This document shows positions 1 through 64,000 of a DNA stretch of 64,000 nt, piece after piece (within the stretch, counting starts at the first letter, position 1; each line of letters opens with the position of its first letter). The position numbers and the translations under genes were made by a program. The stretch is from a virus. The stretch spans positions 1 to 64,000 of IMG/VR virus record IMGVR_UViG_3300046660_000239. One strand, given 5' to 3'. The notes under the pieces are model-generated. The model saw only the letters and a list, made by a program, of their open reading frames with translations. It searched no databases and was not told the DNA's origin.

Positions 1-708
1 CACACGGCAAGTAACGCGCGGGAAGTATTCGCCGTGGCAGATGCCTTTATGCTTGCACATGCGGCAGCCAAAGAAGTCCGGATTTTCGGATATGCGTGAC
101 GGCGGCTCCGCCATGTTGATGATCCGCTCGAGCCGCGCCATCTGGCGCAAGCACCACTCGGCGTCGTACTCGATGCGTTCGAAATACCGCTCATCTGTAT
201 TTTTATTCACCACGACATACGCCGCACGCGTCAGCCCAAAGGCATGCATTCCGATCTGCACCTGGCCATAGTGCTTCAGGTTGGCCGCCTTGCATCCCAG
301 TTTCACGATCTGCTTAAAGTTGGCGTCGTTTGAACTCTTAAATTCGACCAAGTGCTCAGTGACCGGTGCCTCTGGAAATCCAGTTGCGCGGCCATCGGCC
401 TTCCCGCGGACGTGGCCCGACAAAAGCCTTATGCGATCCTGCTGGCCGAACACATCGCAGCCGATTGCCTCGAGGTCTGCGACAAGCACCTCTTCCCACC
501 GATCGCCGGTTCTGAATATGGAAAGCTTGCGGCCGTCGATGACTTCCGGTGGAGATGCCCACCGGAAGGTATAGAATAGCGCCCTGTCGCACTCCGTGCC
601 GATCTCGCCCACCGAGATGCCAAGCGAGTCGTAACGCTCATTGGCGGCCTCGTATGCGGCGTAGATGGCGCGGACGGTCGACGAGACGGGCTTCGGAATC
701 GGTGCCAT
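1..708 (-). CDS. Cas4-like PD-(D/E)XK exonuclease, C-terminus outside window
   Basis: Starts at ATG 708 (TAATG overlap with the upstream gene) and runs off the left edge, so 236 residues are visible. The nuclease core is readable: D105 in GKADG, E122 and K124 in VEFKSS, then a QVQIGMHAFG helix as in Cas4/AddB/RecB-type nucleases. C40 (GTECDRAL) plus C215-x2-C218-x5-C224 match the four-cysteine iron-sulfur pattern of Cas4 and AddB. Phage members resect DNA ends for recombination. The neighbouring clamp, ssDNA-binding protein and RecA-like ATPase (988-3552) fit such a module. No cas1/cas2 or repeats are nearby, so a CRISPR role is unlikely. Family is confident; cutting polarity cannot be read. 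Confidence 0.85.
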   Translation of the reverse strand, partial: MAPIPKPVSSTVRAIYAAYEAANERYDSLGISVGEIGTECDRALFYTFRWASPPEVIDGRKLSIFRTGDRWEEVLVADLEAIGCDVFGQQDRIRLLSGHVRGKADGRATGFPEAPVTEHLVEFKSSNDANFKQIVKLGCKAANLKHYGQVQIGMHAFGLTRAAYVVVNKNTDERYFERIEYDAEWCLRQMARLERIINMAEPPSRISENPDFFGCRMCKHKGICHGEYFPRVTCRV

Positions 709-983
709 TATGCAGCCTTCAGCGCCATGGCCAACTGATACGCCGCCTCGCAGTCAGCCTTGCTCTTCCATGTCGGGAAAAACTCGCGCTCAAGGATCGT
801 AACGCCATCTGCGACGCGGCCGGTGCGGATTATTGCGATCGCACGCGAAACGACTGCGCGGGCGTCTGGATCTTGCTTGTTTCTAACGCCCCGTTCTGCG
901 ACCTCCTCCAACAGTCGGCTATCAGAGATTTGGTCGATAACATCATCAACATCCACATCAACTTCAACGGAAATGAAACCCAT
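708..983 (-). CDS. hypothetical acidic small protein
   Basis: 91 residues, ATG 983, ending in TAA that overlaps the next ATG by one base. The N-terminus is strikingly acidic and valine-rich (VEVDVDVDDVIDQI); the rest looks helical with a W in FFPTWKSK. No family recognised. It sits between the sliding clamp and the Cas4-like nuclease in one tightly packed leftward operon, so a role alongside replication or recombination is plausible but only inferred from position. Confidence 0.7.
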   Translation of the reverse strand: MGFISVEVDVDVDDVIDQISDSRLLEEVAERGVRNKQDPDARAVVSRAIAIIRTGRVADGVTILEREFFPTWKSKADCEAAYQLAMALKAA

Positions 984-987
984 AACC

Positions 988-2046
988 CTAAACCCTCATC
1001 GGCATGAGTGTGACGTCGAGCGCCTGATAGACCGGCGACGTGATCAGCGCCGGCGACATGGGATCGCGCAGCGCCAGGTTCACCTTGCCAGATGGGAACA
1101 CCTGCAGAGCGTCGCGGAAGTAGATCGAGTTGAACCCGATGGTGACAGGCTCGCCGGTGTATTCGGCCGGCACTTCGTCGGCAGCCTCGCCGCGCTCCAC
1201 CGATTGCACCGTGAGGGCAATGGCGCCGGGAGCAATCGACAGCTTGACGGCATTGCCGCGCTCGCTGCTGACCGTGGCGACGCGGTCGGACGCCTTGAGC
1301 AGGTCGTCTTTCTCGGCGCTGGCGACGAGTTCGTTGTCGACTGGGATGACGCGCGTATAATCCGGAAACGTGCCGTCGATGAGCTTGCTGGTGAGTGTGA
1401 AGTCGCCGGAGACGATGCGGATGAGATTTTCGCTGACCGACACGTCGGCAGTACCCTTTGGCAACATGCCGACCGCCTTCTGCGGCACGATGACGCCCTC
1501 GAACTCTGGCAACTCCTGGCCGGCGTGCCGCGCCAAGCGATGACCATTGGTTGCGACCGCGACAGCAGCGCCATCCTTGACGTGGAAGAACACGCCATGA
1601 AGATACGGGCGGTTGGCGTCGTTGCCGATCGCGAAGGCTACCGGCGCGAACAGCGCGGCGATATCCATCTCGAATTCGGCTGCATACTTGTCGTCGCCGA
1701 ACGTCGGAAAGTCGACTGCGTCGAGGATTTGGAGCTTAAACACACTGCGGCCTGATTTTACAATCAGGCGATCAGCCTCCAAGTTGATGGAGACGTCGCC
1801 GCCAGCCTTCTTGGCGATCTCGGCAAGGAGCTTGGCGTCGACGCAGATGTCGCCTTCTTCGGTGACGTCTGCCGGCGCGACGTCGGTTGCGACAATTTCA
1901 AGATCCGTGCCGGTCAGGCGCAGTTGCCCCTTAACGGCCGACAGTTTGACATTGCCAAGGATCGGGATGGTATTCCTTGATTCAATTACGCGGCCGACGT
2001 TGGTCAGGACGCGCGCGAGGTCTTGTCTGGCGATGGTGAGTTTCAC
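988..2046 (-). CDS. dnaN: DnaN-type DNA polymerase III beta sliding clamp
   Basis: 352 residues, about the length of bacterial DnaN (around 366), with recognisable clamp landmarks: N-terminal MKLTIARQDLARVL, NTIPILGNVKL, LTGTDLEIVA, the NGHRLA loop, the GTFPDY motif of domain III, and a C-terminal LMPMRV resembling the usual LMPMRL. Bacterial clamps form a head-to-tail dimer ring that tethers polymerases. The start is GTG 2046, six bases after AAGAGGAGAC. The leader has a perfect 9-bp hairpin (2072-2096). No DNA polymerase is visible in the window, so the clamp would have to serve the host polymerase, a polymerase outside the window, or a clamp-tethered nuclease. It sits directly upstream of the Cas4-like nuclease. 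Confidence 0.95.
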   Translation of the reverse strand: MKLTIARQDLARVLTNVGRVIESRNTIPILGNVKLSAVKGQLRLTGTDLEIVATDVAPADVTEEGDICVDAKLLAEIAKKAGGDVSINLEADRLIVKSGRSVFKLQILDAVDFPTFGDDKYAAEFEMDIAALFAPVAFAIGNDANRPYLHGVFFHVKDGAAVAVATNGHRLARHAGQELPEFEGVIVPQKAVGMLPKGTADVSVSENLIRIVSGDFTLTSKLIDGTFPDYTRVIPVDNELVASAEKDDLLKASDRVATVSSERGNAVKLSIAPGAIALTVQSVERGEAADEVPAEYTGEPVTIGFNSIYFRDALQVFPSGKVNLALRDPMSPALITSPVYQALDVTLMPMRV

Positions 2047-2071
2047 TGTGGTCTCCTCTTGCGTGGTGAAT

Positions 2072-2096
2072 GGCGGGTCGCTGGTGACGACCCGCC
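2072..2096 (-). promoter_or_regulatory. leader stem-loop before dnaN
   Basis: Perfect 9-bp inverted repeat (arms 2072-2080 and 2088-2096) with a 7-base loop reading TCACCAG in the RNA, followed by TTCACCACG and AAGAGGAGAC before the GTG. No U-run follows, so it is not an ordinary terminator. One of a family of similar leader hairpins in this genome. Confidence 0.7.
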
Positions 2097-2103
2097 GATT
2101 GGC

Positions 2104-2727
2104 TTACTTGCCCCAGGGGCGACGACCAGCCGGCGCTGCGGTTGCTGCGGGCTTGGCAGCAGCAGCCGGGCGGTTATCATTGGCGGCGACCGGCGAACCT
2201 CGATCTTCGTTCAGCTTCTTGCCCTGCGTGCCGTCGCCGATGACGCCGAGTTCCGGAACTGGCACAGTAGCTCCGGCATCATCGAAGAAGAAGTTCTGGA
2301 TGTTGTTTTTGTCCTTGTAGAAGCCTCCTGCCGGGTTGGCGCCGCCGATCTCTATGCCTATTTCAGCAACGAACGACTTGAACAGCAGGTGGTCCGTGTC
2401 TGGGTCTCTGCTGAACTCAGCAGCATCGTTCCCGGTTGCTCGGACAAGCTTGTCGAACCTCGGCTTGCCGTAACTGTATGCCCCGTGCTTGAATTCATCT
2501 GGATGCGCCACGGTCCACGTTGCCCAGAACTTGCGTTTGGCGAAAGCTTCGGGCTCGATAACCTCGAACGTCAGTTCGACCTGCGTTCCCTTGCCGTCTT
2601 TTGTGGGGCCTGGCGTTCCCGATTCAACCTGCAGCGAGGCGTACATGTGCGGAAGAATGCCGCCTCCTCCGCTGACCTGCTTGTCTGTGTCCGTGTCGAC
2701 CTTGTAGTCAATATCTAGTTTGGCCAT
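2104..2727 (-). CDS. DUF669-like phage ssDNA-binding protein
   Basis: 207 residues, ATG 2727 after AAGGAGAC. The body (MAKLDIDYKVDTDTDKQ, LEVIEP-type strand TFEVIEPEAFAKRKFW, KPRFDKLVRA) matches the DUF669 family, which in many phages accompanies a RecA-like ATPase and acts as a single-stranded DNA-binding protein. The C-terminal 50 residues are low-complexity (alanine/proline) with an AANDN motif and end in RRPWGK, not the acidic tip of bacterial SSB. It lies directly downstream of the Sak4-like ATPase, the usual gene pair. Function is inferred from family and context. Confidence 0.75.
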   Translation of the reverse strand: MAKLDIDYKVDTDTDKQVSGGGGILPHMYASLQVESGTPGPTKDGKGTQVELTFEVIEPEAFAKRKFWATWTVAHPDEFKHGAYSYGKPRFDKLVRATGNDAAEFSRDPDTDHLLFKSFVAEIGIEIGGANPAGGFYKDKNNIQNFFFDDAGATVPVPELGVIGDGTQGKKLNEDRGSPVAANDNRPAAAAKPAATAAPAGRRPWGK

Positions 2728-2760
2728 GCTTAGTCTCCTTGTTGTGGTGGGTGGTGGTGG

Positions 2761-3552
2761 TTAGGCTGCGACGCCAGTCGGCGCCGGGAAGTATTTTGCG
2801 AGCTCGTTGTAGCCGTTGCCCTTGCTGTATTTGATGGCGTCAGGCATGGAATAGCGATTCTTGGCGACGAAGCCGGCGCCCTCAGTGAGATGAATCTGGC
2901 GCTCCTTACCGCCTTCCGCGTGGGTGACTTCCTTCTTGATGCCCACTTCTTTGCTCTTGAGTGAGACGCGATAGTTGATGAAGGCGACGATGTCCGACCG
3001 CTCGCGGACCAGCGCGGCGGCACGCTTCCGAAGTTTTACCTGATAGCGGTCGTATGGGTCTGTGACTGGGCTATCGAAGCGCTTGATTTCCGGATGGGCG
3101 AGCAGAACGACGGCAATGCCCCGCTCCGTTAGGGCGGCGCACGCATCCATGAATTCGCCCCACTCGACATCGCCCTGAACATCGCCCTGGCCAAACGCGG
3201 CGGGTGAGCCCTTGTCGTTGCTGCCGATGGAATCCGCGCCGATGCGGGCGCAAGTTTCGGCATTGATGATCGGCTCGAGGCCATCAAGGCTGTCGAAAAT
3301 GACAGTCTTGAACTGGTGGTCTTCGGAAAGCAGCTCGCCAACCACATTCTTGAGATCTTCCCAGGTCTCGATGTCGCCAGGGGTTGGAAGTTCAACATCA
3401 CTTGGCGGGCGCTCGCCTGCCGTGCTGATGTAGACGGCATCAGGGAATTCCGCCGCAAGCGACGACTTGCCGACGCCGTCAACGCCGTAAAGCAGCGTGA
3501 TCGGCGGGGTCAGTCTGGTTGTGCTCTTTAACGAGCTTAACGAAATTGCCAA
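2761..3552 (-). CDS. RecA-like AAA ATPase, Sak4-type recombinase
   Basis: 263 residues starting at TTG 3552, chosen because AGGAAGGAG lies nine bases upstream and because residues upstream of it are low-complexity read-through. The P-loop is GVDGVGKSSL near residue 25, a hydrophobic strand with acidic end is TVIFDSLDGLE, and VVLLAHPE follows, as in the RecA-fold nucleotide-binding phage proteins (AAA_24/Sak4). These promote single-strand annealing together with a phage SSB. The DUF669 protein follows 33 bases downstream. A 46-residue membrane-peptide gene ends just before it, inside the same operon. Confidence 0.85.
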   Translation of the reverse strand: MAISLSSLKSTTRLTPPITLLYGVDGVGKSSLAAEFPDAVYISTAGERPPSDVELPTPGDIETWEDLKNVVGELLSEDHQFKTVIFDSLDGLEPIINAETCARIGADSIGSNDKGSPAAFGQGDVQGDVEWGEFMDACAALTERGIAVVLLAHPEIKRFDSPVTDPYDRYQVKLRKRAAALVRERSDIVAFINYRVSLKSKEVGIKKEVTHAEGGKERQIHLTEGAGFVAKNRYSMPDAIKYSKGNGYNELAKYFPAPTGVAA

Positions 3553-3566
3553 GTGTCTTCTCCTTC

Positions 3567-3707
3567 CTAGAGGTAAAGCGCCGCGATGATGATGACCACG
3601 GCAAGGGCCACCGGCCACCAGCTAAACGGATCCGGCCAACCATCTGGCGGCCCGCCGTGCAGGGTCGTGTGCGCTGGCGCGTCGGCGTACGGGGTGTTAT
3701 TCGCCAT
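3567..3707 (-). CDS. small single-span membrane protein
   Basis: 46 residues (MANNTPYADAPAHTT...). A proline/tryptophan-rich N-terminus (GWPDPFSWWP) leads into one C-terminal hydrophobic segment VALAVVIIIAALYL. ATG 3707 overlaps the stop of the upstream membrane protein by 11 bases, and the stop lies 14 bases before the TTG of the ATPase gene, with that gene's ribosome site starting inside the stop. The tight packing supports that it is real. No family recognised. Confidence 0.7.
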   Translation of the reverse strand: MANNTPYADAPAHTTLHGGPPDGWPDPFSWWPVALAVVIIIAALYL

Positions 3708-4002
3708 GGGTATCGATCGCCTTGATGAACTTGTCGGTTCCCCAGACGCAGCCGCTGAGAACCATGATTGCGATCGCGGCGACGAACAAGAACGGCGCGA
3801 AGATGAAGGATGCGACGGCCACGCCGGCGACGATGGCTGCGATTGCGGCGCGGCGGAGGGTTGGCGCCTTGAACTGGGTTGGCGTTGTGGGCGCGATGGT
3901 GGCGTTGATGGGCACGTAGTCGAGCGGCGTGCCTGTGATTGGCGGGAGGATGGTTGGTGTGTCGGCGGTTGGGCTGGGCGCTAGCCAGGGGGATTTGGTC
4001 AT
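3697..4002 (-). CDS. membrane protein of unknown function
   Basis: 101 residues with a proline/threonine-rich soluble N-terminal half and two hydrophobic segments (AAIAAIVAGVAVASFIFAPF and FVAAIAIMVLSGCVW), so probably a two-span or hairpin membrane protein. ATGA overlap with the upstream gene. Its 3' end overlaps another small membrane protein gene; the two may act together. Not recognised. Confidence 0.65.
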   Translation of the reverse strand: MTKSPWLAPSPTADTPTILPPITGTPLDYVPINATIAPTTPTQFKAPTLRRAAIAAIVAGVAVASFIFAPFLFVAAIAIMVLSGCVWGTDKFIKAIDTHGE

Positions 4003-4391
4003 GCTGCGGCTCGTTGGTCGGTGAGGATATTCGACGACAAGCGCTTCATCGTTTCGACGAGCGGGTTGACGAACTCGACTTCGACGCCGCTCTTGCGACC
4101 AAGCTCGATCACGTCGGAAAGAGCCGTCATGAACTCTTTCATGCGCGCCTCCTCGGCTGTCGGCAGGGCGGCGATCAGCGCAACGGCGTTGTCGATTAGC
4201 TCGGCCGTAGTTTTGCCTTTGACGTAGTGAAACTCATCCGCCCAGTTTGAGTTGGGCTTCGCCCATCGAAGCACGATATTTGAGGCTGCATTTGCCTCGA
4301 TACGGTACTCGGCGCCAGGCATCCGCTTGCCCTTGGCAAGCATAGCTGCAGGCAAGTCATCGATTCTCTTTTGGATTTCCTTGGTATCCAT
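3999..4391 (-). CDS. phage protein, paralog of the 16709-17113 gene
   Basis: 130 residues from ATG 4391, placed after AAGAGGAGACGTT; upstream in-frame codons are leader sequence. The last 55 residues (MKEFMTALSDVIELGR, FVNPLVETMKRLS, NILTDQRAAA) are nearly the same as those of the protein at 16709-17113, and the N-terminal MDTKEIQKRIDDLPAAMLAKG also aligns. So the genome carries two divergent copies 12 kb apart, each preceded by a hairpin with the same CCACCAA loop. Function unknown; the C-terminal half looks helical and is the conserved part. Confidence 0.75.
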   Translation of the reverse strand: MDTKEIQKRIDDLPAAMLAKGKRMPGAEYRIEANAASNIVLRWAKPNSNWADEFHYVKGKTTAELIDNAVALIAALPTAEEARMKEFMTALSDVIELGRKSGVEVEFVNPLVETMKRLSSNILTDQRAAA

Positions 4392-4405
4392 AACGTCTCC
4401 TCTTA

Positions 4406-4430
4406 GCCGTGCGGTTGGTGGCCGCACGGC
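4406..4430 (-). promoter_or_regulatory. leader stem-loop with CCACCAA loop
   Basis: Perfect 9-bp stem (4406-4414 with 4422-4430), RNA loop CCACCAA (4415-4421), then TAAGAGGAGAC and the ATG at 4391. The stem sequence is unrelated to the one at 17141-17165, but the loop is identical. Confidence 0.75.
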
Positions 4431-4455
4431 GTTGCTGTGGTGGCAGTTGGTGGTG

Positions 4456-4989
4456 TTAGGCGGCGCGGTGATATTCGCCGAAATTCTGTTCCGCCGCCGC
4501 AACGTATGCGGCATGAGCGTCTTCAGGCGTTTTGAACCGACCGAGATATTTCTGTTCTCCGTCAATCCATATTGACGAGACCCAGACGAAACTTCCGTCT
4601 CGGTTTTTCCTCCTCCTGGCGCCCTTCAATCCGCTCAAATTGTCGGATCGGTTCTTTCGGTTCATGTTGTTTTGGGAACGCGTTACATCGCGGAGGTTGA
4701 AAATTTTGTTGTTTGTTTCGTCGCCGTCGATGTGGTCGATATGGCCATCTGGCCACCTACCATTGTGAAGCGCCCATACGATTCGGTGAACGGCCAGCTT
4801 TTCGCCCTTGATATGAACGGCGGCGTACTTCTTTGAGCCACCCCTAATCGCCGTTCCAGCAGCGCCTCCGATTTTTACTCGGCTCTGTGAAGAAGTCGGT
4901 TCCTTCCAAAACAATTCGCCCGTATCGCGATATCCAAGGCAGCGTTCTACGAGCTCGAACGTTGCGCGCTCCTCCGCAGGAGTGCCCAT
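4456..4989 (-). CDS. HNH homing endonuclease with AP2 domain
   Basis: 177 residues; ATG 4989 in a TGATG overlap. The HNH_3-type centre is clear: AVHRIVWALHNGRWPDGHIDHIDGDETNN with the H, N and H positions typical of free-standing phage homing nucleases, then RDVTRSQNNMNR. The C-terminal third (WIDGEQKYLGRFKTPEDAHAAYVAA) is an AP2-type DNA-binding domain. Such genes spread between phages by cutting allelic sites. It sits between two small hypothetical genes without disrupting either. Confidence 0.9.
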   Translation of the reverse strand: MGTPAEERATFELVERCLGYRDTGELFWKEPTSSQSRVKIGGAAGTAIRGGSKKYAAVHIKGEKLAVHRIVWALHNGRWPDGHIDHIDGDETNNKIFNLRDVTRSQNNMNRKNRSDNLSGLKGARRRKNRDGSFVWVSSIWIDGEQKYLGRFKTPEDAHAAYVAAAEQNFGEYHRAA

Positions 4990-5282
4990 CACGCTGCTCC
5001 TTCCGTTGGTGTGTTCCGCTTCAGCGGACGACGCTTGGTGAAGTCGACCGGGATGACGTTGTCATCCACGGGCTGCTTGGTGGCGGTCGGCGGCGTAGGC
5101 ACGTCGTCATCATCGATGAGGTCAAGCTCCCATTCGTGGAACTGCAGAACCTCCAACGAAGGCGACACCCGGACGAGGACGATGCTTCCCATGAAGCCGA
5201 TGACGATGCCGAAGACGTTGGTGTTCATCTTGTGCTCGACGACGTCGCCGATGCCGATGCAGTCACAATCGGTGCAGCTCAT
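4989..5282 (-). CDS. hypothetical protein
   Basis: 97 residues, ATG 5282 (ATGA overlap). The N-terminus has CTDCDC, then a compact strand-rich segment (GDVVEHKMNTNVFGIVIGFMGSI), like small KOW/SH3-type barrels that begin with G-D-V-V. The C-terminus is acidic then basic (DLIDDDDVP, FTKRRPLKR). The barrel idea is only an impression from the strand pattern. Confidence 0.65.
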   Translation of the reverse strand: MSCTDCDCIGIGDVVEHKMNTNVFGIVIGFMGSIVLVRVSPSLEVLQFHEWELDLIDDDDVPTPPTATKQPVDDNVIPVDFTKRRPLKRNTPTEGAA

Positions 5283-5626
5283 GCCGCCACCTGCAATTCA
5301 AGGCCGGCGACCAGAAGTTCGCGCGCCGACGGCTCGACCTCCGCAACGTCAAGAGTGGGGATGCGTTTGACAGACACGGGAACGACGCCACTCCAAGTGG
5401 AGCAGCCACCGTTGTGCGGCGTCATCTGGGTGGTAACGTTGGGATTATTGTCGTTTGCCGCCGAGACGGATGGTTTTGGAAAGTGGCCTGGGCCGAACTC
5501 TCTCCGTAGGCGCTGGTAAACGGTAATCGGCTTGAGGCGATATCTGGTCGCAATGCTGGCGTTGCTTTCGCCGCTCAGTCTGCGCGCATGCATATCGGCC
5601 AGCATCTCGCTGGTAATGATTGTCAT
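5279..5626 (-). CDS. helix-turn-helix protein, GcrA/resolvase-like HTH
   Basis: 115 residues from ATG 5626, seven bases after AGAGGAGAC. The first 40 residues form a helix-turn-helix (MLADMHARRLSGESNASIA, TRYRLKPITVYQRLRREFG). The middle holds an AANDN motif; the rest is not recognised. It is the first gene of the leftward early operon, immediately downstream of the operator/promoter at 5694-5709, so it may be an early regulator. Confidence 0.75.
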   Translation of the reverse strand: MTIITSEMLADMHARRLSGESNASIATRYRLKPITVYQRLRREFGPGHFPKPSVSAANDNNPNVTTQMTPHNGGCSTWSGVVPVSVKRIPTLDVAEVEPSARELLVAGLELQVAA

Positions 5627-5693
5627 ATTGTCTCCTCTGTGGTGATGTCGGCAAAACGGTGAACTTGCCAACCGACTGTCATAGTGTTATCGA

Positions 5694-5709
5694 TTTACAA
5701 ATTTGTCAA
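5694..5709 (-). promoter_or_regulatory. operator/promoter site 1 (TTTACAAATTTGTCAA)
   Basis: On the minus strand TTGACA (5709-5704) is followed after 17 bases by CACTAT, a plausible weak -10, driving the gene at 5626 and the operon to 708. The symmetric core ACAAATTTGT recurs at nine places in the window. The repressor gene at 5725 begins only 16 bases away on the other strand. Confidence 0.75.
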
Positions 5710-5724
5710 AGTGTAGCGGTGAAT

Positions 5725-6333
5725 ATGGCCCCCTCTAAATCAAGATTCGCGCAGATGCTTGCGAACGAACAGACCAAGCAGGGCCTGACCGATCGCGAAG
5801 TGGTTGCGAAATACGACTGGCTGCAGCAAACGTTCAGCCGGTGGAAGAGTGGTAGCTTGCCGCGGCAGCACATGTTCGCGTCCATCGGCCAGTTTCTTGG
5901 CGTCAGCACGGAAGCGGTTGCCGAGCTTGTCGAAGAGGCGTCCGCAAGCACTGGCAACACGAAGCTTGCCGCAGCTTACGGCGGCGTCAAGATTTACGGC
6001 AAGGTGACCGACCGCAAAGCCGGCAAGTATGTGTTCGAAGCGTTCAACCAAGGACGTAAGCGCATCCCCGAAGGCCGGTATGCTATCCTCGTGGATACGA
6101 AGGTCATGGAGCCGGCGCTGTTGGTCGGTACGAAGGCATGGCTGGATCCAGCCGTCTGGCCGAAGCCTGGCAACGAGGTGATGGTCCACGCCAAGGGCGG
6201 CGTTGCCTGGCTGGGGCGGCTGGTGTCGTTGGCTGACGCGCTGGCAACCATTGAGGCTGGCGGAAAGGAGATGACAATTCGAGACGTTGAGGCTGTGCAT
6301 GTCATTGTCCTTTCTGAGCGCGTAGCTAAATAA
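5725..6333 (+). CDS. repressor-like protein with degenerate S24/LexA fold
   Basis: 202 residues from ATG 5725. N-terminal DNA-binding helices (LTDREVVAKYDWLQQTFSRWKSG) are followed by a C-terminal segment laid out like the LexA/CI dimerisation-peptidase fold (YAILVDTKVMEPALLVGTKAWLDP, KPGNEVMVHAKGGVAW). Where LexA-type proteins have the catalytic serine (D-S-M-x-P) this one has KVMEP, so self-cleavage is probably lost. It is flanked by copies of the ACAAATTTGT operator at 5694 and 6338, which makes it the best candidate to bind that site. Start codon spacing leaves little room for a leader, so an upstream start remains possible. Confidence 0.8.
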   Translation: MAPSKSRFAQMLANEQTKQGLTDREVVAKYDWLQQTFSRWKSGSLPRQHMFASIGQFLGVSTEAVAELVEEASASTGNTKLAAAYGGVKIYGKVTDRKAGKYVFEAFNQGRKRIPEGRYAILVDTKVMEPALLVGTKAWLDPAVWPKPGNEVMVHAKGGVAWLGRLVSLADALATIEAGGKEMTIRDVEAVHVIVLSERVAK

Positions 6334-6337
6334 TAGC

Positions 6338-6367
6338 TTGACAAATTTGTAGCATGTTTGGTAGACA
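6338..6367 (+). promoter_or_regulatory. operator/promoter site 2, rightward
   Basis: TTGACAAATTTGTAGC (6338-6353): -35 TTGACA, 18 bases, then TAGACA (6362-6367) as a weak -10. It lies just after the stop of the first repressor and points into a stretch without an obvious gene but with a strong hairpin and a terminator. Confidence 0.65.
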
Positions 6368-6374
6368 TGCGTCG

Positions 6375-6570
6375 TCACTGTGGTGGTGATATCGAAATCC
6401 GGGATTAACGGCGCGGCCTAGCCAAGTCTCCTCTCCCGAGATAGTAGGAACTGCTTCTGCGAGCCTTTACGGGTGGTGCCGGCCTTCGGGTTGGCTCGCG
6501 GAAGCAGCTTTAGTCATCCAGCAAGAACGACAAAAAAACGCCTGCAGGCCTTAGCCAGCGGCGTTATTTT
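6375..6570 (+). ncRNA. possible small structured RNA between the repressors
   Basis: Downstream of operator/promoter site 2 there is no convincing rightward gene. Instead a 15-bp stem (6451-6465 with 6493-6507, one G-U pair) encloses a 27-base loop with its own short pairing, and a terminator follows at 6537-6570. Promoter, structure and terminator together suggest a short RNA of roughly 170-200 nt. Boundaries and function are inferred; a regulatory or immunity RNA is one option. Confidence 0.4.
6537..6570. terminator. bidirectional terminator
   Basis: Arms AACGCC (6537-6542) and GGCGTT (6560-6565), with an A-run on the left (6532-6538) and TATTTTTTAT on the right, so it can stop transcripts from either side. 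Confidence 0.7.
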
Positions 6571-6603
6571 TTATGTCGGCTTGTCGTTGAATTCGTTTCT
6601 CAT
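6571..6603 (-). CDS. micro-ORF, 10 residues
   Basis: ATG 6603 five bases after a strong AGGAGGGG site; encodes MRNEFNDKPT and stops directly at the terminator stem. Real translation is plausible because of the ribosome site, but length alone gives little support. It may be a leader peptide or regulatory micro-ORF. Confidence 0.35.
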   Translation of the reverse strand: MRNEFNDKPT

Positions 6604-6642
6604 TGTAACCCCTCCTCGAATTGGTGTTCCTATAAAAAGGGA

Positions 6643-6668
6643 AAGCCGCCTTGGCGGCGGCTTCATCT
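6643..6668. terminator. terminator hairpin
   Basis: Stem AAGCCGCC (6643-6650) with GGCGGCTT (6656-6663), loop TTGGC; CATCTTTTTC follows on the plus side and CCCTTTTTATAG on the minus side, so it could work in both directions. Confidence 0.65.
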
Positions 6669-6737
6669 TTTTCTCGGCGGCCCTCGGCCTTTCGGTGCAA
6701 CTCTTCTTCTGTCGTGGTCTTTCGCGTTATGCCGCAT
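6663..6737 (-). CDS. micro-ORF, 24-residue basic peptide
   Basis: ATG 6737 seven bases after TTGGAG; the product MRHNAKDHDRRRVAPKGRG... has ten arginine or lysine residues in 24. The stop sits at the edge of the terminator stem. Together with the 10-residue ORF it forms a leftward pair of peptide-plus-terminator units between the repressors. A basic nucleic-acid-binding peptide is a guess. Confidence 0.4.
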   Translation of the reverse strand: MRHNAKDHDRRRVAPKGRGPPRKR

Positions 6738-6882
6738 GATCATTCTCCAAATTGGGGGTTGTCGAGAATTAGTACCCTGTGAAAATCTGAGGCTGACCGC
6801 CCCGGCTGAAACTCTGTACCGCTTTTATAATGCCGCCTAGCTGACCCGTTCGGCGCCTTGTCTCTGCTTACAGGATTAATTG

Positions 6883-6906
6883 CTATAGGTTATCGGTTTA
6901 TAGGTC
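6883..6906 (+). promoter_or_regulatory. tandem TATAGGT operator half-sites upstream of the CI-like gene
   Basis: TATAGGT occurs at 6884-6890 and again at 6899-6905. The same heptamer forms the perfect palindrome at 7706-7732 on the other side of the repressor gene, so these are probably its operators. Confidence 0.6.
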
Positions 6907-6972
6907 AAGAGGATTATCTTGCCAATGGACACATAAACTGATAACTAGTTGAAAAATTACGGGATAAATTTT

Positions 6973-7704
6973 ATGAGCAAACTTTCAGAGCGCCTTACTT
7001 CGCGAGCCGCCGAACTTAATATTTCACAGACTGACCTGGCCGCTCGTGTGGAGATGTCACAGCCGAGCATCAGTGATTTGTTCGCTGGGCTGACCGCCTC
7101 CCCGAAGAAGTGGAAGGAGATCGCCAGGGAGCTGCAGATCGACGAAAAGGAGATGCTGGCCCTTATACAGGACGCCATTGTCGAGGCTGGCAAAACACAA
7201 CGCATACGCCGAACGATAACCGGAGCGCTGGCCGCCCTCGAGGATAGCCTTGAGCCAAACGGCACGATAGATCCCGCTCCGGTATCGGTATTATCAGGAA
7301 AACCAACGCGCATGCTCCCCGTCTTGGGCGAAGCGGTCGGTGGCGACGACGGACAATATGCATTCAACGGCCAGATCCTCGACTATGTCGCCTGCCCGCC
7401 CTCGCTGACGAACGTGCCGAACGCCTATGCCGTCTGGATCGATGGCGAGTCGATGTATCCGCGCTATAAGTCCGGCGAGCTTGTATATGTGCACCCAGGC
7501 AAGCCGCCGCGGCGCGGTGATGATGTGATCGTGCAGATAAGGCCCAGCGAGGAGTACATGCCGCCGCGTGGCTTCGTTAAAGAGCTCGTCGGCTATCTCG
7601 GCGATAAGCTGGTGCTGAAGCAATACAATCCTGACAGCCGAATCGAATTCCCGCGAGAAGACGTTATAAGCATCCATCCTATAATTTTTTCTGGAAAATA
7701 TTGA
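6973..7704 (+). CDS. CI/LexA-like prophage repressor (S24 peptidase fold)
   Basis: 243 residues from ATG 6973. The N-terminal HTH is SQTDLAARVEMSQPSISDLF. The C-terminal half is an S24/LexA domain with the catalytic serine in GESMYPRYKSGELVYV and the paired lysine expected in the FVKELVGYLGDKLVLK strand. A possible cleavage segment is LGEAVGGDDGQ. Intact catalytic residues suggest RecA-stimulated self-cleavage and SOS induction. TATAGGT sites lie on both sides of the gene, and the operon to the integrase begins 85 bases downstream, so it probably represses that operon and itself. An alternative TTG start at 6949 is less likely. Confidence 0.9.
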   Translation: MSKLSERLTSRAAELNISQTDLAARVEMSQPSISDLFAGLTASPKKWKEIARELQIDEKEMLALIQDAIVEAGKTQRIRRTITGALAALEDSLEPNGTIDPAPVSVLSGKPTRMLPVLGEAVGGDDGQYAFNGQILDYVACPPSLTNVPNAYAVWIDGESMYPRYKSGELVYVHPGKPPRRGDDVIVQIRPSEEYMPPRGFVKELVGYLGDKLVLKQYNPDSRIEFPREDVISIHPIIFSGKY

Positions 7705-7705
7705 T

Positions 7706-7732
7706 TTATAGGTTGACTCGCTGAACCTATAA
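7706..7732. promoter_or_regulatory. palindromic operator between repressor and early operon
   Basis: Perfect 9-bp arms TTATAGGTT (7706-7714) and AACCTATAA (7724-7732) around nine bases. It begins two bases after the repressor stop and lies upstream of the gene at 7789. The arm matches the TATAGGT sites at 6884 and 6899. Confidence 0.75.
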
Positions 7733-7788
7733 TCTTATACCTCTCCTCACAGCCGCACCATGGCTGGGCACCACTTGAGGAGACCGAC

Positions 7789-7986
7789 ATGCTCGGCAGA
7801 AGATTTATCGACCCGGAAGATCACGTACCGCTGGCTATCGCGGCTGGCAGCGCGGAGCCTTTCCGCAAGCCCGACCACAAAGCAAAACGCCACCCGAAGC
7901 CGCGCAACGTAGATTGCCGCGGCCGCTTTGCGTTGCGTCACCAGAAGCCCGGCCGCGTGCTGGCTGAGATGGGCGGTGATGAATGA
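7789..7986 (+). CDS. hypothetical small basic protein
   Basis: 65 residues, ATG 7789 six bases after GAGGAGACC. Rich in H, K, R and P (KPDHKAKRHPKPRNVDCRG). First gene of the rightward operon under the palindromic operator; ends in an ATGA overlap with the next gene. Not recognised. Confidence 0.65.
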   Translation: MLGRRFIDPEDHVPLAIAAGSAEPFRKPDHKAKRHPKPRNVDCRGRFALRHQKPGRVLAEMGGDE

Positions 7987-8342
7987 GTGCCGTGTGGACG
8001 CCACCACTGCCGTATGAGCTCATCGATGCGACTGCGCACCACGGCCCGTACATCTGCACCTCGTATGGCACGACGGTCTGCGATTTCTACTTCATGACCG
8101 ATCCAGCCGCGTTCTCAGTTCGCAACGGCGGCACGTCGCGCCCCATCTCGTTCACTGATGCGGCAGAGCATGCGGCCTTCTTGGTGAAGGCCGCAAACGT
8201 CCACGACGAGTTGCTTGGGGCTCTCCGAGGCGCGCTTGAGTGGATGTCATGTGTCGAGCCGCATCTGCGCAACGGCCTGCCGTTCAAGCGGAACCTCCTT
8301 GCATATGAGCAGGCCATCGCAAAAGCGGAGGGCAGATCATGA
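7983..8342 (+). CDS. hypothetical protein
   Basis: 119 residues. N-terminal half contains a strand-rich segment (HGPYICTSYGTTVCDFYFM); the C-terminal half is helical (EHAAFLVKAANVHDELLGAL, PFKRNLLAYEQAIAKAEG), a layout common in small phage early proteins. Joined by ATGA overlaps to both neighbours. Function unknown. Confidence 0.7.
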   Translation: MSAVWTPPLPYELIDATAHHGPYICTSYGTTVCDFYFMTDPAAFSVRNGGTSRPISFTDAAEHAAFLVKAANVHDELLGALRGALEWMSCVEPHLRNGLPFKRNLLAYEQAIAKAEGRS

Positions 8343-8557
8343 CCAACCACATCGACACCAGCAAGCTCGACGAGCCAATCCTCGACGATAGAGACCCCGT
8401 TTACGCCGACTTTTTGTATGTCGCCGACGGGAGGGTCATTCTAAGCGACTGGCACGCCATCACGGTTCGCGAATTCAAGATCCGGATAAACGCCAAGGAG
8501 ATTCGCCGCTGCGATATCTACGGACGGTCGGATCAGTTTTTCGGGAGGGCTGCATGA
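8339..8557 (+). CDS. hypothetical protein
   Basis: 72 residues in an ATGA chain. Aspartate-rich N-terminus (LDEPILDDRDPVYADF) and a central strand (LYVADGRVILSDWHAITVREF). Nothing recognised; packing supports that it is translated. Confidence 0.6.
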   Translation: MTNHIDTSKLDEPILDDRDPVYADFLYVADGRVILSDWHAITVREFKIRINAKEIRRCDIYGRSDQFFGRAA

Positions 8558-8691
8558 TGAACCGCGCCGACCTCGACGACGACCGCATCACGCTCCGCAG
8601 CTTTCTTTATGACGCGCTCGCCGCCATATCTGCGGGTGGCTTCGTCGCCGCCGTTTCCATCTGGCTGCCGTACATCGTGCAGCATCAGTAA
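8554..8691 (+). CDS. small membrane protein
   Basis: 45 residues, ATGA overlap with the preceding gene. A charged start (MMNRADLDDDRITLRS) precedes one hydrophobic segment (ALAAISAGGFVAAVSIWLPYIV). Probably an inner-membrane peptide; function unknown. The 150 bases after it hold a 10-bp inverted repeat and no convincing gene. Confidence 0.6.
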   Translation: MMNRADLDDDRITLRSFLYDALAAISAGGFVAAVSIWLPYIVQHQ

Positions 8692-8705
8692 TTGCCCAAG
8701 GGCAA

Positions 8706-8759
8706 TAGAGCGCGGTCGGTGATGATGGCTGCAACTATTCGTTTTCGTGCCGCGCTCTA
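8706..8759. repeat. 10-bp inverted repeat in an intergenic gap
   Basis: TAGAGCGCGG (8706-8715) pairs with CCGCGCTCTA (8750-8759) around a 34-base loop, preceded by the small palindrome TTGCCCAAGGGCAA (8692-8705). No T-run follows, so it is not a clear terminator. Confidence 0.5.
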
Positions 8760-8842
8760 GCACATTCGCCCAAGCCGATTACGAATCCCGCATTCTCTCC
8801 GCTCTCGCCTAACCACCAACCACCACCACAAGAGGAGACACT

Positions 8843-9052
8843 ATGACCAACGATATCAGACCATATAACGGCACAGGCACCGAAGTCGTCGACAGCCTGA
8901 CGCCAGCCACGGATATTCCCGCAGGCAGACTGGCCGCCGTTGCGGACTGGCATAGCCAGTCGAGCAAGCGAGCACGCCGTCACGCAACGATCGCCAGCAA
9001 GCTGCGCGAAGTCGCAAGGATGATCGCCAACGACAATCGTGTGCAGCCATGA
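8843..9052 (+). CDS. hypothetical protein with C-terminal ANDN motif
   Basis: 69 residues, ATG 8843 after ACAAGAGGAGACACT, the same leader signature seen before many genes here, with CCACCAACCACCACC just upstream. The second half is basic and helical (SSKRARRHATIASKLREVAR) and the protein ends MIANDNRVQP. Function unknown. Confidence 0.65.
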   Translation: MTNDIRPYNGTGTEVVDSLTPATDIPAGRLAAVADWHSQSSKRARRHATIASKLREVARMIANDNRVQP

Positions 9053-9255
9053 GCGGTCGCACTACTACCGGCTGCTCCACGCCAGGCCGCGTCATGACTG
9101 ACGACAAATTCGCTCGAGGCATGTGCATCGGCTTGCCGGTCTGCCTCTTGCTGTGGGGGCTGATTGCCCTCGCTGCGGTCTCGTTGGCCGGCTGCCAGTC
9201 GTATCAGCCGCCGGCTGGGGGCTTGGAAGGTGGCGTTATGGAGGTGTTGCGGTGA
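9049..9255 (+). CDS. small lipoprotein
   Basis: 68 residues from ATG 9049 (ATGA overlap); an internal ATG at 9094 would give a more typical signal peptide. The hydrophobic stretch GLPVCLLLWGLIALAAVSLAGC ends in a lipobox (LAGC), so the mature protein would be a short lipid-anchored peptide starting CQSYQPPAGG. It could modify the envelope of the lysogen, but the role is not known. Confidence 0.6.
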   Translation: MSGRTTTGCSTPGRVMTDDKFARGMCIGLPVCLLLWGLIALAAVSLAGCQSYQPPAGGLEGGVMEVLR

Positions 9256-9587
9256 CGGCCCACCAGCCAGCAAATGACAACGCCCCGCTCGGCAAGGTTT
9301 ATACCCTTGCCGAGGCGGCAGATCACCTTAGGCTCACCAATCGTGGTGTCGCCAAGATTGCCAAGCAACACGGCTTCTGCATGGTGCGCGGCAGGGATAT
9401 TCTGTTAACCGATAGCGATATCGAGTCTATAAAGGACATTCTTCGATGCCCCTCAAGCTCTACAAGCGCGGCAAGGTCTGGTGGATCTCCGGCACTGTCC
9501 ACGGACAAAAAGTACGAGAAACTACTGGCTCTAACGACAAAGAAGTCGCCGAAGCCATCCGTATCAAAAAAGAAGCTGGCCTCGTAA
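9252..9587 (+). CDS. excisionase-like DNA-binding protein
   Basis: 111 residues from GTG 9252 (GTGA overlap). After a PANDN-containing tail the core KVYTLAEAADHLRLTNRGVAKIA is a MerR/excisionase-type HTH, then RGRDILLTDSDIESIKDIL. The last 47 residues overlap the start of the integrase in another frame and are serine/lysine-rich. Position directly before the integrase supports a directionality factor, though the HTH protein at 13031-13228 is a rival on the other side of attP. Confidence 0.7.
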   Translation: MTAHQPANDNAPLGKVYTLAEAADHLRLTNRGVAKIAKQHGFCMVRGRDILLTDSDIESIKDILRCPSSSTSAARSGGSPALSTDKKYEKLLALTTKKSPKPSVSKKKLAS

Positions 9588-10603
9588 GTGATCACGTCTA
9601 CGGGCCGAAGGCGACGCGAGATTTTTCTGACGCTGTGACTTCCTACATCGAAGCCGGCGGAGAGCGCCGATACATCGGCACGCCTCACTCTGGTCTTCTT
9701 TGGCACTTCTATTCGACACCCCTAAAAGACATCCAGCAGGATGATCTAGACAAGGCGGCGCGCACCCTTTATCCGACCGCGCTGCCTGAGACGCGCAACA
9801 GGCAATGCTATACCCCGTTCATTGCGGTCTGGAACCACGCAGTAAAGAACGGCTGGGCCGACATGCGCCTGTGGTCGCGTCCTAAGAAGGCGAAGGGCAC
9901 CAATGTCGTCCGCATTGCCAAGCGACGTGCAGGCACGTTCCCGGTCGACTACGAGCATGCAGCAAAGTTCATTGCGGCCATGTCTCCTGGCCCCGCCATG
10001 CTGATGACAACGCTTTTCTATACCGGCATGCGGCCGATCGAGATTTTCGCACTCGAGGCTGACGACGTGAACATTGCCGGTCGGTGGATCACGCTGACGA
10101 AGACGAAGACCGGCGAGCCGCGCGGCATACCGATCCACGAGTTCCTTGTGCCGATCTTTGAATCGTTGCTCAAGCGGAATTCGCTTGCCGAAGATCCGCG
10201 CCTATTCAGGACGCCGAAGGGCGAGCCTTACGCCACCATCGTTACCGAAGTTGAGGGCGAGGGCGGCGGCGGACTGAAGACGGCAATCAACGGCGCGCGC
10301 AAGCGGTCGGGCATTAGGGATATCGCGCCATACACTGGCCGCCACTCTTGCTCGACTGGATTGGTCGTGGCCGGCGTTCACCCGCATATCAAGGATCAGA
10401 TCCTGGGCCACGCTGCGGATGACATGAGCCGCCATTACACCAATGTGCCGCAGGCACCGCTGATAGAGGCAATCAATAAACTGCCAGTGCCAGAGACGTG
10501 GGCGAAGTTACCATGGCACGACGACCCGTTGGCGTGGTCCGGCAAGTTCGCCGAGGGCATGGGCAAGCGGACTGATTTGGATAGGAAGCGCGATGCAGGA
10601 TGA
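9446..10603 (+). CDS. int: tyrosine integrase
   Basis: 385 residues. Catalytic features of phage tyrosine recombinases are present: the first arginine in TGMRPIE (about residue 196), a lysine/strand hairpin (ITLTKTKTGEPRGIPI), the GRHSCST box near 298 (a variant of H-x-x-R), LGHAADDMSRHYTN with the nucleophile tyrosine near 330. The N-terminal part (MPLKLYKRGKVWWISGTVHG) is the usual arm-binding start. It would recombine the attP at 12177-12224 with a tRNA-Thr gene. Start ATG 9446 lies inside the excisionase-like gene. Confidence 0.95.
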   Translation: MPLKLYKRGKVWWISGTVHGQKVRETTGSNDKEVAEAIRIKKEAGLVSDHVYGPKATRDFSDAVTSYIEAGGERRYIGTPHSGLLWHFYSTPLKDIQQDDLDKAARTLYPTALPETRNRQCYTPFIAVWNHAVKNGWADMRLWSRPKKAKGTNVVRIAKRRAGTFPVDYEHAAKFIAAMSPGPAMLMTTLFYTGMRPIEIFALEADDVNIAGRWITLTKTKTGEPRGIPIHEFLVPIFESLLKRNSLAEDPRLFRTPKGEPYATIVTEVEGEGGGGLKTAINGARKRSGIRDIAPYTGRHSCSTGLVVAGVHPHIKDQILGHAADDMSRHYTNVPQAPLIEAINKLPVPETWAKLPWHDDPLAWSGKFAEGMGKRTDLDRKRDAG

Positions 10604-11357
10604 GACGCTGACTAAGGTTTGCACGAAGTGCGGCGAGGCGAAGGAGCTAACAGCGTTTCACAAAGACCGCAGCGGAAGATTTGGTGTAACGACGAGGTGC
10701 AAGGCGTGCACAAAGCTGGCAGATGCAGAAAAATTTGCCAGAGCTGCGCATGGAGTAGCTGACCGAGTTGGGTGTAAAAATCCAACGGCATGTAAGGCAA
10801 AAGGGGCTAGCACATGCCCTCCTTGCACGAGAGCTAAGTTGTTTGCAGACCCTCACTACGTAGCAAAGATGAATAATGCCCGCAACGCTGTGATGGCGAC
10901 GGAGGAATATAAGATTGCAGCATCGAAACGCATGGCCGCCCTCTACGGGGATCCGGAGTTCGCCGAGGCAAATCGGCGGCGATCATCTGAGCGGCTAACG
11001 AGGCTTAACGAGAATCCAGAGTTTCGCAAAAAATCCAGCGATAGATTCAAGGCGCTTCACGCCGACGATAGATTCTCGGAGGGGCTAAAGGAGCGAGCGG
11101 CGCTTCAGATGAAGGCCCTTTGGGAAGACGTGGACTTCAGAAAATCCGTAGTCGAGCGAACCAGAGAGATGAACGCCGATACTGATTTTCAGAAAAGGCG
11201 AATAGCGGCAGTCAAGATCTACCACCAAAACCGCCGCGAAAATGAAGAGTTCGATGCGTTCATGGAGCGCATGGAAGCCGAGGCCGCCGAATGGGAGGCC
11301 GCCAACCAAACCACCACAGAAGAAGGAGACTTAAATGGCACCAGTGATCCAAGATAA
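10593..11357 (+). CDS. zinc-finger protein with NUMOD-like repeats, homing-nuclease relative
   Basis: 254 residues, ATG 10593 inside the integrase end. The N-terminus has CTKCGEAK...CKAC and CKNPTACKAKGASTCPPC, two Cys clusters like the zinc ribbons of phage HNH or endonuclease VII-type proteins. Residues 90-215 contain repeated helical units (DPEFAEANRRRSSERLTRL, NPEFRKKSSDRFKALH, DVDFRKSVVERTREM) resembling NUMOD-type DNA-binding repeats. No HNH or GIY-YIG catalytic centre is evident, so it may be a truncated or unusual homing-type protein. Confidence 0.6.
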   Translation: MQDETLTKVCTKCGEAKELTAFHKDRSGRFGVTTRCKACTKLADAEKFARAAHGVADRVGCKNPTACKAKGASTCPPCTRAKLFADPHYVAKMNNARNAVMATEEYKIAASKRMAALYGDPEFAEANRRRSSERLTRLNENPEFRKKSSDRFKALHADDRFSEGLKERAALQMKALWEDVDFRKSVVERTREMNADTDFQKRRIAAVKIYHQNRRENEEFDAFMERMEAEAAEWEAANQTTTEEGDLNGTSDPR

Positions 11358-11706
11358 CCACTTGGAAGGCATAGAGGCATACGAATTTCTTCGTAAGATT
11401 CCTATGCGAATCCACGTGACAGCACTGCATGGCGGCCACATCGCCGTAAGCGCAACCCGGAAGGGAGATGGCGAAGACGAAACAACGCTGGCGGTTAACG
11501 CCTCCGGCAAGACGATTTCTTTGGCGTTGGTCGCGCTCAAAAGGGAAGCTCAGAGATTGCTTATCGATCTGTCAGTTTGTGCCGCCGTGGCGCGTGACAA
11601 GTCATTCGAGATAAGCAGGCCAGGGATCGATCGATTGATGTCTGGCGGCGATATTGATTTGAGCAGCGATCAGGCCAAGGCCCTGGAAAAAGCTGGATAC
11701 AATTGA
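11335..11706 (+). CDS. hypothetical protein
   Basis: 123 residues, ATG 11335 after AGAAGGAGACTTAA. Strand-rich N-terminal half (PMRIHVTALHGGHIAVSATR) and helical C-terminus ending KALEKAGYN. Its start overlaps the preceding gene. Not recognised. Confidence 0.65.
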   Translation: MAPVIQDNHLEGIEAYEFLRKIPMRIHVTALHGGHIAVSATRKGDGEDETTLAVNASGKTISLALVALKREAQRLLIDLSVCAAVARDKSFEISRPGIDRLMSGGDIDLSSDQAKALEKAGYN

Positions 11707-11716
11707 GGAGATGAAA

Positions 11717-12043
11717 ATGCTTGAAGAACTTATTTCAGAAATCACAGCCAATGGCATGACCATCAGGCTGGACGCGTCGTTTAACGGCACGCGCGGAGTT
11801 CGATACAACGCCACAATCAAGAATAAAACTCATTGGGATCGGTTCTTGGAGGCGCCATCAATTGAGTTCGAAGTCGGCGCATGGGATGTGCCGACCCTCA
11901 AGGCAAAGATCGATGAGAAAATGATACTCGTCGATTCGGTCATCAAGTTCACGAACGATGAGCGCCGGGCGCGAAGTGTTCGCGTCGAACCAAACATGGA
12001 TCCGAAGACGGCACTAGAACGGCCGGTAATAATAGTCGAGTAA
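11717..12043 (+). CDS. hypothetical protein, distant paralog of the 13747-14064 gene
   Basis: 108 residues from ATG 11717, six bases after GAGGAG; an ATG at 11711 is too close to the ribosome site. The opening (MLEELISEITANGMTIRLDA) and the middle (EFEVGAWDVPTLKAKIDEKM) align with MIEDLVASLDKRGVNVEITA and EFFVIGHTLEEVEGDIRQRL of the leftward gene beyond attP. Last gene before a terminator. Function unknown. Confidence 0.65.
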   Translation: MLEELISEITANGMTIRLDASFNGTRGVRYNATIKNKTHWDRFLEAPSIEFEVGAWDVPTLKAKIDEKMILVDSVIKFTNDERRARSVRVEPNMDPKTALERPVIIVE

Positions 12044-12057
12044 CATCAAGCTCAGAT

Positions 12058-12081
12058 AACCCGCTCCGGCGGGTTTCTTTT
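12058..12081 (+). terminator. rho-independent terminator
   Basis: AACCCGC, loop TCCG, GCGGGTT, then TCTTTTT. Ends the rightward operon that contains the integrase, just before attP. Confidence 0.9.
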
Positions 12082-12099
12082 TGCCAAATAGGCCAATTT

Positions 12100-12344
12100 G
12101 TACAAAACTTGTACACGCCAATCCAGAGCACTGCCACAATCCCTATGGCATATACACTTTTATACTTTAAACAATTCCCTTGGTAAGGGTGAGGTCGGTG
12201 GTTCAATCCCACTCGGCAGCACCAGTTTTCCTAAGTAATTACAACAAGATAGAACAAGCACACTTTGAGCGAGGCGGCTTTTGTGTGCAGAACAAAGCAT
12301 GAAATTGTACGTGAAATCAGCACGTAACGTACAAAATCTGTACA
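12100..12344. other. attP region with integrase arm-type sites
   Basis: Two near-identical 16-base elements, GTACAAAACTTGTACA (12100-12115) and GTACAAAATCTGTACA (12329-12344), flank the tRNA-derived core at 62 and 104 bases. A further partial copy (TTGTACGTG) lies at 12305. The layout of core plus flanking repeated arm sites is that of an intact attP. Confidence 0.75.
12177..12224 (+). other. attP core: 3' part of tRNA-Thr(GGT)
   Basis: Begins in the anticodon stem (CCC TTGGTAA GGG, anticodon GGT), continues through variable loop, T-arm (GGTGG TTCAATC CCACT) and the 3' acceptor with CCA at 12222-12224. The 5' half of the tRNA is absent (the flank is AT-rich), so this is not a working tRNA gene but the identity segment by which phages restore the tRNA after integration. 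Phage genes on both sides show an unintegrated site. Confidence 0.85.
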
Positions 12345-12486
12345 GCCTATTGGCTGCTTGTTCGTCACCCGTTCACGCCAATTCCCACTTCGAAACACAC
12401 GTTAGACAATCATTAGCGAAATCTAACGCTCCTCAAAAGTTAGGATGTTGCATCCTACTCCTTTTGGGGTACTAGTTGAGTCGGGC

Positions 12487-12752
12487 GTGATAACCCTGAC
12501 CATCACTAGGTTCGCACAAGGGTGCGGGCCGAACTAATGCGCAGTTTAGCGGCTGGCGCACTGCCTAGGCCATTTGCTTGGCCGGGGGCAATGCGTCGCG
12601 GGGGCACAGTGCTCCCGACCGTGCGTAGCGGCTTGCCGTTGCGCCTGATGTCCAAGGCCGTGCCTAAAGGCGCATTGGCTGGTCGTGATGGCCAGTTATC
12701 ACCCCCCGGCTACGGTGCCGAGCGCCGTATTGCGTGGCGGGGAAACAGCGTG
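12487..12752 (+). ncRNA. hairpin-rich stretch, candidate structured RNA
   Basis: About 265 bases made almost wholly of successive inverted repeats: GTGAT/ATCAC (12487/12502), GTTCG/CGAAC enclosing GCAC/GGTGC, GCACTGCC/GGCAATGC enclosing GGCC/GGCC, GTCG...GGGGCAC/GTGCTCCCGAC, CGGC/GCCG, GCGCCT/AGGCGC and CTGG/CCAG. It lies between attP and a small gene. A reading frame is open through it, but the composition is poor and the pairing dense, so an RNA element or structured leader is the better reading. Class unknown. The 140 bases before it hold only the integrase arm site. Confidence 0.45.
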
Positions 12753-12992
12753 ATGCTGATGCAAGTGCATGACACGGGGTTCGATGTTGTTGAGGAGCCA
12801 CAAAGAAGGAGTGTAGTCTATGAAGCAGAATGGAAGTTCAGAATTGGCCAAGCCGTTCGGCTGAGTGAACTTTCAGCAGTAGTGCTATCTCGAGATCGGA
12901 GCGCTTGTGGACGCGAGCTCTATGAAATTTGGGTAGCAGGGAAATGTTGTGGTAGGCCGTTCAGAATGGCGGCCGGTAGTGCATTAGCATAA
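12753..12992 (+). CDS. hypothetical protein
   Basis: 79 residues from ATG 12753 (GGGGAAACAGCGTG upstream; GTG 12750 also possible). The C-terminal 50 residues look like a small barrel: FRIGQAVRLSELSAVVLSRD, GRELYEIWVAG, GRPFRMAAGSALA, a pattern seen in short rhizobial proteins that begin with a G-x-x-V strand. The frame stays open upstream to 12522, but the upstream part is the hairpin-rich stretch and was left out. Confidence 0.55.
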   Translation: MLMQVHDTGFDVVEEPQRRSVVYEAEWKFRIGQAVRLSELSAVVLSRDRSACGRELYEIWVAGKCCGRPFRMAAGSALA

Positions 12993-12995
12993 TAA

Positions 12996-13021
12996 AAAAG
13001 GGGCGGAAACCAGATCCGCCC
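12996..13021 (-). terminator. terminator between convergent genes
   Basis: GGGCGGA (13001-13007) and TCCGCCC (13015-13021) with loop AACCAGA. On the minus strand TTTTTT follows, stopping the leftward 13682-13031 transcript; the plus side has only CTGTTTTT and may work weakly. Confidence 0.8.
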
Positions 13022-13030
13022 ACTCTGTTT

Positions 13031-13228
13031 TTAGGGGTTGACCTCTATAGAGTCTATCCACCTCGTTAGGCTGCTCTTTCGCGCCGCTACTGTCCCGCCG
13101 AGCTTAAAGTGTGGTATGATGCCGTCATAAGCTAGCCGGTAAACTTGACGGCTTGACACACCTAGAAACTTGGCAATGGCGTTGGCGCCCATCAAGAGGT
13201 CGCCCTCGATGATTTTTACATCATGCAT
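13031..13228 (-). CDS. AlpA/excisionase-type HTH protein
   Basis: 65 residues. LLMGANAIAKFLGVSSRQVYRLAYDGIIPHFKLGG followed by AARKSSLTRWIDS is the classic winged MerR-type HTH of AlpA and phage excisionases. It sits 0.7-0.8 kb from attP, opposite the integrase, and is the last gene of a short operon driven from the operator at 13728. A recombination directionality factor is likely; a plain regulator is possible. Confidence 0.75.
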   Translation of the reverse strand: MHDVKIIEGDLLMGANAIAKFLGVSSRQVYRLAYDGIIPHFKLGGTVAARKSSLTRWIDSIEVNP

Positions 13229-13682
13229 CGGATGACTCCCCGGCTAGGTTGAACCTAGCGGCCAGTTCGCGAACGAACGTTGCTGACTTCATCTTATGTT
13301 GGATTGGCGCAACTTTGCGCGGCCCCTCAAACTCAAAATCCAAGCTGGTATATCTAGTTATCCCGGTAGATCTTCTGGTCCATAAAAAGCGGCTCATCTC
13401 TTCGATAAACGATCCAACCTGCGCAGCAGACACCCTGAACCATTCGCCGTGGGAATGTTCGCTCAGAAATTCCCTGTGGCATTCAGCCTCCACCTCGGAT
13501 GCGTCGCCAGTGAATTTCCAAGTCGCGTGGATCATCAGTTCTATTGGGCTGCCCGCTTGCAGTTCCCTGCACCGTGCGGCTGGATTGCAACTTTTCCCGA
13601 TCTTGACGGTATGATCCTGACCGTCTCCTATCAGCGGGCCGATGACATAAATGTATCTGCTGGATGAACCTCTTGGTGACAA
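13221..13682 (-). CDS. GIY-YIG (T5orf172/MUG113-type) protein
   Basis: 153 residues from TTG 13682, seven bases after GAAGAGGAGACT. The domain runs YIYVIGPLIG, VKIGKSCNPAARCRELQAGS, ATWKFTGDASEVEAECHREF, GEWFRV, which is the T5orf172 branch of the GIY-YIG nucleases. Members are widespread in phages; their targets are mostly unknown. The ribosome site is locked in a 12-bp hairpin in the leader, so translation is probably regulated. Confidence 0.8.
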   Translation of the reverse strand: MSPRGSSSRYIYVIGPLIGDGQDHTVKIGKSCNPAARCRELQAGSPIELMIHATWKFTGDASEVEAECHREFLSEHSHGEWFRVSAAQVGSFIEEMSRFLWTRRSTGITRYTSLDFEFEGPRKVAPIQHKMKSATFVRELAARFNLAGESSDA

Positions 13683-13685
13683 AGC

Positions 13686-13720
13686 AGTCTCCTCTTCGCG
13701 GTGATGGTGAAGAGGAGACT
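13686..13720 (-). promoter_or_regulatory. hairpin that sequesters a ribosome-binding site
   Basis: Perfect 12-bp inverted repeat AGTCTCCTCTTC (13686-13697) / GAAGAGGAGACT (13709-13720), loop 13698-13708. In the leftward mRNA the second arm is the AAGAGGAGAC ribosome site itself, so it is fully paired ahead of TTG 13682. Confidence 0.75.
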
Positions 13721-13727
13721 ACTGTTT

Positions 13728-13743
13728 CCTACAAATTTGTCAA
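13728..13743 (-). promoter_or_regulatory. operator/promoter site 3
   Basis: CCTACAAATTTGTCAA; on the minus strand TTGACA, 16 bases, TAGTCT as a weak -10. Points at the 13682-13031 operon. Confidence 0.7.
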
Positions 13744-13746
13744 GAA

Positions 13747-14064
13747 CTATCCCTGACAAAGACCGGCCAACTCCTCACCGAGTTGCTCCGCATTCCGTAG
13801 AGCCGCGCGGTGCTCGCGGTGTTTCTCCCGGGCCGCGATAATGGGCTCGACAAGATGAAGGCGTTGGCGGATGTCGCCCTCCACCTCTTCGAGAGTATGG
13901 CCGATTACGAAGAACTCGAATGATGGCCACGAGCCATGGATGAACAAACTGTCTGGCTTAACGTCACCGCGCCAACGGATGCGGCAATCACGCTTGCTGT
14001 AGCGGGCGGTGATTTCCACGTTAACGCCGCGCTTGTCTAGGCTGGCGACTAGGTCTTCAATCAT
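13747..14064 (-). CDS. hypothetical protein, paralog of the 11717-12043 gene
   Basis: 105 residues from ATG 14064 after AAGAGGAGACCAGT; upstream in-frame codons belong to the leader. The alternation of strands and helices (NVEITARYSKRDCRIRWRG, FEFFVIGHTLEEVEGDI) matches the rightward paralog beyond attP. Last gene of the long accessory operon; the operator at 13728 begins just after its stop. Function unknown. Confidence 0.65.
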   Translation of the reverse strand: MIEDLVASLDKRGVNVEITARYSKRDCRIRWRGDVKPDSLFIHGSWPSFEFFVIGHTLEEVEGDIRQRLHLVEPIIAAREKHREHRAALRNAEQLGEELAGLCQG

Positions 14065-14305
14065 ACTGGTCTCCTCTTGTGATGTGCGTTGGCATGCATG
14101 CGTGTTCGGTGATGATGTCGGCAGCATGCCAAATGCCGCCACCACTAAGTTCAATCGTTCGGCAGATATCAGCGCAGCGCTGTCGCTCCGCGAGGATGGC
14201 GCCCTCGACTGCGGATACTATATCTGGCGAATCTATATATCCTCCCTCAAAACACAGTGCCTTGCGAGCAGCGGCCATGATATCATCCGGAATCTCACCA
14301 CCCAT
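14057..14305 (-). CDS. hypothetical protein
   Basis: 82 residues, ATG 14305. Helical sequence with DDIMAAARKALCFEGG, VSAVEGAILAERQRCADICRTI and IWHAADIITEHA; the AERQRCADICR segment is common in small phage proteins of the dGTPase/HD neighbourhood. Its 3' end overlaps the ribosome site and start of the next gene. Not recognised. Confidence 0.6.
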   Translation of the reverse strand: MGGEIPDDIMAAARKALCFEGGYIDSPDIVSAVEGAILAERQRCADICRTIELSGGGIWHAADIITEHACMPTHITRGDQYD

Positions 14306-14329
14306 ACCGCCGCAATGCCTCCTCGATCT

Positions 14330-14848
14330 TCACGCCGCCACCTTCAGTCTCTCAATGGCCTCTCCCGCAGACGCACACACGGGCCTGTCGTCGACAAGCT
14401 TGCCGCTGGCCTGCGCATCTATCAGGATAGCCATGCAGGCACGGACGTGCGCCAGGTGCGACGAGCCGCTTTCCGGATCCACATCCTCTCCTGAGAACCA
14501 TTGTAGCAGATGACGCATGGCCGCGCTGTAGTAGGTGGTCGCGTCGACCGGGTCTGCCTGCCAATTGAACGCGCCGTACTTGGACGCGCCGAGGGCCATG
14601 ACGACGCTCTCCTCGATAATGGCGACAGGCGGGATGAACTGCGCCGACGGCTTGCGAACTCCGAAAGCGCGCTTCGGATTGGTTGAGGGCAGATTCGTTA
14701 TCTCCATCACCCGATTGAACATGCTGCCGTCCGGAACGTTGTCATTAGCAGGCCTTTTGCCTATCGCCTTCGCCAGAGCTTCCACTTCGTGCGGCACCGC
14801 GGTGAGCTCTCCGGCGGGCGTCCAGGCTGGTACTTGGTTCTCGGTCAT
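14330..14848 (-). CDS. dATP/dGTP diphosphohydrolase-like protein (dGTP_diPhyd_N)
   Basis: 172 residues from ATG 14848 (ATGA overlap). The signature GASKYGAFNWQADPVDATTYY, MRHLLQWFSGEDVDPESG, SHLAHVRACMAILIDA belongs to the phage dATP/dGTP pyrophosphohydrolase family related to MazG-type enzymes, with the acidic residues expected to bind metal. It would hydrolyse purine deoxynucleotides and change the nucleotide pool. The related Z-genome enzyme MazZ works with PurZ, but no PurZ is visible here. A PANDN motif lies near residue 33. Confidence 0.8.
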   Translation of the reverse strand: MTENQVPAWTPAGELTAVPHEVEALAKAIGKRPANDNVPDGSMFNRVMEITNLPSTNPKRAFGVRKPSAQFIPPVAIIEESVVMALGASKYGAFNWQADPVDATTYYSAAMRHLLQWFSGEDVDPESGSSHLAHVRACMAILIDAQASGKLVDDRPVCASAGEAIERLKVAA

Positions 14849-15159
14849 GGTGTTTCCTCCTTGAGTGCTGCGTCTATCAGCGACTGCCAAACGTGCTTGG
14901 CCTTGTCGTAGTACTCCGGATAGGCGAGGTAGATATTGCCATCGCCGCATACGAAGTCGTCATAGCCGACGACAATCTCCTCGGCGGCGCGCCCCATCGC
15001 CTCCGTCGGCTCCCGCATCTCCCCAATCGCAGCCAGCGCCAGATCGCGGACGCTTTCCTTCGTTGCGTCTTGCGCCTTCGCCCACGGCAGCCGACCAGCG
15101 GCCGATGCTGCGTTCTTGGCGTAGATGGCTTGGGCTACTCGCTCGATCATTGTGGTCAT
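14845..15159 (-). CDS. hypothetical protein
   Basis: 104 residues, ATG 15159 after GAGGAGGGCAGC. Helical: MIERVAQAIYAKNAAS at the start, RDLALAAIGEMREPTEAM in the middle, then WQSLIDAALKEETP. This IERVA-Q-IY opening and MREPTEAM segment recur in small phage and prophage proteins of unknown role. In an ATGA-linked chain with the nucleotide hydrolase. Confidence 0.65.
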   Translation of the reverse strand: MTTMIERVAQAIYAKNAASAAGRLPWAKAQDATKESVRDLALAAIGEMREPTEAMGRAAEEIVVGYDDFVCGDGNIYLAYPEYYDKAKHVWQSLIDAALKEETP

Positions 15160-15500
15160 GCTGCCCTCCTCATATCCAAAACCGTTCGGCTGATGTCTTT
15201 GTCATGCAACTTCGCCAACTCACTTCGCAGGCTGCCGTTTTCTTCCATAAGGCTATCGATCCGCGATTTGAGATGAGCCTCATTAAGGTCGTGGAATGAC
15301 GTCTTGGTGAATTCCGGCGCTAAATGAACCGCCAAAGCGTAGTGATCCAAATCCTTTGGCGCATACCTGTCGAGTACGCGGAACTCGAATTGTTCCACAT
15401 ATTCAGCATCCCAGACGCCCGCCTTGTCGCGGATGCCGGTATAGCCCATGTGGCCGGGGCACTCGTAGAGGTCTCGCTTGAGCAGGACGTACTGGGTCAT
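15156..15500 (-). CDS. hypothetical protein
   Basis: 114 residues from ATG 15500. An N-terminal strand region (YVLLKRDLYECPGHMGYTGIRD) is followed by a helical coiled-coil-like tail (LKSRIDSLMEENGSLRSELAKL). ATGA overlaps on both sides. Not recognised. Confidence 0.6.
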   Translation of the reverse strand: MTQYVLLKRDLYECPGHMGYTGIRDKAGVWDAEYVEQFEFRVLDRYAPKDLDHYALAVHLAPEFTKTSFHDLNEAHLKSRIDSLMEENGSLRSELAKLHDKDISRTVLDMRRAA

Positions 15501-15679
15501 GTCGCGTCCTTCCATTCATCGAGCTTGGCGGAAAGGATCTCTTCGACCTTTTCCATCGTCTCGGCTTCACATGAGAAATCAGGAAGCTTGTATTGCCATC
15601 CGTCGAGATAGCCACGGCAGGTGCCATTCTCCAGCCGCAAGCGCGCAGTGGTGTATCGTGGTTGGTTGTCTTCGCTCAC
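15497..15679 (-). CDS. hypothetical protein
   Basis: 60 residues, GTG 15679 after GAGGGGGATGGC, GTGA overlap with the HD-domain gene. Contains RYTTARLRLENGTCRGYLDG and a helical end. Nothing recognised; packing is the main support. Confidence 0.55.
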   Translation of the reverse strand: MSEDNQPRYTTARLRLENGTCRGYLDGWQYKLPDFSCEAETMEKVEEILSAKLDEWKDAT

Positions 15680-16533
15680 GCCATCCCCCTCGCCCGATTA
15701 TCCATCAGCATGTTGAACGTCGCCATGAACTCATCTTTGGCTTTCTCCGCCGACCAATAGCGCAGCTCGACGCCAAGCTCCTCTCCTGCGTAGCGCGCGT
15801 GCCAGTCCATCGGCACGAGGTTGGCGAGCTCGTCGCCAATGATGCGATTGTCAGCATCATGCACAACCGCCGGCATTTCAGCCGCCAGGCCGAACCGCTC
15901 AGCGATGACATCCATGACCTTAGCCTCGGCTTCCTTGTAGCCCACAAGGAACCGCTTGAGCGGGCGCGGCACGTCGACGGTGTATGCTTCCGCCGCATCG
16001 TGCAGCAAGGCATACAGGGCCACGTCCACGCCTTCCCAGCGAAGCTTGCGGGCCATCAGCACCGAATGCTCGGCGACGCTGTAGAAGCGCAGGCAGTGGC
16101 CGGCGTAGCGGCATTGCAGGCTCAGGGAGTGCGCGATGTCCTCGATGAAGACTTCTTCGGCGCGAGGATCGAGGGGCCAAAACTTGCGGCCGGTTGCTGT
16201 CTGCATGAAGTCGCCGGTTCGCGCCAGTTCGGCGAAGGCGGGCTGCAGGGCTGGCGGCACATCGAAGCCTCCGACCTGTCCGTCGTCCGAGGACAGGGGA
16301 CGCCGGAGCCCGATGTACTGGCCATGCGGCTGAAGAGGCGCAGGCACTTCACAGCCAGGTCCGCCAACAAGGCCGCCGCTATGGTGGCGCTTGCCGCCCT
16401 CAACATTATCGTTGGCAGGCTCATATTTTGGAGGCACCACAGGCAACGCACCAAAGCCTTCGACCATGATCTGCCGATGTTGCTTGCCGATGTCGTTATA
16501 AGGTTTTGGCGAAAAGGTCATAACTGCTGGCAT
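15676..16533 (-). CDS. HD-domain phosphohydrolase (YfbR-like) with N-terminal extension
   Basis: 285 residues from ATG 16533. Residues from about 118 on are the phage/bacterial HD nucleotidase type: TGRKFWPLDPRAEEVFIEDI, YSVAEHSVLMAR, ALLHDAAEAYTVDVPRPLK, with the metal-binding H...HD...D set. YfbR-like enzymes remove phosphate from deoxynucleoside monophosphates. The first 115 residues are glycine/proline-rich with a PANDN motif and are not part of the usual enzyme, so this looks like a fusion. It acts in the same pool as the diphosphohydrolase at 14330 and the 5'-nucleotidase at 61486. Confidence 0.85.
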   Translation of the reverse strand: MPAVMTFSPKPYNDIGKQHRQIMVEGFGALPVVPPKYEPANDNVEGGKRHHSGGLVGGPGCEVPAPLQPHGQYIGLRRPLSSDDGQVGGFDVPPALQPAFAELARTGDFMQTATGRKFWPLDPRAEEVFIEDIAHSLSLQCRYAGHCLRFYSVAEHSVLMARKLRWEGVDVALYALLHDAAEAYTVDVPRPLKRFLVGYKEAEAKVMDVIAERFGLAAEMPAVVHDADNRIIGDELANLVPMDWHARYAGEELGVELRYWSAEKAKDEFMATFNMLMDNRARGMA

Positions 16534-16712
16534 CACGCGGCCTCCTCTTTGTGTTCGATGAACCGGCAGTGCTTGGCGCCGCCGTTGTCGATCTCTCGCT
16601 GCGGGTAGCCGTCGCGAAGAAGCGTTTGCTCAAGTGTTTCGCCGGGCAACGGCGCGTAAACTTTGGGAAAGCCGTACTTCCAGCCGCTTGGCGGGTCGTA
16701 AAGTGTGGTCAT
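16533..16712 (-). CDS. hypothetical protein
   Basis: 59 residues (MTTLYDPPSGWKYGFPKVY...), ATG 16712 in an ATGA overlap, stop in a TGATG overlap with the HD gene. The GWKYGFPKVYAPLPGETL and LLRDGYPQREID segments resemble small phage proteins of unknown role that accompany nucleotide enzymes. Both junctions argue it is translated. Confidence 0.65.
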   Translation of the reverse strand: MTTLYDPPSGWKYGFPKVYAPLPGETLEQTLLRDGYPQREIDNGGAKHCRFIEHKEEAA

Positions 16713-17113
16713 GCCGCCACCCGCTGGTCAGTGATGATGTTTTCGGAAAGGCGGCGCATCGTATCGACTAGCGGATTGACGAAATCCACTTCGATGCCGT
16801 TCTGTCGACCGAGCTCGATGACGTCGGAAAGCGCCGTCATGAACTCCTTCATGCGGGTTTCATCCGGCGACGGAAGCGCGGCTATGAACGCGTCCATCTT
16901 GCGCAGGATCTCGGCAGGCGTTTTGCCCTTCACCCACTCGTACTTGCTGCCGTATAGAGCGCTCTTGTCTTTCCAAGACATATAGCCCTGCAGCTCCTCG
17001 TTGCCGCGGATATCGAATTCCGCTTTCGGTTCGCGCAGTCCTTTAGCCGACATGGACGCAGGCATGGCGTTAATGCGCTTCTGTACGTCTTCTATGGTGG
17101 TTGGCTTGGTCAT
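16709..17113 (-). CDS. phage protein, paralog of the 3999-4391 gene
   Basis: 134 residues, ATG 17113 after AGAGGAGACTGAA. C-terminal part (MKEFMTALSDVIELGR, FVNPLVDTMRRLSENIITD) almost matches the copy at 3999-4391; the middle differs more, as if one domain is under stronger constraint. The leader hairpin has the same loop as its paralog. Function unknown. Confidence 0.75.
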   Translation of the reverse strand: MTKPTTIEDVQKRINAMPASMSAKGLREPKAEFDIRGNEELQGYMSWKDKSALYGSKYEWVKGKTPAEILRKMDAFIAALPSPDETRMKEFMTALSDVIELGRQNGIEVDFVNPLVDTMRRLSENIITDQRVAA

Positions 17114-17140
17114 TTCAGTCTCCTCTGTGGTGGTAGTGGT

Positions 17141-17165
17141 TGCCGCCGATTGGTGGTCGGCGGCA
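17141..17165 (-). promoter_or_regulatory. leader stem-loop with CCACCAA loop
   Basis: Perfect 9-bp stem (17141-17149 with 17157-17165), RNA loop CCACCAA (17150-17156), then CCACCACAGAGGAGAC before ATG 17113. Confidence 0.75.
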
Positions 17166-17174
17166 GTGGCGTGG

Positions 17175-17369
17175 TTATTCTTCGACGCTGAGAACGGCGT
17201 GCGGTTCGCCGGTCGCTTGGCGGTAGAGGCTTTGAAGCCGCTGGCGCAGTCGCTCCCAAAGGTGCGGCGGCAGGTAGCCGTCCAACTGGCCGCGCGACGC
17301 CATGCCTAACTGGCAATCCTCAAGAACGCCTCGTAGATAGTCGTTTGAAGCGGTCTGCTTCTCGCTCAT
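17175..17369 (-). CDS. hypothetical protein
   Basis: 64 residues from ATG 17369 (GAGGA just upstream, ATGA overlap). Helical and glutamine/leucine-rich (YLPPHLWERLRQRLQSLYRQ). Not recognised. Confidence 0.6.
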   Translation of the reverse strand: MSEKQTASNDYLRGVLEDCQLGMASRGQLDGYLPPHLWERLRQRLQSLYRQATGEPHAVLSVEE

Positions 17370-17566
17370 TCCTCGAATTCCTCCCAGATCGCGACGACCG
17401 GCTGCACTTCCGATGCGCGATAAGCGAAGATTTCGCCCGTCGAGCAATAACCCTCCCCGCCGTATTCGCTCTTCAGGAAGAGGTCGTTGTCCAGAATGAA
17501 GAACCCCGGCCTGCATTCCGCGTATGAGCACGGCCAGCCTTCCGGTTGGATGGTCAGCCGCTTCAT
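17366..17566 (-). CDS. hypothetical protein
   Basis: 66 residues, ATG 17566 in an ATGA overlap with the metallophosphoesterase. Aromatic-rich short strands (GWPCSYAECRPGFFILDNDL). Not recognised. Confidence 0.6.
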   Translation of the reverse strand: MKRLTIQPEGWPCSYAECRPGFFILDNDLFLKSEYGGEGYCSTGEIFAYRASEVQPVVAIWEEFEE

Positions 17567-18819
17567 GCGGCGGCCCTCAGTGGCTCATTGTCGTTAGCGG
17601 CCAAGCGCATAACGCGTGCGGCCGACAGGATGACGCGACCGTCTTCACCAAAATTCTTGTGGTAGGTGATGACTTTTGCCGATCGACCCGACAGCCAGTT
17701 GGATCCGTAGGCGTCCGGCGCTGCCAGCGTCTCATGCTGCTCCACCTTCATCAGGTCGGTTGTTCTCAGCTCGTCGGAATGCTTATGGCCCGTGTGCGCA
17801 TAGCTCATCGCAGTGCGGCCGTAGACCTTGCGGAACTTGCCGACGAGAATGGAGTCGACATTCTTGACGCCGCGTCTGTGACCGTGATGATAGAACAGGG
17901 AAACGTCGCCGTGCTCGATTACGGAGTATGTGCCTGGATTGGTGTCGACCTTGATCCTCGGCTCTTCATCGTAGAAGGCCGCCATCATTTCGCGGAGCCA
18001 GACTTCGCCAGCCGGGTCGTGGTTGGCGTCGCACATGATCACGTCAAGCTGCTCGTGCTTCTCCAGCAGCATGCGGATGACCTTGCGCACGATGCGGATA
18101 GCTGCTCGAACCATTTTGGGGTAACGCGAATCGCTGTCCAGCAGGTTGCCATGTTCCGGCGTGATGCTCTTGAACGAGTCGTAGTGGAGGAAATCGCCGA
18201 GCTGTGCAAACACGGCACGCTTTGCCGGCGGTGATTGGGCGATTGCCGCCGCAAACCAATCGATGATCAGTTGCTCGCCGATGTGCAAATCATAATCGCC
18301 GCCGAGAGTCTCCTCATTCCATGCCAGCGCGCCCAGGTGATGATCCGTGATCGTGTATTGGTTCAGCAGGTCGGCCTCGGTATGGCTCGGCGCCGCCACT
18401 GGCTCCGCACGTGGCAACTCATCCTTGAACGCTTCGACGGCTGCCCGCATCACTGCAAGCTGCTGTTCTGCGTCGGCGGCCGTCTTGATCCACTTTGCGA
18501 TTTCCCGCCCCTGGCCGTCAACTAGAGCGGAAACGCCCTTTACGATCTGGCCGGTAGGGAGCGTGAACACTTCTCCAGGCGCCTTCACCTGCTTCACCCA
18601 CGCGCCGTCTTCGGTCTTGCTGGCGATGCTCTTGATTGCAAACCCCGGCAACACCGGTTTAGTCCCACACATCCCACGCTCCGCCGCAATCTTCAGGCGG
18701 TCGTTAAAAGTGTTCCGCGGAATGCCGAGCAATAGCGCGGCCTCCGTCTTGTTGCGGAGCGCGTCGAACGCGTCGGCGGCTTCTTGGGCTAGTTCATCAC
18801 TGAGTTTGGGGGTGGACAT
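17563..18819 (-). CDS. metallophosphoesterase with N-terminal HTH
   Basis: 418 residues, ATG 18819 after AAAGGAATCC. Residues 1-50 form an HTH (NKTEAALLLGIPRNTFNDRL). The catalytic part follows the calcineurin-like plan in order: ITDHHLGALAW (D-x-H), QLGDFLHYDS (GD), CDANHDPAG (GNHD-like), YHHGHR and AHTGHKHSDE. Phage members are often annotated as phosphoesterases or SbcD-like nucleases. The protein ends LAANDNEPLRAAA, which closely resembles an SsrA tag in composition and position. Substrate is unknown. Confidence 0.85.
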   Translation of the reverse strand: MSTPKLSDELAQEAADAFDALRNKTEAALLLGIPRNTFNDRLKIAAERGMCGTKPVLPGFAIKSIASKTEDGAWVKQVKAPGEVFTLPTGQIVKGVSALVDGQGREIAKWIKTAADAEQQLAVMRAAVEAFKDELPRAEPVAAPSHTEADLLNQYTITDHHLGALAWNEETLGGDYDLHIGEQLIIDWFAAAIAQSPPAKRAVFAQLGDFLHYDSFKSITPEHGNLLDSDSRYPKMVRAAIRIVRKVIRMLLEKHEQLDVIMCDANHDPAGEVWLREMMAAFYDEEPRIKVDTNPGTYSVIEHGDVSLFYHHGHRRGVKNVDSILVGKFRKVYGRTAMSYAHTGHKHSDELRTTDLMKVEQHETLAAPDAYGSNWLSGRSAKVITYHKNFGEDGRVILSAARVMRLAANDNEPLRAAA

Positions 18820-19028
18820 TAGGATTCCTTTGTTCTGGCGGCGAGCATGGCGTCGGCGATGCGATAGGAGCGGTTGGCCAAGTAATGCTCGTCCTTGAAC
18901 AGAGCGGCGTTCTTGTCCAGCATCGAGTGCATCACATTGATTGCGATCTCGTCGCGCAATGTCTTCACCGGCTCATTGTCCGGTATGCCGTCTTCAATAA
19001 TTCCGTAATAGGCTCGTTGTGCGTCCAT
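18819..19028 (-). CDS. hypothetical protein
   Basis: 69 residues from ATG 19028 after GGAGGGTAGG; ends TAATG into the next gene. Helical, with an ALFKDEHYLANRSYRIADAML segment typical of short phage proteins. Function unknown. Confidence 0.6.
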   Translation of the reverse strand: MDAQRAYYGIIEDGIPDNEPVKTLRDEIAINVMHSMLDKNAALFKDEHYLANRSYRIADAMLAARTKES

Positions 19029-19029
19029 C

Positions 19030-19461
19030 CTACCCTCCAATAATCGCTTGCGGCTCAGCCTGCTTCACTTCCGACCCGCCGTGCTGGCCCTCCTCGGCAA
19101 AGCCTGCCGCATCACCGTCCATTGTCAGACCTACGCCAGTGCCGTTAGCCTCCGCCGTATCCAGCGAGTTCTGCAACTCGCCTGCCTTCTGTGCGGAATA
19201 CGGCAACTTGTAGAGGCGTGGCTCCGGCTGGCCGTCGAGCAAGACAAAGATCGCCTCGTCGACATCGATGCGGGCGCCGAGCACGGTGTAGTGGCCCTTG
19301 GCTGGCTGCCAGGGTGCGGCGCGGCCTAACGTGAGGAATGCGGCTGGTGCAGTCAGCGTGGCGATTAGTGCGAAAGCGACGGCCTGCCGCTTGGTGCCGA
19401 ACCACGTTGTTATGGCGGTAGCTAGCACGAAGGCTAGCCATAGGGTGATGGCAGTGGTCAT
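19030..19461 (-). CDS. membrane protein, possible part of the envelope cassette
   Basis: 143 residues from ATG 19461 (TAATG overlap). Two hydrophobic segments near the start (ITLWLAFVLATAITTWFG and AVAFALIATLTAPAAFLTLG) precede an extracytoplasmic domain (GARIDVDEAIFVLLDGQPEP, LYKLPYSAQKAGELQNSL). Lies downstream of the channel/protease genes with overlapping ends. No family recognised. Confidence 0.65.
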   Translation of the reverse strand: MTTAITLWLAFVLATAITTWFGTKRQAVAFALIATLTAPAAFLTLGRAAPWQPAKGHYTVLGARIDVDEAIFVLLDGQPEPRLYKLPYSAQKAGELQNSLDTAEANGTGVGLTMDGDAAGFAEEGQHGGSEVKQAEPQAIIGG

Positions 19462-19697
19462 TACACCCACCCCAAAAACTGGACGCCATCGTTTTCGACT
19501 TCCGGCAACGTATCTGGCTGGTAGTCTTGCAAGCCCTTTACGGAATTCTCCACAATCTTCCGCATCTCACATGCGTAGAACCACGCCCGCATGCCGCCTT
19601 TATAACCGTCTGGCATCGTAGGAGCGGTCTTTAACCACTCATCAATGTCACGTGGGTGCACGGACCAGAAACGATAGGCAAGTTCGTCTATATTCAT
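19461..19697 (-). CDS. hypothetical protein
   Basis: 78 residues from ATG 19697 (ATGA overlap). The stretch RFWSVHPRDIDEWLKTAPTM and RAWFYACEMRKIVENS looks like a small helical protein. Not recognised. Confidence 0.6.
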   Translation of the reverse strand: MNIDELAYRFWSVHPRDIDEWLKTAPTMPDGYKGGMRAWFYACEMRKIVENSVKGLQDYQPDTLPEVENDGVQFLGWV

Positions 19698-19903
19698 GGA
19701 TGCGGCTCCTTCTGCGTGGTTGGGTAAAATGGATGGTTGGCGCGAAGGCGAAAGGGATGGTGCCATGTGACCATGTCACTTGCCTTACGCTCTGCGAACC
19801 CAGCAGGAAGATGACGACCTACAATCTCTTCTGAATCCAACCAGTCCGGCATTGAGAACGGCGCGTCGATTAGCTGGCCGTATCCTGGCGGCGGCTTCGC
19901 CAT
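19694..19903 (-). CDS. hypothetical protein
   Basis: 69 residues from ATG 19903 (TGATG). Proline-rich start (MAKPPPGYGQLIDAPFSMPD), then IVGRHLPAGFAERKASDMV. No family seen. Confidence 0.6.
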   Translation of the reverse strand: MAKPPPGYGQLIDAPFSMPDWLDSEEIVGRHLPAGFAERKASDMVTWHHPFRLRANHPFYPTTQKEPHP

Positions 19904-20442
19904 CACGATTTCCTCTTCATCTGTTTGAAAACTTGGTTCGCGCTATCAGCGACCACCTGCCCATCGGCCACGCGAAACCGGATCGCAGTGCGCTCCTGCC
20001 CGTTCTTCAAGATATCGACCTGCCCGCGCCACACGATGCCGCCGTCTGCCAGCCGAACTTCCACGGCAACTGGGACCGGTGCGGCAAGGCAGGCGTAGCA
20101 GCGGACGTTCACGGCGTACTCGCCATCCGGCAGGCCTCGAGAGAATGCCGATTCGAAATTCAAATCGGAAAGGTCGTTCTTCGTGCCGAGATCATCACGC
20201 AAAAGGCTCCACACAGTCGCCGACTTGTTGCTGTAACCCACCGCGAAGTCGTCGGCGTAGGAGACCCAGAGATCCACGTCCGTGTCGCCCGCTGGCCATG
20301 TGATGCTGGCGATGAGGTTGCCGGGTGGCGATAGCTGTTGTTCGGTGCTGGCGGGATTGACCTGTGCGAGCACGAGGACAACCAGTGCGACGAGGCCGAG
20401 CAGCATGTTGAGCAGTAGGTCGCGGGTGAGGATTGCGGTCAT
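19903..20442 (-). CDS. MotB/ExbD-like single-TM protein with periplasmic beta-sandwich domain
   Basis: 179 residues. The start LTRDLLLNMLLGLVALVVLV is one TM helix preceded by an aspartate (D8), the layout of ExbD/MotB-type partners of ion channels. The rest (ASITWPAGDTDVDLWVSYAD, RDDLG, GEYAVNVRCYACLAAPVPV, VDILKNGQE) looks like a DUF2135-type or Ig-like sandwich, not a peptidoglycan-binding OmpA domain. The MotA/TolQ-like channel gene is two genes upstream in the same operon. Partnership is inferred. Confidence 0.6.
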   Translation of the reverse strand: MTAILTRDLLLNMLLGLVALVVLVLAQVNPASTEQQLSPPGNLIASITWPAGDTDVDLWVSYADDFAVGYSNKSATVWSLLRDDLGTKNDLSDLNFESAFSRGLPDGEYAVNVRCYACLAAPVPVAVEVRLADGGIVWRGQVDILKNGQERTAIRFRVADGQVVADSANQVFKQMKRKS

Positions 20443-20681
20443 GTGGCGGCCTGCACGGTAGCAGCGCTGCGAAGTTCGCCGATAAGGTCAAGGGCGTCAC
20501 CAATCTCAGCCTTCATCTCGCGGATGATCATGTAGCGATATTGGGCTATCTTCTTCCAGCGCTCCACTTCTGAGGCTCCAAACACCGGCATCTCCAATTC
20601 CGCTGTTTCAGTTGCGCTAATCTGCGTGGGGTTTGAGAGGCGGTTAACGTAGCCGACCGGCACCATCTCTACGGTTTCCAT
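20439..20681 (-). CDS. small cytoplasmic protein between the channel genes
   Basis: 80 residues from ATG 20681 (TGATG with the channel gene). The last 40 residues are helical and charged (EVERWKKIAQYRYMIIREM, IGDALDLIGELRSA). Lies exactly between the channel-like and MotB-like genes, so it may be an accessory or regulatory subunit. Not recognised. Confidence 0.6.
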   Translation of the reverse strand: METVEMVPVGYVNRLSNPTQISATETAELEMPVFGASEVERWKKIAQYRYMIIREMKAEIGDALDLIGELRSAATVQAAT

Positions 20682-21127
20682 CACACCACCTCCTTTGCGC
20701 CAACGACCCATGCGACCGTGGACACCCACAGCGCCGCGACAGCGCCCACCAGCGTCGAACAGAAGGCAACGCCCATACCGGCAAGCAGACTTGCCGCAAC
20801 GCGCTGGACGCCCTCGGCTGAGCCGAGCGAACCGGTATCGATGTGCTGCAAGGCAATGATGAAGCCGACGACGTTGCCGATGAGGCCGAGCGTAACCAGC
20901 CAGACTTCAAGCCGTTCCAGATGCGCGGTTCGCCCAAGGAATACGGCAAGCAAGCCGGCCGCCAAGAGCGCGGTAATGCCGTAGCTAATCCGTGACACAT
21001 CATGCGTGAAAACGAATTGTGTATAGCCCATGATCGAGGACCAGACGACAAGCGCGGCCCAGCAGGTGTTGATGATGATGAGGCGGGCGGTGATTGAGGT
21101 GGCTACCGTAGACGCGATGTTGCTCAT
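20681..21127 (-). CDS. MotA/TolQ/ExbB-like proton-channel protein
   Basis: 148 residues with four hydrophobic segments. The last two reproduce the family core: WLVTLGLIGNVVGFIIAL (cf. the G-L-L-G-T-V-x-G motif), a short connection, then VAASLLAGMGVAFCSTLVGA (cf. the AL-x-T-T-x-x-G-L helix). The cytoplasmic regions are much shorter than in MotA or TolQ. These proteins form pentameric channels that use the proton gradient with an ExbD/MotB-type partner. Here the partner would be the 19903-20442 protein. Confidence 0.65.
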   Translation of the reverse strand: MSNIASTVATSITARLIIINTCWAALVVWSSIMGYTQFVFTHDVSRISYGITALLAAGLLAVFLGRTAHLERLEVWLVTLGLIGNVVGFIIALQHIDTGSLGSAEGVQRVAASLLAGMGVAFCSTLVGAVAALWVSTVAWVVGAKEVV

Positions 21128-21261
21128 TGGGCGGCCTCCCGCTTCATCATTTCCTTACCGAGCAGTTCTCCAAGGTACAGAGGCCACCCGACTGATTTCC
21201 AGAACTTGCCTGTTGCCTCGTGGAAGCCGCAAGCGACTCCTGCGTAGATCCAGTAAGCCAT
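21124..21261 (-). CDS. small protein, 45 residues
   Basis: Begins ATG 21261 (one-base overlap with the protease stop) and ends in an ATGA overlap with the channel gene. Sequence MAYWIYAGVACGFHEATGK... has a short hydrophobic start and a charged end (GKEMMKREAAQ). Likely membrane-associated; role unknown. Confidence 0.6.
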   Translation of the reverse strand: MAYWIYAGVACGFHEATGKFWKSVGWPLYLGELLGKEMMKREAAQ

Positions 21262-21968
21262 CACACAGCCCTCCGAGCCAGAAGATCACAGACAACCGAA
21301 GCCGGAACCACAAAGCCGAAGCCAGTCATGGTCGGCGTGTAGGTATCAGCGCCTGCGGCATCCTTCCCAGACTTCAGCGGCGCTAGCGTTACGCCCACGT
21401 TGATGCCGACAATGCGGCCGTCGTTGGCGAATACGCCGCCCCCTGATTGCCCCATGACTGTGGTCATGTCGGTAACGATGACGCGCTTCCAGTTGCCAAG
21501 TTCGCGGCCAGATCCGGCAACCCTGCCGAACGATGCAACAAACTCGATACCGAGCGGATTGCCGATCGCCTGCAACTGCTCGCCGAAGCGTGGCTCGCGG
21601 CAGTCAAGTTCGCTGGAGCCCGAGACGTTGCCGCCGGTATGGATCAGGGCGACGTCGAATTCTTTGTTGATCCAAAGCACATCAGCATCGCCTTCGATGC
21701 CAGCAAATGTCTTAATCTTGACCGTCTTGGCGTCGCCCACGACGTGGGCCGCCGTCAGAATGTTGCCGCTGCCGATATGGACGCCCGAACCCAGTCCGTC
21801 GCCAACGATGATTTTGACGGCCGAGTCTTCAGCCGTGGTCGGCGGCGCCTGGATGATGGTGTTTGTGACCGTCACATATGTCGGCTGGCTTGGCATGGCA
21901 TAGACGCCGCCGACGAGAAGGATGGCGAGCGCGACGATAGCGATTCCGAAATATCTGTAAAATCTCAT
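21261..21968 (-). CDS. membrane-anchored trypsin-like (S1/HtrA-type) serine protease
   Basis: 235 residues from ATG 21968 (GGAGG seven bases upstream; 21971 also possible). An N-terminal anchor (IAIVALAILLVGGVYA) is followed by a chymotrypsin-fold protease with a full triad: H75 in LTAAHVVGD, D105 in EFDVALIHT, S175 in MGQSGGGVF, plus the DIAL-like and GNPLGIEF segments. No PDZ domain follows. It should face the periplasm. First enzyme of the operon that also encodes the channel-like pair; possible roles are envelope surveillance or superinfection exclusion, both inferred. Confidence 0.85.
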   Translation of the reverse strand: MRFYRYFGIAIVALAILLVGGVYAMPSQPTYVTVTNTIIQAPPTTAEDSAVKIIVGDGLGSGVHIGSGNILTAAHVVGDAKTVKIKTFAGIEGDADVLWINKEFDVALIHTGGNVSGSSELDCREPRFGEQLQAIGNPLGIEFVASFGRVAGSGRELGNWKRVIVTDMTTVMGQSGGGVFANDGRIVGINVGVTLAPLKSGKDAAGADTYTPTMTGFGFVVPASVVCDLLARRAV

Positions 21969-21970
21969 CA

Positions 21971-22042
21971 TCACGCCTCCAGCAGTTTGGAGATGTGGCC
22001 AGCGGTTCCCGCTGTGGTCGGCGCATGGAAATATCTGCTCAT
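21971..22042 (-). CDS. 23-residue leader ORF of the protease operon
   Basis: ATG 22042 after AGAGGAGATCAAAG, encoding MSRYFHAPTTAGTAGHISK..., stop overlapping the protease start region. The strong ribosome site suggests translation and coupling to the protease gene. Confidence 0.5.
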   Translation of the reverse strand: MSRYFHAPTTAGTAGHISKLLEA

Positions 22043-22091
22043 CTTTGATCTCCTCTGCTGTGGTGGTGGTTTACCGACTGGAGCCGGCGGA

Positions 22092-22108
22092 ACTAGTTGG
22101 TGGCTAGT
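22092..22108 (-). promoter_or_regulatory. leader stem-loop with CCACCAA loop
   Basis: Short stem ACTAG/CTAGT around TTGGTGG (22097-22103), read CCACCAA in the leftward RNA, then CCACCACCACAGCAGAGGAGATC. Lies between operator site 4 and the first ORF. Confidence 0.6.
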
Positions 22109-22128
22109 GTTATTGACCTTGTTGTGGA

Positions 22129-22144
22129 TTTACAAATTTGTCAA
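22129..22144 (-). promoter_or_regulatory. operator/promoter site 4 (TTTACAAATTTGTCAA)
   Basis: Identical in sequence to site 1. On the minus strand TTGACA (22144-22139) points at the protease/channel operon. The -10 is not obvious. Sits directly after the terminator of the late operon. Confidence 0.75.
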
Positions 22145-22156
22145 ACGCACAAACGC

Positions 22157-22192
22157 AAAAAAGCCGCCTCCCCGGTTAAGGAGAGGCGGCTT
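22157..22192 (-). terminator. terminator of the late operon
   Basis: 10-bp stem AAGCCGCCTC (22161-22170) / GAGGCGGCTT (22183-22192); on the minus strand it is followed by TTTTTTGCG. Placed four bases after the stop of the last late gene. Confidence 0.9.
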
Positions 22193-22195
22193 TGG

Positions 22196-24748
22196 TTATG
22201 TCGTCTGCGCCAATACAGGAGCAGTTTCGTTCGTCAGCGCGAAAGCGTTGGCGAGCAGCGCCGTACGGGCTGCGGGGTAGTTAGCCGCATCTTGGAACGT
22301 GCGATTGTTCTTGATCGCTTCAGCCGCCACTTGGCCAAGGCTTTGCCCGGCCTGCATCGCCGTAAACTCCATGCGCGTTGCACCGAAGGCGACGTGGGAT
22401 GCGGAGAAAGCAAAGCCGACAAAGCCGTTATTGCACTCTGCTACCTTTGGTGTGGCTATCTCCAGCGGCAGTGGGAACATGCCGTCAGAGCCGCCGATAT
22501 CGACTTCCATGCCGCCTTCGCCGGCCACGATCCACTGTCCCGCCGTCTTTTCGTAGGCGATGTATTGGATGGCGTGGCTATCCATGAAGTATGAAATCAT
22601 GGATATTGTGTTGGTCGATATGGACGGCACGCCGCCGTCACCGCGCGTCAATTCCGTGCCCAGCAGCTTCGCCGTGCCGTCGAGCCTCACAGCCTCTCGG
22701 ACATAAAGTTGCGGATTCATGTTGACCGCGTCGTTTTCGTGCGGCGAGAAGTAGTGGTCGGAGCAGAAGCCCCACTGCAGGCAGCTCGCCTGAAGTGCTG
22801 CCGGGATGCGTGGATCCGTACCGTACTGCAAGGTATACAGCAAGCCCATGAACCAATTATGGGTTGCCTTCCAGATCGCCTCACGAACAGACCGCTCGGC
22901 AAGCGGGTAATCCCAATTCTTGCCGATGAAGTCGGAGGATGGAGCGGCCGGGCCGGCGCGGTTGTTCACGTCGTATTTGCCCGGCGTGCCCTGGGTGAAG
23001 TTGTCTGCCTTGAAGTAATCAGTGAAGCTGACAAGCGACGGGTTGGCCGCAGCGAAACGCAAAATGATTTCGTAGTCGGCAACGTCATAGCCTGGCGGAG
23101 GTGTGGATGGCGCCGACCGCTTCCAGATCGGCGACGTCGTCATCGTTGTCCGGAAGTTATACGCCTGAGTCTTTGCATCAGTCGTGCCCGCCGCAGCCAG
23201 GGTATTATATCCTGGCGAAAAGGTAGAGCGGGAAGCCTGAATCATATTGATGAAGCCGCTGCTCGGATCGCCAGGTGTTTTGCAAGGGTCGACGCCAACG
23301 TACTCGTTGAAGGATGCGCGAACACCGTTGTTTGCTTCTGCGCCAGAACCGGCGGCCTCACGGCCGAGGATATAGGAGCAGCCAGCCGCGCGCGCGAAGT
23401 CCATCTCATAGGAGCCATCGAACCAGCCCTTGATCGTAAAGGTGCGCCCGTCGACCGTAGTGAACGAGGTGACCTTTGCGCCGGTCTTCTGGACTGCCAA
23501 AACGCCGTTCGTCTGGTAGATCGGGATCGAGTATCCGCCGTTCTTCTCTGACGTAAGCAGTTCCCTAACAGCCCACTGCATATAGCGGGGATCGAAATAA
23601 TACTGCTCTGTCGGCTTGCTGCCGATCGTCTGGACGCGCTTGGTGAGGTATTTCACCAGCCCGCCGAACGCCGCGGTATTTTCCACATCGCCAAAACCAA
23701 GGCCGCCGGAAGTCATGCCGCCGAAGTTGAAGCGATCACGCCAGCCGCCGACGAGAGCAACCGTCAAGCCATTGCGCGCCGCCTGTAGGCAAGCGAGAGC
23801 CGACTGGACGGTAAACCCGTAGGCGATGAAATCAGCCGTGATGTTTGCCGTGCCAACGCCGACTTCTTCGAGGTAGGCATCACCGTAGCCGACCGCCTCG
23901 AGGTACTCGCCAGCGATGGCAGTAAGCTCGATCTCCTGAGCGTTTGTCAGACCTTTGCCAACGTATGCGAAAGCCAGCCGGCGGGGCGAGAACGAAGACA
24001 CCGCGCCGTTGGCGTTGTGCGCAAGCAAGTAGATGTTCAGGTTGGGCAGCGCCACCGATGCGGCCGCGACCGTGTTCTTGGCAACACCGTTATGCGAGCC
24101 CGATAGGTTGACTGCGTCGAAGCGGCTGCCGCCCGTAAGGCCGTAGCCGTCCGTGTCACCGTCGGCCGAGATAGTCGTCACCGCAGCGGAAGCCAACCGA
24201 ATCGTTTGGTTGTCGTTTGTCGCGCGGCGAGCGCAGATGTTGATGCCCTGCGACGAGGCGTTTATGGCGCCCATGTCGCTGTTTGCACTGCCTGTCGGGT
24301 TTGACGTGCAGTAGACATATGCCCCGAGGTCGTTCTGGTCTAATTCATTGGCGTTGAGGTTGGTGTTGATCGCCTGCCCGTTTGTCGTAGCCGTCCAGCC
24401 GAAGGAGGCATTGAAGCCAGGCGTGCTGATTTTTACACCAGTTCTTGTAGGGTCCGTCCACCAGCGCAGGGCAGCATTCTCGTCTGCGCCAACCGCCATG
24501 ATCATCTTGGCCTTAGCCCAGATGCCTGATGTCTTCAGGCGCTTGATCGCGCGATTGATTGTCCGCTTACGGTTTGCCGTGGGCGGCGTCGAAAATGCCG
24601 CCGCTAGTGTGTTGGTCTCGGTTTCATAGGAGTATAATTGGAATACAGGAGATGAGCCACCACCCCCCGTGGGGATACCTCGCGCTCCCAAGGCGATCAG
24701 GGCGCCAAGCGACACCCCGCGCCTCAAACTCGTTTTGAGCCCCGCCAT
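22196..24748 (-). CDS. large virion-type protein: lectin-like N-terminus plus FAD-oxidoreductase-like domain
   Basis: 850 residues from ATG 24748 (TAAC-ATG). Residues 1-290 resemble the concanavalin/LamG-like modules of phage tail proteins (ALRWWTDPTRTG, LNIYLLAHNANGAVSSFSPR, KGLTNAQEIELTAIAGEYLE). From about 300, DFIAYGFTVQSALACLQAAR, LTVALVGGWRDRFNFGGMTS, and near the end IATPKVAECNNGFVGFAFSAS, MQAGQSLGQVAAEA follow the order of the FAD_oxidored family. The dinucleotide-binding glycines are degenerate (G-F-T-V-Q-S instead of G-x-G-x-x-G), so FAD binding is uncertain. Last late gene; likely virion or lysis-stage product. Confidence 0.65.
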   Translation of the reverse strand: MAGLKTSLRRGVSLGALIALGARGIPTGGGGSSPVFQLYSYETETNTLAAAFSTPPTANRKRTINRAIKRLKTSGIWAKAKMIMAVGADENAALRWWTDPTRTGVKISTPGFNASFGWTATTNGQAINTNLNANELDQNDLGAYVYCTSNPTGSANSDMGAINASSQGINICARRATNDNQTIRLASAAVTTISADGDTDGYGLTGGSRFDAVNLSGSHNGVAKNTVAAASVALPNLNIYLLAHNANGAVSSFSPRRLAFAYVGKGLTNAQEIELTAIAGEYLEAVGYGDAYLEEVGVGTANITADFIAYGFTVQSALACLQAARNGLTVALVGGWRDRFNFGGMTSGGLGFGDVENTAAFGGLVKYLTKRVQTIGSKPTEQYYFDPRYMQWAVRELLTSEKNGGYSIPIYQTNGVLAVQKTGAKVTSFTTVDGRTFTIKGWFDGSYEMDFARAAGCSYILGREAAGSGAEANNGVRASFNEYVGVDPCKTPGDPSSGFINMIQASRSTFSPGYNTLAAAGTTDAKTQAYNFRTTMTTSPIWKRSAPSTPPPGYDVADYEIILRFAAANPSLVSFTDYFKADNFTQGTPGKYDVNNRAGPAAPSSDFIGKNWDYPLAERSVREAIWKATHNWFMGLLYTLQYGTDPRIPAALQASCLQWGFCSDHYFSPHENDAVNMNPQLYVREAVRLDGTAKLLGTELTRGDGGVPSISTNTISMISYFMDSHAIQYIAYEKTAGQWIVAGEGGMEVDIGGSDGMFPLPLEIATPKVAECNNGFVGFAFSASHVAFGATRMEFTAMQAGQSLGQVAAEAIKNNRTFQDAANYPAARTALLANAFALTNETAPVLAQTT

Positions 24749-24749
24749 G

Positions 24750-25064
24750 TTACGCGGCAATCCACTGGAATTTATCGTTCGGCTCGGCGTAGACGTCGTA
24801 GTCTGTTGCGGCCGGGACGAGGAATCGCTTGCCGCTTGTTGCGTCTGGAGCCGGGCCTACCGATACCCAGGAGTCAGCTGCGGCGCGAATGCGGAACATC
24901 GGCTGGCCGGAGCCGTCGCTGCCGTTCGGTGCGAAATTGGTGGACGTAACGCCGGTCGACGGCGCTTCGGTCCACGCAATCTTGCCGAGGATCGCCTGCG
25001 ACTTGTCGCGCGCAAAAAGGGAGCCTGCGAAACCGCAAACGACGTGAAGGCCTGCAAATGCCAT
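24750..25064 (-). CDS. hypothetical small late protein
   Basis: 104 residues, ATG 25064 after AAGGAGACCACT. Contains strand-rich RIRAAADSWVSVGPAPDATS and FLVPAATDYDVYAEPNDKF, a pattern common in phage structural or decoration proteins. It immediately precedes the large lectin/FAD-like protein, so the two may be partners. A short leader hairpin (25077-25091) precedes it. Confidence 0.65.
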   Translation of the reverse strand: MAFAGLHVVCGFAGSLFARDKSQAILGKIAWTEAPSTGVTSTNFAPNGSDGSGQPMFRIRAAADSWVSVGPAPDATSGKRFLVPAATDYDVYAEPNDKFQWIAA

Positions 25065-25076
25065 AGTGGTCTCCTT

Positions 25077-25091
25077 CGCGCTGGGTGCGCG
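25077..25091 (-). promoter_or_regulatory. short leader stem-loop
   Basis: CGCGC (25077-25081) and GCGCG (25087-25091) with RNA loop ACCCA, preceded by CACCACCACAC-type sequence and followed by AAGGAGACC. Same architecture as the CCACCAA hairpins. Confidence 0.5.
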
Positions 25092-25122
25092 TTGTGTGGT
25101 GGTGTTTTGGTGGTGGTGTCGG

Positions 25123-25464
25123 CTAAGCGCGCGTGGTTGGCCGCTTGACCTGATTTTCGACGATGCGATCGACGCGGGCCGTCATGTGATCCACGGCAGT
25201 CTTAACGCCATGGATCGCTTCCATAATCTGGTCGGTAGTCTCACGAAGTCCCTGCTTGGAGACATACTGCTCGGCAACGTGCAGGCGGTGCGCGGCAAGG
25301 TCAGACCTTACCGATGCCGCCTCAACAGCGGCCTCTGTGGCCTTCTGGACGGCCTCGGCCTTGGCTCGGTCCACTCGTCCCTCGATGCGCCACCAGACGC
25401 CCCAGAGGGCGCCGGAGATCGCCATGAAGAACATGACAACGGCCATTAATTCGGTGCCTGTCAC
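25123..25464 (-). CDS. membrane-anchored coiled-coil protein, possible holin-associated
   Basis: 113 residues from GTG 25464 (GTGA overlap). One N-terminal TM (LMAVVMFFMAISGALWGVWW) and then a long helix (RVDRAKAEAVQKATEAAVEA, TTDQIMEAIHGVKTAVDHM). The position after the spanin genes suggests a lysis-cassette member such as a holin-like or antiholin protein; unproven. Confidence 0.6.
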   Translation of the reverse strand: MTGTELMAVVMFFMAISGALWGVWWRIEGRVDRAKAEAVQKATEAAVEAASVRSDLAAHRLHVAEQYVSKQGLRETTDQIMEAIHGVKTAVDHMTARVDRIVENQVKRPTTRA

Positions 25465-25772
25465 TTCTGCACCGCCTTGCCCTCAAGGCCAGCATCACGG
25501 TCAGCATAGAAATCCCGCAGCGCCATGTGGCGCCTGGCACAAGACAGCAGTCGCTCGCGGTCGGTAATCCACAAGTGCTCAAGCTGCGCCTGCGTCAGCG
25601 GCTTGTCGCCGAGGTCGACCGGGCCAAGACACTTCGTCGTCAGCGCGCTGTCCGCCTTCCGCAACACTGGCGGAGGCGGCACCACAACAAGCCTATCGGA
25701 CCTTGTTAATGCGCTGCACGCTGGGAGCACCGATAGCAGTGCGGCCAGCATCAGGATCTTCGCTGGCTTCAC
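25461..25772 (-). CDS. o-spanin (Rz1-like lipoprotein)
   Basis: 103 residues from GTG 25772, starting inside the i-spanin gene in another frame. Signal peptide MKPAKILMLAALLSVLPAC ends in a lipobox (LPAC), followed by a proline-rich stretch (VVVPPPPV). Overlap with an Rz-like gene and lipoprotein signal are the hallmark of Rz1. It is longer than typical Rz1. Joins inner and outer membranes in the last step of lysis. Confidence 0.8.
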   Translation of the reverse strand: MKPAKILMLAALLSVLPACSALTRSDRLVVVPPPPVLRKADSALTTKCLGPVDLGDKPLTQAQLEHLWITDRERLLSCARRHMALRDFYADRDAGLEGKAVQK

Positions 25773-26088
25773 GCTGCAGCTCCTCGATTTGTATTGTTAG
25801 TTGGTCGGCCTCGGCCTGCATCGCGGCGATGCGCTCCGCCTCACGCGCCTTGGCTTCGTTCTGGCGCGCAGCCTGGCGCTCGACTTCGGCGTTGCGTGCC
25901 GTAACGGCGGCGGCGTGCTCGGCTGCGATCTGCGCCTCATATTTTACGGATGCAGCCTGATAGCCGCTGTCGTAGATCGTGCTGTGGATCCACCAGCCGC
26001 CGAGGCCGATAGCGGCAAGAAGCGCCAGCACAGCAACAGCGCCGACGATCCACTTGTCGATGCCCAAGATTTTCGCGATCCACATCAT
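25693..26088 (-). CDS. i-spanin (Rz-like)
   Basis: 131 residues, ATG 26088 (ATGA overlap with the endolysin). One N-terminal TM (IVGAVAVLALLAAIGLGGWW) and a long periplasmic coiled coil (AEHAAAVTARNAEVERQAAR onward). With the overlapping lipoprotein gene it makes the two-component spanin. Confidence 0.8.
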   Translation of the reverse strand: MMWIAKILGIDKWIVGAVAVLALLAAIGLGGWWIHSTIYDSGYQAASVKYEAQIAAEHAAAVTARNAEVERQAARQNEAKAREAERIAAMQAEADQLTIQIEELQREASEDPDAGRTAIGAPSVQRINKVR

Positions 26089-26570
26089 GCGACACCCTTC
26101 AGGCAGAGCGCCCTTTCATCCACGCGGCGCTTTGTCAGGCCGGGGATCTTGCGACCCTTCGCCTTATCCCACATGAGGAAGGCATCGCATGCGCCGCGAA
26201 TATCTCCGGCATTGAGTTTGCGCGCGACAGTCGAGCCGCAGAAGCCGCCGGGACCGATGTTGTAGGTCAGCGACACGCCGGCGATATAAGTCTGGATCGG
26301 CAGGGCGTCAGGCGCCTTGAGGCAACTGCGCATCCCGGCCTCGTGCTCAACCAAGCTGTCGATCAGCATGTTGTCGCAGTCGGCTTTCGAGAATTTCATG
26401 CCGGGCTTGATGCCCTTGGTTTCGCCGTAACAAGCTGTCCAAATGCCAACGACATCGCGGTAGGCGTAAAGCTTGAGCCCTTCGAAGCCGCCGACAGTCT
26501 GCACAGCCATAGCGCCGGCCAACGTGATGGCGGCAAGTCCGCCGCCGGTCTTTCTAAGCCTTGTCGCCAT
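26085..26570 (-). CDS. endolysin, GH24 lysozyme with N-terminal SAR-type segment
   Basis: 161 residues from ATG 26570. E30, D39 and T45 in FEGLKLYAYRDVVGIWT give the E-x8-D-x5-T triad of T4/P21-type lysozymes. The preceding GGLAAITLAGAMAVQTVGG is weakly hydrophobic and rich in A/G, as in signal-anchor-release endolysins exported without a cleaved signal. Overlaps the holin gene by 17 bases. Confidence 0.9.
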   Translation of the reverse strand: MATRLRKTGGGLAAITLAGAMAVQTVGGFEGLKLYAYRDVVGIWTACYGETKGIKPGMKFSKADCDNMLIDSLVEHEAGMRSCLKAPDALPIQTYIAGVSLTYNIGPGGFCGSTVARKLNAGDIRGACDAFLMWDKAKGRKIPGLTKRRVDERALCLKGVA

Positions 26571-26808
26571 TGGCGGCCTCCTTCTTCTGGATAAGCAGGC
26601 GGGCGACATACGCGCCGCCAAGCAGCACGAGCGTCAGCCACCACGGCAGCCAGTCAGAAACGACCGGCACGACGTTGAGGATGATGTCGAATACGGCCGC
26701 GAGCTCGATCAGTCGGAGCGACCAAGCTTTCTTCACCGTAGCGGCAGCATCGGGGATCAGCACGCGCGCGACAGCGTCACGCGCGCCCGAGAAAAGCGTG
26801 CGAAGCAT
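26554..26808 (-). CDS. holin-like small membrane protein
   Basis: 84 residues, ATG 26808. One or two hydrophobic stretches (LIELAAVFDIILNVVPVV and WLPWWLTLVLLGGAYVARLLI) and a short charged tail (QKKEAANGDKA). Directly before the endolysin, so a holin or pinholin is the natural reading. Confidence 0.7.
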   Translation of the reverse strand: MLRTLFSGARDAVARVLIPDAAATVKKAWSLRLIELAAVFDIILNVVPVVSDWLPWWLTLVLLGGAYVARLLIQKKEAANGDKA

Positions 26809-26840
26809 GGTAGGCTCCGGTTTGTTTGGGGGTGGAAATG

Positions 26841-26862
26841 AAAAGGCCCGCCTGAGCGAGCC
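26841..26862 (-). terminator. hairpin downstream of the glycosyltransferase
   Basis: GGCTCGC / GCGGGCC stem (26845-26851 with 26856-26862, one G-U pair) followed on the minus strand by TTTTC. May partly end the upstream late transcript before the lysis genes. Confidence 0.55.
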
Positions 26863-26897
26863 AGATTCAGCGCGTCTTCGTCAAGAAGTGAGCGCCG

Positions 26898-27893
26898 TCA
26901 CAGGCGCTTCTTGAGAGCCTTGATCAGATTTCGTGCTAGCGCATATCGTTGGTAGGAGAAGTTCAGTAAGTGCATTTTTGCGATATACAATTTATTGCGA
27001 GCAAAGCCGAAGACGGTACGATGCGGATAGATGTAGCGCGCAACAGGATAGTAATATCGTCCGAATGGGAATTCTTCCCATTGGCTCTTGAAAAGAACTT
27101 CCCAATTCGCCTTCCATTCTGGCACGGTCGCAAAGGCTTGGGCGTAATGGTCATAAAGCCGTGATAGCCCGAAACCCACCCGCCGCCATTTAGTCTTATC
27201 CTGGACCTTGATCTTGGCGGCGTAATAGTCGAGTTGAACCATGATATCGTTCGGGTCCAACGACTTGAGAAAATTTCCACTATGAGTTCGGATGGCGCAG
27301 GTTTCTATGTCTATGCCGTGCACGAGGTAATCTCGCGATATTCTGCGCCAGAGGTCTGTGTCTTCAAACCTAGTTTGAGCTGTATCGAACGCTCCGGCCG
27401 CGCGGATGATGTCCGCGCGGACCATAACCGTTGGTAGAGCTATTGTTACAGGGCGGAAGAAGGCCACCTTATAATAGATATCTCCAGAGGCGGTCGCATC
27501 GTAGCGGCCCGGCAACGGAACTCCGTCGCCATCAATATGGGTCGCCGCGGTATAGATCATCGCTACTTTCGGGTTCTCTCGCAGATACTTGACCTGCATC
27601 TCCAGCTTACCTGGCAGATATAGATCGTCACTATCGTTGAACGCGATAAACTCTCCAGTGGCGAAAGCTAAGGCCATGTTTCGCGATTTTGACCGCCCAC
27701 TGTTCGTGCTTGGGTAAACTCTGAGCCGCCTATCATTGATTGTCGACAGCCTAGCAAGGGTGTCATCTGCCGAGCCATCATCAACAACCAGCACTTCTAT
27801 ATCTTCAAACGATTGATTAAGCACACTTGCGACTGCATCAACAATGAAATCCGCACGGTTGTACGTTGGAATGATGACACTGACTGCTGGCAT
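26898..27893 (-). CDS. family 2 glycosyltransferase
   Basis: 331 residues, ATG 27893 after GAGGAGCTAA. A GT-A fold start (SVIIPTYNRADFIVDAVASV), VLVVDDGSADDT, the D-x-D region FNDSDDLYLP and later FEDTDLWRRIS identify a GT2 enzyme. The C-terminus is basic with aromatic residues (YPVARYIYPHRTVFGFARNK), as in membrane-associated sugar transferases. Local GC is lower than in neighbours, suggesting recent gain. It sits between a beta-helix tail protein and the lysis genes; it may modify host surface glycan or the virion. Confidence 0.9.
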   Translation of the reverse strand: MPAVSVIIPTYNRADFIVDAVASVLNQSFEDIEVLVVDDGSADDTLARLSTINDRRLRVYPSTNSGRSKSRNMALAFATGEFIAFNDSDDLYLPGKLEMQVKYLRENPKVAMIYTAATHIDGDGVPLPGRYDATASGDIYYKVAFFRPVTIALPTVMVRADIIRAAGAFDTAQTRFEDTDLWRRISRDYLVHGIDIETCAIRTHSGNFLKSLDPNDIMVQLDYYAAKIKVQDKTKWRRVGFGLSRLYDHYAQAFATVPEWKANWEVLFKSQWEEFPFGRYYYPVARYIYPHRTVFGFARNKLYIAKMHLLNFSYQRYALARNLIKALKKRL

Positions 27894-27976
27894 TTAGCTC
27901 CTCACGATGCTTTCCCAGCGGATACCGATAAACGATTGCATGCCGTGGTCAATGACCTTACGGGAAGACAACAACC

Positions 27977-29014
27977 CTAGATCACAATATTGAACGACGT
28001 GCGATTGGCGTCGGCGCCTGCGCTACCAGAAGTGTCGGCCATGCCCGCAAGAGCATAGGCAACGACGTAATTGTCTGCCGACAGGCAGCGCTTGGTCGTG
28101 CCGTTTAGAACGATGCCGTAGTTCGACCCGGTGACACCACCACCATCACCACCGTTGATCGTATTTTTCTCGATGTGGCAGTTGTAGCAGTTGAAGACGG
28201 TCAACTGTGACTGAACGCGCCCGCTCAAGAAGTTACCGATATAGGCGGGGTGTTCCATCCAGTTGCGCTGCAGAATGGCCTGCCCGTGGCCATCGAGCAG
28301 AATCTGACCACCAAGCGCCGTGAAGTTGTTGTCCTCGATGACCGTTTGCCGAGCGCCGGCCGAGATGCTGGAAAGATCGAGCGCGATGCCGGGGCCATTA
28401 TTCACAACATTCTTCAAGAACTTGTTGCTATCGCCGATCTTATCACCGTGGATTCCGGCCCAAGAACCGGGCGACAACTGGCAACCTTCTAGCAAGCCAG
28501 TGGCGAATCCCGGCCCCTCAACGGTGTTGTCGAGATAGATGGCAGACGTGCCGAAGCGATGGATTCCGACGAGGTCATTGAACACATTGAAAATGTGCCA
28601 TTTCCCGAAATAGCCGGATGGACCGGTAATCTCGACGTGAATACCATGCGTGCCACCATTGTTTGTCTGATGGTTGAGAGTAAAGTTTCCAATCACTGTC
28701 CCGAAATTGGTGTCGTCAACCTTGATGTGAATTCCCGCACCAGCAGACGTGGAGGTTAAGCGTGTATTGATGCCGCTACCGACAAGGTAAACCTGACCTG
28801 TGTACTCGACGAGATCGATCGTGTAGCTCTTAGCCGGGATCAATACCGGAGCCCCAGCGGCCGCAGTGAGCGCCGCGACCAGTGCCGCCGCATTGACGGA
28901 ACCAGACGCTGCCGTATCGAAGCCGTAGCTCTCCGGGTTGATGAAGCCGCTGCTACCCGCCCCGCCGCCACCACCGCCCACGAGAAGCGCATTCGGAATC
29001 TTTGTCGTGGTCAT
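27977..29014 (-). CDS. right-handed beta-helix tail-spike-like protein
   Basis: 345 residues. After a glycine-rich start (LLVGGGGGGAGSSGF) come short repeating strands of the pectate-lyase/parallel beta-helix kind (NKFLKNVVNNGPGIALDLSS, TVIEDNNFTALGGQILLDGH, QLTVFNCYNCHIEKNTINGG). Such proteins bind or cut surface polysaccharide. Catalytic residues cannot be assigned. Directly downstream of the tail fibre gene. Confidence 0.75.
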   Translation of the reverse strand: MTTTKIPNALLVGGGGGGAGSSGFINPESYGFDTAASGSVNAAALVAALTAAAGAPVLIPAKSYTIDLVEYTGQVYLVGSGINTRLTSTSAGAGIHIKVDDTNFGTVIGNFTLNHQTNNGGTHGIHVEITGPSGYFGKWHIFNVFNDLVGIHRFGTSAIYLDNTVEGPGFATGLLEGCQLSPGSWAGIHGDKIGDSNKFLKNVVNNGPGIALDLSSISAGARQTVIEDNNFTALGGQILLDGHGQAILQRNWMEHPAYIGNFLSGRVQSQLTVFNCYNCHIEKNTINGGDGGGVTGSNYGIVLNGTTKRCLSADNYVVAYALAGMADTSGSAGADANRTSFNIVI

Positions 29015-29018
29015 GGTG

Positions 29019-30518
29019 CTAAGCCTTTATTTCTTCAACAACGAGGGTAGCCGCATAAACGCCGCCGAACAGACGCGCCGAGGCGCTTCCGTTCATTCTG
29101 AAGGTTGTTCCGGTTCCGCCGACACGGACTGAGATCGTCTGGGCCGAGGTGCCGCCGGGTGTGTACTCGCACTCGCCGGCCATCGTCATCGGGTGCCCGG
29201 ACGCTTCTGGTGTTGCGTGGCCGGCCTTAATGGCATTTGTGTTGCCATTGAAGATCGCGAATATCGCAGTTGCCACGCCACTAGTGGACGTCACCGTTCC
29301 GCTGAACCGAATGCGGAGTTTGCTGGTGGCGCTTGTCGGTGTGATGTTCACCGTAAGGATCTGCGTCCCTTCGCCGATCTGCGGAATCGTGTCATCCGCA
29401 GGGATCGTGGCCGTGATGTCGGCATTCGTGGCGTACGGTGTCGCGGCGACGCTCTGAATGACCGAACCGACAGGAAAGAACAGATCGCGAAGCTCAGCCG
29501 CGCTGATCTCCTCCGGGTCACCCGCGCCTGCCGTTTTGCGGCCAATCAGGCGAAGTGTCGCACTGATGTTCTGAATTTTGGCGTAGGTGACAGCATCGCC
29601 GGCCAGCTTGACCGTCGTGATAGATCCGTCGGCCGGCGTGCCAACAGCGATCCGGAAGCCCATCTCCGCTTCAAAAGCCACGCCGTTCGGTGGCGCCTCA
29701 CTGAAGCGAAGCGTCGGCACGGTGCTAACATAGACCAGCGAGTAAGATGAATGCAGCTGGGCCGCGCCGCTCATATTCACTCGAATATTGTTGGCGCTGC
29801 CTGGATCTACCGTCAGGGGGAAATCGGTATCCACGCCGTTGCCGGTGAATGGGTCAACTACGACATCATTGCGGGCCAACGCAGCATAACCTGCCGCTTC
29901 CGCAGCAGCGGCCTCGGCAGCTGCCTGAATTGCCGCGCTCGCCTGATCGCTGATCAGGCGAAACGTGGAGCCAGACTTGATGCCAGCAACAATGGCGCCA
30001 GCAGGCATGCCGCCATCTTCTGGATCATTGCCACCATTAGTTTTGACCGTTAGGGGCGTCTCGCCGTTGAACGATACTGTGACCGCGCCAGGACCGTTCG
30101 CCTCGAAAACCGGAAACCAGATCAGCGCGGACTCTGAGACAGGTATGCTCGTGGTCGCTTGGATTGCGTTAGGCGTGCCTGCGCCGACATCACTCGCGAT
30201 GATGAACGAATACGGCAGATCGCCGACGCGCGTCCATGAACCAGAGCCGCCTGGGCCATTCTTCTGGTAAATGCCGTTATATGCCGATGTCGGGTCGGAA
30301 ATAACCCACGCCATCGAGTTTGCCGGCTTTGTTAGATCAGCAAACAGCAACGCGCGGGTCTGAAAAATCAGACCGCCGGTTGTCCCGATCGCATTGAGAA
30401 GGCTCTCGATCCATGCCCCCCAAGCCCTGATCTCTGATTTCTTGGGCTTCTTTTTGCCGGAGGAGGGAACCCCGGTAGTAACGAAGTCACCCCAAATATT
30501 TGCGGCTGTATCCGGCAT
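29019..30518 (-). CDS. tail fibre-like protein
   Basis: 499 residues, ATG 30518 nine bases after GGAGAAACT. N-terminal half has alanine-rich helix (ASAAIQAAAEAAAAEAAGYA), a typical trimer stalk; then strand-rich FTGNGVDTDFPLTVDPGSAN, and a C-terminal jelly-roll-like region. The layout fits a tail fibre or receptor-binding subunit attached to the J-like protein. Confidence 0.75.
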   Translation of the reverse strand: MPDTAANIWGDFVTTGVPSSGKKKPKKSEIRAWGAWIESLLNAIGTTGGLIFQTRALLFADLTKPANSMAWVISDPTSAYNGIYQKNGPGGSGSWTRVGDLPYSFIIASDVGAGTPNAIQATTSIPVSESALIWFPVFEANGPGAVTVSFNGETPLTVKTNGGNDPEDGGMPAGAIVAGIKSGSTFRLISDQASAAIQAAAEAAAAEAAGYAALARNDVVVDPFTGNGVDTDFPLTVDPGSANNIRVNMSGAAQLHSSYSLVYVSTVPTLRFSEAPPNGVAFEAEMGFRIAVGTPADGSITTVKLAGDAVTYAKIQNISATLRLIGRKTAGAGDPEEISAAELRDLFFPVGSVIQSVAATPYATNADITATIPADDTIPQIGEGTQILTVNITPTSATSKLRIRFSGTVTSTSGVATAIFAIFNGNTNAIKAGHATPEASGHPMTMAGECEYTPGGTSAQTISVRVGGTGTTFRMNGSASARLFGGVYAATLVVEEIKA

Positions 30519-30534
30519 AGTTTCTCCAGAATGG

Positions 30535-30556
30535 AAAAGCCCTCACGAGGAGGGCT
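30535..30556 (-). terminator. hairpin between the J-like and fibre genes
   Basis: AGCCCTC (30538-30544) and GAGGGCT (30550-30556), loop ACGAG; on the minus strand followed by TTTTCC. It could lower expression of the fibre and downstream genes. Confidence 0.6.
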
Positions 30557-30584
30557 GCATTGAGTTGGCTTGGACTTGGTGCCG

Positions 30585-32630
30585 CTACGTCACCGTGAAC
30601 GAACCAGTGGCCACGTTGGCTGCTGGCGTGCCAGACACGTTGAAGGCGACGACGAAACCGTATTTGGTGCCTGCGGTTAGGCCCGTTACGACGCGTCCAT
30701 CAGCGATGTTTGGTGGACCATATTCGGTGGCCACCAGCGTCGATCCAGCAAAGGTATTAACGGTGTTGATATAGATTCGAACGCCTGCGTAGTTGACGCT
30801 GTTCGGTGCTGTCCAAGAGAAGCCGCCCTGCCCTGCACCGCCAGTCACACCGGCTCCGGTAACGACGCCTGGTGGCGTCGGATCGGCCGTCGCGGTTCTG
30901 ATTTCGTAGGAGGTGAAGTCGGACTTCCTGCCGTTGGACCACGTCCGCAGACGGAAATGATACTGTACGCCGTCAGACAGGTAGTTCGATCGAACTGTGT
31001 CCTCCCCTGACTTAGACAGCGCCGACCTTGCCGGCTCCGTTAGTGCAGTTGGCTCCCACTCCAGTTCATAGGTCAGAGAATCCGACAAATGATCCCACGA
31101 GGCCTCTGCGTATGCGGCAGTCTGGCCGCCGGTTAGCGTCTCCGTCTTAATGACAACATCGAAGCCGGTAGGAGTGGGTACGGCACTCGGCGGCAACGGT
31201 GTCACGCTTGCCCCTGGTGCGCCCTCCTCCGTGGAGGCATTGAAACTGTAGAGGTCTGCCGGAACGACAATCCCCGAGAAGCTGACCGTCATGTCACTGA
31301 GCGAAATTGAGACTTTCGACGTAATCTCAACGACAGCATTCGTCAGCTTTGGAGCGTACTGAACGCGGACAAAGCGATGATACGAGATGTCCATGTCTGG
31401 ATCGTAATGCGCCGTGATGCTGACTTTGGCAGCGTTGCGCCTGATGTATGCCAACTTCTGCAGCCGCTGCATGTGGTTGTGCGTCTGCACAGCCACATTA
31501 TCGACAGTCATGGTCCGCTCTGTGTCTTCGCCGACGTAAGGGTTGCCATAGATGGCCGCGTCATTGGTGTTGTATAGGTCGGCGGGATCCGTAAATCGGC
31601 CACGCACAGCAAGAACAGTCGTCGCTGGGTCAACGTTGGCATTCAAGCCGAAAGAAATGATGTTGTCCCGCGTCAACGTAACGGACGGCTCGACATATTC
31701 TCCGGCATGGACACCCACCTTACCGTCTGGACGCTCATAGACGACCAACTCGGCCGCCTGATCGATTATCCGGCCAAGTTCGATCTGATCGCTATTGGCT
31801 CTAAACCAAAGGCCGCCGTGATAGCGACTTTCCGCAGTGCCGCCTCGGTTTGTGATGGGTTCGTCGCAGACGTCAGCAGCGTGCTGCCAGTCTGGCAAAT
31901 ACATATCATCAATCGACATCTTGCCGCCGTAGGGGCTGGTCAAGTGCCAAAGGCGCATGAGTGCCAGATTTGTCGTGAATGCGGTTGTGTCCGTGCGTGG
32001 ATCGTACAACGGCATGCCGTCGCCAACCGCCGAGTGTTCCGGCATTTGGTTGGGAAACGCATCGAGGTAATCCTCTTGCGCGACAGTAACGGCAGTCATC
32101 CTGATGCTGGCGAGGCCGTCGCCGCGATGATTAGCTGTATATAGCTCTGGAAATGTGGTGATGACGTCAGAATATGGAAGCTCGGCAGGCAGACCAACTC
32201 TTGTGTCGATGCTTACCTTTGGATTCCCTTTGATGACGAAGTGTGCCGGAAGAGAAACGTAACCGCTGTCTAGCGTTACGGCCTCATCATGCAGATAATG
32301 CTGCACAAATCCGTTGATGCGGTGACCGGCCCAAACGATGATGTGGAAGGCAACGCCATTTCTCTCCTCGAGAAACACATAGTCGCCAGCCTTTTTTACC
32401 CGCCCCAGAACAATTGGGAGGGACGGCACAGATTGCTTTAGATTATATGTGCCGTCTTCTGGCTTCGGGACTGACGGCTTTGGCGTTAGCGCCTTGGAAA
32501 GAAGAATTCCGCCGTAGGCAAGGCCACCGTAGGCCAACGCCAAAGTTCCAAGATATAGCGCGTTTGCAGCCACCACTGTTGTTGCGAATGACGACACGAT
32601 CAATGCGCCAAGGCTGATAATGTCTGGCAT
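30585..32630 (-). CDS. tail tip / host-specificity protein J-like
   Basis: 681 residues. N-terminal hydrophobic stretch (LALAYGGLAYGGILLSKALT), the VLGRVKKAGDYVFLEE and VWAGHRINGFVQHYL segments known from gpJ-like tail proteins, a central domain, and two C-terminal fibronectin type III modules (LTYELEWEPTALTEPARSAL..., NVSGTPAANVATGSFTVT). It should form the central tail tip and contact the host. Confidence 0.85.
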   Translation of the reverse strand: MPDIISLGALIVSSFATTVVAANALYLGTLALAYGGLAYGGILLSKALTPKPSVPKPEDGTYNLKQSVPSLPIVLGRVKKAGDYVFLEERNGVAFHIIVWAGHRINGFVQHYLHDEAVTLDSGYVSLPAHFVIKGNPKVSIDTRVGLPAELPYSDVITTFPELYTANHRGDGLASIRMTAVTVAQEDYLDAFPNQMPEHSAVGDGMPLYDPRTDTTAFTTNLALMRLWHLTSPYGGKMSIDDMYLPDWQHAADVCDEPITNRGGTAESRYHGGLWFRANSDQIELGRIIDQAAELVVYERPDGKVGVHAGEYVEPSVTLTRDNIISFGLNANVDPATTVLAVRGRFTDPADLYNTNDAAIYGNPYVGEDTERTMTVDNVAVQTHNHMQRLQKLAYIRRNAAKVSITAHYDPDMDISYHRFVRVQYAPKLTNAVVEITSKVSISLSDMTVSFSGIVVPADLYSFNASTEEGAPGASVTPLPPSAVPTPTGFDVVIKTETLTGGQTAAYAEASWDHLSDSLTYELEWEPTALTEPARSALSKSGEDTVRSNYLSDGVQYHFRLRTWSNGRKSDFTSYEIRTATADPTPPGVVTGAGVTGGAGQGGFSWTAPNSVNYAGVRIYINTVNTFAGSTLVATEYGPPNIADGRVVTGLTAGTKYGFVVAFNVSGTPAANVATGSFTVT

Positions 32631-32634
32631 GTAA

Positions 32635-33042
32635 TTAGATTTCCCAGATTGCTAGCGGGGCGGCAGAGATTGGACAAACGCCACTGCGGGTGCGAACTAG
32701 CCAGTTCGTCCCATCGAAAATGGCGCCCCATTGGCGGTTGATGTTCCCGGCAGATCCGATGACACCAACAGCGCCTTGCGTGGCGGCGCTGAGAGGCTTG
32801 CCGCCAATGTTGGCGACACACCCTGTAACGACCGGAACAACGCCACGATGCTTCTCTATGATGCTGCGGAAGCCTTCATCGGTGTCATAGGTGCCGCGAA
32901 GATGTGAGGCCGGATCGGGATAACCAAGCCACATCGCCCAATCCGCCAGAAAAAGGCAGCAATCCACTTGGCCCGGTTGCCATGGGCGGCAATTGTGGGC
33001 AGCAAGAAACAGCGCGAGCTGGTCTCCTACCAATTTGGCCAT
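32635..33042 (-). CDS. DUF6950/NlpC-P60-related tail tip protein
   Basis: 135 residues. The GQVDCCLFLADWAMWLGYPDPASHLRG region has the Cys of NlpC/P60-type folds and follows the phage DUF6950 pattern; the histidine that would complete the dyad is not obvious (QWGAIFDGTNWLV), so activity is uncertain. In this position lambda-like phages encode tail tip hydrolases (gpK). Confidence 0.7.
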   Translation of the reverse strand: MAKLVGDQLALFLAAHNCRPWQPGQVDCCLFLADWAMWLGYPDPASHLRGTYDTDEGFRSIIEKHRGVVPVVTGCVANIGGKPLSAATQGAVGVIGSAGNINRQWGAIFDGTNWLVRTRSGVCPISAAPLAIWEI

Positions 33043-33593
33043 CTGATCGTCTTGTCTTTCAGGCCAGGGATTCGCTCACAGAACCTGTCGTCGGCCGCCA
33101 ATGGGTTGCTGACTTTTGCGCGCGCTCGTTGGTCGACATCAGATAGAACCGCGCCGTTGGTGACGGATCGCAGCGTAAAACGATTTGCTATGTCCACTTG
33201 AATTGTGGACCTAATGTTGTCGCCGCTCGCCTGATCAACGAAGTTAAGGTTGGCGACAGTCCCTGTGAACCTGATGATCGGCGAGCCGGTCGGCTGGTCC
33301 GTGGAGTCGCATTTTTGCAGAAGAACCCGGAATGGTGATCCAACGATATTTCCCGCCTGGTAGTCAGCCCAGACTTTGTTGGATGTGTCCTCGTCTACGC
33401 CGGAAAGAACCAATGTGAGCGTGAATGCTTCAGCATTGATTGCGGCCTCGATCTGCGCCAACGCATCCTCCGTGAGGGTGCACGATCGATATACATCTCC
33501 ATCTGGATCGATAAACGCGCCGCCGGACCCGTCCCAAAAACGTAGCGTGCCAGATGGCAGATCCACCTGACATAAAATACGAAGACTGGCCAA
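33027..33593 (-). CDS. tail assembly / baseplate protein
   Basis: 188 residues from TTG 33593, after GGAGGGCAGGC. Strand-rich throughout (LTLVLSGVDEDTSNKVWADY, RFTGTVANLNFVDQAS, FTLRSVTNGAVLSDVDQ); it aligns in gene order with the distal tail proteins between tape measure and gpJ. Not assigned to a named family. Confidence 0.65.
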   Translation of the reverse strand: MASLRILCQVDLPSGTLRFWDGSGGAFIDPDGDVYRSCTLTEDALAQIEAAINAEAFTLTLVLSGVDEDTSNKVWADYQAGNIVGSPFRVLLQKCDSTDQPTGSPIIRFTGTVANLNFVDQASGDNIRSTIQVDIANRFTLRSVTNGAVLSDVDQRARAKVSNPLAADDRFCERIPGLKDKTIRWPNW

Positions 33594-33612
33594 AGCCTGC
33601 CCTCCTTATGTT

Positions 33613-34335
33613 TTATAGAAGACCGAGAGCTAACTGGTTCCAGTAATCCGTCGCCTCGACAAACGAGACGTTCGGCCTCGTGCCCTTGGTTATGGCGTCT
33701 TGAGACACATCCATTCCCCGATCCTCCGCAAGATGGCAGAGGCAAGTAGGTCGATCGAATTCAAGATCGGATCCAGATGGGATGGTGTCTCGCACCGTCG
33801 GCGAGATTGGAACAGTCCAGACGTCACCATCGATAGTGATGACCGGGCCGACCTCGTAGAGCGCGTGGTTATAGGAGAAGCGAGTGCCGACTAGATTGGC
33901 TGCGGCATTAATAATGCGCAGCCTTATCGTGGTTGCGCCGATGGGCGTTGTACTGTCGGCGACCACAGATATTGCGTTCTGCAGATATTCCGTGTCGTCG
34001 TCAAAGGGCGCGTCATCGCTGTGAGGCTCTTCCCCTATTGGCTCGAACCGCCCGCTCACATAGGGAGCCGAAAGCGAAGACGGTACACGCACAGCAATAA
34101 GCCCCGACCGGCCGCCTAGTTTCTGCCTGATCGCCTGCCACGTTTGCCACTGATCGCGATATCGATTTTGGATGACGATGCCGGCATAATCGATGGCCCA
34201 ATATCCGAGATCGGTACGAGTAACAGGCTCGACGCCGCCCAGCGACCTGCCGCCGGACCTTGTAAAAGGCACAAGGCACGGGGCAACTTGCGACGGCGTG
34301 AGTGTGCAGAACGGCCATTCGATGATATCGACCAT
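33613..34335 (-). CDS. distal tail protein
   Basis: 240 residues, ATG 34335. Opens MVDIIEWPFCTLTPSQV and contains TRSGGRSLGGVEPVTRTDLG, YWAIDYAGIVIQNRYRDQWQ and PTCLCHLAEDRGMDVS, a set recurring in rhizobial siphophages just after the tape measure. Probably a distal-tail/baseplate component; family name unknown to me. Confidence 0.65.
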   Translation of the reverse strand: MVDIIEWPFCTLTPSQVAPCLVPFTRSGGRSLGGVEPVTRTDLGYWAIDYAGIVIQNRYRDQWQTWQAIRQKLGGRSGLIAVRVPSSLSAPYVSGRFEPIGEEPHSDDAPFDDDTEYLQNAISVVADSTTPIGATTIRLRIINAAANLVGTRFSYNHALYEVGPVITIDGDVWTVPISPTVRDTIPSGSDLEFDRPTCLCHLAEDRGMDVSQDAITKGTRPNVSFVEATDYWNQLALGLL

Positions 34336-34340
34336 ATGCC

Positions 34341-36929
34341 CTACCCGTTCCTGTAATCGCCGCCGGCGGTGTTGTTTTGATATTTGGCCATTGTTGGGAC
34401 TACCTGCTGCGAAGCGGCCGACACAATGCGCGGGCTGGCCGCGGCGACTGTGTCGTTGCTGACCGACTTCACGTAGGCCCGTAGGCCGCCAGTGTCGTCG
34501 ACGGACACGCCAACTTGGATGTCGGTCTTGCCGCCACCACCCATCTTCGTGCCACGAGGCAAAACAACCTCGCCGCGCTGAAGAATGGCCGGAACCTCGC
34601 CAGGCACTAGGCCGGCGACGCCGCCTTTGTGGTAGCGCTTGGCGCCCGCAAAAGACTTCGGCGAGACTGAGCGCCCATGGCCGTAGCCATCGGCACCAGC
34701 CACACCGCCGCTATGCAGGATGCCTGGAATGATCATTCCGCCGAGAAGGCCGCCTGCCCCACCACCACCGCCGCCGAAGAGTCCGCCGAGACCGCCACCG
34801 CTAAACACAGCGTTGAGGCCAACATCGATCAACTTGTCGACGACCTTGTTGAGGGCATTAGCCAAAGCTTCAGCCGCAGACTTGCCGCTGCGCAGGTCGG
34901 AGATAAACCCGCCGACAGCATCACGACCGAGATCGCGGAACTCTTCGGCAGATTTCTTGATCCGCTCTTGCGATGCCTTCAATTGGTCGCCGGCAGACGA
35001 AGCCTTCGCGTAATTGGTCGACAGCGCATCAATGCTTGCGGCAAGTTCTGGAGTTACCGAAACACCGGCCTTTTGGGCCTCTGACAGCAATTCCTGCTGG
35101 ATCCTGGCCTTTTCGACCGCAAAACCGTAGTCATTTACAAGCGGGTTTAGCTTGGCTTGCGCGGCATACTGAGCGTTCAGCATGTCGATGCGCTTCTGCA
35201 CGTCGGCAACGTCGCCTTGGAACAACTGATCCGGCGACTTCTTGTTGCCAAGGCCGGCGTCATTCATCGAGATGCCGGTGCCAGAAAGGTAGGTTTGCGC
35301 CTCTTCCTTGCGTCTGCCAGGGTTTGACGTCAGCGCGGCAATAGCCTTCGCCACCTTCTCCGGCCCGCCGCCCTCCTTGATCGCGTTCACGATCGCATCA
35401 GGCAGAGACCCGTAGTTGTAGGCGATAGACGTCAGTGCGGCCTGCTGGCCTTCGGACAGGCTCTTCCACGTCTCAATGCCGATCGCATTCTGGATCCCGT
35501 TCTGGAACTCCATGATGCGCCTGGACAGATCGCGTTGCGCATCATCAAGTGTGACGATGGTATCCTTGGTCACCTTCTCGATTTGGCCATTGGCACGAGT
35601 GGCCGTATCGCTGCCAAAACCTACGCGAAAAGCGTTGGTGTCCCACTTGGCGTTCGTAATAAAGCCTTCGAAGCCGCGAATAAGCTTTGCCGCGGCCGAC
35701 TTGCCGACCTCATCGAGGTTGGACTGATTCTGGTCGTATGCCTGCGCCTGCTCGCCGTTCATGAACTGGCCGCCGCCCGAATACAGCGGAGAAAGCGTGC
35801 CAAGTGGCGACTTGTTGATCTGCGTCTGCAGATCATTCAGGTTCTTGGCGTACTCGCCGACCTGCGTGAGCGCCTTGCCCATCGCCGGAATGAGTTCAGT
35901 CTTGATCTTGCTGGCAATGTCGCTGATTGCGCCGCCGCCGTTTATGCCAAGGCCAATGGCCGAAGAAGTCAGGGTCGCGAATGCGTCCTTGGCCTGCTCG
36001 CCGGTAAGGTAAAGCGTATTCAGGCGCTTGTTTGTGCCCTCTATGGCTTCCTGCAGGGGAATGGACTCGTTCGCCGACAATCGAAGCTGTTTTGCCAGTT
36101 CCCTGATGTTGTCAGGAATGCCCTTCATGCCCTCGATCTGCGCCATCTCAAGCGAGAATTCGCGAAAATCTGGGATATCCTTATTCAGGGATCCAAGGGC
36201 GTGTTGGAAATCGATAACGGTCTGTGTGGCACCGCCAAACTCGCTGACCGGCACACTCAGAACATCAGATTTTAGATCCTTGCCGGCGGCTTCGATGGCC
36301 TTTTGCAGGCTGCCGAACTCGTCGCGCAGCTTCTGCAGTTCGATCTTCTTGACCGAGTCCGAATATCCCTCGACGCCCTTCTTGGCGATGCCCCAGGCGT
36401 CATCGAACGATTTGATCAGCTCGGCATGAGCCTTCAGCAGTTTTTCGGCGTCCGGAACGTCAGACTTTAGGGTCGTCAGGTATTGAACGGCAGCGCCGGC
36501 CAGGCCGATCAAGGCAAACGATGCCAGCGATACCGGATTGACCATCTGCGCGAACGCGCCGCCAAGGGTTTTAACGGCGCCAACAAGGCCGCCGCCCGAG
36601 CCGTTGAAGACCTGCGCAACCTGGCTGCCCTGCTGGGCCATAACCTGAAACGGTGACGCGCCGCCGGCCAGCGATGTCGCGATATCGTTCAACTGGAACG
36701 ACAGGTTCTGCACCGCGGCGCGTTGAGCGCCTAGAGACTGCTCGACCTTGCGGCCGGAATTCACAAAGCTGCTGGCAGCGTTGTCGTTGGCGCGCTTAAA
36801 CTTGTTCTCGATTCCGCTGGCCGTGTCTCCGGCCGACTTCGCAATGCCGGAGAGCTGCTTTTCGAATTTCTTAGTCGTAGCCTCGATGGAGACTAGAAGG
36901 CGGGCGGTGTCGTCTGCTGTCGCGGCCAT
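34341..36929 (-). CDS. tape measure protein with internal lysozyme domain
   Basis: 862 residues. N-terminal helical region (LLVSIEATTKKFEKQLSGIA) and hydrophobic segments (ASFALIGLAGAAVQYL) as in lambda-type tape measures. Residues about 410-560 are a GH24 lysozyme: FEGFITNAKWDTNAFRVGF-G-S-D-T keeps the E-x8-D-x5-T spacing approximately, then LSEGQQAALTSIAYNYGSLP. The end (GEVPAILQRGEVVLPRGTKM) is typical of tail length proteins. It sets tail length and probably opens the peptidoglycan during DNA entry. Confidence 0.9.
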   Translation of the reverse strand: MAATADDTARLLVSIEATTKKFEKQLSGIAKSAGDTASGIENKFKRANDNAASSFVNSGRKVEQSLGAQRAAVQNLSFQLNDIATSLAGGASPFQVMAQQGSQVAQVFNGSGGGLVGAVKTLGGAFAQMVNPVSLASFALIGLAGAAVQYLTTLKSDVPDAEKLLKAHAELIKSFDDAWGIAKKGVEGYSDSVKKIELQKLRDEFGSLQKAIEAAGKDLKSDVLSVPVSEFGGATQTVIDFQHALGSLNKDIPDFREFSLEMAQIEGMKGIPDNIRELAKQLRLSANESIPLQEAIEGTNKRLNTLYLTGEQAKDAFATLTSSAIGLGINGGGAISDIASKIKTELIPAMGKALTQVGEYAKNLNDLQTQINKSPLGTLSPLYSGGGQFMNGEQAQAYDQNQSNLDEVGKSAAAKLIRGFEGFITNAKWDTNAFRVGFGSDTATRANGQIEKVTKDTIVTLDDAQRDLSRRIMEFQNGIQNAIGIETWKSLSEGQQAALTSIAYNYGSLPDAIVNAIKEGGGPEKVAKAIAALTSNPGRRKEEAQTYLSGTGISMNDAGLGNKKSPDQLFQGDVADVQKRIDMLNAQYAAQAKLNPLVNDYGFAVEKARIQQELLSEAQKAGVSVTPELAASIDALSTNYAKASSAGDQLKASQERIKKSAEEFRDLGRDAVGGFISDLRSGKSAAEALANALNKVVDKLIDVGLNAVFSGGGLGGLFGGGGGGAGGLLGGMIIPGILHSGGVAGADGYGHGRSVSPKSFAGAKRYHKGGVAGLVPGEVPAILQRGEVVLPRGTKMGGGGKTDIQVGVSVDDTGGLRAYVKSVSNDTVAAASPRIVSAASQQVVPTMAKYQNNTAGGDYRNG

Positions 36930-37196
36930 TTAGAACCCTACAATTCCGAGATCTGCCAGCTCATCATCGCCCATTGGCGGAGGTGGCGGTTCTTCACTGG
37001 CGTGGGCTTTTCTATAGCCCTCCGAGCAGCACGCGAATTCCCAGAGCGTCATGTCATCGACATCGCGAGGCGAGTATCCAATAACAGCGCCAGCGGCGAG
37101 ATAGCTTGACCAGCGTGTCTTGCCGTTTGGCAGCGGGTCTAGCTTTCCTTCGCTATCCCCGCCTGGGGCTCCCCCGGCTGGTCGTCGGTCTCCCAC
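36930..37196 (-). CDS. tail assembly chaperone (Phage_TAC_6-like)
   Basis: 88 residues from GTG 37196, overlapping the previous gene by 58 bases in the -1 frame. The core WSSYLAAGAVIGYSPRDVDDMTLWEF matches the second of the two chaperones known from gene-transfer-agent and related tails. Placed between the first chaperone and the tape measure. The start is weakly supported; a start further downstream is possible. Confidence 0.7.
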   Translation of the reverse strand: MGDRRPAGGAPGGDSEGKLDPLPNGKTRWSSYLAAGAVIGYSPRDVDDMTLWEFACCSEGYRKAHASEEPPPPPMGDDELADLGIVGF

Positions 37197-37489
37197 ATGA
37201 TGAATCTTCGGAGGATTTCTGCCGAAGTGACCGCAAGGGCATATGGGCTAGCAACATCGAGGGCGGCCTCAACGGCCTTTTGGGCAATCCGCTCTTCCAT
37301 GCCGCCGCCGATCAAGCCAAGGCGGATCGGCCCTATCACGTCGTCAATTTTCCATTGCGAGGAAAGCAGGCGCATCATGACAACGGCGCAACCGGCATCG
37401 CACTTCTGTTCGACAGCCCTAAGCTCGCCGATGCCCAGGCGGAAAGAATGCTCTCCGCCTGGCCACGTTATCTCCTCTGACCCCCGCAT
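37139..37489 (-). CDS. tail assembly chaperone (GTA gp10 / Phage_TAC_11-like)
   Basis: 116 residues, TAATG overlap with the tail tube gene. FRLGIGELRAVEQKCDAGCA and IGPIRLGLIGGGM, VLRRFI-type ending are characteristic of the gp10-like chaperone. Works with the overlapping second chaperone on the tape measure. Confidence 0.8.
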   Translation of the reverse strand: MRGSEEITWPGGEHSFRLGIGELRAVEQKCDAGCAVVMMRLLSSQWKIDDVIGPIRLGLIGGGMEERIAQKAVEAALDVASPYALAVTSAEILRRFIMWETDDQPGEPQAGIAKES

Positions 37490-37938
37490 TAGGAGATCCG
37501 CGGGGTGCGCGTCGGGATGCCGTCGAACTGAATGTCGAGCTCGGCGGTGACCTTCGTGCCGCGCTCAGCAGCGTTGTTGATCGATGCCAGGTAGGCCGCT
37601 CCGGATTCGTACTCCGTATCACCGATCGCCGCATTGACGTGGTGAATACGGATGTTCTTCGGCTGGCCGGCGCCCCACCAATCAAGCAGAAGCTCGTGCG
37701 ACTGCGAAGCCCATACGCCAGAGGCGGAAACGGTCACTTCAGACGACTGAACGGCGCGCTCAACCTGTGCAGGCAAAGATTCGTCGTCGCACGATGGAAC
37801 TTCGGAGGTCTGCATGTTGTGCTGGCGGTTAACGCCTCTGGAAGTCAGGCCACAGATCTTGCTGTAAACGCCGCTACCTGCGGTCACCTCGACCTCAAGC
37901 ACCATCTGATGAAAATTAGCTGTACTCGCATACGCCAT
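37489..37938 (-). CDS. major tail tube protein
   Basis: 149 residues. Strand-rich body with a conserved-looking middle (ERAVQSSEVTVSASGVWASQ, ELLLDWWGAGQPKNIRIHHV) and a C-terminal VTAELDIQFDGI strand, as in phage tail tube proteins. Position between the tail completion genes and chaperones agrees. Confidence 0.8.
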   Translation of the reverse strand: MAYASTANFHQMVLEVEVTAGSGVYSKICGLTSRGVNRQHNMQTSEVPSCDDESLPAQVERAVQSSEVTVSASGVWASQSHELLLDWWGAGQPKNIRIHHVNAAIGDTEYESGAAYLASINNAAERGTKVTAELDIQFDGIPTRTPRIS

Positions 37939-37964
37939 TTGGTTTTCCTTTCATGGCAAAGAAA

Positions 37965-37984
37965 ACCGCCGGCGAAGCGGCGGT
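37965..37984 (-). terminator. hairpin between head-tail genes and tail tube
   Basis: ACCGCCG (37965-37971) with CGGCGGT (37978-37984); TTTTCTTT follows on the minus strand. A partial terminator or mRNA stability element inside the late operon. Confidence 0.55.
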
Positions 37985-37997
37985 TGGTCTTGGGGCA

Positions 37998-38201
37998 TTA
38001 GCCCTTTATTTCTTGTGATTTCCGCCCTGGAGGCGGGACTTTGGTTGCGCGCGCCACAGAGACGGCGTATTCCACGAAATCTCGAGGCCACGATTGCGGC
38101 TCCGCTTTCGGCTTAGCGTTGAAACTAAACTTCGATCGAGGCCTAGACCAATTCACCTCTTGATGAACCATCATCCACGCCATGTTTTCACCTGTCGTCA
38201 T
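37998..38201 (-). CDS. hypothetical protein
   Basis: 67 residues, ATG 38201 (ATGA overlap). Contains basic/proline-rich SWPRDFVEYAVSVARATKVP and PPPGRKSQEIKG. Not recognised; gene order supports a minor tail or connector role. Confidence 0.6.
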   Translation of the reverse strand: MTTGENMAWMMVHQEVNWSRPRSKFSFNAKPKAEPQSWPRDFVEYAVSVARATKVPPPGRKSQEIKG

Positions 38202-38608
38202 TCTGGCTCTTCGATGCTGGCCGTTACGCTCACGACGCCATGCGTTGTGAGCCCGTCGGAATCGGTAAAGACGCGGCGAAAATCCACTCGGATTTCTGCC
38301 AAGGCATTCACCGACAACACCAACTCAGCTTCGTGAAGCGTGCGATAAATCAGGTCGACGATGTTTTTCGCCTCGACCTGGCCAACGGCTTTGCTCCACA
38401 CGTCCACTTGGAACGAGTGGGTGCCGCTGACAGAGCAATCGGCGCTATCATCAACCACATCGGACGGGCCGAAGCTAACATAGGCGTTCTTGCCATTATA
38501 AGGGTCAGCCGGCACTCGGTCATAAACGCCTCCGACCAGCGCCATAATGGCGGTCGTGGCGCGCAGCGTGTCGTAAAGGAGCTTTTGCAGATCCGCCTGT
38601 GCGCCCAT
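38198..38608 (-). CDS. DUF3168 tail completion protein
   Basis: 136 residues from ATG 38608 (TGATG). ADLQKLLYDTLRATTAIMAL, GGVYDRVPADPYNGKNAYVSF and FQVDVWSKAVGQVEAKNIVD follow the DUF3168 plan, the head-tail/tail terminator protein of many siphophages. Confidence 0.85.
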   Translation of the reverse strand: MGAQADLQKLLYDTLRATTAIMALVGGVYDRVPADPYNGKNAYVSFGPSDVVDDSADCSVSGTHSFQVDVWSKAVGQVEAKNIVDLIYRTLHEAELVLSVNALAEIRVDFRRVFTDSDGLTTHGVVSVTASIEEPE

Positions 38609-39099
38609 CAATCAGCCTCACCTTGCGTAACCGGCCCAACGAACTTGATCGCCTTTTTCATCTCGCGCTTGATGCGCGACTGAATGCGTTTCTTGAGGGC
38701 TCGGTAGGATGGGAAGAAAAACGGATGCGCTCTGGTGCCTGGATGGCCGTGAGCCACGCCCGTGAAGCTCTTGTTGCCGCCGCCGGTCGCAACGTTGTGT
38801 GGCGCCGTACCGAATTCCACGAAGGACGCGTAGTAGGCCTTGGCGTTGCCAGCGTAGACGGTAATGCGGATGCCGCGCTCATTGGGGTCACTTTGAGCGA
38901 TAACAGCGGATCCTGCTGGTGCATTGCCCCATGTCCAGCCGATGCTGTCACGAAGGTCTCCGTCATCGACTGGCGCTAGGCGCTTCATCATCTTGACGAG
39001 CTCTTCGGCGCCGGCCTCCATTGCTGGTCTGGCCGCCGCCTCGACGCGTTTTGGCAACGCGGCGACAGCCTTCTTGAGATCAGAGATACCTTGAACCAC
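38608..39099 (-). CDS. HK97 gp10-like head-tail protein
   Basis: 163 residues from GTG 39099. DDGDLRDSIGWTW, ITVYAGNAKAYYASFVEFGT, GTRAHPFFFPSYRALKKRIQ are the gp10-type signature (FVEFGT then PxFF). Connector between head and tail. Confidence 0.85.
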   Translation of the reverse strand: MVQGISDLKKAVAALPKRVEAAARPAMEAGAEELVKMMKRLAPVDDGDLRDSIGWTWGNAPAGSAVIAQSDPNERGIRITVYAGNAKAYYASFVEFGTAPHNVATGGGNKSFTGVAHGHPGTRAHPFFFPSYRALKKRIQSRIKREMKKAIKFVGPVTQGEAD

Positions 39100-39116
39100 T
39101 ACGTCCGCCTTTTGCC

Positions 39117-39452
39117 TTACGGCAGGACGCCGCGTTCGCAGAGAAGATCAATCCACTTGTTATCGGTGGATGCCGTGACGTCACGGATCGCGTATTCGAC
39201 CATGGTGCGGGTATCCGTGACTCGCCAATCGGCAGTCACGCGACGCGTTGCCACGTGCGATCGAACGCGGATAACTTGCGGATGACGATTTTCTAGGCGA
39301 GCCGCTATTACGGACTCGCCTCCGCGGAGATGAACGTATTCCGCCGCATCCTGAAACTGTTCGATCCAGTCTGCGACGGTGTTGCCAAACCCGTCGTCCT
39401 GCTCGTTTCTGACAGCAAAGGAGACGCGTTCTTTTAGCGCCCCCGCCGCCAT
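39117..39452 (-). CDS. head-tail adaptor (head closure protein)
   Basis: 111 residues, TAATG overlap. GALKERVSFAVRNEQDDGFG and the DWRVTDTRTMVEYAIRDV strands are typical of SPP1 gp16/HK97-like head closure proteins. Confidence 0.8.
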   Translation of the reverse strand: MAAGALKERVSFAVRNEQDDGFGNTVADWIEQFQDAAEYVHLRGGESVIAARLENRHPQVIRVRSHVATRRVTADWRVTDTRTMVEYAIRDVTASTDNKWIDLLCERGVLP

Positions 39453-39877
39453 TAGGCGCTGGCCACGCCAGAATATTGAACGTCAATATTCAATACGGAA
39501 GTCGAAGCCGCCTGGCCCATCAGCGTGATGTAGTCGCCGCCGACGTCGTCGGCGAAGGGGCAAAGCTTCCCAGGTGTGTCCGAAAGATAGTACGCGGTGC
39601 CGGCCGTGAGCACGGCGCCGAGCGTTACCGGTCCAGAGACCTGCACGACAACCGGCTGGTTGAGCGCTGCGGTGTTCAGCGCGACGCCGATATTGCTTGT
39701 CTGGCCGCGAGCTTCGGCGGTAGCGGCATCGCTGTCAGCGAGCTGCCATTTGCCGGTCGTGGTAGAGTCGAGATAGACGATGTCGCCGGCTGCGATAGCC
39801 GCGCCAGCAACGCCTGTTTTTGTCTGCGCGCTTGCGCCTGCGACGACCGCGCTTGCGGTCACACTAATATCTGCCAT
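39452..39877 (-). CDS. small virion protein, decoration-like
   Basis: 141 residues, ATG 39877 after GGGAACCAACA. Alanine/valine-rich beta protein (VYLDSTTTGKWQLADSDAAT, VVVQVSGPVTLGAVLTAGTA), reminiscent of capsid-decorating or DUF2190-type proteins. Located between connector genes, with a homing nuclease inserted upstream. Confidence 0.6.
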   Translation of the reverse strand: MADISVTASAVVAGASAQTKTGVAGAAIAAGDIVYLDSTTTGKWQLADSDAATAEARGQTSNIGVALNTAALNQPVVVQVSGPVTLGAVLTAGTAYYLSDTPGKLCPFADDVGGDYITLMGQAASTSVLNIDVQYSGVASA

Positions 39878-39888
39878 TGTTGGTTCCC

Positions 39889-40824
39889 TTACGAAGAATG
39901 GGCCGCCATCAGCGGCAATTGTGGAAAGTTGACATATGCACCAGCACCAACTTGTGCCAGTATGGCTTCATCGTAGGCGCGGGCCGCATCTTCGGCATTC
40001 ATGAAGTATCCAACGTGCTTGTTCTTGCCGTTAACGTGAATGCGCGCGACAAATTTCCCACGTGAATTGTCTAAGAATACGCCCTTATATCCAGACTTAT
40101 TATTTGACTGGCGACCATTTGCCCGCCTTGAGAGAGAGGCCCTCTCAACTATCGATGGGTCATTGTCATACGTAGCGCGCATTATGATGCCGTGCTCTTC
40201 TCGAGCACCATCAATATTGAACCGCTGCTTGGTTGCCTCAGCGTAACGCTGACGCTCAGCCTGATCATCAAAGCGTAGTATCGTGTTTACTCTTTGCCGC
40301 TCAACCGCTGCCGGATCCTCGTATCGCCGCAGATGAGACGAACTCATTTTTGCACGCTGCTCATCTGGTATTGTTCGGCCGCGCTTCGATTCTGCCATCC
40401 TTGCGATATGCTCTGGAGACTTAATCCTCCCCTTAAGGGCGGCGCTCTTCTTGGCGCGGGCTTCTGCGCTCTGCACTTGGCCTTTGACGCCATCGCCACC
40501 ATCAGTAAGGTTCATCAATGATGCGCCGTTGGCACGATACTCAGCGATGAGCGCTACCTCCATCATCATGGAGGCATCCTGCGTCATTCCAGATGCCAAA
40601 ACACACATCAAGACTTCGGCGCCGGCGTCGACGACTGATCCAATCCATCGCGACTTCTTCCACCCCTCCTTTGAGGCTTGGCTCAAATGCATAGAAAGCC
40701 TGGAATACGGATTATTGGTGATGCCAATGTAGCGGATTTCAACTGGCGCGCGGCTATCGACTAAGCCGTAAACAAACCACGAATCAGCGCGCCTAGGCGC
40801 ATTGCGCCTGTCGTAAATTTCCAT
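39889..40824 (-). CDS. GIY-YIG homing endonuclease with NUMOD and AP2 domains
   Basis: 311 residues. WFVYGLVDSRAPVEIRYIGI is the GIY-YIG core, then helical NUMOD3-like repeats (KKSAALKGRIKSPEHIARMA, RHLRRYEDPAAVERQRVN type) and a C-terminal AP2 domain (SGYKGVFLDNSRGKFVARIH). The last domain is shared with the protein at 50727-51596. It splits two structural genes without breaking them, as free-standing homing genes do. Confidence 0.9.
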   Translation of the reverse strand: MEIYDRRNAPRRADSWFVYGLVDSRAPVEIRYIGITNNPYSRLSMHLSQASKEGWKKSRWIGSVVDAGAEVLMCVLASGMTQDASMMMEVALIAEYRANGASLMNLTDGGDGVKGQVQSAEARAKKSAALKGRIKSPEHIARMAESKRGRTIPDEQRAKMSSSHLRRYEDPAAVERQRVNTILRFDDQAERQRYAEATKQRFNIDGAREEHGIIMRATYDNDPSIVERASLSRRANGRQSNNKSGYKGVFLDNSRGKFVARIHVNGKNKHVGYFMNAEDAARAYDEAILAQVGAGAYVNFPQLPLMAAHSS

Positions 40825-40946
40825 GCAAGGTGTCCAATCTCGCGTCCAGTTGTTGTATTCGGCAGGCGCCTGGACAGACGCTTTTCGGGAGCTACCCTAG
40901 CCGAACAACACAACATAGGGTTTTACGCCTATATTATCCAGTTATT

Positions 40947-41381
40947 TCACTGCGGAGGGTTGGCGGTCGGCCCAGTTGCCGGATAGCCGAGAATAGCAAC
41001 GCCAGAGATGAAGATGTTGCCGGAGTCGTTGCCAGACGGCGTGACCGTAACCCGCACATACCTGCGCGTGCCAATGTAGCCGATCTTGCGGCACTCGACG
41101 TCATCATCGAACTGGAAGCTTGCCTGCGCCAGGGTGCCGACCAGCTGGCTTGCGGCAACCGCAGCAGCGTCAGACAGGTTGGCAACGTCGCCGGCGTCAA
41201 CCGTTACGGCGAAAGTGGCATTCGTGTCGGTATTCGTGCCCGTGATGATAACGAACTCAGCGGCATTATAGCCAGCAAGGTCGATGATGCTGGAGACGAT
41301 GGCCGTGTTGTCAGTGCGGGCTGCGATCGGAGCGATCAGCGGCACGACGTGCAGAGTGTTGTGAATTTCGCGATTAGGCAT
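40947..41381 (-). CDS. hypothetical head protein
   Basis: 144 residues, ATG 41381 after AAAGGAAAAACACC. Beta-rich with AARTDNTAIVSSIIDLAGYN and KIGYIGTRRYVRVTVTPSGN, a pattern seen in phage proteins encoded just after gp6-like connectors. Not assigned. The 120 bases after it contain a weak inverted repeat and the homing nuclease leader. Confidence 0.65.
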   Translation of the reverse strand: MPNREIHNTLHVVPLIAPIAARTDNTAIVSSIIDLAGYNAAEFVIITGTNTDTNATFAVTVDAGDVANLSDAAAVAASQLVGTLAQASFQFDDDVECRKIGYIGTRRYVRVTVTPSGNDSGNIFISGVAILGYPATGPTANPPQ

Positions 41382-41398
41382 GGTGTTTTTCCTTTCGG

Positions 41399-41974
41399 TC
41401 AGGCGAAGCGGCCGACCCGATATCTTTCGAGAATAGATGCGACGCCCATAGGCAGATCTACGGCCTTGAGGTCAGTAGTGACGGCCTCGCGGTTCTGGTA
41501 AAAGTGACCGACAAGGAGAAGGATTGCCCACCGCAGATCTTGCGGTAGCGTTGCGTAGCCGCATACGAACGTGATTTTCACGACGCCTGGCTCGCAATAG
41601 GTTTCGGGCCACGCAGTATCGCGCGCAGGCCAGATGCGGAGCGGACTTGAATCAAGATCCAGCCGCAGCCCAGACACAGTTGCAGGCGAGCCGTTGGCGT
41701 CACTATACGCAACCGAAGTTACCGCGGTGACCGGGCCAAGTGGGACGATGATCTCGCAAGGGAAATGATCGAGAGACAGCCGCCACGTCTGCGGCGACAG
41801 TGCGATACCAATTCCGTACGGGCCTTCGATCGCAGCCTCAGCGGCCGCAACCATAGCCGTGATGTCGGCATTGTCATCATCATGCAAAACGCGCAGATGC
41901 CGTTTGGCCTCAGCGAGAGACACAACCGGCGAGGCTGGCGGAACCGTCCTTACCAGTCGCGTCCATTCGTTCAT
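41399..41974 (-). CDS. gp6-like head-tail connector
   Basis: 191 residues. VSLAEAKRHLRVLHDDDNAD is the hallmark start of gp6-like connectors (VSL-x-E-A-K-x-H-L-R), followed by the IEGPYGIGIALSPQTWRLSL strand and DLRWAILLLVGHFYQNRE helix. Part of the neck. Confidence 0.85.
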   Translation of the reverse strand: MNEWTRLVRTVPPASPVVSLAEAKRHLRVLHDDDNADITAMVAAAEAAIEGPYGIGIALSPQTWRLSLDHFPCEIIVPLGPVTAVTSVAYSDANGSPATVSGLRLDLDSSPLRIWPARDTAWPETYCEPGVVKITFVCGYATLPQDLRWAILLLVGHFYQNREAVTTDLKAVDLPMGVASILERYRVGRFA

Positions 41975-42249
41975 TTACGACGACCTCGGCGTGCTGGTGC
42001 AGCATCAGCAGTTTCAACTACCGGATCAGCAACCGCCGCATCTTCCGGCGCAGCCGCTACTGCGGTCTCCGCTGGAGCTTCTTCGACGGACTTTTCCACA
42101 ACAGGTTCGACAACCGGCTCGGCAACAGGTTCGCACAGCGAATCCCAGCCGTTGCCTACGAGGGCGGCGAAAACGTCCTGCTCAACCTCTTCCCCGAAAC
42201 GAAACGAGAAATCAGCGCCGGCCAGACTTGTATTTATCTTGACGAGCAT
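41971..42249 (-). CDS. hypothetical acidic protein
   Basis: 92 residues from ATG 42249 after GGAGGGCAGC. A short folded start (MLVKINTSLAGADFSFRFGE) then low-complexity Glu/Val/Pro repeats (EPVAEPVVEPVVEKSVEE) and a basic end. Repeats make it variable. Function unknown. Confidence 0.6.
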   Translation of the reverse strand: MLVKINTSLAGADFSFRFGEEVEQDVFAALVGNGWDSLCEPVAEPVVEPVVEKSVEEAPAETAVAAAPEDAAVADPVVETADAAPARRGRRK

Positions 42250-42267
42250 GCTGCCCTCCAATTGTTG

Positions 42268-42291
42268 GGCGCCGCCATTTCTGACGGCGCC
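42268..42291 (-). repeat. hairpin after the capsid gene
   Basis: Perfect 7-bp stem GGCGCCG (42268-42274) / CGGCGCC (42285-42291), loop of ten. No T-run, so likely an mRNA end or stability element after the major capsid gene. Confidence 0.5.
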
Positions 42292-42298
42292 TCAATGA

Positions 42299-43537
42299 TT
42301 ACGGATGCAGCAGGGTCTTGACAGCGGCGCTATCGAGCAGTTCGCCGTCGAGGCGAGTGAAGCCGATGAGGCCGACCTGCCCGTAATCCGCATAACGCTC
42401 AACGAGACGCTTGATTGCGAATTCCTTGACCATGCGGACGATGTACTTGTTCATCGCGCCGAAGACGACCGACTTTGCGCCGGTACCGATGTCGGCAACC
42501 GCCTGGTTGATGACGTAGCCGTAGGTCAGGATCGTCGCAGGAGCGCCGCCCTTAACGTCGGCAGGCTGCCAGATATACGCGCCGTTCAGATCCTTGAGCT
42601 TGCGTGCTGCCTTCAGCGTGTTGTCGTTGAACATCCACTTGATGGACGGGTCCGAACGATACGCCGGGTCAACGGAGTGCTCGAGGTTGATGAAGTCGTC
42701 GAAGGTGATGGCAGCAGCGCCGGCAGCGGCGGTCGTGCCGGCTGCAGTCACGATACCATTCGGCTTCGAAGCGCCGTCACCGGTCGTCAGGTGCGTGTTG
42801 GCGATGCGGCCGATACGTTCGCCCATGGCATCACGAACCAGAGCCTCGACGTCCATGACGGAGTCCTGAAGCAGTTCGTCGGAAACCAGAACAACGCCCG
42901 AGGTGTACTTGTAGGCGTCGATCGACTTGGTGCCGAACGCGATTTCCGAAACGGAAACCTGCTGGTTTTCACCGATGAGCGCGCCGACGTTTGCAGTGTC
43001 GTTCATGGTCGGCATCGTGATCGTGGCGCCGGTCGACGTCTGCAGCATGCGGGTGACGCCCGGATCGAGCATCGGACCCCAAGCCTTCAGCGACTTGATG
43101 AGTTCGGCCTGGAAGATGCCGGGAACGAGGTAACCGCCCTGCGTCTGCGTGCCGACGGACTGGCCGCGCTCTTCAACGGTCTTGATGATGGCGCGCTGTT
43201 CAACCGACAGGCTGGAAACGCCGCCGCGGAGGAAGCTGCGGAAAGCATCAGCATACTTTTCGTCGGCAGTCTTTTCGACTTCGCCGGCGCCGGCACGCGT
43301 GTCAGCGTTCGGGCGGCGAACATCAGCTTCGTTCAGCTTGCGCTCGCGGGCTTCGGCTTCTTCTTCGCGCTTGATGCGGGCCTCGAGCTTGTCGAATTCC
43401 GCCATTGCGGCGTCGTGCTGCGTTTCGAGTTCGGAGACGCGCGCTTCTGCGGTGTCGTCCTTGATGTCGGCAAGCAGGGCGCGGGCGTCAGCGACAAGCT
43501 TCTGCTGCTTTTCGCGCATTTCAAGAATGGTGGGCAT
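42299..43537 (-). CDS. HK97-fold major capsid protein
   Basis: 412 residues. The first ~110 residues are a helical, charged delta-domain (MREKQQKLVADARALLADIK...) removed by the protease, then QTQGGYLVPGIFQAELIKSL, LQTSTGATITMPTMNDT, GDGASKPNGIVTAA, and QVGLIGFTRLDGELLDSAAV, the usual HK97 capsid landmarks. Follows portal and protease. Confidence 0.95.
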   Translation of the reverse strand: MPTILEMREKQQKLVADARALLADIKDDTAEARVSELETQHDAAMAEFDKLEARIKREEEAEARERKLNEADVRRPNADTRAGAGEVEKTADEKYADAFRSFLRGGVSSLSVEQRAIIKTVEERGQSVGTQTQGGYLVPGIFQAELIKSLKAWGPMLDPGVTRMLQTSTGATITMPTMNDTANVGALIGENQQVSVSEIAFGTKSIDAYKYTSGVVLVSDELLQDSVMDVEALVRDAMGERIGRIANTHLTTGDGASKPNGIVTAAGTTAAAGAAAITFDDFINLEHSVDPAYRSDPSIKWMFNDNTLKAARKLKDLNGAYIWQPADVKGGAPATILTYGYVINQAVADIGTGAKSVVFGAMNKYIVRMVKEFAIKRLVERYADYGQVGLIGFTRLDGELLDSAAVKTLLHP

Positions 43538-43556
43538 GTGGTCTCCAAAATGGAAA

Positions 43557-43577
43557 GAGCCCGCCGGTGGCGAGCTC
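43557..43577 (-). promoter_or_regulatory. leader hairpin before the capsid gene
   Basis: GAGC-CGCC / GGCG-GCTC stem with one mismatch and loop ACC; flanked upstream by CCACCAAAAACCACCACAC and downstream by TTTTGGAGACCAC before ATG 43537. Confidence 0.5.
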
Positions 43578-43611
43578 AGTGTGGTGGTTTTTGGTGGGTG
43601 ACAGCGCTTGG

Positions 43612-44244
43612 TCAGCGCATGCTGCGGACCTTAAGTTCTAGGTCCATCTTCAGGCGCGCACGGTGCGCAGCCTTGCTTACCGGCGCTGCCGCCGGATCGG
43701 TAATTTCTTCTGCAGGCACGACTGGCTCGGCCGGGTTGGCCGACCGCCACTCTTCAAGCGAGCGGACGCCGATGGTGGTGTCATCGTAGGCGGGCCAAGC
43801 CACCGCGGAGACTTCCATCAACTCAAGAGCCTGAATGGTCCGAACCGGAATATCGCCGGTTTCGTCCCATAGTTCCTTGGTGACGCGGAAACCGAACGAC
43901 ATGCCGCTGATATCGCCGCGCTCGACGAGAACCCACAGGTCGTTTCCGTCCGTGGTGTTCGGGACATCGATTTCTACACGAAGGCCGACACCGTCCTCGG
44001 AAAGACGCAGCGTGCCGCTCTTGGTGCGTCCGACGACGCGGCCGGGGTCATGATCGACCAGGGCGCGGATATCGCCGCCGATGGCCTCAGTGAAGGCGCC
44101 TGGCGCAATCTGCTCTTTGAAGTAGCCGCCGATATTGGCAAGACGCTCGAAAACAGCAGCGTAGCCAACAAGCACGCGCTTGTCGTTCTCTGCTCGATGC
44201 TCGACGCCGCCAGCGTGGGTGCGCTTCTCAATGTTCGTCTTCAT
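43612..44244 (-). CDS. HK97 prohead protease (S78)
   Basis: 210 residues. GYAAVFERLANIGGYFKEQI, ALVDHDPGRVVGRTKSGTLR (catalytic His) and ERGDISGMSFGFRVTKELWD (catalytic Ser) identify the S78 maturation protease. ATGA overlap with the portal gene. Confidence 0.95.
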   Translation of the reverse strand: MKTNIEKRTHAGGVEHRAENDKRVLVGYAAVFERLANIGGYFKEQIAPGAFTEAIGGDIRALVDHDPGRVVGRTKSGTLRLSEDGVGLRVEIDVPNTTDGNDLWVLVERGDISGMSFGFRVTKELWDETGDIPVRTIQALELMEVSAVAWPAYDDTTIGVRSLEEWRSANPAEPVVPAEEITDPAAAPVSKAAHRARLKMDLELKVRSMR

Positions 44245-45515
44245 GCGGCCTGCGTCCCGTCGTTCTGTTTGTTGTCATTCGCAGGAGCGGCGGTTGGCGC
44301 CGGCGTCATCTGCATACCCAGTGGCACCGTGGCGCCCTGGATGTGAAGTTTGTCGGCGTCCTCGCCCTTCTTCGGCCAGTTCTCCATCGCGCGCACCTCG
44401 TCGGGTGTGTTGATGGCGTTCTGAATTGCCGTGGCGTAGCCTGCCATGCGCGTTGCGAAGTCGCCCCTAAGGAGCCCGTCGAGATTGAACTCAACAAACT
44501 TGGTGCGATTGCGCGCAGAAAAGAGCTTCAGGTTAAGTTCCTGCTCCCAAGCCTTCACCCACTGGGCGATAAGGTGCTTGACCAAGTTCAGATCCTGCTG
44601 CTCGGTATTCGAAAATGTGCCGTGCGTCAGATCCTGCAGAAAAACCGGAGGAATGCCGAATATCCTGGCAATTTCCTCAATCTGCATACGGCGGGCTTCC
44701 ACCATCTGCGATTTCTGAGGATCAATGCCGATCGGCTTAAGTTCATGCCCTGTCGGCATGATCAAGACGTTTCGACGCTCGGCGTTTGCGTCTCGGATCG
44801 CCTGATTGACGTCTGTGGCTGCCCTTGATGCAGCTGCAGGCGACGGCACTGAGCCGTATAGCGCCAAAGGAGGAACGCCGCCGTTCGCAAAGAACTTGCG
44901 TGCGTATTCTTCAAGCGCCAGAGACAGTCCGACGGCTCCCCTCAGCTTAGTCACCGGGTCGACATGAGACACGCCGTCTGGCTTGAGCATGAAGGTCAGG
45001 TCGATGACTTCGCTGGCCGAGTAGGTTACCTTCCGCCCGCCGTCGTCGTAGTGGTAAAGCTTGCGACCGTTCTTGCGCTCGATCGTCAACTTGTCCGTGT
45101 CGAGCGGCCAGATGTTCATGACCCGGCCGGCCTTGTTCCGCTCGATGAACGAAACGCCTCGACCGCGGAGCAAAACATTGATCATCATGCCCTTACGCCA
45201 CATGAATGACGTGAGTTCGTCATTCGGGGCATCGTGCATGATGGCGTAAAGCGGATCCTTATCGGCCGTATCTCGGCCATCGCCGCTTTTCTGGAACACC
45301 TGAAGTGGGAGGCTGGCGATTGTGTTTGCGATAAAGTTGACGGCACACCATACAGCCGGCACCTCAAGCGCCGTCTCGTGCGTCACAACCACGCCGGCGA
45401 CGCCGTGCCATTCGCCCATCAGTGTCCGCCATGCGCCAACATCGGAAAGCGGGACGGACGGACTTTCTAGAGTGGCGCGCGTCTCCACGGCCACCCTCTC
45501 CTTAAAAGGCCACAT
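44241..45515 (-). CDS. HK97-type portal protein
   Basis: 424 residues. ALEVPAVWCAVNFIANTIAS, LPLQVFQ, FMWRKGMMINVLLRGRGVSF and ARIFGIPPVFLQDLTHGTFS, then EQQDLNLVKHLIAQWVKAWE are portal landmarks. The C-terminal tail carries PANDN and ends in AA. Forms the DNA-entry vertex. Confidence 0.95.
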   Translation of the reverse strand: MWPFKERVAVETRATLESPSVPLSDVGAWRTLMGEWHGVAGVVVTHETALEVPAVWCAVNFIANTIASLPLQVFQKSGDGRDTADKDPLYAIMHDAPNDELTSFMWRKGMMINVLLRGRGVSFIERNKAGRVMNIWPLDTDKLTIERKNGRKLYHYDDGGRKVTYSASEVIDLTFMLKPDGVSHVDPVTKLRGAVGLSLALEEYARKFFANGGVPPLALYGSVPSPAAASRAATDVNQAIRDANAERRNVLIMPTGHELKPIGIDPQKSQMVEARRMQIEEIARIFGIPPVFLQDLTHGTFSNTEQQDLNLVKHLIAQWVKAWEQELNLKLFSARNRTKFVEFNLDGLLRGDFATRMAGYATAIQNAINTPDEVRAMENWPKKGEDADKLHIQGATVPLGMQMTPAPTAAPANDNKQNDGTQAA

Positions 45516-45533
45516 GCAATTTCCTTGCCGCCG

Positions 45534-47450
45534 TCATACGACGGCAATTTTGAATTCTGGATCTTCCCAGGGGGAAACGGCTGGCTTGATCTCGACGAAA
45601 CCATCAACAGCAGCGCCCACCGCCATGCAGAGGGCGATTGCCGCATCTATCTTTTGCGTCGACTTTTTCTTGACGAGGAACTGATTCCCCATCTCCGGCT
45701 CGGTTTCGACGTGCGCGGCCATGATGGCACCAAGGATCACCGGGCTTTTTCTAATACGAATGCGCTCTTCGAGAATTAACGTCTCAAGCGCAGCCATGCT
45801 TCCCGGCATCCACAATCCTAGTGGCGGCTCTTCTCCGGCTGCCTTGGCAGCTTCAACCTTGGCGGGATCTGGCTTTGCGCGCCTCTTCCCGCCCTGCGGG
45901 TGCATCACGCACGGAAAGTCCAGACCGTATGCATCAATCTCGTTCTGAAACTCGTCGAATCGATATCGGTCATACGCCAAAACGTCGATGCCGTGATTGT
46001 CGTGTATCTTAGCAAACAGGGCCGCAACATGGTCTTGGCGTATCGACGTTCCTTCTGGCGCGCGGATGTGATTGTCGTTGAACCACTGACGATAAGGCAG
46101 ACTTGAAGCCTTTGCCCGCTCATCCATGGTGTCGCGCGGCGTCCATGCCTCAATCCACGCATCATAGGTCGGAAGAATGACTTCTTCGCCATCCGCCCTT
46201 CTTACCAACTTGCCTTCCGTCTCAACAACGAACGCGGCTGCTGTTAAGTCGATCTTTCCAGACAAGTCGAGGCCGGCCGCCTTGATGCGTCTGCCCTTGT
46301 GTAGCTCATACGGATCAAACTCCGCCATGACGCGCTCAACAAGCGGACGAGGAATCCATGTCGTCTCGGATTCGGTCCAAACGCAAAAGTGAAGTCGCAG
46401 GATGTTGCCGCGCTTGGATGGAATGTCACGCGCCTGAGCGACGTTCTTCTCCATGTAATCGTGCGTCAGGATGACGCCCAAAAGCGGGTTTGCCTTTATC
46501 CAACAAGTCGGGTCGGTGAATGGGTCGTCGTCCTTGTCGAGGGCGCAGACGTACGAGAACGACGTGTCGTCGATTACCTCGCCGACATAAGTCGCATCTT
46601 CATCGAGCAATTCCTTGGGGACGCCAGCGGCTACCGACACGGCGTGCTGGTGTTCATCCCAGCAAACCGACGTGCGGTCAAAGCCAGAGTTCGTAATCAT
46701 CACCAGTAGCGGCTGCCGGCGGGCCTTAAAGCCACGCTCCAGCATTTCAATGACAGCACTGTTCGGATGTTCATGCAGTTCGTCGCAAAGCGCGACCGTG
46801 GGCCGAGGCCCAGACGATGCACCCTCACGAGAAATCACCCGGAAGAACGATCCAGTCTTCAGATAAGCGAGGTTCTCGACAAAGGCGCCGGTGCCCCCAC
46901 TGGGGACAAGATTCGCGGTCAGCAAAGGAGACTGCCTCACCATCGAGACGGCATCTCGAAACAGAACAAACGCCTGCCCCTTATCCTTGCCTGCCGCGTA
47001 AATCTCCGCTCCTGCCTCCCCATCGGCCACTAGCCCGTACAATCCAATGGCCGCAGCCATCGGGGACTTGCCGTTGCCTTTTCCTATCTCGATGTATGCG
47101 CGGCGAAAGCGGCGAAAGCCGTCGGCCTTCTTCCACCCATACAGCGACCCCAGAATGAATTCCTGCGACTCGTGCGGGTTGAATGGTTTCCCATCAAACT
47201 GGCCGTCTTTTAGCTTGCACACGACACGGCAAAACCTCAGAATGTCGTGCGCGGCTTCTAGGTCGAAATACAGCCCACGCTCATGCCCGCTCTTCATGTC
47301 GTCAAGGTGCCGTTGGCAAGCGTTTCGCACATGCGGTCCCGCGACCACCTCGCCAGACAAAACTCGATTTGCGTAAGCCGTCACAGGATCGTGAAGCGGC
47401 GCACTTCTACCTCTCGAAGAACTCTTCGCCTGGCTCTTTTTCATCGCCAT
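45534..47450 (-). CDS. terL: terminase large subunit
   Basis: 638 residues. Walker A IEIGKGNGKSPMAAAIGLYG, Walker B VALCDELHEHPNS, and downstream nuclease residues (DLSGKIDLTAAAFVVE, AYDRYRFDEFQNEIDAYGLD) mark an HK97/Terminase_1-type motor. Overlaps the small subunit gene by 44 bases. Packages DNA together with TerS and the HNH protein at 48092. Confidence 0.95.
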   Translation of the reverse strand: MAMKKSQAKSSSRGRSAPLHDPVTAYANRVLSGEVVAGPHVRNACQRHLDDMKSGHERGLYFDLEAAHDILRFCRVVCKLKDGQFDGKPFNPHESQEFILGSLYGWKKADGFRRFRRAYIEIGKGNGKSPMAAAIGLYGLVADGEAGAEIYAAGKDKGQAFVLFRDAVSMVRQSPLLTANLVPSGGTGAFVENLAYLKTGSFFRVISREGASSGPRPTVALCDELHEHPNSAVIEMLERGFKARRQPLLVMITNSGFDRTSVCWDEHQHAVSVAAGVPKELLDEDATYVGEVIDDTSFSYVCALDKDDDPFTDPTCWIKANPLLGVILTHDYMEKNVAQARDIPSKRGNILRLHFCVWTESETTWIPRPLVERVMAEFDPYELHKGRRIKAAGLDLSGKIDLTAAAFVVETEGKLVRRADGEEVILPTYDAWIEAWTPRDTMDERAKASSLPYRQWFNDNHIRAPEGTSIRQDHVAALFAKIHDNHGIDVLAYDRYRFDEFQNEIDAYGLDFPCVMHPQGGKRRAKPDPAKVEAAKAAGEEPPLGLWMPGSMAALETLILEERIRIRKSPVILGAIMAAHVETEPEMGNQFLVKKKSTQKIDAAIALCMAVGAAVDGFVEIKPAVSPWEDPEFKIAVV

Positions 47451-47808
47451 CAGCGGTTAACCCAATCTTTGTAGAGTCGGCCGGAGTTGCCCCCATTTTA
47501 CCAAGCGTCACCTGATAAAGGTTCATCCCCTGAATGCCGAGATCCGTCTCCCCGTTGGATGAATCCCCCATCATTCGACCGCGCAGTTTTGCGGCAATCG
47601 ACAATAGGCCGCGATGGCTCTTATTGAGCCATGGGATTTCCGATACGATTTCAACCCAAGCCAGCTTTGCGTTATCCGACAACCACGAGAATGGTTCGCC
47701 CACTCCATCCTTAACAACAGGCGCATTGCGACCCTCGAAGCGTGCTTTTCTTTTTACATCAGCACCCAGCGCTTTCGCCTTGCCGGGCGGCAATCTTGGC
47801 CTGGCCAT
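47407..47808 (-). CDS. terS: terminase small subunit
   Basis: 133 residues, ATG 47808 eight bases after TGGAG. Basic start (MARPRLPPGKAKALGADVKR), then WVEIVSEIPWLNKSHRGLLS and NLYQVTLGKMGATPADSTKI, matching phage P27-like small terminases. The palindromic operator at 47821 covers its leader. Confidence 0.85.
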   Translation of the reverse strand: MARPRLPPGKAKALGADVKRKARFEGRNAPVVKDGVGEPFSWLSDNAKLAWVEIVSEIPWLNKSHRGLLSIAAKLRGRMMGDSSNGETDLGIQGMNLYQVTLGKMGATPADSTKIGLTADGDEKEPGEEFFER

Positions 47809-47820
47809 GCAAAATCTCCA

Positions 47821-47848
47821 TTGACAAATTTGTCAAACAATATATGAT
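47821..47848. promoter_or_regulatory. operator site 5, perfect palindrome TTGACAAATTTGTCAA
   Basis: The only copy with both halves complete. Rightward, TTGACA, 16 bases, TATGAT (47843-47848) is a strong promoter match. Leftward, TTGACA lies 28 bases before the terS start, so the -10 would fall on the ribosome site; there it probably acts as a road-block or translational-region operator. Confidence 0.7.
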
Positions 47849-48091
47849 TTCTCAATCGACCGTCGAGCATCGCTCCGGAGAACTTGCGAGTTCAATCGAG
47901 ACTTCAGACCCTCATATTTTCAATTGGATTTATGTGCGCTGTTGCCCAACGCCGGTACCCAGGGCGGCAGGCCCTAGAGATCCGACCCACCCCTCCCCAG
48001 GGCAACCCTCTATCATATCGTTCTTCGATGCGATCGTCAAGCATTAAATCCAATAAAATCATCTATTTATCGAACTATTTTCATCTATTTT
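47849..48091. other. gene-free stretch next to terS, candidate packaging site
   Basis: No gene with a ribosome site in either direction. A C-rich block (about 47950-48012, with GGCAGGCCCTAG and CCCACCCCTCCCCAGGG) is followed by AT-rich sequence. In HK97-like phages with an HNH gene beside the terminase, the cos site lies here. No cohesive ends can be read from sequence. Confidence 0.35.
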
Positions 48092-48376
48092 CTAAAGCGG
48101 CCATCCATCCGCGCCATATCGGATCACGTTCTGTCCTTTGTCGATGCGCTGCTTAGCTCCATCGTGATGCGCTTTGCATAGCGACTGGAAGGGACCGGAC
48201 CAGAACAGTTCCACGTTCCCCTTGTGAGGGGTTATGTGGTCGCATATGGTCGCCGCTGTTACGTCCTCAGCCTCTAGGCAGTAGCGACACAGCGGCTCGG
48301 CACTGAGCTGCGCCTCACGCAGGCGCTTCCATGCTGCCGTCTGGTAGAGGTGGTGCCATGCACTCTTATTGGCCAT
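48092..48376 (-). CDS. HNH endonuclease, packaging-associated
   Basis: 94 residues. YQTAAWKRLREAQLSAEPLC, CRYCLEAEDVTAATICDHIT, HKGNVELFWSGPFQSLCKAH, H-x-D form a compact HNH of the HK97 gp74 type, which helps terminase cut at cos. Located immediately upstream of terS as usual. Confidence 0.9.
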   Translation of the reverse strand: MANKSAWHHLYQTAAWKRLREAQLSAEPLCRYCLEAEDVTAATICDHITPHKGNVELFWSGPFQSLCKAHHDGAKQRIDKGQNVIRYGADGWPL

Positions 48377-48389
48377 GCATCACCATAGA

Positions 48390-48434
48390 AAACGAAAGCG
48401 CCAGGGAGCCTTATTACAAGGCTCAACCTGGCGC
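48390..48434 (-). terminator. strong terminator upstream of the HNH gene
   Basis: Stem of GCGCCAGG+GAGCCTT (48398-48412) with AAGGCTC+CCTGGCGC (48418-48424, 48427-48434), bulge AA, loop ATTAC; on the minus strand TTTCGTTTTC follows. Ends leftward transcription coming from 48876-49823. Confidence 0.85.
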
Positions 48435-48875
48435 AGGATTACCGCGTCGCGAGAGGAGGCGCGCTGCGGTAATTGGTATGCCCAACGGAACGCCGCGTCC
48501 AAGCCGCAAGCATCTAGCCGTGAGTGGGCAATAAGTGAGTATGGCCAACAGTCCGCTACGTGGGGCGTTAGCGCTGTTGGTCCATCCCCAGCGAACCCGC
48601 ATAACGGGTCGCCAATTAAGTTGCATCCAGCCACGGCGCGTCCGCAGTGCCCTCCTGTTGCTTCAGGATGTTAGGCATGTAGCCAACAGCGCCACGGTAC
48701 AATGCCCGGTGCGATGCCAGCCACAGAGGACTAGGATGCTCATCAGAAAAGTTACCCAAGGCTCAGAGACGGCACTAAATGCCGCATGGCGATGGGTCCG
48801 GGACTTCGCCGGAAGAGTTTGGGCTCATTTGCGAACCCTTCGCTCTATTCCCCATGAGAACGGCATTTTCTCCGA
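48435..48875. other. gene-poor stretch rich in inverted repeats
   Basis: 440 bases after the stop of the 49823-48876 gene. Contains ACCGC/GCGGT (48441/48466), CCAACAG (48545) with CTGTTGG (48574) and another CCAACAG (48683), and hairpin ACCCG-CATAA-CGGGT (48595-48609). Short reading frames exist in several directions but none has a ribosome site. Could be a structured 3' UTR or RNA. The minus strand is more likely transcribed, since the terminator at 48398 serves it. Confidence 0.4.
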
Positions 48876-49823
48876 TTATGCCGAAACTTTATTTATTGCG
48901 GCCATGAGATCGTCGTTTGCGGCTATCAACTTAGCCTTACCAACTGCCCAAGCCTGGCTTCCGCGCTTGCCGTGCAACATGCCGATCGCGGCGGTATTCT
49001 GAGCCGTCTCCAGCGCGGCGATCGTCGCCCTGCTTTCTGGCTTCAGCGCATCGATTGACTTGGCCCATACTTCTCGTTCGGTGATATGTCCGACGATGTC
49101 CTGCCACGCCACTGACCCGCTTTCTCCCTTGGTTGTCTTGACCATTCCGAGGAATAGTTCAGTCGAGTTGCTCGGCTTCCACGGCATGGCCTTGTGGGCG
49201 CGCGTCCAGCTAACCTTCGCTGGGTCCGTGTTGGCCATCGCCTCGGCAAGCATCTTTCGCGATTCTTCAACCGTATAGTTCTTGTCTTTGGTTTTATCGC
49301 GCTCGCGCTTTGGCATCGAACGTGACCGCTTTGAGCCAAGCCACGACACAATGCGGGCGCACATGGCGTTTCGCTCAGATGTGTCGTCATCACCACCGAG
49401 CATGCGCTCTTGCTTCTCAGTCGCGCCAAGCATGGCGCCCAGTGGCATCCTGGCATCGAACTGCGTTAGCTTGCCGTCTAGACCGTATGTGTATGCCTTT
49501 TCCGTATGCGTACCATTGCTGAACCGCACGTTTCCGATCCGGAGGATTGGACCAGGGATCATGCGGCCGAAGTGATCACTGTATACGTCTGGGCCGCGAA
49601 CAACATCGGCTCCGAGGGTTTCATCAACAATGTCCGTGTCAGTGGGCCTGATACGCAGTCTTCGCTCGACGCTCATTCCCATAATTTCTTCAGGGCTGTT
49701 GTCATTTGCCTCCACAGCGGACCAGTTGGTTTTCAACGTATCGATGGGTGCGTCTATTTCGGGCCTCTGCGAGTAAGCCTTCAATGCGCCGAGTTGCTCT
49801 GCGAGTGATGCGTGCCGTGCCAC
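48876..49823 (-). CDS. hypothetical regulator-like protein
   Basis: 315 residues from GTG 49823 after AGGAGACGGAA; a longer frame to 49904 would run over the promoter. Two halves: N-terminal (RRLRIRPTDTDIVDETLGAD, RFSNGTHTEKAYTYGLDGKL) and C-terminal helical (KVSWTRAHKAMPWKPSN, REVWAKSIDALKPESRATIA). Phage proteins with an early GADVVRGPDVYSDHFGRM segment occur near terminase genes, but I do not know a function. Has EANDN near residue 55. Confidence 0.6.
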   Translation of the reverse strand: MARHASLAEQLGALKAYSQRPEIDAPIDTLKTNWSAVEANDNSPEEIMGMSVERRLRIRPTDTDIVDETLGADVVRGPDVYSDHFGRMIPGPILRIGNVRFSNGTHTEKAYTYGLDGKLTQFDARMPLGAMLGATEKQERMLGGDDDTSERNAMCARIVSWLGSKRSRSMPKRERDKTKDKNYTVEESRKMLAEAMANTDPAKVSWTRAHKAMPWKPSNSTELFLGMVKTTKGESGSVAWQDIVGHITEREVWAKSIDALKPESRATIAALETAQNTAAIGMLHGKRGSQAWAVGKAKLIAANDDLMAAINKVSA

Positions 49824-49832
49824 TTCCGTCTC

Positions 49833-49860
49833 CTGCAATCGTGGTGGTTGGTGATTGCAG
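49833..49860 (-). promoter_or_regulatory. leader hairpin next to a ribosome site
   Basis: CTGCAATC (49833-49840) / GATTGCAG (49853-49860) around an RNA loop ACCAACCACCAC. The 3' arm continues directly into AGGAGAC, so part of the ribosome site is paired. Confidence 0.6.
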
Positions 49861-49884
49861 GATATATGATGCTCACGGCGGAAA

Positions 49885-49900
49885 ATAACAAATTTGTCAA
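49885..49900 (-). promoter_or_regulatory. operator/promoter site 6
   Basis: ATAACAAATTTGTCAA; minus-strand TTGACA points at the 49823 gene. No clear -10 (CATATA is too far). Begins five bases after the stop of the preceding gene. Confidence 0.65.
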
Positions 49901-49904
49901 CCAA

Positions 49905-50135
49905 CTACACCGAAGTGCGGCAAACCTTCTTCGTCTGCTGCTGGACGGTGCGCAGATAGACGCGCAGACCGTTCTTGAGCGGCGCAGAGACGTTGTTGCG
50001 TTCGGCGTCGTCCACGGCCTGCCATGCGTAGGCTTCGATGAAGCGCGACAGGGCGCAGTCAGACGAAACTACGGCTTGGGCGTTGGCGGTGGTTGCTGTG
50101 GCTATGATGGCTGCTGCGATAAGGATGCGGGTCAT
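49905..50135 (-). CDS. small secreted protein
   Basis: 76 residues, ATG 50135 after AGAGGAGACCAAC. A signal peptide (MTRILIAAAIIATATTANAQ) with an A-N-A-Q/A cleavage region, then a mature part with two cysteines (SSDCALSRFI, KKVCRTSV) that could form a disulfide. Probably periplasmic; role unknown. Confidence 0.7.
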   Translation of the reverse strand: MTRILIAAAIIATATTANAQAVVSSDCALSRFIEAYAWQAVDDAERNNVSAPLKNGLRVYLRTVQQQTKKVCRTSV

Positions 50136-50156
50136 GTTGGTCTCCTCTGTGTGGTG

Positions 50157-50171
50157 GGCCGCTAGGCGGCC
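50157..50171 (-). promoter_or_regulatory. leader stem-loop
   Basis: GGCCGC / GCGGCC with loop CTA in the RNA, then CCACCACACAGAGGAGACC. Same leader design as the CCACCAA hairpins but a smaller loop. Confidence 0.5.
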
Positions 50172-50216
50172 GGTGTGGTCGTGTTGATGTGGTTAGCGCG
50201 AAAATGAGAACGTATT

Positions 50217-50486
50217 TCATGTTTCGCCCCCGCAGCTTTTTGCCGCCCTTAGAAGCAAATCGTTCTCCAGCAGCAGTATGCCGCATTTCATTTCTTGAAC
50301 GTGCGCTTGCTCCTCCGTGCTCTCATAGAGCTCTTGAATTGAGGACAGGGCTTCGAAGATCGCTTGCGCGTGGTGATTAGCCATTTCGCAATTCGCCTTG
50401 CTCATGCTTGAGGCGCGCGCAATGCTGTAGAGAAATTCTGCCGCATTGTGGATTGGTGTAAAATACTCTTCCATTCTGTCTGACAT
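50217..50486 (-). CDS. hypothetical helical protein
   Basis: 89 residues, ATG 50486 after AGGAGTATCCC. Helical (HNAAEFLYSIARASSMSKAN, IFEALSSIQELYESTEEQAH). Unknown. Follows the 50675 gene. Confidence 0.6.
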   Translation of the reverse strand: MSDRMEEYFTPIHNAAEFLYSIARASSMSKANCEMANHHAQAIFEALSSIQELYESTEEQAHVQEMKCGILLLENDLLLRAAKSCGGET

Positions 50487-50498
50487 GGGATACTCCTT

Positions 50499-50675
50499 TT
50501 ACGCCGCTAGGTCTGCAAGGCATTCATCTACTTCCTCGCGCAACTCCGGACGGTTCGTAATGATGAAAAGCGCCAACTCAAGCCGCTCGCCTCCTGCACA
50601 ATCAAGAACGCGGAATACGTCAGACTTGCGAAGTTTGCTAACGTCGTCTGCTGCAATCTTAATAAGTTCGCTCAT
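50499..50675 (-). CDS. hypothetical small acidic protein
   Basis: 58 residues (MSELIKIAADDVSKLRKSDV...), ATG 50675 after GAGGAGACAG. Two helices rich in L, E and D (GERLELALFIITNRPELREE). First gene after operator site 7, so probably controlled with the regulon. Confidence 0.65.
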   Translation of the reverse strand: MSELIKIAADDVSKLRKSDVFRVLDCAGGERLELALFIITNRPELREEVDECLADLAA

Positions 50676-50725
50676 CTTCTGTCTCCTCGGTTTGGTGCGC
50701 TTCGGTAATTATGGTTTTACAGCAT

Positions 50726-50741
50726 TCTACAAATTTGTCAA
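50726..50741 (-). promoter_or_regulatory. operator/promoter site 7
   Basis: TCTACAAATTTGTCAA; minus-strand TTGACA, 16 bases, TAAAAC as -10 (four of six). Drives 50675. The last codons and stop of the homing nuclease (RLTNL*) are read from this same site. Confidence 0.75.
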
Positions 50742-51596
50742 GCGGTCGGCGGCGATAAGTTCGTTGTCGTTTGCTGCCTTATGCTCATCTGGAAAATTCA
50801 GATAGACATCGTACCCATAGTATTTAATTGCCCCAAAGTCGTACGCCCTTCCTGCGTCTTTCGGGCTTGGATGGCGACCGAGATGCTTGTTTCGTCCTTC
50901 GACCTCGATTTGCGCCAACCATTTTCCGCTTGACAGATCAAATGACACACCTTTGTACCCAGACTTATTAGCTTTGTTAGGCGGCCTCTTTAATGTCAGC
51001 GACCTGTGTCTTGACCTTCTCTTAACGTTTCCGTCCCACGATTCCTTCAGGGCAAGAGACACACTCGCGATGTGATTTTCGCTTTTTGGCTTGCCGCGGA
51101 GGGATTCTGCAGTTTTTTCCCTCTCGGCAGGATCTTCGTAACGCTTCACTAGAGCAGCAGATGTCTTAACTCGCATCTCTGGATTTTCCTGATATCGCCT
51201 GACAATTAGGTCGCTCATCTTCGATCTGTTGTCGGGATCTTCGTAGTGCAATCGAAGGGATTTGCTTACGCGGGATTTTCTTTGATCGGTAGCTATTGCT
51301 CCGCTGGAACCCTCGCCACCATCTGTTAGGTTAGCCAATAACCCAGTCTTCTTATTTATCCTGCCTCGCGCTGATATCTCATCACGCTCAAGTTTGAATG
51401 CTTCCGCCTCTGTAAGGTTTTCGTGTATCCGATTTATGGATGGCTCCAACCCTGACGATTTAAGCTTTGCGACAATGCTTATAAAAATCGGATTGTGAAC
51501 CTTTGGTATCGCATCGCGATTGCCGCGTCCCTTGCCGACGTAAAAAACGTTACCAGTGTCTGGCCGCGTCCAAGTGTATACGTAGAAATCGTCCAT
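50727..51596 (-). CDS. GIY-YIG homing endonuclease with NUMOD and AP2 domains
   Basis: 289 residues from ATG 51596 (TGATG). FYVYTWTRPDTGNVFYVGKG is the GIY-YIG core; then NUMOD-like repeats (SKSLRLHYEDPDNRSKMSDL, KRYEDPAEREKTAESLRGK) and an AP2 domain (SGYKGVSFDLSSGKWLAQIE). Close relative of the protein at 39889-40824. Contains AANDN before its stop, which is embedded in operator site 7. Confidence 0.9.
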   Translation of the reverse strand: MDDFYVYTWTRPDTGNVFYVGKGRGNRDAIPKVHNPIFISIVAKLKSSGLEPSINRIHENLTEAEAFKLERDEISARGRINKKTGLLANLTDGGEGSSGAIATDQRKSRVSKSLRLHYEDPDNRSKMSDLIVRRYQENPEMRVKTSAALVKRYEDPAEREKTAESLRGKPKSENHIASVSLALKESWDGNVKRRSRHRSLTLKRPPNKANKSGYKGVSFDLSSGKWLAQIEVEGRNKHLGRHPSPKDAGRAYDFGAIKYYGYDVYLNFPDEHKAANDNELIAADRLTNL

Positions 51597-51802
51597 CACT
51601 TCCCCTTTGGCCAATTTGCTGGCCTGTAGCCTTCGGCATAGGCGGTCAACAACAAGGCAAGCAGGCTGGGCACCGCGCGCGGATTTGTGTGCCGTTCGTA
51701 GCTAGATATCTGAAGCGCCTTGGCGTAACCAAGAACGCCAGCAAGCTCGACCTGTGTAAGGCCGAGCTGCTCACGGATTGATTTGAATTCGTCGTTGGTC
51801 AT
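51596..51802 (-). CDS. Xre-family HTH regulator
   Basis: 68 residues. SIREQLGLTQVELAGVLGYA and LQISSYERHT are a Cro/C1-type HTH; the rest (VPSLLALLLTAYAEGYRPAN) is short. Overlaps its neighbours by ATGA-type junctions. Likely binds the repeated sequence in the promoter at 52003-52049. Confidence 0.85.
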   Translation of the reverse strand: MTNDEFKSIREQLGLTQVELAGVLGYAKALQISSYERHTNPRAVPSLLALLLTAYAEGYRPANWPKGK

Positions 51803-51975
51803 GCCGACTTATGGCCCTTGAGCCAGTATTTTTCGGCAGTTGAGGTTGCGTAGTATGGGCAGTCATTTACGGACACGCCATTGACCGCAGCGTTCCATCC
51901 CTGAACCAGATAATCTTTGTTGGTGTTCTGCTTGCCGTTTTCTTTTGGCGGGAGAGGTTTGTTCATGAAGGTCAT
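51799..51975 (-). CDS. ribosome-modulation-factor-like protein
   Basis: 58 residues from ATG 51975 (GGAAACGAGCAA upstream). QGWNAAVNGVSVNDCPYYAT and AEKYWLKGHKSA resemble the G-W-x-A-x-x-x-G...C-P-Y...W-x-x-G-W layout of Rmf-type proteins that bind 70S/100S ribosomes. If right, it could lower translation in the host. Joined to the Xre gene. Confidence 0.55.
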   Translation of the reverse strand: MTFMNKPLPPKENGKQNTNKDYLVQGWNAAVNGVSVNDCPYYATSTAEKYWLKGHKSA

Positions 51976-52002
51976 TTGCTCGTTTCCTTGTTGATGAATT
52001 AT

Positions 52003-52049
52003 ATATATGGCAAATGGCATACTGTTGCAAGCGGAATATATGGCAAATG
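52003..52049 (-). promoter_or_regulatory. promoter with 14-bp direct repeats
   Basis: ATATATGGCAAATG at 52003-52016 and 52036-52049, 33 bases apart (about three helical turns). Between them, on the minus strand, TTGCAA, 17 bases and TATATA give a promoter for the Rmf-like/Xre genes. The repeats are candidate Xre operators. Confidence 0.65.
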
Positions 52050-52055
52050 AGATAA

Positions 52056-52523
52056 TTATTTTTGGAGCCAGCCCCTAACCAGATCCACACACATCGAAGC
52101 TGCATCGTTCTGGTTGTCGGCCTTCACGACTGCCTGGCGCGTGAAGCCGAGGCGCATAAGGTCTGCATGCCGCGCCTTCTGCTCGACGCTCAGCCGTCCC
52201 TCCTTGCCCTTCATCTCGATGAGACCGAGCTGGCCGCCGTCCATGTAAATCCGAAGATCGAAGGCGCCAGGGGTTATGCCAGTTGCCTTCGCCTTGACGC
52301 TCTCCTGCGCACTACGGCGAGCCGCGTTGAAATCGCCCTCCAGGTCGAATGTCTTACCGTACTCAGGCAGTTTCTTCAGGGCTGCTACTGCAGACGATTG
52401 CAACAGCCACTCCTCGACCGGCGCCGCGCTAACCTTCACGCTCGTGCCGGTCGCCGTGACGCGGGTGACGATGCGAACACGCTTGCCGTTCATGCGGGTG
52501 GTCTGTGTGGTGGTCTTGGCCAT
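52056..52523 (-). CDS. VRR-NUC-type nuclease
   Basis: 155 residues, ATG 52523. GDFNAARRSAQESVKAKATG, then PGAFDLRIYMDGGQLGLIEM-KGKEGRLS (D, E-x-K) and the RHADLMRLGFTRQAVVKAD helix are the VRR-NUC PD-(D/E)XK fold, related to Holliday-junction and FAN1-type nucleases. Lies beside the replication genes. Confidence 0.85.
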   Translation of the reverse strand: MAKTTTQTTRMNGKRVRIVTRVTATGTSVKVSAAPVEEWLLQSSAVAALKKLPEYGKTFDLEGDFNAARRSAQESVKAKATGITPGAFDLRIYMDGGQLGLIEMKGKEGRLSVEQKARHADLMRLGFTRQAVVKADNQNDAASMCVDLVRGWLQK

Positions 52524-52559
52524 GTCGGTCTCCTGTGGTGGTGAGTGGTTGGTTGGTGG

Positions 52560-52811
52560 GTGGAAGTGAATTTGTCCTTTTCACCCCCCTATATTCTATC
52601 CCTACGGAACATAGTAAGAACATCACTTACTTATACTATACGATAAGAAAAAAGATCTATTCATATATATAGTATATAACCCCTTGATTTCATTACACTT
52701 TTTTGCATCCGATTTTGTCTTTTTCGCTTAGGATAAATTCAGGACAAATTCAGCGCCTCCGATTTTGTCCTAAGATCTGTCCTAGCGAAAAAGACACAAG
52801 AAAAGACAAAT
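52560..52811. other. AT-rich repeat region, candidate replication origin
   Basis: 250 bases with no gene, clearly AT-richer than the genome. Contains TCCGATTTTGTC twice (52708-52719, 52758-52769), GGAtAAATTCAG/GGAcAAATTCAG (52731 and 52742), GACAAATTCA again at 52805, and an inverted repeat GTCTTTTTCGC.../...GCGAAAAAGAC (52717-52733 with 52780-52795). Repeats plus AT-rich segment upstream of the primase-helicase are origin-like. Confidence 0.45.
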
Positions 52812-55187
52812 TCACGCACCTAATTCGAGCCAAACATAGCGCCTCGTAGGGCGGCCTCTTTTGTTGTCATTGGCGGGCACGATGACACGATTTGCCTTCA
52901 GCAAATCCTTCAGAATGTCCTCACGCTGCCACGCCTCGATGGCCTTGCATTTGTCCAGCAACTTGCCTTCCGTGATGCCATTAACGCCACCTTTTCGGAT
53001 CAGGCCGGCGATCTTCTTGTAGTTCGCCTCTCGCTGATTGTCGGCCAGCCTCTCAGTCACTTCGGAAAGCATATCAGCGGCGCACGACCAGGCCACAGCA
53101 GTCGCCCAATCGAATGTGGCCTCCGATATAACCGGCTCGTTCGGATCGATGCCGACGGCCACGATAAGCGCCAGCTTGATGGCGTTCTCGATGATGCGTC
53201 GCACGAACGGCTTGCCTTCGGCCGCCACAAGCCGCTCCTGCTCTTCCACGGCCACCTTGATAGATCGGAACAGCGTGAGTGCGTCCGGCGTCCACGGCAC
53301 GATGTGAGGCTTGTTCTCCTGCCACGCAGCCACAGCGGGCAACTTGGTGGCCGATCTTCGCTTCACCACGTCTATACCAGCCACGGCCGCCATCTTCTCC
53401 AACAACAGCGTGGGCACATCCCGCACGTCTCTGCGCGGCTTCACGGCCGTCGGCTTGTCGCCCTTGACGTGAAACAGGATCAGGCGAGGCAGTAGGCCGT
53501 CCTCGGCGCTGGCCGATGATAGGGCGGTCCAGAACTGTTCCGGAGTCGACGTTCCATGCAAGCAGAGGTTCGGATTGTAGATGCGCTTCGGCGGCGTCCC
53601 GCGGTAGGCTGCGCCCTCGAAATACGTTGTGCTGGCGCTGTAGTAGTCGCGCAGGTCGGTGGAGATGGCCCGTTGATGGCTCCCCGCCTTTCGATCGGTT
53701 ATTTCCCGCACGAAGCCGCCGAACTCGTCGATCTGGCAGTTGACGCTGGAGTGGCGTTCGAGGACTTCACGCAGCGCAGAGGCCGACATGATGCGGGCCG
53801 GGCCTGAGAAGTCATCGAATACGCCCTGGCTGGACATGAGCAGCCGCTTGATCTGACTGCGCGCGTGCTCCTTGCCGAAACCGGATTCCGCCAGCGCCAC
53901 CGTGTATAGGTTGGGGCGTGTGTCCTTGCTGCCGGTGCTATACCGCGAGCCTGCAAGGGTAGCCACCAACGGCAAGACCGCAGCGAGTGCAAGCGGCCTG
54001 CTTGGTTGCTCGGCGCTCGATGTGATCCAGTCGATCAGGTCTTCGACCAGCCCGCCAGGGTACGTGAGGCTTTCAAGGTCGGCCACCGTTGCCAGCGTGT
54101 AGTCCGCGGCTTCTTCGTCTGGGTCTGCGGTTGGTTCTGGTGATGGCGGCTGTGGGGCGGACTCGGTAACGGCTGCGGCTTCACGTGCGGCTTTTTTTCG
54201 TATGCTGTTCTCTACCAGCGCACGATAGTCGACGTTGCCCCAGCCTGCCATATCGTCCTGCTGTTGCTGTGGGATTTCGCGCGGCTGCTTCATGCCTGCG
54301 TCAAGGCCACGGCGGATCTTGGCGCGGATTTCCCGCTCGCCGTCTTTCGCTACTACGCCGTTTGCATAGGCCGCATCGAATAGGCCGGCCTCAGCTTCCG
54401 ATCGCGATAAGACGTTAGCGCCGACCAGTGTTCCTAACGAGAACGCACTGCGGTTCACGGCCTCGCCACGCCCTCCCTGTGAGGCGCCAGCCAGTTCGCG
54501 CAATTCCGCCTCCACCGCGCGCTCAACGTAAGCCGTGTTCTCGCCTGCGTTGTGCGTGTAGTCGCCAGCGGCGGTCTCCGCCTTTTGGGGCGGCAGCACA
54601 AGATCCAGTAGCCATGCCGGCGCATCAGGCAGCGGCGGAAGGCCATCCCCATCCCAATCAAGCCAATGGTAGCCTTTCCCATCAGCCAATACACTGCCGG
54701 GCATTACGACATACCCACCCGCCCCCCTGATATCAAGGCCAGCACCGAGGCCGCCGCGATTGCGAACGCCAGGCGCGTAGCGGAAGTAATGATGCTCGCC
54801 ACCACCAGCGGTTTTGGCTACTGCCGAGCGCGGTAGTGGGCCATGCTTATCCTCGAGGGCCGCAATAGTCTCATAGCCGTTGATCACTTTGCCATCGTCG
54901 TCCTTGTGAACGTCGATATCCAAAACCCACGCGCCCATTTGTTCGCCGGTCGGCGCCCCAACCATCGATGTTGGGTGGCGCTCGCCGAAGAGGATATTGA
55001 TAATGCGCTCCGTCTTCGTGGCACCCTTGAACCCATTACTCAGGAGCGGTGTCTTTGCTTTCAGCACCTCGAATTCGCCAGTTCCGGCGTCGTATCTGTC
55101 AGTAACCTCGTCATCGGAGCGGCATGGGAATACAGGCACCCCGGCGGTTGCGTAAGAGAGAGCTAGGTCTTTGGGTGATTTTGTCAT
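52812..55187 (-). CDS. primase-polymerase / DUF3987-type helicase
   Basis: 791 residues. N-terminal 270: ALSYATAGVPVFPCRSDDEV, VLDIDVHKD, GGGEHHYFRYAPGV, GLDIRGAGGYVVMPGSVLAD are the bifunctional primase/polymerase (PrimPol) motifs. C-terminal: NLYTVALAESGFGKEHARSQ (P-loop with E after K) and CQIDEFGGFVREITDR with GTSTPEQFW, a DUF3987-like helicase plan. It probably opens the origin and primes phage replication. Has PANDN near the end. Confidence 0.85.
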   Translation of the reverse strand: MTKSPKDLALSYATAGVPVFPCRSDDEVTDRYDAGTGEFEVLKAKTPLLSNGFKGATKTERIINILFGERHPTSMVGAPTGEQMGAWVLDIDVHKDDDGKVINGYETIAALEDKHGPLPRSAVAKTAGGGEHHYFRYAPGVRNRGGLGAGLDIRGAGGYVVMPGSVLADGKGYHWLDWDGDGLPPLPDAPAWLLDLVLPPQKAETAAGDYTHNAGENTAYVERAVEAELRELAGASQGGRGEAVNRSAFSLGTLVGANVLSRSEAEAGLFDAAYANGVVAKDGEREIRAKIRRGLDAGMKQPREIPQQQQDDMAGWGNVDYRALVENSIRKKAAREAAAVTESAPQPPSPEPTADPDEEAADYTLATVADLESLTYPGGLVEDLIDWITSSAEQPSRPLALAAVLPLVATLAGSRYSTGSKDTRPNLYTVALAESGFGKEHARSQIKRLLMSSQGVFDDFSGPARIMSASALREVLERHSSVNCQIDEFGGFVREITDRKAGSHQRAISTDLRDYYSASTTYFEGAAYRGTPPKRIYNPNLCLHGTSTPEQFWTALSSASAEDGLLPRLILFHVKGDKPTAVKPRRDVRDVPTLLLEKMAAVAGIDVVKRRSATKLPAVAAWQENKPHIVPWTPDALTLFRSIKVAVEEQERLVAAEGKPFVRRIIENAIKLALIVAVGIDPNEPVISEATFDWATAVAWSCAADMLSEVTERLADNQREANYKKIAGLIRKGGVNGITEGKLLDKCKAIEAWQREDILKDLLKANRVIVPANDNKRGRPTRRYVWLELGA

Positions 55188-55702
55188 GCTGCGCTCCTAT
55201 AATTATAGCCGCTCTCCTTTGCCCACCGCTGAATCCACGCATCTCTCGTGGAATACAGTGAGCACTTGGCAATTTGATCCAACGTGAATATTTTCACGTC
55301 CGTCGGCCGGCCATCCATCCATGAGAAAAGTTGGATGGAATATGCGTCATCGCCGACCTTGCCAATGATTTCGAACTGCCAGTTTATGGTGCCGTCGTCA
55401 TCTCTGGTGTGGCCGAACAGCCCAACTAGACCAGCATCGTTCCTTACGCGCGCCGACGGTGCTCTGTTCACGTTTTTTGCTCCTTTCCCGAAGTTGCAAT
55501 CCTCGCAGGCAGTTACAAGGTTTTCTTTGTCGTCGCTGCCGCCTTTCGAGTGCGCCAACTTGTGGTCACAATGCAGCGTCACTTCCGGCGATCCTCGACC
55601 GCAATATACGCATGTGAAATTGTCGCGCCTGAACACGTCAAAGCGGACACCTTGCGGTATCCGCTCGCGCTTTCTCGTTTTTGCTAGCTCAACCGGCTGC
55701 AT
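55184..55702 (-). CDS. HNH endonuclease
   Basis: 172 residues from ATG 55702 (GAGGAA seven bases upstream). RFDVFRRDNFTCVYCGRGSP, LHCDHKLAHSKGGSDDKENL, VTACEDCNFGKGAKN is a textbook HNH with two CxxC pairs. The C-terminal half (DGTINWQFEIIGKVGDDAYS) is unusual for HNH proteins and not recognised. Just before the primase gene. Confidence 0.85.
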   Translation of the reverse strand: MQPVELAKTRKRERIPQGVRFDVFRRDNFTCVYCGRGSPEVTLHCDHKLAHSKGGSDDKENLVTACEDCNFGKGAKNVNRAPSARVRNDAGLVGLFGHTRDDDGTINWQFEIIGKVGDDAYSIQLFSWMDGRPTDVKIFTLDQIAKCSLYSTRDAWIQRWAKESGYNYRSAA

Positions 55703-55720
55703 CAATCATTTCCTCATTTC

Positions 55721-55765
55721 TTGACAAATTTGTATATTGACAGTGGCGCGTTTACGGTCTACAAC
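55721..55765 (+). promoter_or_regulatory. operator site 8 and rightward promoter
   Basis: TTGACAAATTTGTATA (55721-55736) overlaps a second TTGACA (55737-55742) that is followed after 17 bases by TACAAC (55760-55765). This promoter would serve the lone rightward gene at 55794. Confidence 0.75.
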
Positions 55766-55793
55766 GACATCACCAACCAAGGAGACCGCCACG

Positions 55794-56057
55794 ATGAACG
55801 CCAACGAAGCCATTGCAGCAGACACCGAAGCATTTCTTCAGCGCATGCTGGCTCGCCCAATGACGCATGAGGTTGTCACGAAGTTCGCCGATGGCAAGGA
55901 GCGCCGCTTCAAGGTGCAAAGCCTCGGCGCTGCGAACAATCATGCCGTCGGCGAACGCCGCAAGGTGGGCCGCGACTTGGTGAGTCACGGCGACAACCTT
56001 GGCCATAAGGCTGGCGACATCGTACGTGTCGTTTCCGTCGAAGTTATTGCTCTCTAA
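55794..56057 (+). CDS. hypothetical protein, only rightward gene of this region
   Basis: 87 residues, ATG 55794 after AAGGAGACCGCCACG. Helical start (MNANEAIAADTEAFLQRML) then strands with basic patches (VVTKFADGKERRFKVQSLGA, GERRKVGRDLVSHG). The CACCAACCAAGGAGAC leader resembles the genome's usual one. It ends four bases before the methyltransferase gene on the other strand, so the two converge. Unknown; under operator site 8 it may be a lysogeny-linked protein. Confidence 0.65.
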   Translation: MNANEAIAADTEAFLQRMLARPMTHEVVTKFADGKERRFKVQSLGAANNHAVGERRKVGRDLVSHGDNLGHKAGDIVRVVSVEVIAL

Positions 56058-56061
56058 CTTT

Positions 56062-57297
56062 TCAAGCCGCACTTTTTTCATTCCGTTTTTCATCACGCAC
56101 CCCGTCGTTGTCATTATTATTGGCAGCGGCGGGTTTTTCGTTTTGGGTGATAGCCGCAAGGGCTCGCTCCACCCTTATAATGGCTCGGCCGATGGCTTCG
56201 GGGATTTGCGGGCAGACCGCGTCTCCGAACGCTTCGACGATGAGGGATGCCGCAACAGTCCCTTTAGGACCGCCGACTGCAATGCGCGACTGAGCCACCC
56301 AGGAGGATAACCCATCATCCACCCGTAGGTGATGGGCAAGGCCGCCGTTCCAGTCAGCCCATGGCTCTGCAACAGCGCCGCAATCCGTCGAGCTGCCGCC
56401 CATTTCTGATCGCGCAAGTATGTCGGAACGTTCTGCGACTTCTGTCGTCCGTTGCTGGTCACTCCCAGAGAACCCTTGCTGTCGCTCTTCAGGGGCGTGG
56501 GCGCCATCCCCGCATGCTTCGACGCATAGCCCTTCAACTGAGACAGCACATCCCCTCTCCCGCCCCGGTCGGCATCCGTCTTCCGTGGTGTGGCCAGCAT
56601 CGCCTCGACGATAGTCGGCACTCTGCCCTCCAGAAATGTTCCGGACCTGGGCGCTGATTGCTTTGTTGGCGTCCCGAGAATCATTCTGAACGGGTATGTC
56701 GAACCCGCTCCGCCGCCCCGACCGTCCGTCTTGCCGTCCGATGCCATCGGCGTCGGCAATACGGAACCCAATAAGCCAGCTTCGCTTTCGCTCGTGATTA
56801 GCCCCGACGTCTCCAGCACTAACCACGAATGGCCAGCAGGTGTAGCCGATTGCCGCCAGTGCATCGATGACCCGGTCTGCGCCTCGAGTTCTGAGATTAG
56901 CGCTATTCTCAAAAGCGAACCAACGAGGTCTGCATTCGTCGACGAGGCGGATGGCTTCGAAGTAGAGGCCAGACCGTTCACCGTCGACGCCTTTGCCTTT
57001 GGTGTTGGCGCTGCTGATGTCCTGGCACGGCGGCGATCCGACAACGATGTCGGGAAGTCCAACGCCGTCCCGAATAAGTCTCTCTGCGGTAAGGGTGGTG
57101 ACATCGTCATAAATAGGGACTCCAGGATTGTTTTCTGAGTAAAGCGCGCGTCGCCAATCTATGACTTCGCAAGCGGCTATCGTGGTGAAGCCAGCGCGAT
57201 GCATGCCGAGTGACCAACCACCAGCTGCAGCGCTGAATAGGTCTAGGACGCGGATGTGGCTGTCCTCTGGGAACACGTGATTAACGACATGTTCCAT
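56062..57297 (-). CDS. DNA (cytosine-5) methyltransferase
   Basis: 411 residues from ATG 57297 (TGATG). Motif I VLDLFSAAAGGWSLGMHRAG, motif IV GSPPCQDISSANTKGKGVDG with the catalytic Cys, motif VI FAFENSANLRTRG, motif VIII GANHERKRSWLIGF, and a final GDAVCPQIPEAIGRAI (motif X-like). The stretch between VIII and the end, where target recognition lies, is divergent, and another long frame (56175-57110) reads through the same DNA with its own methyltransferase-like sequence. Likely protects phage DNA from host restriction. Confidence 0.9.
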   Translation of the reverse strand: MEHVVNHVFPEDSHIRVLDLFSAAAGGWSLGMHRAGFTTIAACEVIDWRRALYSENNPGVPIYDDVTTLTAERLIRDGVGLPDIVVGSPPCQDISSANTKGKGVDGERSGLYFEAIRLVDECRPRWFAFENSANLRTRGADRVIDALAAIGYTCWPFVVSAGDVGANHERKRSWLIGFRIADADGIGRQDGRSGRRSGFDIPVQNDSRDANKAISAQVRNISGGQSADYRRGDAGHTTEDGCRPGRERGCAVSVEGLCVEACGDGAHAPEERQQGFSGSDQQRTTEVAERSDILARSEMGGSSTDCGAVAEPWADWNGGLAHHLRVDDGLSSWVAQSRIAVGGPKGTVAASLIVEAFGDAVCPQIPEAIGRAIIRVERALAAITQNEKPAAANNNDNDGVRDEKRNEKSAA

Positions 57298-57674
57298 CAA
57301 AACGGCGCCTCCTTAAGCGCAGCCCTTAATCCCCGCGCGCACCCTTCCCACGCCGCCTTGACCAGCATTCGCTGCGCGAGCTCATCAAAATGAGCCAGGT
57401 CCGTCACCCCGCCGTTTTCAGCGATCCATTCCCCAACCGCGTCAACGCCAGCGTCGAGCGCAACCAACTCGAATTCGTCGAGCCGCCTGATTTTCTTGTA
57501 ATCGTCGATCGCCACGATGCACCTCCTGCACAAGTATTGCGGGTCGCCCTTCTGGTGGTTTGCACCCAGCGCCACGGCACGCATGCCGCAGCAGAAACAG
57601 GCGGTCGGATCGCCGGCTGCGTCGACAGTCGGCGTGAAGGGCGTAGCGGACTTCATTCCTGGGATCGCGGCCAT
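57297..57674 (-). CDS. zinc-ribbon-containing phage protein
   Basis: 125 residues. CFCCGMRAVALGANHQKGDP...YLCRRCIVAID provides two CxxC pairs, then a helical region (RLDEFELVALDAGVDAVGEW). Common in phage operons next to methyltransferases, role unknown. Confidence 0.7.
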   Translation of the reverse strand: MAAIPGMKSATPFTPTVDAAGDPTACFCCGMRAVALGANHQKGDPQYLCRRCIVAIDDYKKIRRLDEFELVALDAGVDAVGEWIAENGGVTDLAHFDELAQRMLVKAAWEGCARGLRAALKEAPF

Positions 57675-58978
57675 TATGCTGCACCTGCTTGGGCGAAGAG
57701 GTCACCGACTGGTGAATTGTCGTTGGCTGGCTTGGCGATGGGTTGTGCTGGCTCGGCAACTGGTTCGCTATCAGTGGAGCCTATCGCCCACGCAACGCGC
57801 GCCATGGCGATAGGCATGTACTCGTCCTCACGCTCGCAGCCGACGAACTGAAAGCCCTCAAGAACCGCGGCTTTTCCTGTGCTGCCGCTGCCCATGAATG
57901 GATCCAAGATGACGCCCCCAGGCGGCGTGATGAGACGGCACAGCCATTGCATGAGGGTGGTTGGCTTGACCGTGGGATGGATGTTGGCGCGTGGCTCCGG
58001 CTTGTAGCCCTCGTCGCGTCTGGTAATGTGCTGGCCGCTGGTGTTCGACACCATGCCGCCCTCCTTCTTCGGGAGGTGGCCCAACCCCGCATCACGATCA
58101 GCACGGCTGGCCTTGGCGCAGTAGAAGAAGCGAGCGGCGGAACCGCTGTCGCCGTCGACGGAAGGCATGGGCGCTGCGTCAGCACCGTGATAGCCCATCA
58201 GGCCGTATTCGCCAGCCTTCCGGCTCCCCGACTTGGTGTCAGGAAACGCCGCCAGCACCTCTTCGCTGCCGTCGTGGAGGATGTTGGCTGGCCAGCGGCC
58301 TTCCGGAGAATCCGGCTTGGGGTCGCGCGCATAATTTTTGCCGCTCATAGATCCGTTGTCGGATTCCTTGCTGCCTGACTTGGACCACCCGCTCTCGAAT
58401 GCTCCCTCAACCCGGCAACCATCCACATTGATCGCGCCGACTCCCCACTCATCAAGGTTTGCGGCCACCGTGCCCGTCAGCGGCTTGCGCGCTAGGCAGA
58501 TAGGTTCCCACGCAGGCTTAAGCGCGGTGCCCCAGCCTTCCCAGTAGCCGTGCTGGTTGTGCGACTTCGGAAACCCCGAGCCATAGACCCAGCCGAGTTG
58601 ATCGCGGATCTCAAAGCCGGCATCCTCGATCGCCACTGCCATCCGGTGATAAGTGCGCGTGCCGCTGAACGCGACAACATGGCCGCCAGGCTTCAGGACG
58701 CGCAGCACCTCGGCCCAGAATTCATCGCTGAACGCGACCTCGCCGTTATCCCAAGTCTTACCCATAAAGCCGCGCCCCGTGCGCCCATAAGGGTTCACGG
58801 GGTTCTCTGTCTTTTCATTGCGCGGAGAGTTGGCGAAACGCTTCTGGATTGAAACCAGCGCATATGGTGGATCCGTGACCACGCTGTCGATGGAATTGTC
58901 GGCCAAACCGCGCAGAACGTCTCGGCAGTCCGCTTGATGCAGCACGACTCTTCCGTCGTGCATCGTGGTGCTCGTCAT
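57674..58978 (-). CDS. DNA N6-adenine (or N4-cytosine) methyltransferase
   Basis: 434 residues from ATG 58978 after AAGAGGAGAGAAT. DSVVTDPPYALVSIQKRF (DPPY) near 40, LKPGGHVVAFSGTRTYHRM, and VILDPFMGSGSTGKAAVLEG (FxGxG) with IHPTVKP near the end, the order of beta-type phage methylases. Long insert with GVGAINVDGCRVEG. Contains PANDN near the C-terminus, which ends in AGAA. Confidence 0.9.
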   Translation of the reverse strand: MTSTTMHDGRVVLHQADCRDVLRGLADNSIDSVVTDPPYALVSIQKRFANSPRNEKTENPVNPYGRTGRGFMGKTWDNGEVAFSDEFWAEVLRVLKPGGHVVAFSGTRTYHRMAVAIEDAGFEIRDQLGWVYGSGFPKSHNQHGYWEGWGTALKPAWEPICLARKPLTGTVAANLDEWGVGAINVDGCRVEGAFESGWSKSGSKESDNGSMSGKNYARDPKPDSPEGRWPANILHDGSEEVLAAFPDTKSGSRKAGEYGLMGYHGADAAPMPSVDGDSGSAARFFYCAKASRADRDAGLGHLPKKEGGMVSNTSGQHITRRDEGYKPEPRANIHPTVKPTTLMQWLCRLITPPGGVILDPFMGSGSTGKAAVLEGFQFVGCEREDEYMPIAMARVAWAIGSTDSEPVAEPAQPIAKPANDNSPVGDLFAQAGAA

Positions 58979-58997
58979 ATTCTCTCCTCTTGTGGTG

Positions 58998-59018
58998 TCC
59001 CGCGCGTTGGTGGCGCGC
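58998..59018 (-). promoter_or_regulatory. leader stem-loop with CCACCAA loop
   Basis: GCGCG/CGCGC stem around RNA loop CCACCAA (59005-59011), then GGGACACCACAAGAGGAGAG before the methyltransferase ATG. Confidence 0.7.
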
Positions 59019-59093
59019 CGGTGATTATTAGACTGTACATAAAGCGCTGTAATGTGCAGTTTGGTGGACAGTGGTCCATAAATGATACGTTGG

Positions 59094-59120
59094 CGCGTCA
59101 TATGGGCCATTTATGACGCG
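59094..59120. promoter_or_regulatory. 9-bp inverted repeat upstream of the methyltransferase
   Basis: Perfect CGCGTCATA (59094-59102) / TATGACGCG (59112-59120). A related CATAAATGATACG lies at 59077. Situated where the promoter of the 58978 gene should be, so a regulatory site is likely. Confidence 0.5.
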
Positions 59121-59126
59121 TGAAGG

Positions 59127-59696
59127 TTACAGTGCAGCCCGCAGCAAGCCCGTAGCGGAAAGCCGTAGCCCCGCCGCGCTTGCGCGATGATGGACGGCAT
59201 TTGCGGCCGCGCGGCGGCGGATCTCCGGACCAAGGCGCGGATCGTCCTTCGCCATGACGTCGCAGTCAGCGGCTTGTTTGTCGTGCCACTGGGCGGCGAG
59301 ATAGTAGGCGTTGGCGGTGGTTCGCTTGTCTTCGGCGACCGCCGCAATGATGCGGGCGGCCAGCAAGAACCTCCCGCATTTCTCCGGCCCACAATGGTCG
59401 ATCTTTTTGACCGCGTCCTCGAAAGGAATGATCCAAGCGTCAGGCTTGCCGGCGTAGGTGTAGCCGCTGCCACCCGTGCGCCAGACGCCGTTTTCTGTCT
59501 GGATGTGTACCATAGAACCAGCCCACGACTTTGCGCGGACGCTATTCGGATAAAGGCGCAGGTATTTCTGCGTGATGAAGTCTGGACCGAAGAGGCGACT
59601 GACCGCTTTTTCGCTACAAAGTTTGGACAGTCCGCCGATGGCCTTTGTCTTGGTCGGGAAGACGCCGTCGACCATCTGGCTGGTCAGGGACTGCAT
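59127..59696 (-). CDS. hypothetical protein
   Basis: 189 residues from ATG 59696 (TGATG). RLFGPDFITQKYLRLYPNSV, VHIQTENGVWRTGGSGYTYA, WIIPFEDAVKKIDHCGPEKC, FLLAARIIAAV. Resembles short phage proteins with a GYTYAG-x-PDAW segment, function unknown to me. Confidence 0.65.
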   Translation of the reverse strand: MQSLTSQMVDGVFPTKTKAIGGLSKLCSEKAVSRLFGPDFITQKYLRLYPNSVRAKSWAGSMVHIQTENGVWRTGGSGYTYAGKPDAWIIPFEDAVKKIDHCGPEKCGRFLLAARIIAAVAEDKRTTANAYYLAAQWHDKQAADCDVMAKDDPRLGPEIRRRAAANAVHHRASAAGLRLSATGLLRAAL

Positions 59697-59884
59697 CACT
59701 TCCACCCTCGACGCAAAATAGTGCCGAAAAAAGCAACGGCGTACATAACCGGCCAGAAGATCGGCCAAATCACCACGCCGAGAAAGATCGATGTGAAGGT
59801 TAGGCCATCATCCAACGCCTCGTTGATATGGTGAAATGCCGTCATCGCGCCGGCGATGTAGAAGTAAAGAGCTAACCACGCCAT
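59696..59884 (-). CDS. membrane protein
   Basis: 62 residues from ATG 59884. Two TM helices (WLALYFYIAGAMTAFHHI and FLGVVIWPIFWPVMYAVAFF). Start overlaps the upstream stop. Unknown. Confidence 0.6.
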   Translation of the reverse strand: MAWLALYFYIAGAMTAFHHINEALDDGLTFTSIFLGVVIWPIFWPVMYAVAFFGTILRRGWK

Positions 59885-60192
59885 CAAATCACCTCCGGCA
59901 AGTTGATGGGATAAGCCCAATGTGTCGGCACATAGCCAGCATCATAAAGCGCATCGTTCTGGACGCTTTGCCAGCGCAAAGGACCGCCGCGGGATGGGCG
60001 GAAGTCTTCGTCGATATATGCCAGTTCCAAGAACTGCCGGTGGGTGCGATAGCCACTGCTACCGGTCACCATCAGCAATGTCTTCTGCGGCGGCTGGATA
60101 TCAGAAATATCAAACCAAGCGACGGCCGGTCGATTGGCTGTTCGTGCGAGTTCTGCTTCCACCTTGGTTTCGAAATCATCATCCAAAATCAT
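59884..60192 (-). CDS. hypothetical protein
   Basis: 102 residues, ATG 60192 (ATGA). ISDIQPPQKTLLMVTGSSGY, RQFLELAYIDEDFRPS. Unknown; part of the compact 60956-59127 operon. Confidence 0.6.
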   Translation of the reverse strand: MILDDDFETKVEAELARTANRPAVAWFDISDIQPPQKTLLMVTGSSGYRTHRQFLELAYIDEDFRPSRGGPLRWQSVQNDALYDAGYVPTHWAYPINLPEVI

Positions 60193-60956
60193 GACGCCAC
60201 CTTGCTCTCGACAATACGGAACCCCGGCACCTGCCGCACGCCGCCCCTGACGGCCTCATCAGCATTCCGCTGTGCCACGGCAAGCACCTCTTCCTTGGCG
60301 CGCGCCCATGTCCACTCCATAGCCGCGTCTTCGTCGACGAGTTCGGCTTTCCAGATTGTACGCAACCCCGTGCCCACAGTCGCCGCCTTGTCCGCCCGCT
60401 TCGCGGTCTTCTCCAGCCGCTTAGCATCGGCCAGCAATTCCTCAGCGCTTTCACGCGCCGCGAGGTTTCCGCTACTGGCACGCACTGCCTCATCGGCGGC
60501 ACGGCGGGCATCTTCTGCTTCCTGCGCTATGCGGGCGGCATCCGCGGCCTTCTCTTGCGCAATCCGCGTGCGCCATGGCGTCAACAACGCCTGGCACGCC
60601 TCCTTGCCGAGAACGACCTTGCCCTTGCCGGCTTTTGTGTTGCCGATCAGCGGGTGGAACTTGGCCTGGATGGCTGTTATCTGGTCGTCGAGTGGCTTCT
60701 TTTCATCGACGCGCAGCTCTTCCGCGCGCTTGCCACACTCGTGAATGCGGTCATGCAGTTCGGTGATGACGTTGGCCATGGCTTCGTCGGTGATGGGCTC
60801 GCCGTCGCAGAAATCCTTGGCGGTGTCGTATAGGTCGTCGAGTTCCTGGCGGATGGCTTCGAAGGCCGAATTGTCGTTTGCGGGTGGTTGATTATGCCCG
60901 ATGCCAACTTCACGGATCGCCTGCGGGTTGAATTCGCTGTGCGCCTGATTCATCAT
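60189..60956 (-). CDS. coiled-coil protein of unknown function
   Basis: 255 residues. PANDN near 28, then a long helical region (QELDDLYDTAKDFCDGEPIT, DAARIAQEAEDARRAADEAV, AKRLEKTAKRADKAATVGTG), ending VRQVPGFRIVESKVAS. Similar coiled-coil proteins next to RecT-like or nuclease genes in phages are of uncertain function. Confidence 0.65.
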   Translation of the reverse strand: MMNQAHSEFNPQAIREVGIGHNQPPANDNSAFEAIRQELDDLYDTAKDFCDGEPITDEAMANVITELHDRIHECGKRAEELRVDEKKPLDDQITAIQAKFHPLIGNTKAGKGKVVLGKEACQALLTPWRTRIAQEKAADAARIAQEAEDARRAADEAVRASSGNLAARESAEELLADAKRLEKTAKRADKAATVGTGLRTIWKAELVDEDAAMEWTWARAKEEVLAVAQRNADEAVRGGVRQVPGFRIVESKVAS

Positions 60957-61441
60957 GCTGACCTCGCGAATTCGCCGTGGATATCATTTGCCGCTGCGAC
61001 GTAAAGGGCGTGAGCCTCTTCAGGAGTTGAGCGGTTTCCGAGATGGATCTGCTTGCCGTTTACAGAGATCATCGCCTTGAATCTGTTGTGGTCTTTGTAG
61101 ACGCCCTTAAACCCGGTGCTGTTGCGACCGGTCTTGTTAGCCTGATTCTGAGAATTCGTTGCCTCACGAAGATTCGCCCATGCGTTGTTCGCCTTGTCCA
61201 AATCGCGATGGTCGACCGCACCAACGGGCCATTCGCCAGTCATGTAGAGCCATGCAAGGCGATGGGCTTTGCGGCCTCTTTTGCCGTCGACGCTGAAGCG
61301 GATATAGCCGCTACCGTTGTCAGCCCCAGCCACATCGCCGACCTTGACGCCGTGCCCCCCTACCAGCCACGTGAACACGCCAGTTGCCGGGTCGTAGTTA
61401 AGTAATTCCTTAAGCCGCTGTTGCGTTAGCTCGCTCATCAT
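60953..61441 (-). CDS. HNH-AP2 homing endonuclease
   Basis: 162 residues. LLNYDPATGVFTWLVGGHGV opening, AHRLAWLYMTGEWPVGAVDH-RDLDKANN core (H..H..N), NRFKAMISVNGKQIHLGNR AP2 part. Same family as 4456-4989. ATG 61441 after AGAGGAGACTG. Confidence 0.9.
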   Translation of the reverse strand: MMSELTQQRLKELLNYDPATGVFTWLVGGHGVKVGDVAGADNGSGYIRFSVDGKRGRKAHRLAWLYMTGEWPVGAVDHRDLDKANNAWANLREATNSQNQANKTGRNSTGFKGVYKDHNRFKAMISVNGKQIHLGNRSTPEEAHALYVAAANDIHGEFARSA

Positions 61442-61467
61442 CAGTCTCCTCTTGTGGTGTGGTGGTT

Positions 61468-61482
61468 GCGCTGGTGGGGCGC
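61468..61482 (-). promoter_or_regulatory. leader stem-loop before the homing gene
   Basis: GCGC/GCGC with RNA loop CCCACCA (61472-61478), then ACCACCACACCACAAGAGGAGAC. Shortest member of the stem-loop set. Confidence 0.45.
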
Positions 61483-61485
61483 TAA

Positions 61486-61959
61486 TTATGCGGCGAGTGC
61501 GTTGGATAGCGCGTCACGCGTCGTTTCGAAATCAGTGTGCAGAATGGCAAGGCCGCCCGCCTTCTCCCATACCTTCGTGTTGCGCTCGAAATCGTCGATC
61601 AGGATGTCGCCGGCCGCATGCATAAACAACGGCTTGTTGCTGCCACCCATCACGGGAAGGACATGAATGTCGGAGCCAAGATGGTTGCGCACCCACTGCC
61701 GCTTCTGCTTTGCGGAGTTGGCGTAATTGGTGCGAGGGCATGCGGTAAGGATGATCGGCTGCTGGCCTCTGATTGTTTCGAAGAAATCAAGAGCGCCAGC
61801 GCATGGGGGCATGTCGAGGAAGTAGGACGGATGAGAGTTGATGGTTGCCCACATATCATCATCCAGCATGCTCTTATGGCTGATGCCAAAAAGAGCCGGG
61901 AAATGAGCGTCGAAGTCAGCCATGACTCCATCAAGGTCAAGATAGATTCTTCTGCGCAT
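61486..61959 (-). CDS. 5'(3')-deoxyribonucleotidase (HAD, NT5C-like)
   Basis: 157 residues. YLDLDGVMADFDAHFPALF with the D-x-D start of HAD enzymes, TACPRTNYANSAKQKRQWV (motif II/III) and GDILIDDFERNTKVWEKAGG (final acidic motif). Removes phosphate from deoxynucleotides. ATG 61959 after AGAGGAGATTGC. Confidence 0.9.
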   Translation of the reverse strand: MRRRIYLDLDGVMADFDAHFPALFGISHKSMLDDDMWATINSHPSYFLDMPPCAGALDFFETIRGQQPIILTACPRTNYANSAKQKRQWVRNHLGSDIHVLPVMGGSNKPLFMHAAGDILIDDFERNTKVWEKAGGLAILHTDFETTRDALSNALAA

Positions 61960-61983
61960 GCAATCTCCTCTACGTGGTGCATT

Positions 61984-62000
61984 CGCGCTTGGTAGGCGCG
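61984..62000 (-). promoter_or_regulatory. leader stem-loop with CTACCAA loop
   Basis: CGCGC/GCGCG stem around CTACCAA (61989-61995), then GAATGCACCACGTAGAGGAGATT. Variant of the CCACCAA family. Confidence 0.65.
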
Positions 62001-62023
62001 GTTGATTGTCACCCTGGCGTAAA

Positions 62024-62039
62024 TATACAAATTTGTCAA
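62024..62039 (-). promoter_or_regulatory. operator/promoter site 9
   Basis: TATACAAATTTGTCAA; minus-strand TTGACA points at the 5'-nucleotidase gene. Lies just beyond the helicase stop. Confidence 0.65.
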
Positions 62040-62042
62040 AGC

Positions 62043-63800
62043 CTAAAATGGAATTTCGTCTCGCTCCCAGTCTTCCGCGTAGCTGCGATTATCGTTCGCC
62101 GCCGCCGCCACGTTGTCATTGGCTGCGCGGCGATCACTCATTACGTGGCTGACCACGTCCCAATATTTCCCGTTCGGCTTCACAAATATTTCATCGACCT
62201 CAAGGAGTTCCCCTTGGCGCTCCAACCACTCGAGCGGAGTTTTTGGAAACGGGCGGGAGCCACCAAAATTCATCCACAGGCGGTCACTTTTTGTTTTCGC
62301 AAATCCGGTGTGCTGGGGGCAGGCCCACTCGTTTATTGAGTTGAGTCCGATCATGTAGCTGATTTTGATCGACGGCGGCTTGTCACCCTTCCCTTCGTGG
62401 AATCGGAAGGAACGGCTGGACACCTTTCGGCTTTCTGGCTCCGCCATCGACATGATAGGAGTGTCGGCCGCATGCGATGTAATCTTTGGGCTGTCATCGA
62501 TGTCGAATTCAAAGCCGCAGCAGGTGCAGATACGCACCGATGCATGAAGCTTCTCGCCGCACCCAGGCCTGCCATGCTTGTCGAATCCGTCTTGTGGGCA
62601 AAGGCGCATGGGAGCTTCGCCGTCACCTTTGCCAGGCTGCTTTGGCTGGACCATGTCAACCGGGCCATGCCGATCGACGAGACCGGCGAAGTCGAGCACA
62701 AGGCAGGCGGGCTTCGGCCCAGCGATAATAGCGGCCCGCCGCTCTTCCGGAGTTGTCAGCGGCATGCCTGGCGCATAGAGTGGGCGAGTGCCCCTTCCCA
62801 TCATCTGGACATAGAGGGAGACCGACAATGTCGGACGCAAAGCAGCGATCAGGTCTACGCCCTTGTGGTTAAAACCAGTTGTCAGGACGCTATTATTTGT
62901 AATGGCGCGAAGGCGGTACGCCTTGAAATCCTCAATGATGCGGCGCCGCTCTTCCTTCGGCGTCTCGCCCGTGATGGTTTCGCAACTGATGCCGCGCGAT
63001 CGGATCTCATCGCGGACGTGAGTTGCGTGGTCGACGCCAGAGCAGAAGCATAGCCATGAACGTCGGTTGGCGCCCTTCTCCACGATCTCGTCGACTGCAG
63101 ACTTGGTGACATCCAGCTTGTCAACCGCCTCCTGCATGGCAGATTGCTTATAGTCTCCACCGAGGCGGCCGACACCCTTCATGTCAAGCACTGTCGCGGT
63201 TGCTTTTGACGACAGTGGCGCAAGGAACCCCTCGCGGACTCCGTCACCAATTCCGTAGGTGTAGACGACCTGATCGAACAGGCGATCCTCGCCCTCATCG
63301 AGCCGGCCGCTATCCAGCCGATACGGTGTTGCGGTCAGACCCAAGATTTTCAGATCCGGGTTGATCTCGCGTAGAGCCGCGATGAACCGGCCGTACATCG
63401 TATTGCTGTTGGCCGGAATCAGGTGGCATTCGTCGACCATGAGGACATCAACAAAGCCGATCATCGCCGCCTTGTTGTGCACGGTTTGTATGCCGGCAAA
63501 GACGATCTGGCTGTACGCATCACGACGACCGAGACCAGCAGAGAAGATTCCAGCAGGCGCGAACGGCCAGATGCCGACTAGCTCAAGGAAATTTTGTTCA
63601 ATTAATTCTGCTACGTGAGTAGCTACCAATATTCGCATGTCCGGCCACCCCTCGACCAGTCGCTTGATAAGCGAGGCCATGACCAGCGATTTTCCGCACC
63701 CGGTCGCAAGGTCAACGAGAGGATTTCCAGGCTCTTCCTGCCAGTATGAAAATACGGATTCTTCAGCCTCTTGCTGATATTGGCGAAGTTGCAATGTCAT
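62043..63800 (-). CDS. DEAD/DEAH-box (SF2) helicase
   Basis: 585 residues. LRQYQQEAEESVFSYWQEEP, Walker A DLATGCGKSLVMASLI, VDVLMVDECHLIPANSN (DECH), GLTATPYRLD, ITNNSVLTTGFNHKGVDLIA and MMGRGTRPL are SF2 motifs in order. A C-terminal zinc-binding pair (CPQDGFDKHG...C, RICTCCGFEF) follows. Contains RAANDNVAAAANDN. ATGA overlap with the HNH gene upstream. Confidence 0.95.
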   Translation of the reverse strand: MTLQLRQYQQEAEESVFSYWQEEPGNPLVDLATGCGKSLVMASLIKRLVEGWPDMRILVATHVAELIEQNFLELVGIWPFAPAGIFSAGLGRRDAYSQIVFAGIQTVHNKAAMIGFVDVLMVDECHLIPANSNTMYGRFIAALREINPDLKILGLTATPYRLDSGRLDEGEDRLFDQVVYTYGIGDGVREGFLAPLSSKATATVLDMKGVGRLGGDYKQSAMQEAVDKLDVTKSAVDEIVEKGANRRSWLCFCSGVDHATHVRDEIRSRGISCETITGETPKEERRRIIEDFKAYRLRAITNNSVLTTGFNHKGVDLIAALRPTLSVSLYVQMMGRGTRPLYAPGMPLTTPEERRAAIIAGPKPACLVLDFAGLVDRHGPVDMVQPKQPGKGDGEAPMRLCPQDGFDKHGRPGCGEKLHASVRICTCCGFEFDIDDSPKITSHAADTPIMSMAEPESRKVSSRSFRFHEGKGDKPPSIKISYMIGLNSINEWACPQHTGFAKTKSDRLWMNFGGSRPFPKTPLEWLERQGELLEVDEIFVKPNGKYWDVVSHVMSDRRAANDNVAAAANDNRSYAEDWERDEIPF

Positions 63801-64000
63801 ATCAGCCTTCCTCGTCGTTTTGCATATTCAACTTGATCAAAATCAGACTTCTGCAAATTGCAGGTGCTGCAAAGGCACTGAAGATTACTCGGCCAGTTTG
63901 AGCCGCCTTTCGATATCGGCTCGATATGGTCGACGTGATAGGCCTTACGAATTGACTTCCCGCATTCGGCGCACTTGTACTTCTGCCGATTCAATATATT
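63797..64000 (-). CDS. HNH endonuclease, 5' end outside window
   Basis: At least 65 residues; the frame is open to the right edge, so the true start is probably beyond it (TTG 63994 is possible). KYKCAECGKSIRKAYHVDHI-EPISKGGSNW and LQCLCSTCNLQKS are a standard HNH with two CxxC pairs. Confidence 0.85.
   Translation of the reverse strand, partial: NILNRQKYKCAECGKSIRKAYHVDHIEPISKGGSNWPSNLQCLCSTCNLQKSDFDQVEYAKRRGRLI

What the first reader, a model, noticed from the sequence alone, without database searches (positions are those of the whole stretch)
2072..62000. Recurrent leader stem-loop with conserved CCACCAA-type loop and unrelated stems
At 4406-4430, 17141-17165, 22092-22108 and 58998-59018 the RNA loop is exactly CCACCAA; 61984-62000 has CTACCAA, 61468-61482 CCCACCA, 2072-2096 TCACCAG. 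Stems are different sequences but pair perfectly (up to 9 bp), and all lie just before an AGAGGAGA-type ribosome site. Conserved loop plus changed but paired stems is the signature of a selected RNA structure, here repeated within one genome. A protein or small RNA may bind it to control translation.
Basis: partly seen in the sequence, partly recalled or inferred. Interest (0 to 1): 0.75.

Follow-up and report, generated by a model that had tools for sequence, protein, structure and literature searches.

The report
Phage small RNA reads leader tags
Many genes of these soil-bacterium viruses start with a matching RNA tag, and the same viruses carry a small RNA whose loops are complementary to that tag, so the virus seems to control the translation of many of its own genes at once.

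Summary
The hairpins are real. All seven listed sites exist (minus strand), and hairpins with a YACCA loop occur in 56 of 200 distinct leaders of related phages against 0.4 in shuffles. DNA polymerase III beta orthologs keep the loop while the stem sequence changes and stays paired. The hairpin is one part of a three-part leader tag: YACCA hairpin, CACCAC linker, GAGGAGAC ribosome site. In four host genomes 29 of 30 matches to the linker plus ribosome-site pattern lie inside the prophage.

The likely partner is an unannotated structured small RNA just after the repressor gene, window + 6373-6508. It has a promoter, covarying stems (18 of 19 pairs) and three loops, UGUGGUG, GUCUCCUC and GUGGUG, complementary to linker, ribosome site and hairpin loop. 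Where the RNA's anti-ribosome-site loop differs between phage groups, the leaders differ to match: GAGGAGAC 111/197 against 2/87; ACACGAGGAG 0/197 against 72/87. Some records break the rule (L041, G020, G026, G052, G273, G272).

Best reading: a phage-encoded multi-target antisense RNA that blocks translation of tagged, mostly early, phage genes. Expression, pairing in cells and sign of regulation are not shown here.

The parts
6338..6367 (+). promoter of the small RNA: -35 TTGACA, ACAAATTTGT operator-like core, -10 TAGACA
   Evidence: conserved in 10 aligned homologs; position
6373..6508 (+). small RNA with three loops (UGUGGUG; GUCUCCUC; GUGGUG)
   Evidence: R1 match 131 bits (the window is one of the sequences R1 was built from); covarying stems; no Rfam match
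5725..6333 (+). repressor-like gene immediately upstream of the small RNA
   Evidence: homolog annotated S24 peptidase/repressor in RHph_TM3_3_14B; 15 of 15 repressor-homolog loci with sequence past the gene carry the RNA; no Pfam or PHROGs hit
2072..2096 (-). leader hairpin GGCGGGTCG[TCACCAG]CGACCCGCC; GAGGAG at 2053; gene 988-2046 DNA polymerase III beta
   Evidence: orthologs
4406..4430 (-). leader hairpin loop CCACCAA; GAGGAG at 4397; gene 3999-4391
17141..17165 (-). leader hairpin loop CCACCAA, CACCAC linker; GAGGAG at 17120; gene 16709-17113
22092..22108 (-). leader hairpin loop CCACCAA, 5 bp, CACCACCAC linker; GAGGAG at 22050; 23-codon ORF 21971-22042
59002..59018 (-). leader hairpin loop CCACCAA, 5 bp; GAGGAG at 58984; DNA methylase gene 57674-58978
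61468..61482 (-). leader hairpin loop CCCACCA, 4 bp; GAGGAG at 61446; HNH gene 60953-61441
61984..62000 (-). leader hairpin loop CTACCAA, 5 bp; GAGGAG at 61965; deoxyribonucleotidase-like gene 61486-61959
7750..7766 (+). leader hairpin cagccG[CACCA]Tggctg, CACCAC linker; GAGGAG at 7777; gene 7789-7986
8812..8837 (+). hairpin-less leader ACCACCAACCACCACCACAAGAGGAG; gene 8843-9052
5632..5682 (-). leader with CACC-loop hairpin, CACCACA linker and GAGGAGAC; first gene (5279-5626) divergent from the repressor
50142..50156 (-). leader CACCACACAGAGGAG; gene 49905-50135

Best explanation
The hairpin is the 5' module of a three-part leader tag (YACCA hairpin, CACCAC linker, GAGGAGAC ribosome site) in front of many, mostly early, genes of this temperate phage group. 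The phage makes a roughly 135-nt small RNA from a gene just behind its repressor. Its SL1 loop (UGUGGUG) pairs with the linker, its SL2 loop (GUCUCCUC) pairs with the Shine-Dalgarno sequence, and its SL3 loop (GUGGUG) can pair with the hairpin loop. Occupying the Shine-Dalgarno sequence would stop translation of all tagged mRNAs together, while host mRNAs, which lack the tag, are spared. Shown by sequence: the RNA gene, its structure, the tag, and the co-variation of the SL2 flanks and, in one phage, of SL1 with the leaders. Inferred: that the RNA is made, that it pairs in cells, that it represses, that SL3 meets the hairpin loop, and that it acts as a shut-off of early genes after induction. 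The shared promoter core TTGACAAATTTG suggests that the RNA is controlled together with the early promoters.
For: RNA gene: conserved intergenic block; 95.2% of cells paired, 18 of 19 pairs with two-sided changes, 0 of 500 shuffles equal on covariation score, slid controls 0.04-0.15 against 0.58. Strand: about 46 G-U cells against 3 A-C cells in the table (my count, loop-closing column 8/14 left out), so the + strand is the RNA. Terminator-like SL3 with T run in diverged homologs. Present behind the repressor gene in 15 of 15 loci fetched by protein (some of them near-identical). Tag and RNA co-occur: of 67 contigs picked by the leader pattern alone 36 have the RNA at E<=1e-4, and 24 of the 28 that are at least 50 kb long. 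In 199 Rhizobiaceae genomes, the 4 in which two or more leader matches lie within about 50 kb on one contig (G068, G177, G190, G251) are all among the 10 with the RNA. Co-variation: GAGGAGAC 111/197 (set A, RNA mostly GUCUCCUC) against 2/87 (set B); ACACGAGGAG 0/197 against 72/87 (B, RNA CUCCUCGUG(U)); mean duplex with own against other-set RNA 7.77/6.28 and 9.60/6.75. Phage G009, SL1 loop CUGGUAA: last linker base before ACCA is T in 7 and C in 5 of 15 leaders, against 4 and 144 of 173 in phages with UGUGGUG, p=5e-7, while its hairpin loops stay mostly CACCA (4 of 6). A 6-mer scan of the whole RNA, blind to structure, picks only SL1 and SL3 in set A and only SL1 and the SL2 extension in set B (bases behind GAGGAG were not shuffled there). 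Specificity: 29 of 30 leader-pattern matches in 24.4 Mb of four host genomes lie in the prophage; reversed control 0. One prediction written down beforehand came true for G274: GAGGAGAC 9/12.
Against: SL2-flank prediction fails in L041, G020, G026 and G052 and in G273, predicted beforehand (0 of 14 GAGGAGTC; its linker prediction held, C in 12 and none in 2). G272 has an RNA homolog but no GAGGAG leaders. G041's SL1 loop UUGGUAG is not matched by its linkers. In set B the linker match is weak: TACCAC 11/87 against 3.2 expected. Hairpin loop and SL3 share only about 5 bp and neither varies, so that contact has no co-variation. Leaders in one clade are not independent, so the p-values overstate. 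The RNA homologs of A2 were mostly collected with a pattern that requires GTGGTG and TCTCCTC, so invariance of those loops in A2 is partly by construction (loci fetched by protein, and that leaves SL1 free, are not affected for SL1). No expression or probing data.
Confidence: 0.75

Rival explanations
1. A phage or host RNA-binding protein reads the YACCA hairpin; the small RNA is a separate regulator that uses only linker and Shine-Dalgarno sequence.
For: Loop conserved with free stems, as for protein operators such as that of MS2 coat (recalled). No co-variation between hairpin loop and SL3. A strict hairpin is present in only about a quarter of tagged leaders (56/200 and 27/97).
Against: The loop core YACCA is complementary to UGGUG of SL1 and SL3 with G-U at the Y position, and SL3 is found as a loop with the same core in the groups read. 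No RNA-binding protein candidate was identified or searched for here.
Confidence: 0.15
2. The leader tag is only a translation enhancer and mRNA stabiliser (CA-rich linker, 5' hairpin); its complement in the RNA is a by-product.
For: GcvB targets contain ACA translation enhancers just upstream of the Shine-Dalgarno sequence (PMC3879156, abstract). Capsid and major tail genes of RHph_TM3_3_14B also have CACCAC leaders.
Against: Does not explain a conserved structured RNA that presents exact complements in its loops, nor the A/B switch of the flanks or the G009 change. An enhancer with a silencing RNA, as for GcvB, would combine both.
Confidence: 0.07
3. The RNA acts mainly in the lysogen, as an immunity RNA that silences leaky early mRNAs of the prophage and of superinfecting relatives, like P4 CI or P1 c4 RNA (recalled).
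For: Gene directly behind the repressor; the cro-like gene of RHph_TM3_3_14B carries the tag; tag shared between phages, so the RNA could act on relatives; G272 carries an RNA without own tags.
Against: The promoter has the same operator-like core as early promoters, and a longer palindrome in the L013 type, which suggests repression in the lysogen (inference).
Confidence: 0.25
4. The RNA activates tagged mRNAs by opening leader structure.
For: Two window leaders hide the Shine-Dalgarno sequence in a cis hairpin with a CACC-rich loop (about 13686-13720 and 49831-49862).
Against: SL2 is complementary to the Shine-Dalgarno sequence itself, so pairing would block ribosomes; most tagged leaders listed do not hide it.
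Confidence: 0.1

Closest known systems
[quoted passage not shown]
   Same: Repeated tag just upstream of start codons of many non-structural genes of one temperate phage group, about half of them with an upstream inverted repeat; an RNA or protein partner was considered possible (PMC3203893, passages).
   Different: SAS is GGGATAGGAGCCC (0 matches in the window with up to 2 mismatches) and the ESAS repeats have a consensus sequence and hold putative promoters in Adephagia (PMC11373665, passages). Here stems are free, loops conserved, and a complementary phage RNA exists.
GcvB-type multi-target trans-acting small RNA
   Same: One RNA, many mRNAs, pairing at or just upstream of the Shine-Dalgarno sequence (PMC3879156, abstract).
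   Different: Encoded by a phage; targets are its own genes that share a tag; the RNA presents three structured loops with GU-rich and CU-rich sequence.
Phage antisense RNAs: lambda OOP, P22 sar, lambda aQ; phage sRNAs VpdS, PreS, 24B_1
   Same: Phage-encoded RNAs that act in lysis/lysogeny or early control (review PMC12197685, section 4).
   Different: sar, OOP and aQ are antisense to one gene; VpdS, PreS and 24B_1 are described with host or few phage targets. None in the section read uses a repeated leader tag.
ColE1 RNA I/RNA II kissing loops
   Same: 7-nt complementary loops, one with UUGGU-type sequence (recalled).
   Different: Plasmid copy control in cis-antisense; here trans with many targets.

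Membership tests
Trans-acting multi-target base-pairing sRNA | own gene with promoter and terminator | tested here: met
   conserved promoter and terminator-like SL3 by sequence only; no transcript shown
Trans-acting multi-target base-pairing sRNA | conserved RNA structure | tested here: met
Trans-acting multi-target base-pairing sRNA | loop stretches complementary to ribosome-binding sites of several mRNAs | tested here: met
Trans-acting multi-target base-pairing sRNA | co-variation between RNA and targets | tested here: inconclusive
   met for sets A and B, G009 (linker), G041 (ribosome site) and G274; not met in L041, G020, G026, G052, G273 (ribosome site), G041 (linker) and G272
Trans-acting multi-target base-pairing sRNA | changes target expression, with or without Hfq or ProQ | not testable with these tools
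   needs experiment
Cluster K SAS/ESAS | 13-bp GGGATAGGAGCCC at starts | tested here: not met
   0 matches, 1.15 expected
Cluster K SAS/ESAS | 17-bp inverted repeats with a consensus sequence | tested here: not met
   stems differ between leaders, loop constant
Rfam families (release 15) | match at gathering score | tested here: not met
   window: only int-alpA elsewhere; RNA region and one set-B homolog: only hits far below gathering score
Antisense immunity RNA (P4 CI, P1 c4) | made in the lysogen and silences phage leader RNA | not testable with these tools
   position next to repressor fits; expression unknown
Csr/Rsm sponge RNA | GGA in hairpin loops (recalled) | tested here: not met
   loops read UGUGGUG, GUCUCCUC, GUGGUG

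The most novel reading that the evidence does not exclude
A virus-wide RNA addressing system: a temperate phage marks its own mRNAs with a three-part leader tag that hosts do not use and encodes one small RNA whose three loops read the three parts at once (hairpin loop, linker, Shine-Dalgarno sequence), so that a whole set of phage genes is switched together at the level of translation. The tag and the RNA co-evolve as a code that differs between phage groups and could decide which relatives a resident phage can silence.
Probability: 0.55. Interest if true: 0.92.

Novelty: new variant of a known kind. Interest (0 to 1): 0.82.

Why it matters
It turns an anonymous repeated hairpin into a testable circuit: a small RNA gene, its probable regulon and its pairing rules. 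If true, phages can run a post-transcriptional regulon on their own mRNAs with a private tag, and the differing tags between phage groups predict which prophage RNA can act on which invading phage. It also gives a model for repeated start-site motifs in other phages, such as SAS/ESAS of cluster K, whose partner is unknown in the papers read here.

Tried and rejected
Rejected: terminator (no T run behind the leader hairpins). Rejected: hairpin 6352-6370 as a further leader; it is the RNA promoter's -10 region. Rejected: chance. Rejected: RNA on the opposite strand (G-U against A-C cells). Rejected: Rfam membership. Considered and left open: protein partner of the hairpin. No covariance model of the leader itself was built; only the RNA model R1 was made. 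I first linked the hairpin at 22092 to the 854-aa gene 22196-24760 (family scan); that gene lies upstream, and the hairpin precedes a 23-codon ORF.

Rows dropped before counts: two leader rows that are the antisense of the RNA itself (L041, G020); near-identical leaders were counted once; leaders without ACCA in 40 nt were left out. In some searches I gave 67 of the 80 loci listed, one per contig; the 13 left out are further loci of contigs already given, and L041 and L096, whose contigs were already known to have the RNA. One search left out L012, which resembles L011. In one search a wrong register was used for L027 and L028 and corrected. One search printed 47 distinct RNA stretches of the 55 found; one of them (L297) is an unrelated chance match.

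Literature searches that found no prior report of this RNA or tag: (search listings; open-licence PubMed Central only). Papers: passages of PMC3203893, PMC12699233, PMC11373665; outline and section 4 of PMC12197685; outline and abstract of PMC3879156; everything else named is recalled.
Full report
What was checked. The window is part of a 67,154-base virus record. Its nearest named relative is the Rhizobium phage RHph_TM3_3_14B (about 80% identity in pieces). All seven sites of the finding are present on the minus strand, three with perfect 9-bp stems, three with 5 bp and one (61468) with 4 bp. Each is followed by GAGGAG and a start codon. Genes behind them include the DNA polymerase III beta clamp, an HNH endonuclease, a DNA methylase and a deoxyribonucleotidase-like protein.

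More than chance. In distinct leaders (GAGGAG before an ORF of at least 40 codons, ACCA upstream) the strict hairpin occurs in 4 of 12 in the window, 56 of 200 in set A and 27 of 97 in set B, with 0.02, 0.37 and 0.15 expected from dinucleotide shuffles. In loci fetched through the helicase gene plus the window and RHph_TM3_3_14B, CCACCAA is the commonest loop of all 6-bp hairpins before start sites, with 27 hairpins and 13 stems. Among 77 distinct upstream regions of beta-clamp homologs, 36 distinct 7-nt-loop hairpins were found (17 regions had none); 28 of the 36 have YACCA in the loop. In these 28, the inner six positions are always standard pairs, with 13 different 5' arms; arms swapped among hairpins pair in 62%. 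One search shows individual examples.

The tag is longer than the hairpin. Of leaders from the 17 set-A records whose RNA has the UGUGGUG loop, 155 of 175 carry CACCAC; over all 19 set-A records 111 of 197 distinct leaders read GAGGAGAC. In four host genomes (24.4 Mb together) the pattern CACCAC-N0-5-GAGGAGAC matches 30 times, some overlapping, and 29 of them lie in one prophage region per genome; the reversed pattern matches 0 times. In three of the four the R1 model finds the RNA in the same region; in the fourth (G072) it is missed at that threshold and is a weak, rearranged match in the fetched locus L207 (19.6 bits). In RHph_TM3_3_14B the tag sits on regulatory and replication genes (cro-like, MazG, beta clamp, sigma factor, DNA methylase) and not on terminase, portal or protease; capsid and major tail genes have CACCAC with a TTTGGAGAC site.

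The partner RNA. Behind the repressor-like gene 5725-6333 lies a conserved non-coding block. It was found because the + strand there reads GTGGTGGTG and TCTCCTC, the complements of linker and ribosome site. Homologs align over about 135 nt behind a conserved promoter. All 15 repressor-homolog loci that extend past the gene carry it (the sixteenth, L172, ends in the promoter; some of the 15 are near-identical). The structure has SL1 with loop UGUGGUG, SL2 with GUCUCCUC in the loop, and a terminator-like SL3 that contains a hairpin with loop GUGGUG. In 29 homologs 95.2% of cells pair, 18 of 19 pairs show two-sided changes, and the covariation score is 0.58 against 0.23 in shuffles and at most 0.15 when slid. 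No Rfam family matches. When SL1 is left free in the search pattern, SL1 still reads UGUGGUG in nearly all hits; L295 and L097 read CUGGUAA and L297 is a chance match.

Co-occurrence. R1 finds the RNA in 36 of 67 contigs that were chosen by the leader pattern alone (E<=1e-4), and in 24 of the 28 that are at least 50 kb long; the exceptions are G004, G036, G045 and G053. Among 21 genome loci found through the helicase, 17 have an R1 match at E<0.01; the three Methylobacterium loci have neither the RNA nor, the tag. In 199 Rhizobiaceae genomes 10 have the RNA; the four genomes in which two or more leader matches cluster on one contig are all among these 10. Three of the 10 have no set-A leader match, and 39 RNA-negative genomes have one to three scattered matches.

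Co-variation between RNA and leaders. Set-B phages, of Brucellaceae hosts where the host is named, have a diverged RNA (about 30-38 bits, L066 17 bits) with SL1 loop GUGGUA and SL2 CUCCUCGUGU or close to it. Their leaders read ACACGAGGAG in 72 of 87 cases and GAGGAGAC in 2 of 87; set A gives 0 and 111 of 197. Each set pairs longer with its own RNA than with the other set's (7.77 against 6.28, 9.60 against 6.75). A scan of all 6-mers of the RNA, blind to structure, returns SL1 and SL3 in set A and SL1 plus the SL2 extension in set B; in G009 with 15 leaders it returns only one SL3 6-mer. In phage G009 the SL1 loop is CUGGUAA and the linker changes from CACCA to TACCA (7 T and 5 C of 15 against 4 T and 144 C of 173 in set A, p=5e-7), while the hairpin loops stay mostly CACCA (4 of 6). 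This suggests that SL1 reads the linker and SL3 the hairpin loop; the second half of this is inference.

Results against. SL2 flanks do not match the leaders in L041, G020, G026 and G052. Three predictions were written before reading: G274 came true for ribosome site (9 of 12) and mostly for the linker (C 7, A 2, T 1, none 2); G273 came true for the linker (C 12, none 2) and failed for the ribosome site; G272 has no GAGGAG leaders at all. G041 matches at the ribosome site (GAGGAGAT 5 of 10) but not at the linker. Set-B linkers match weakly. Leaders of one clade are not independent events.

Mechanism. The most direct reading is antisense repression: SL2 covers the Shine-Dalgarno sequence and SL1 the linker, which may itself enhance translation as ACA motifs do in GcvB targets (PMC3879156, abstract). 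The RNA's promoter shares the TTGACAAATTTG core with promoters in front of tagged genes, so both are probably released together and the RNA would then limit early gene translation. A role in the lysogen or against superinfecting relatives is the main alternative on timing. None of this was measured.

Known systems. SAS/ESAS of cluster K mycobacteriophages is the nearest tag, GcvB the nearest mode of action, and lambda OOP, P22 sar and others the nearest phage RNAs. The SAS sequence is absent. Seven literature searches found no report of this RNA, in an open-licence library only.

Noticed in passing
L162 (record G066) 8505-8643 and 8660-8776 of the contig: Two small-RNA copies in tandem; the second has GACUCCUC instead of GUCUCCUC.
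   Followed up: partly
G272 37671-37785: Small-RNA homolog with SL1 loop CUGGUAA in a phage that has no GAGGAG leaders; it might act on other phages or the host.
   Followed up: partly
window about 13686-13720, minus strand: Leader with an 11-bp hairpin that hides its own Shine-Dalgarno sequence (GTCTCCTCTT with AAGAGGAGAC), loop CACC-rich.
   Followed up: no
window about 49831-49862, minus strand: Leader hairpin TCCTGCAATC[ACCAACCACCAC]GATTGCAGGA that includes the Shine-Dalgarno sequence; same stem in RHph_TM3_3_14B with one loop change.
   Followed up: no
window 5697, 6338, 13731, 22132, 47821, 49888, 50729, 55721, 62027: ACAAATTTGT palindromic sites that overlap TTGACA -35 boxes, probably operators of the repressor.
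   Followed up: no
L013-type loci, small-RNA promoter: A longer palindrome CCTACAAATTTGTGTAGG lies at the promoter of the small RNA.
   Followed up: no
window 40843-40907, minus strand: int-alpA RNA of Rfam, just above the gathering score.
   Followed up: no
window 12178-12233: 56 bases identical to the lysogenization core sequence of Rhizobium phage phiU, so probably the attachment site.
   Followed up: no
window 48422-48480: About 59 bases 97% identical to an unannotated stretch of Rhizobium phages RHph_Y3_1 and RHph_Y3_56_1.
   Followed up: no
L060, L026/L207, L255: Rearranged small-RNA form with GGUCUCCUC upstream of SL1 rather than behind it.
   Followed up: partly
L095, L142, L153: A further phage group with a GCGG[CCCACCAAT]CCGC-type leader hairpin and CACCAC/GAGGAGAC tag but no full-length R1 match.
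   Followed up: no

What the first reader, a model, noticed from the sequence alone, without database searches (positions are those of the whole stretch)
19030..22042. Envelope cassette: trypsin-like protease plus MotA/TolQ/ExbB-like channel and one-TM partner in a phage operon
A phage operon encodes a membrane-anchored S1 protease with intact H75/D105/S175, a MotA/TolQ/ExbB-like membrane protein, a MotB/ExbD-like protein with a periplasmic beta-sandwich and several tiny proteins, all with one-base or ATGA overlaps and its own operator. It sits outside the structural operon. Proton-channel pairs are known in defence (Zorya) and in envelope machines, but I know of none coupled to an S1 protease in a phage. 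Roles such as superinfection exclusion or envelope defence are inference.
Basis: partly seen in the sequence, partly recalled or inferred. Interest (0 to 1): 0.8.

Follow-up and report, generated by a model that had tools for sequence, protein, structure and literature searches.

The report
Phage-borne minimal proton-channel motor operon
A bacterial virus of rhizobia carries a three-gene set that looks like a stripped-down proton-driven membrane motor, together with a secreted protease; the same three genes recur in many unrelated phages and in the chromosomes of many alphaproteobacteria, and no function has been described for them.

Summary
On the minus strand, 21974-19030, lie an S1 protease with an intact triad, a MotA/TolQ/ExbB-like channel, a one-helix partner with a periplasmic beta-sandwich, and small genes. 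All are start-stop coupled, behind a conserved operator.

Tools change the picture in four ways.
(1) The window is a relative of Rhizobium phage 16-3; the cassette is its unrecognised p036-p042.
(2) The conserved unit is not protease plus channel. It is a three-gene module: A (MotA-like), B (MotB-like, with the transmembrane Asp in 80 of 83 sequences) and C (the 146-aa protein). Order is kept in 79 of 82 viral loci. The protease is linked in 37 of 82.
(3) The module is also found in 60 of 385 sampled alphaproteobacterial genomes, in many as a chromosomal operon; phage and cellular copies intermix in the tree.
(4) The operator is shared with the terminase and replication operons, so expression probably belongs to lytic growth. 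That weakens a lysogen-defence reading.

Channel homology is solid. That B and C complete a proton-driven 5:2 motor is a strong inference. Its job is not shown; my best guess is envelope work during infection. Zorya membership fails on two tested features. This is a new variant of a known kind.

The parts
22156..22193 (-). intrinsic-terminator-like hairpin that separates the upstream operon from the cassette
   Evidence: sequence AAAGCCGCCTCTCCTTAACCGGGGAGGCGGCTTTTTT read on the minus strand
22128..22145 (.). operator-like palindrome TTTGACAAATTTGTAAA, overlapping a TTGACA (-35-like) hexamer
   Evidence: core ACAAATTTGT has 9 perfect copies in the window; the 15-base pattern with up to 3 mismatches gives 19 matches against 0.75 expected; conserved upstream of the protease in most 16-3-like loci and in 16-3 itself
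21971..22042 (-). possible 23-aa leader peptide (MSRYFHAPTTAGTAGHISKLLEA), stop overlaps the protease start (TGATG)
   Evidence: sequence
21261..21971 (-). S1 (trypsin-like) protease with N-terminal signal or anchor; triad H77/D107/S177 in the 237-aa ORF numbering; two conserved Cys (C125, C229)
   Evidence: PF13365 E 7.8e-21; phrog_9683 E 1.4e-52; conservation; lipobox in 8 of 39
21124..21264 (-). 46-aa ORF, GTGA/ATGA coupled; accessory, conserved only in near relatives
20681..21127 (-). module gene A: minimal MotA/TolQ/ExbB-like channel subunit, 148 aa, four hydrophobic segments, about 9-residue TM2-TM3 loop
   Evidence: PF01618; PDB profile hits to MotA/ZorA/TolQ/ExbB; pore positions 85 T/N in 81/81 and 125 T/S in 80/81
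20439..20681 (-). small soluble ORF between A and B (METVEM...); variable, replaced by homing endonucleases or other ORFs in relatives
19903..20442 (-). module gene B: one-TM MotB/ExbD-like partner, conserved TM Asp8, periplasmic beta-sandwich with DVDLW and LLRDDLG motifs
   Evidence: D8 in 80 of 83; AF2 pLDDT 92.5, helix 2-28 plus 8 strands
19694..19906 (-). 70-aa ORF, accessory
   Evidence: no confident family match
19461..19697 (-). 78-aa ORF (MNIDEL...), accessory
   Evidence: no confident family match
19030..19461 (-). module gene C (p146): two TM helices then a small alpha/beta domain, probably periplasmic
   Evidence: next conserved gene after B in nearly all viral and chromosomal loci; AF2 pLDDT 83.2, helices 3-23 and 27-47, domain about 59-126
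18819..19040 (-). 73-aa ORF, coupled to the next gene
17563..18819 (-). phrog_704 'DNA repair exonuclease' (metallophosphoesterase motif in many relatives), end of the coupled run; common in 16-3-like loci, not part of the core
   Evidence: phrog_704 E 1.9e-110
5725..6333 (+). candidate regulator of the cassette: ortholog of 16-3 p070 (57% identity), gene flanked by two copies of the operator (5697, 6341)

Best explanation
The cassette encodes a phage-borne, minimal relative of the ion-driven 5:2 membrane motors. A is the channel ring (MotA/TolQ/ExbB-like), B the one-helix axle with the proton-relay Asp and a new periplasmic beta-sandwich head, and C a third inner-membrane subunit. Proton flow through A/B should move the B heads in the periplasm. 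In 16-3-like phages the unit is co-transcribed with a secreted or lipid-anchored S1 protease and is under a p070-type repressor together with lytic operons. I propose that it does mechanical and proteolytic work on the cell envelope during productive infection, and that the module has been exchanged repeatedly with an alphaproteobacterial chromosomal operon. Shown: homology of A; the conserved Asp and pore residues; the three-gene unit; chromosomal counterparts; the shared operator sequence. Inferred: stoichiometry, proton use, co-transcription, regulation by p070, and the envelope role.
For: Channel homology. TM Asp in 80/83 B proteins. Pore-site T/N 81/81 and T/S 80/81 in A. Confident beta-sandwich model of B. 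Three-gene order in 79/82 viral loci; A in 39-40 and C in 38 of 40 sampled chromosomal loci with B. Present in four unrelated lineages of named Rhizobium/Sinorhizobium phages (16-3-like, N3_13-like, Pootjesviridae, I1_18) and in no other named phage at the sensitivity of tblastn. B in 60/385 alphaproteobacterial genomes. Chromosomal monophyly rejected, p-AU 8.6e-5. Operator shared with terminase and replication operons. Periplasmic protease features: signal sequence, lipobox in relatives, conserved Cys pair.
Against: No biochemical or genetic data. B has no ExbD/TolR/MotB family match and its fold has no PDB match at E <= 0.001. The A/B complex was not modelled. The protease is not found with the module in most distant phages. 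In 16-3 the cassette lies in the part described as silent (PMC10460002), so it may matter only outside the laboratory.
Confidence: 0.5

Rival explanations
1. Superinfection exclusion or antiphage defence: a phage-carried Zorya-like sensor motor that detects envelope perturbation by a second phage and triggers an effector (protease or the exonuclease-like gene).
For: A resembles the channel segment of ZorA. A protease and an exonuclease-like gene are in the same coupled run in 16-3-like phages.
Against: No ZorA-type tail, no OmpA-like domain on B, and no constant fourth gene across the 82 viral or 40 chromosomal loci. The operator is shared with the terminase and replication operons, which suggests silence in the lysogen. 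Several carriers are not 16-3-like temperate phages.
Confidence: 0.2
2. Lysis helper: a late envelope-disrupting device that assists endolysin and spanins.
For: In 16-3-like phages the cassette lies downstream of endolysin and Rz-like genes (endolysin cluster in 27 loci; phrog lysis hits).
Against: In other lineages the module sits among DNA-metabolism genes: beside exonuclease and endonuclease I in N3_13, beside a late sigma factor and SbcCD-like genes in Pootjesviridae. Lysis genes are separate from it, and the chromosomal copies read have no lysis context.
Confidence: 0.13
3. Decoy: the small A/B proteins poison a host motor (flagellar stator, Tol or ExbBD) by mixed assembly.
For: A is a stripped-down homologue lacking the large cytoplasmic domain. 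Reduced motility or Tol function could benefit a phage.
Against: B and C are conserved as a set with A, the relay Asp and pore residues are kept, and the same operon is chromosomal in many bacteria; none of this is expected of a pure inhibitor.
Confidence: 0.1
4. Envelope-transport auxiliary: B and C energise uptake or export of a substrate (ExbBD/SiiAB-like) that the Rhizobiaceae host cannot otherwise handle.
For: The operon is nearly absent from Rhizobiaceae genomes (5 of 298; four of these five lie among phage genes, the fifth was not resolved), so the phages bring a function that other alphaproteobacteria have. A lipoprotein gene follows C in 8 of 40 chromosomal loci.
Against: No TonB/TolA-like transducer recognised and no constant outer-membrane partner in the neighbourhood.
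Confidence: 0.07

Closest known systems
Rhizobium phage 16-3 p036-p044 (NC_011103), AP-16-3, NV1.1.1, RHph_TM3_3_14B, RHph_X2_25
   Same: Same gene order protease - A - B - C - exonuclease-like; same operator upstream of the protease in 16-3, AP-16-3, NV1.1.1 and TM3_3_14B.
   Different: Nothing essential; only the protease and exonuclease are annotated there, A, B and C are p038, p040, p042 or hypothetical proteins. Small accessory ORFs and homing endonucleases between the core genes differ; X2_25 lacks the exact operator.
TolQR / ExbBD
   Same: Non-flagellar A subunit; one-TM B with a membrane Asp; A gene precedes B; A profile matches TolQ and ExbB in the PDB.
   Different: A has almost no cytoplasmic domain; B carries a beta-sandwich instead of the TolR/ExbD fold; no TolA/TonB recognised; a third subunit C of a different kind.
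MotAB / PomAB flagellar stators
   Same: Four hydrophobic segments in A, pore-like T/N and T/S positions, Asp near the cytoplasmic side of the B helix; best PDB match of A is MotA 8gqy, 5.2e-8.
   Different: No FliG-contacting cytoplasmic domain in A, no OmpA-like peptidoglycan-binding domain in B, no flagellar context.
Zorya ZorAB
   Same: Channel segment of A matches ZorA models.
   Different: A is 148 aa without the long ZorA tail; B has no ZorB match; no ZorC/D/E found among the proteins scanned.
phrog_9683 protease / HtrA-DegS-like S1 proteases
   Same: Family and catalytic triad; also in phiM9, P10VF, N34.
   Different: No PDZ domain matched in the 237-aa protein; two conserved Cys; beside a motor module.

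Membership tests
MotA/TolQ/ExbB channel family (PF01618) | Sequence match to the curated model above its cut-off | tested here: met
   23.5 against 22.9 bits for the window protein; 35/43 members match, best 5.5e-10; PDB profile hits
MotA/TolQ/ExbB channel family (PF01618) | Polar residues in the two pore helices | tested here: met
   position 85 T43/N38, position 125 T72/S8/V1 of 81
5:2 ion-driven motors | One-TM partner encoded next to the channel gene, with a conserved acidic residue in its membrane helix | tested here: met
   D8 in 80/83; order A-B-C in 79/82 viral loci, set kept in at least 38 of 40 chromosomal loci
5:2 ion-driven motors | Five channel subunits around two partners; ion-driven motion | not testable with these tools
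ExbD/TolR or MotB partner family | Sequence or fold of the periplasmic domain (TolR/ExbD fold or OmpA-like) | tested here: not met
   no such Pfam match in 43 members at E <= 0.1, no such PDB sequence match, beta-sandwich model without PDB fold match at E <= 0.001
Zorya | ZorA with long cytoplasmic tail | tested here: not met
   protein is 148 aa; only the channel segment of ZorA models matches
Zorya | ZorB partner | tested here: not met
   no PADLOC ZorB match for the window protein; beta-sandwich instead
Zorya | ZorC/ZorD or ZorE effectors nearby | tested here: inconclusive
   no ZorC, ZorD or ZorE match among the ten proteins scanned against PADLOC; other neighbours were clustered but not scanned against PADLOC
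S1 trypsin-like protease | Family match and intact His-Asp-Ser | tested here: met
   PF13365 E 7.8e-21; H77 and S177 invariant 39/39, D107 Asp in 32 and Glu in 7
16-3-like phage group | Shared cassette order, C-repressor and p070 orthologs, shared operator | tested here: met
   window 6973-7704 = C (51%), 5725-6333 = p070 (57%); cassette order; operator

The most novel reading that the evidence does not exclude
Phages encode and use a complete, minimal proton-driven 5:2 motor of a family not yet described (channel ring A, Asp-bearing axle B with a beta-sandwich head, third subunit C), exchanged repeatedly with an uncharacterised chromosomal operon of alphaproteobacteria, to do mechanical work on the envelope of the infected cell. 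It would be the first ion-driven motor known to be carried by viruses as a conserved module.
Probability: 0.5. Interest if true: 0.9.

Novelty: new variant of a known kind. Interest (0 to 1): 0.74.

Why it matters
Ion-driven 5:2 motors power flagella, outer-membrane maintenance, nutrient import, gliding and Zorya defence. The evolutionary studies searched here name no viral one (PMC12204202, PMC12505986, searched by term only), and library searches found none. A unit of about 1.8 kb with an A subunit of about 130-190 residues would be among the smallest such machines. Because unrelated phages of the same hosts carry it, and because it is also chromosomal in many alphaproteobacteria, it gives access to an unknown envelope process. 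The classic phage 16-3 of Sinorhizobium meliloti makes it directly testable.

Tried and rejected
Zorya membership: rejected on the A tail and the B domain. Protease plus channel as the conserved unit: rejected, the protease is linked in 37/82 loci and was found elsewhere in only 3 of 45 records that lack it nearby. Lysis cassette: weakened by gene context in other phage lineages. C-repressor control of the operator: the ACAAATTTGT core differs from the annotated 16-3 C operators (ACAA-N4-TTGT and similar); p070 is the better candidate. Metallophosphoesterase as a fourth core gene: common in 16-3-like loci but in only 4 of 40 chromosomal loci, all from one closely related group. Fold matches for B (DUF4425, Ca-bound Parabacteroides protein, MmpS5) and for C: all E > 0.001, not used. 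Weak Pfam matches of B to DUF2135 and TerD: one member each, leads only. phrog_1735/phrog_16549 match only the beta-sandwich of some B proteins inside larger phage proteins of unknown function. Rfam: no hit in 17000-26000. MotA hits in two phage papers were unrelated uses of the string. Phage 16-3 repressor papers and the Zorya structure paper are not held.
Full report
WHAT IS THERE. The window is part of a 67,154-base IMG/VR record. On the minus strand between about 22.2 and 17.6 kb lies one run of coupled genes: a possible 23-aa leader (22042-21971), an S1 protease (to 21261), a 46-aa ORF (21264-21124), a 148-aa membrane protein A (21127-20681), a small soluble ORF (20681-20439), a 179-aa one-helix protein B (20442-19903), two small ORFs (19906-19694; 19697-19461), a 146-aa ORF whose likely ATG at 19461 starts the membrane protein C (19461-19030), a 73-aa ORF and a phrog_704 'DNA repair exonuclease' (18819-17563). 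Neighbouring genes overlap as TGATG, GTGA, ATGA or TAATG. A terminator-like hairpin (22193-22156) and an operator-like palindrome (22128-22145) precede the run.

THE PROTEASE. It matches Trypsin_2 (E 7.8e-21) and phrog_9683 (E 1.4e-52). H77 and S177 are invariant in 39 sequences; position 107 is Asp in 32 and Glu in 7. Two Cys (125, 229) are kept in 38 of 39. The N-terminus is a hydrophobic signal or anchor, and 8 of 39 have a lipobox. A periplasmic, membrane-held location follows as an inference.

A IS A MotA/TolQ/ExbB-TYPE CHANNEL SUBUNIT. The single-protein match is marginal (23.5 against a cut-off of 22.9 bits) but the family is clear: 35 of 43 diverse members match PF01618, best 5.5e-10, and the profile finds MotA 8gqy (5.2e-8), ZorA (1.5e-5), TolQ (7.5e-5) and ExbB (2.4e-3) among solved structures. 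G84 and G128 are invariant, position 85 is T or N in 81 of 81, position 125 T or S in 80 of 81. Hydropathy gives four segments, with a TM2-TM3 loop of about nine residues, so the large cytoplasmic domain of MotA is missing.

B IS THE PARTNER. It has one helix with Asp8, conserved in 80 of 83 sequences; many read F.DLLFNLL.GF. AlphaFold2 gives helix 2-28 and an eight-strand beta-sandwich at mean pLDDT 92.5. Motifs DVDLW and LLRDDLG are nearly invariant. No ExbD/TolR/MotB family match was found and no PDB fold match reaches E 0.001. C is predicted as two helices plus a small alpha/beta domain (pLDDT 83.2) without a known fold; the positive loop between its helices suggests a periplasmic C-terminal domain (inference).

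THE CONSERVED UNIT IS A-B-C. Profile searches of IMG/VR and the named phages gave 82 distinct loci with B. A, B and C occur in this order on one strand in 79 of 82, median span 1,773 bases. The protease is linked in 37. Its profile was found elsewhere in only 3 of 45 records lacking it nearby. Many records are fragments, so absences are soft, and profile E-values after iteration are inflated; the synteny is the independent support.

NAMED PHAGES. Among 50,697 phage records, tblastn with several queries finds B in 27, all Rhizobium or Sinorhizobium phages. The extra one search hits in enterobacterial phages cover only about 20% of the query at E > 0.001; I take them for other proteins that share part of the domain. 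The 27 fall in four unrelated groups: 16-3-like temperate phages; N3_13, I3_11 and N3_19; Pootjesviridae; and I1_18. In Pootjesviridae the triad lies beside a late sigma factor and SbcCD-like genes, far from the protease, which is beside head genes. phiM9 and KZY1 have the protease but no B. Co-occurrence of protease and module is therefore real but confounded by shared hosts.

CHROMOSOMAL COUNTERPARTS. B occurs in 60 of 385 sampled genomes of the class of G045, a Rhizobium, 31 of 297 of its order, 5 of 298 of its family and 17 of 398 of its phylum. Of the five Rhizobiaceae loci, four lie among phage genes homologous to the window, several with tail genes; the fifth (L177) was only read over 3.6 kb. 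In 40 further regions fetched, B is always present, A in 39-40 and C in at least 38, and where the neighbours can be read they look like housekeeping genes (my reading of the sequences). Eight regions have a lipoprotein-like gene after C. A tree of 123 B proteins needs at least 8 phage/chromosome changes (3 forced by strongly supported branches), and one clade of all chromosomal copies is rejected (p-AU 8.6e-5; quick tree, some long branches). So genes have moved between phages and chromosomes more than once; the direction is not shown.

REGULATION. ACAAATTTGT has nine perfect copies in the window: two flank the gene 5725-6333, which is the ortholog of 16-3 p070 (57%), one precedes the cassette, one (47824) precedes the terminase gene, others precede further operons. 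16-3 has seven, one upstream of p036 and one upstream of p070; its annotated C-repressor operators are different sequences. The site, exact or with one change, stands upstream of the protease in 24 of 27 16-3-like loci (my count). Control by the p070-type protein, and hence expression in lytic growth, is an inference. The AP-16-3 paper assigns a silent region to this group, ending between excisionase and repressor genes (PMC10460002); the cassette falls within it.

MECHANISM. The simplest reading is a small proton-driven motor: ring A, axle B, accessory C, with the B heads acting in the periplasm. The envelope role during infection is my inference from location, the linked protease, and the lack of a constant cytosolic effector. 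Zorya is excluded as a family on the tail of A and the domain of B, though a Zorya-like manner of working is not excluded.

NOVELTY. The components belong to a known superfamily. The axle domain, the third subunit, the viral carriage and the chromosomal operon appear undescribed in the literature that could be searched; that library holds only openly licensed papers.

Noticed in passing
window 22196-24760 (-): An 854-aa protein with a strong FAD-dependent oxidoreductase match (PF12831, E 8.1e-42) sits between the lysis genes and the cassette, an unusual function for a phage in that position; relatives carry other genes there (for example an SGNH hydrolase in TM3_3_14B).
   Followed up: no
window 5697, 6341, 13731, 22132, 47824, 49888, 50729, 55724, 62027: Nine copies of the palindrome ACAAATTTGT, many near operon starts: a phage-wide regulon, probably of the p070-type regulator and distinct from the C-repressor operators.
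   Followed up: partly
window 21971-22042 (-): A 23-aa possible leader peptide whose stop overlaps the protease start; a similar start may exist in another frame of L009 and L015.
   Followed up: no
L178, L179, L180, L182, L183, L228-L230: Chromosomal A-B-C operons followed by a lipoprotein-like gene of about 231-262 aa; in L178-L180 and L182 they lie next to a RodA-like cell-shape gene.
   Followed up: partly
L022, L023, L024: The same protease family stands alone beside the head genes of Pootjesviridae, on the opposite strand.
   Followed up: partly
L015:9408-10166, L016:8800-9342; window 4456-4992, 39889-40824, 50727-51614, 60953-61441: Homing-endonuclease genes invade the cassette in relatives (Seg-like between A and B, HNH after B), and proteins that look similar by sequence are scattered in the window.
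   Followed up: no
window 26898-27893 (-): A glycosyltransferase-like protein by sequence reading, between the tail genes and the endolysin; not searched.
   Followed up: no
L014:7625-8524: The 16-3 protease p036 has a C-terminal extension of about 55-60 residues absent from the other relatives.
   Followed up: no
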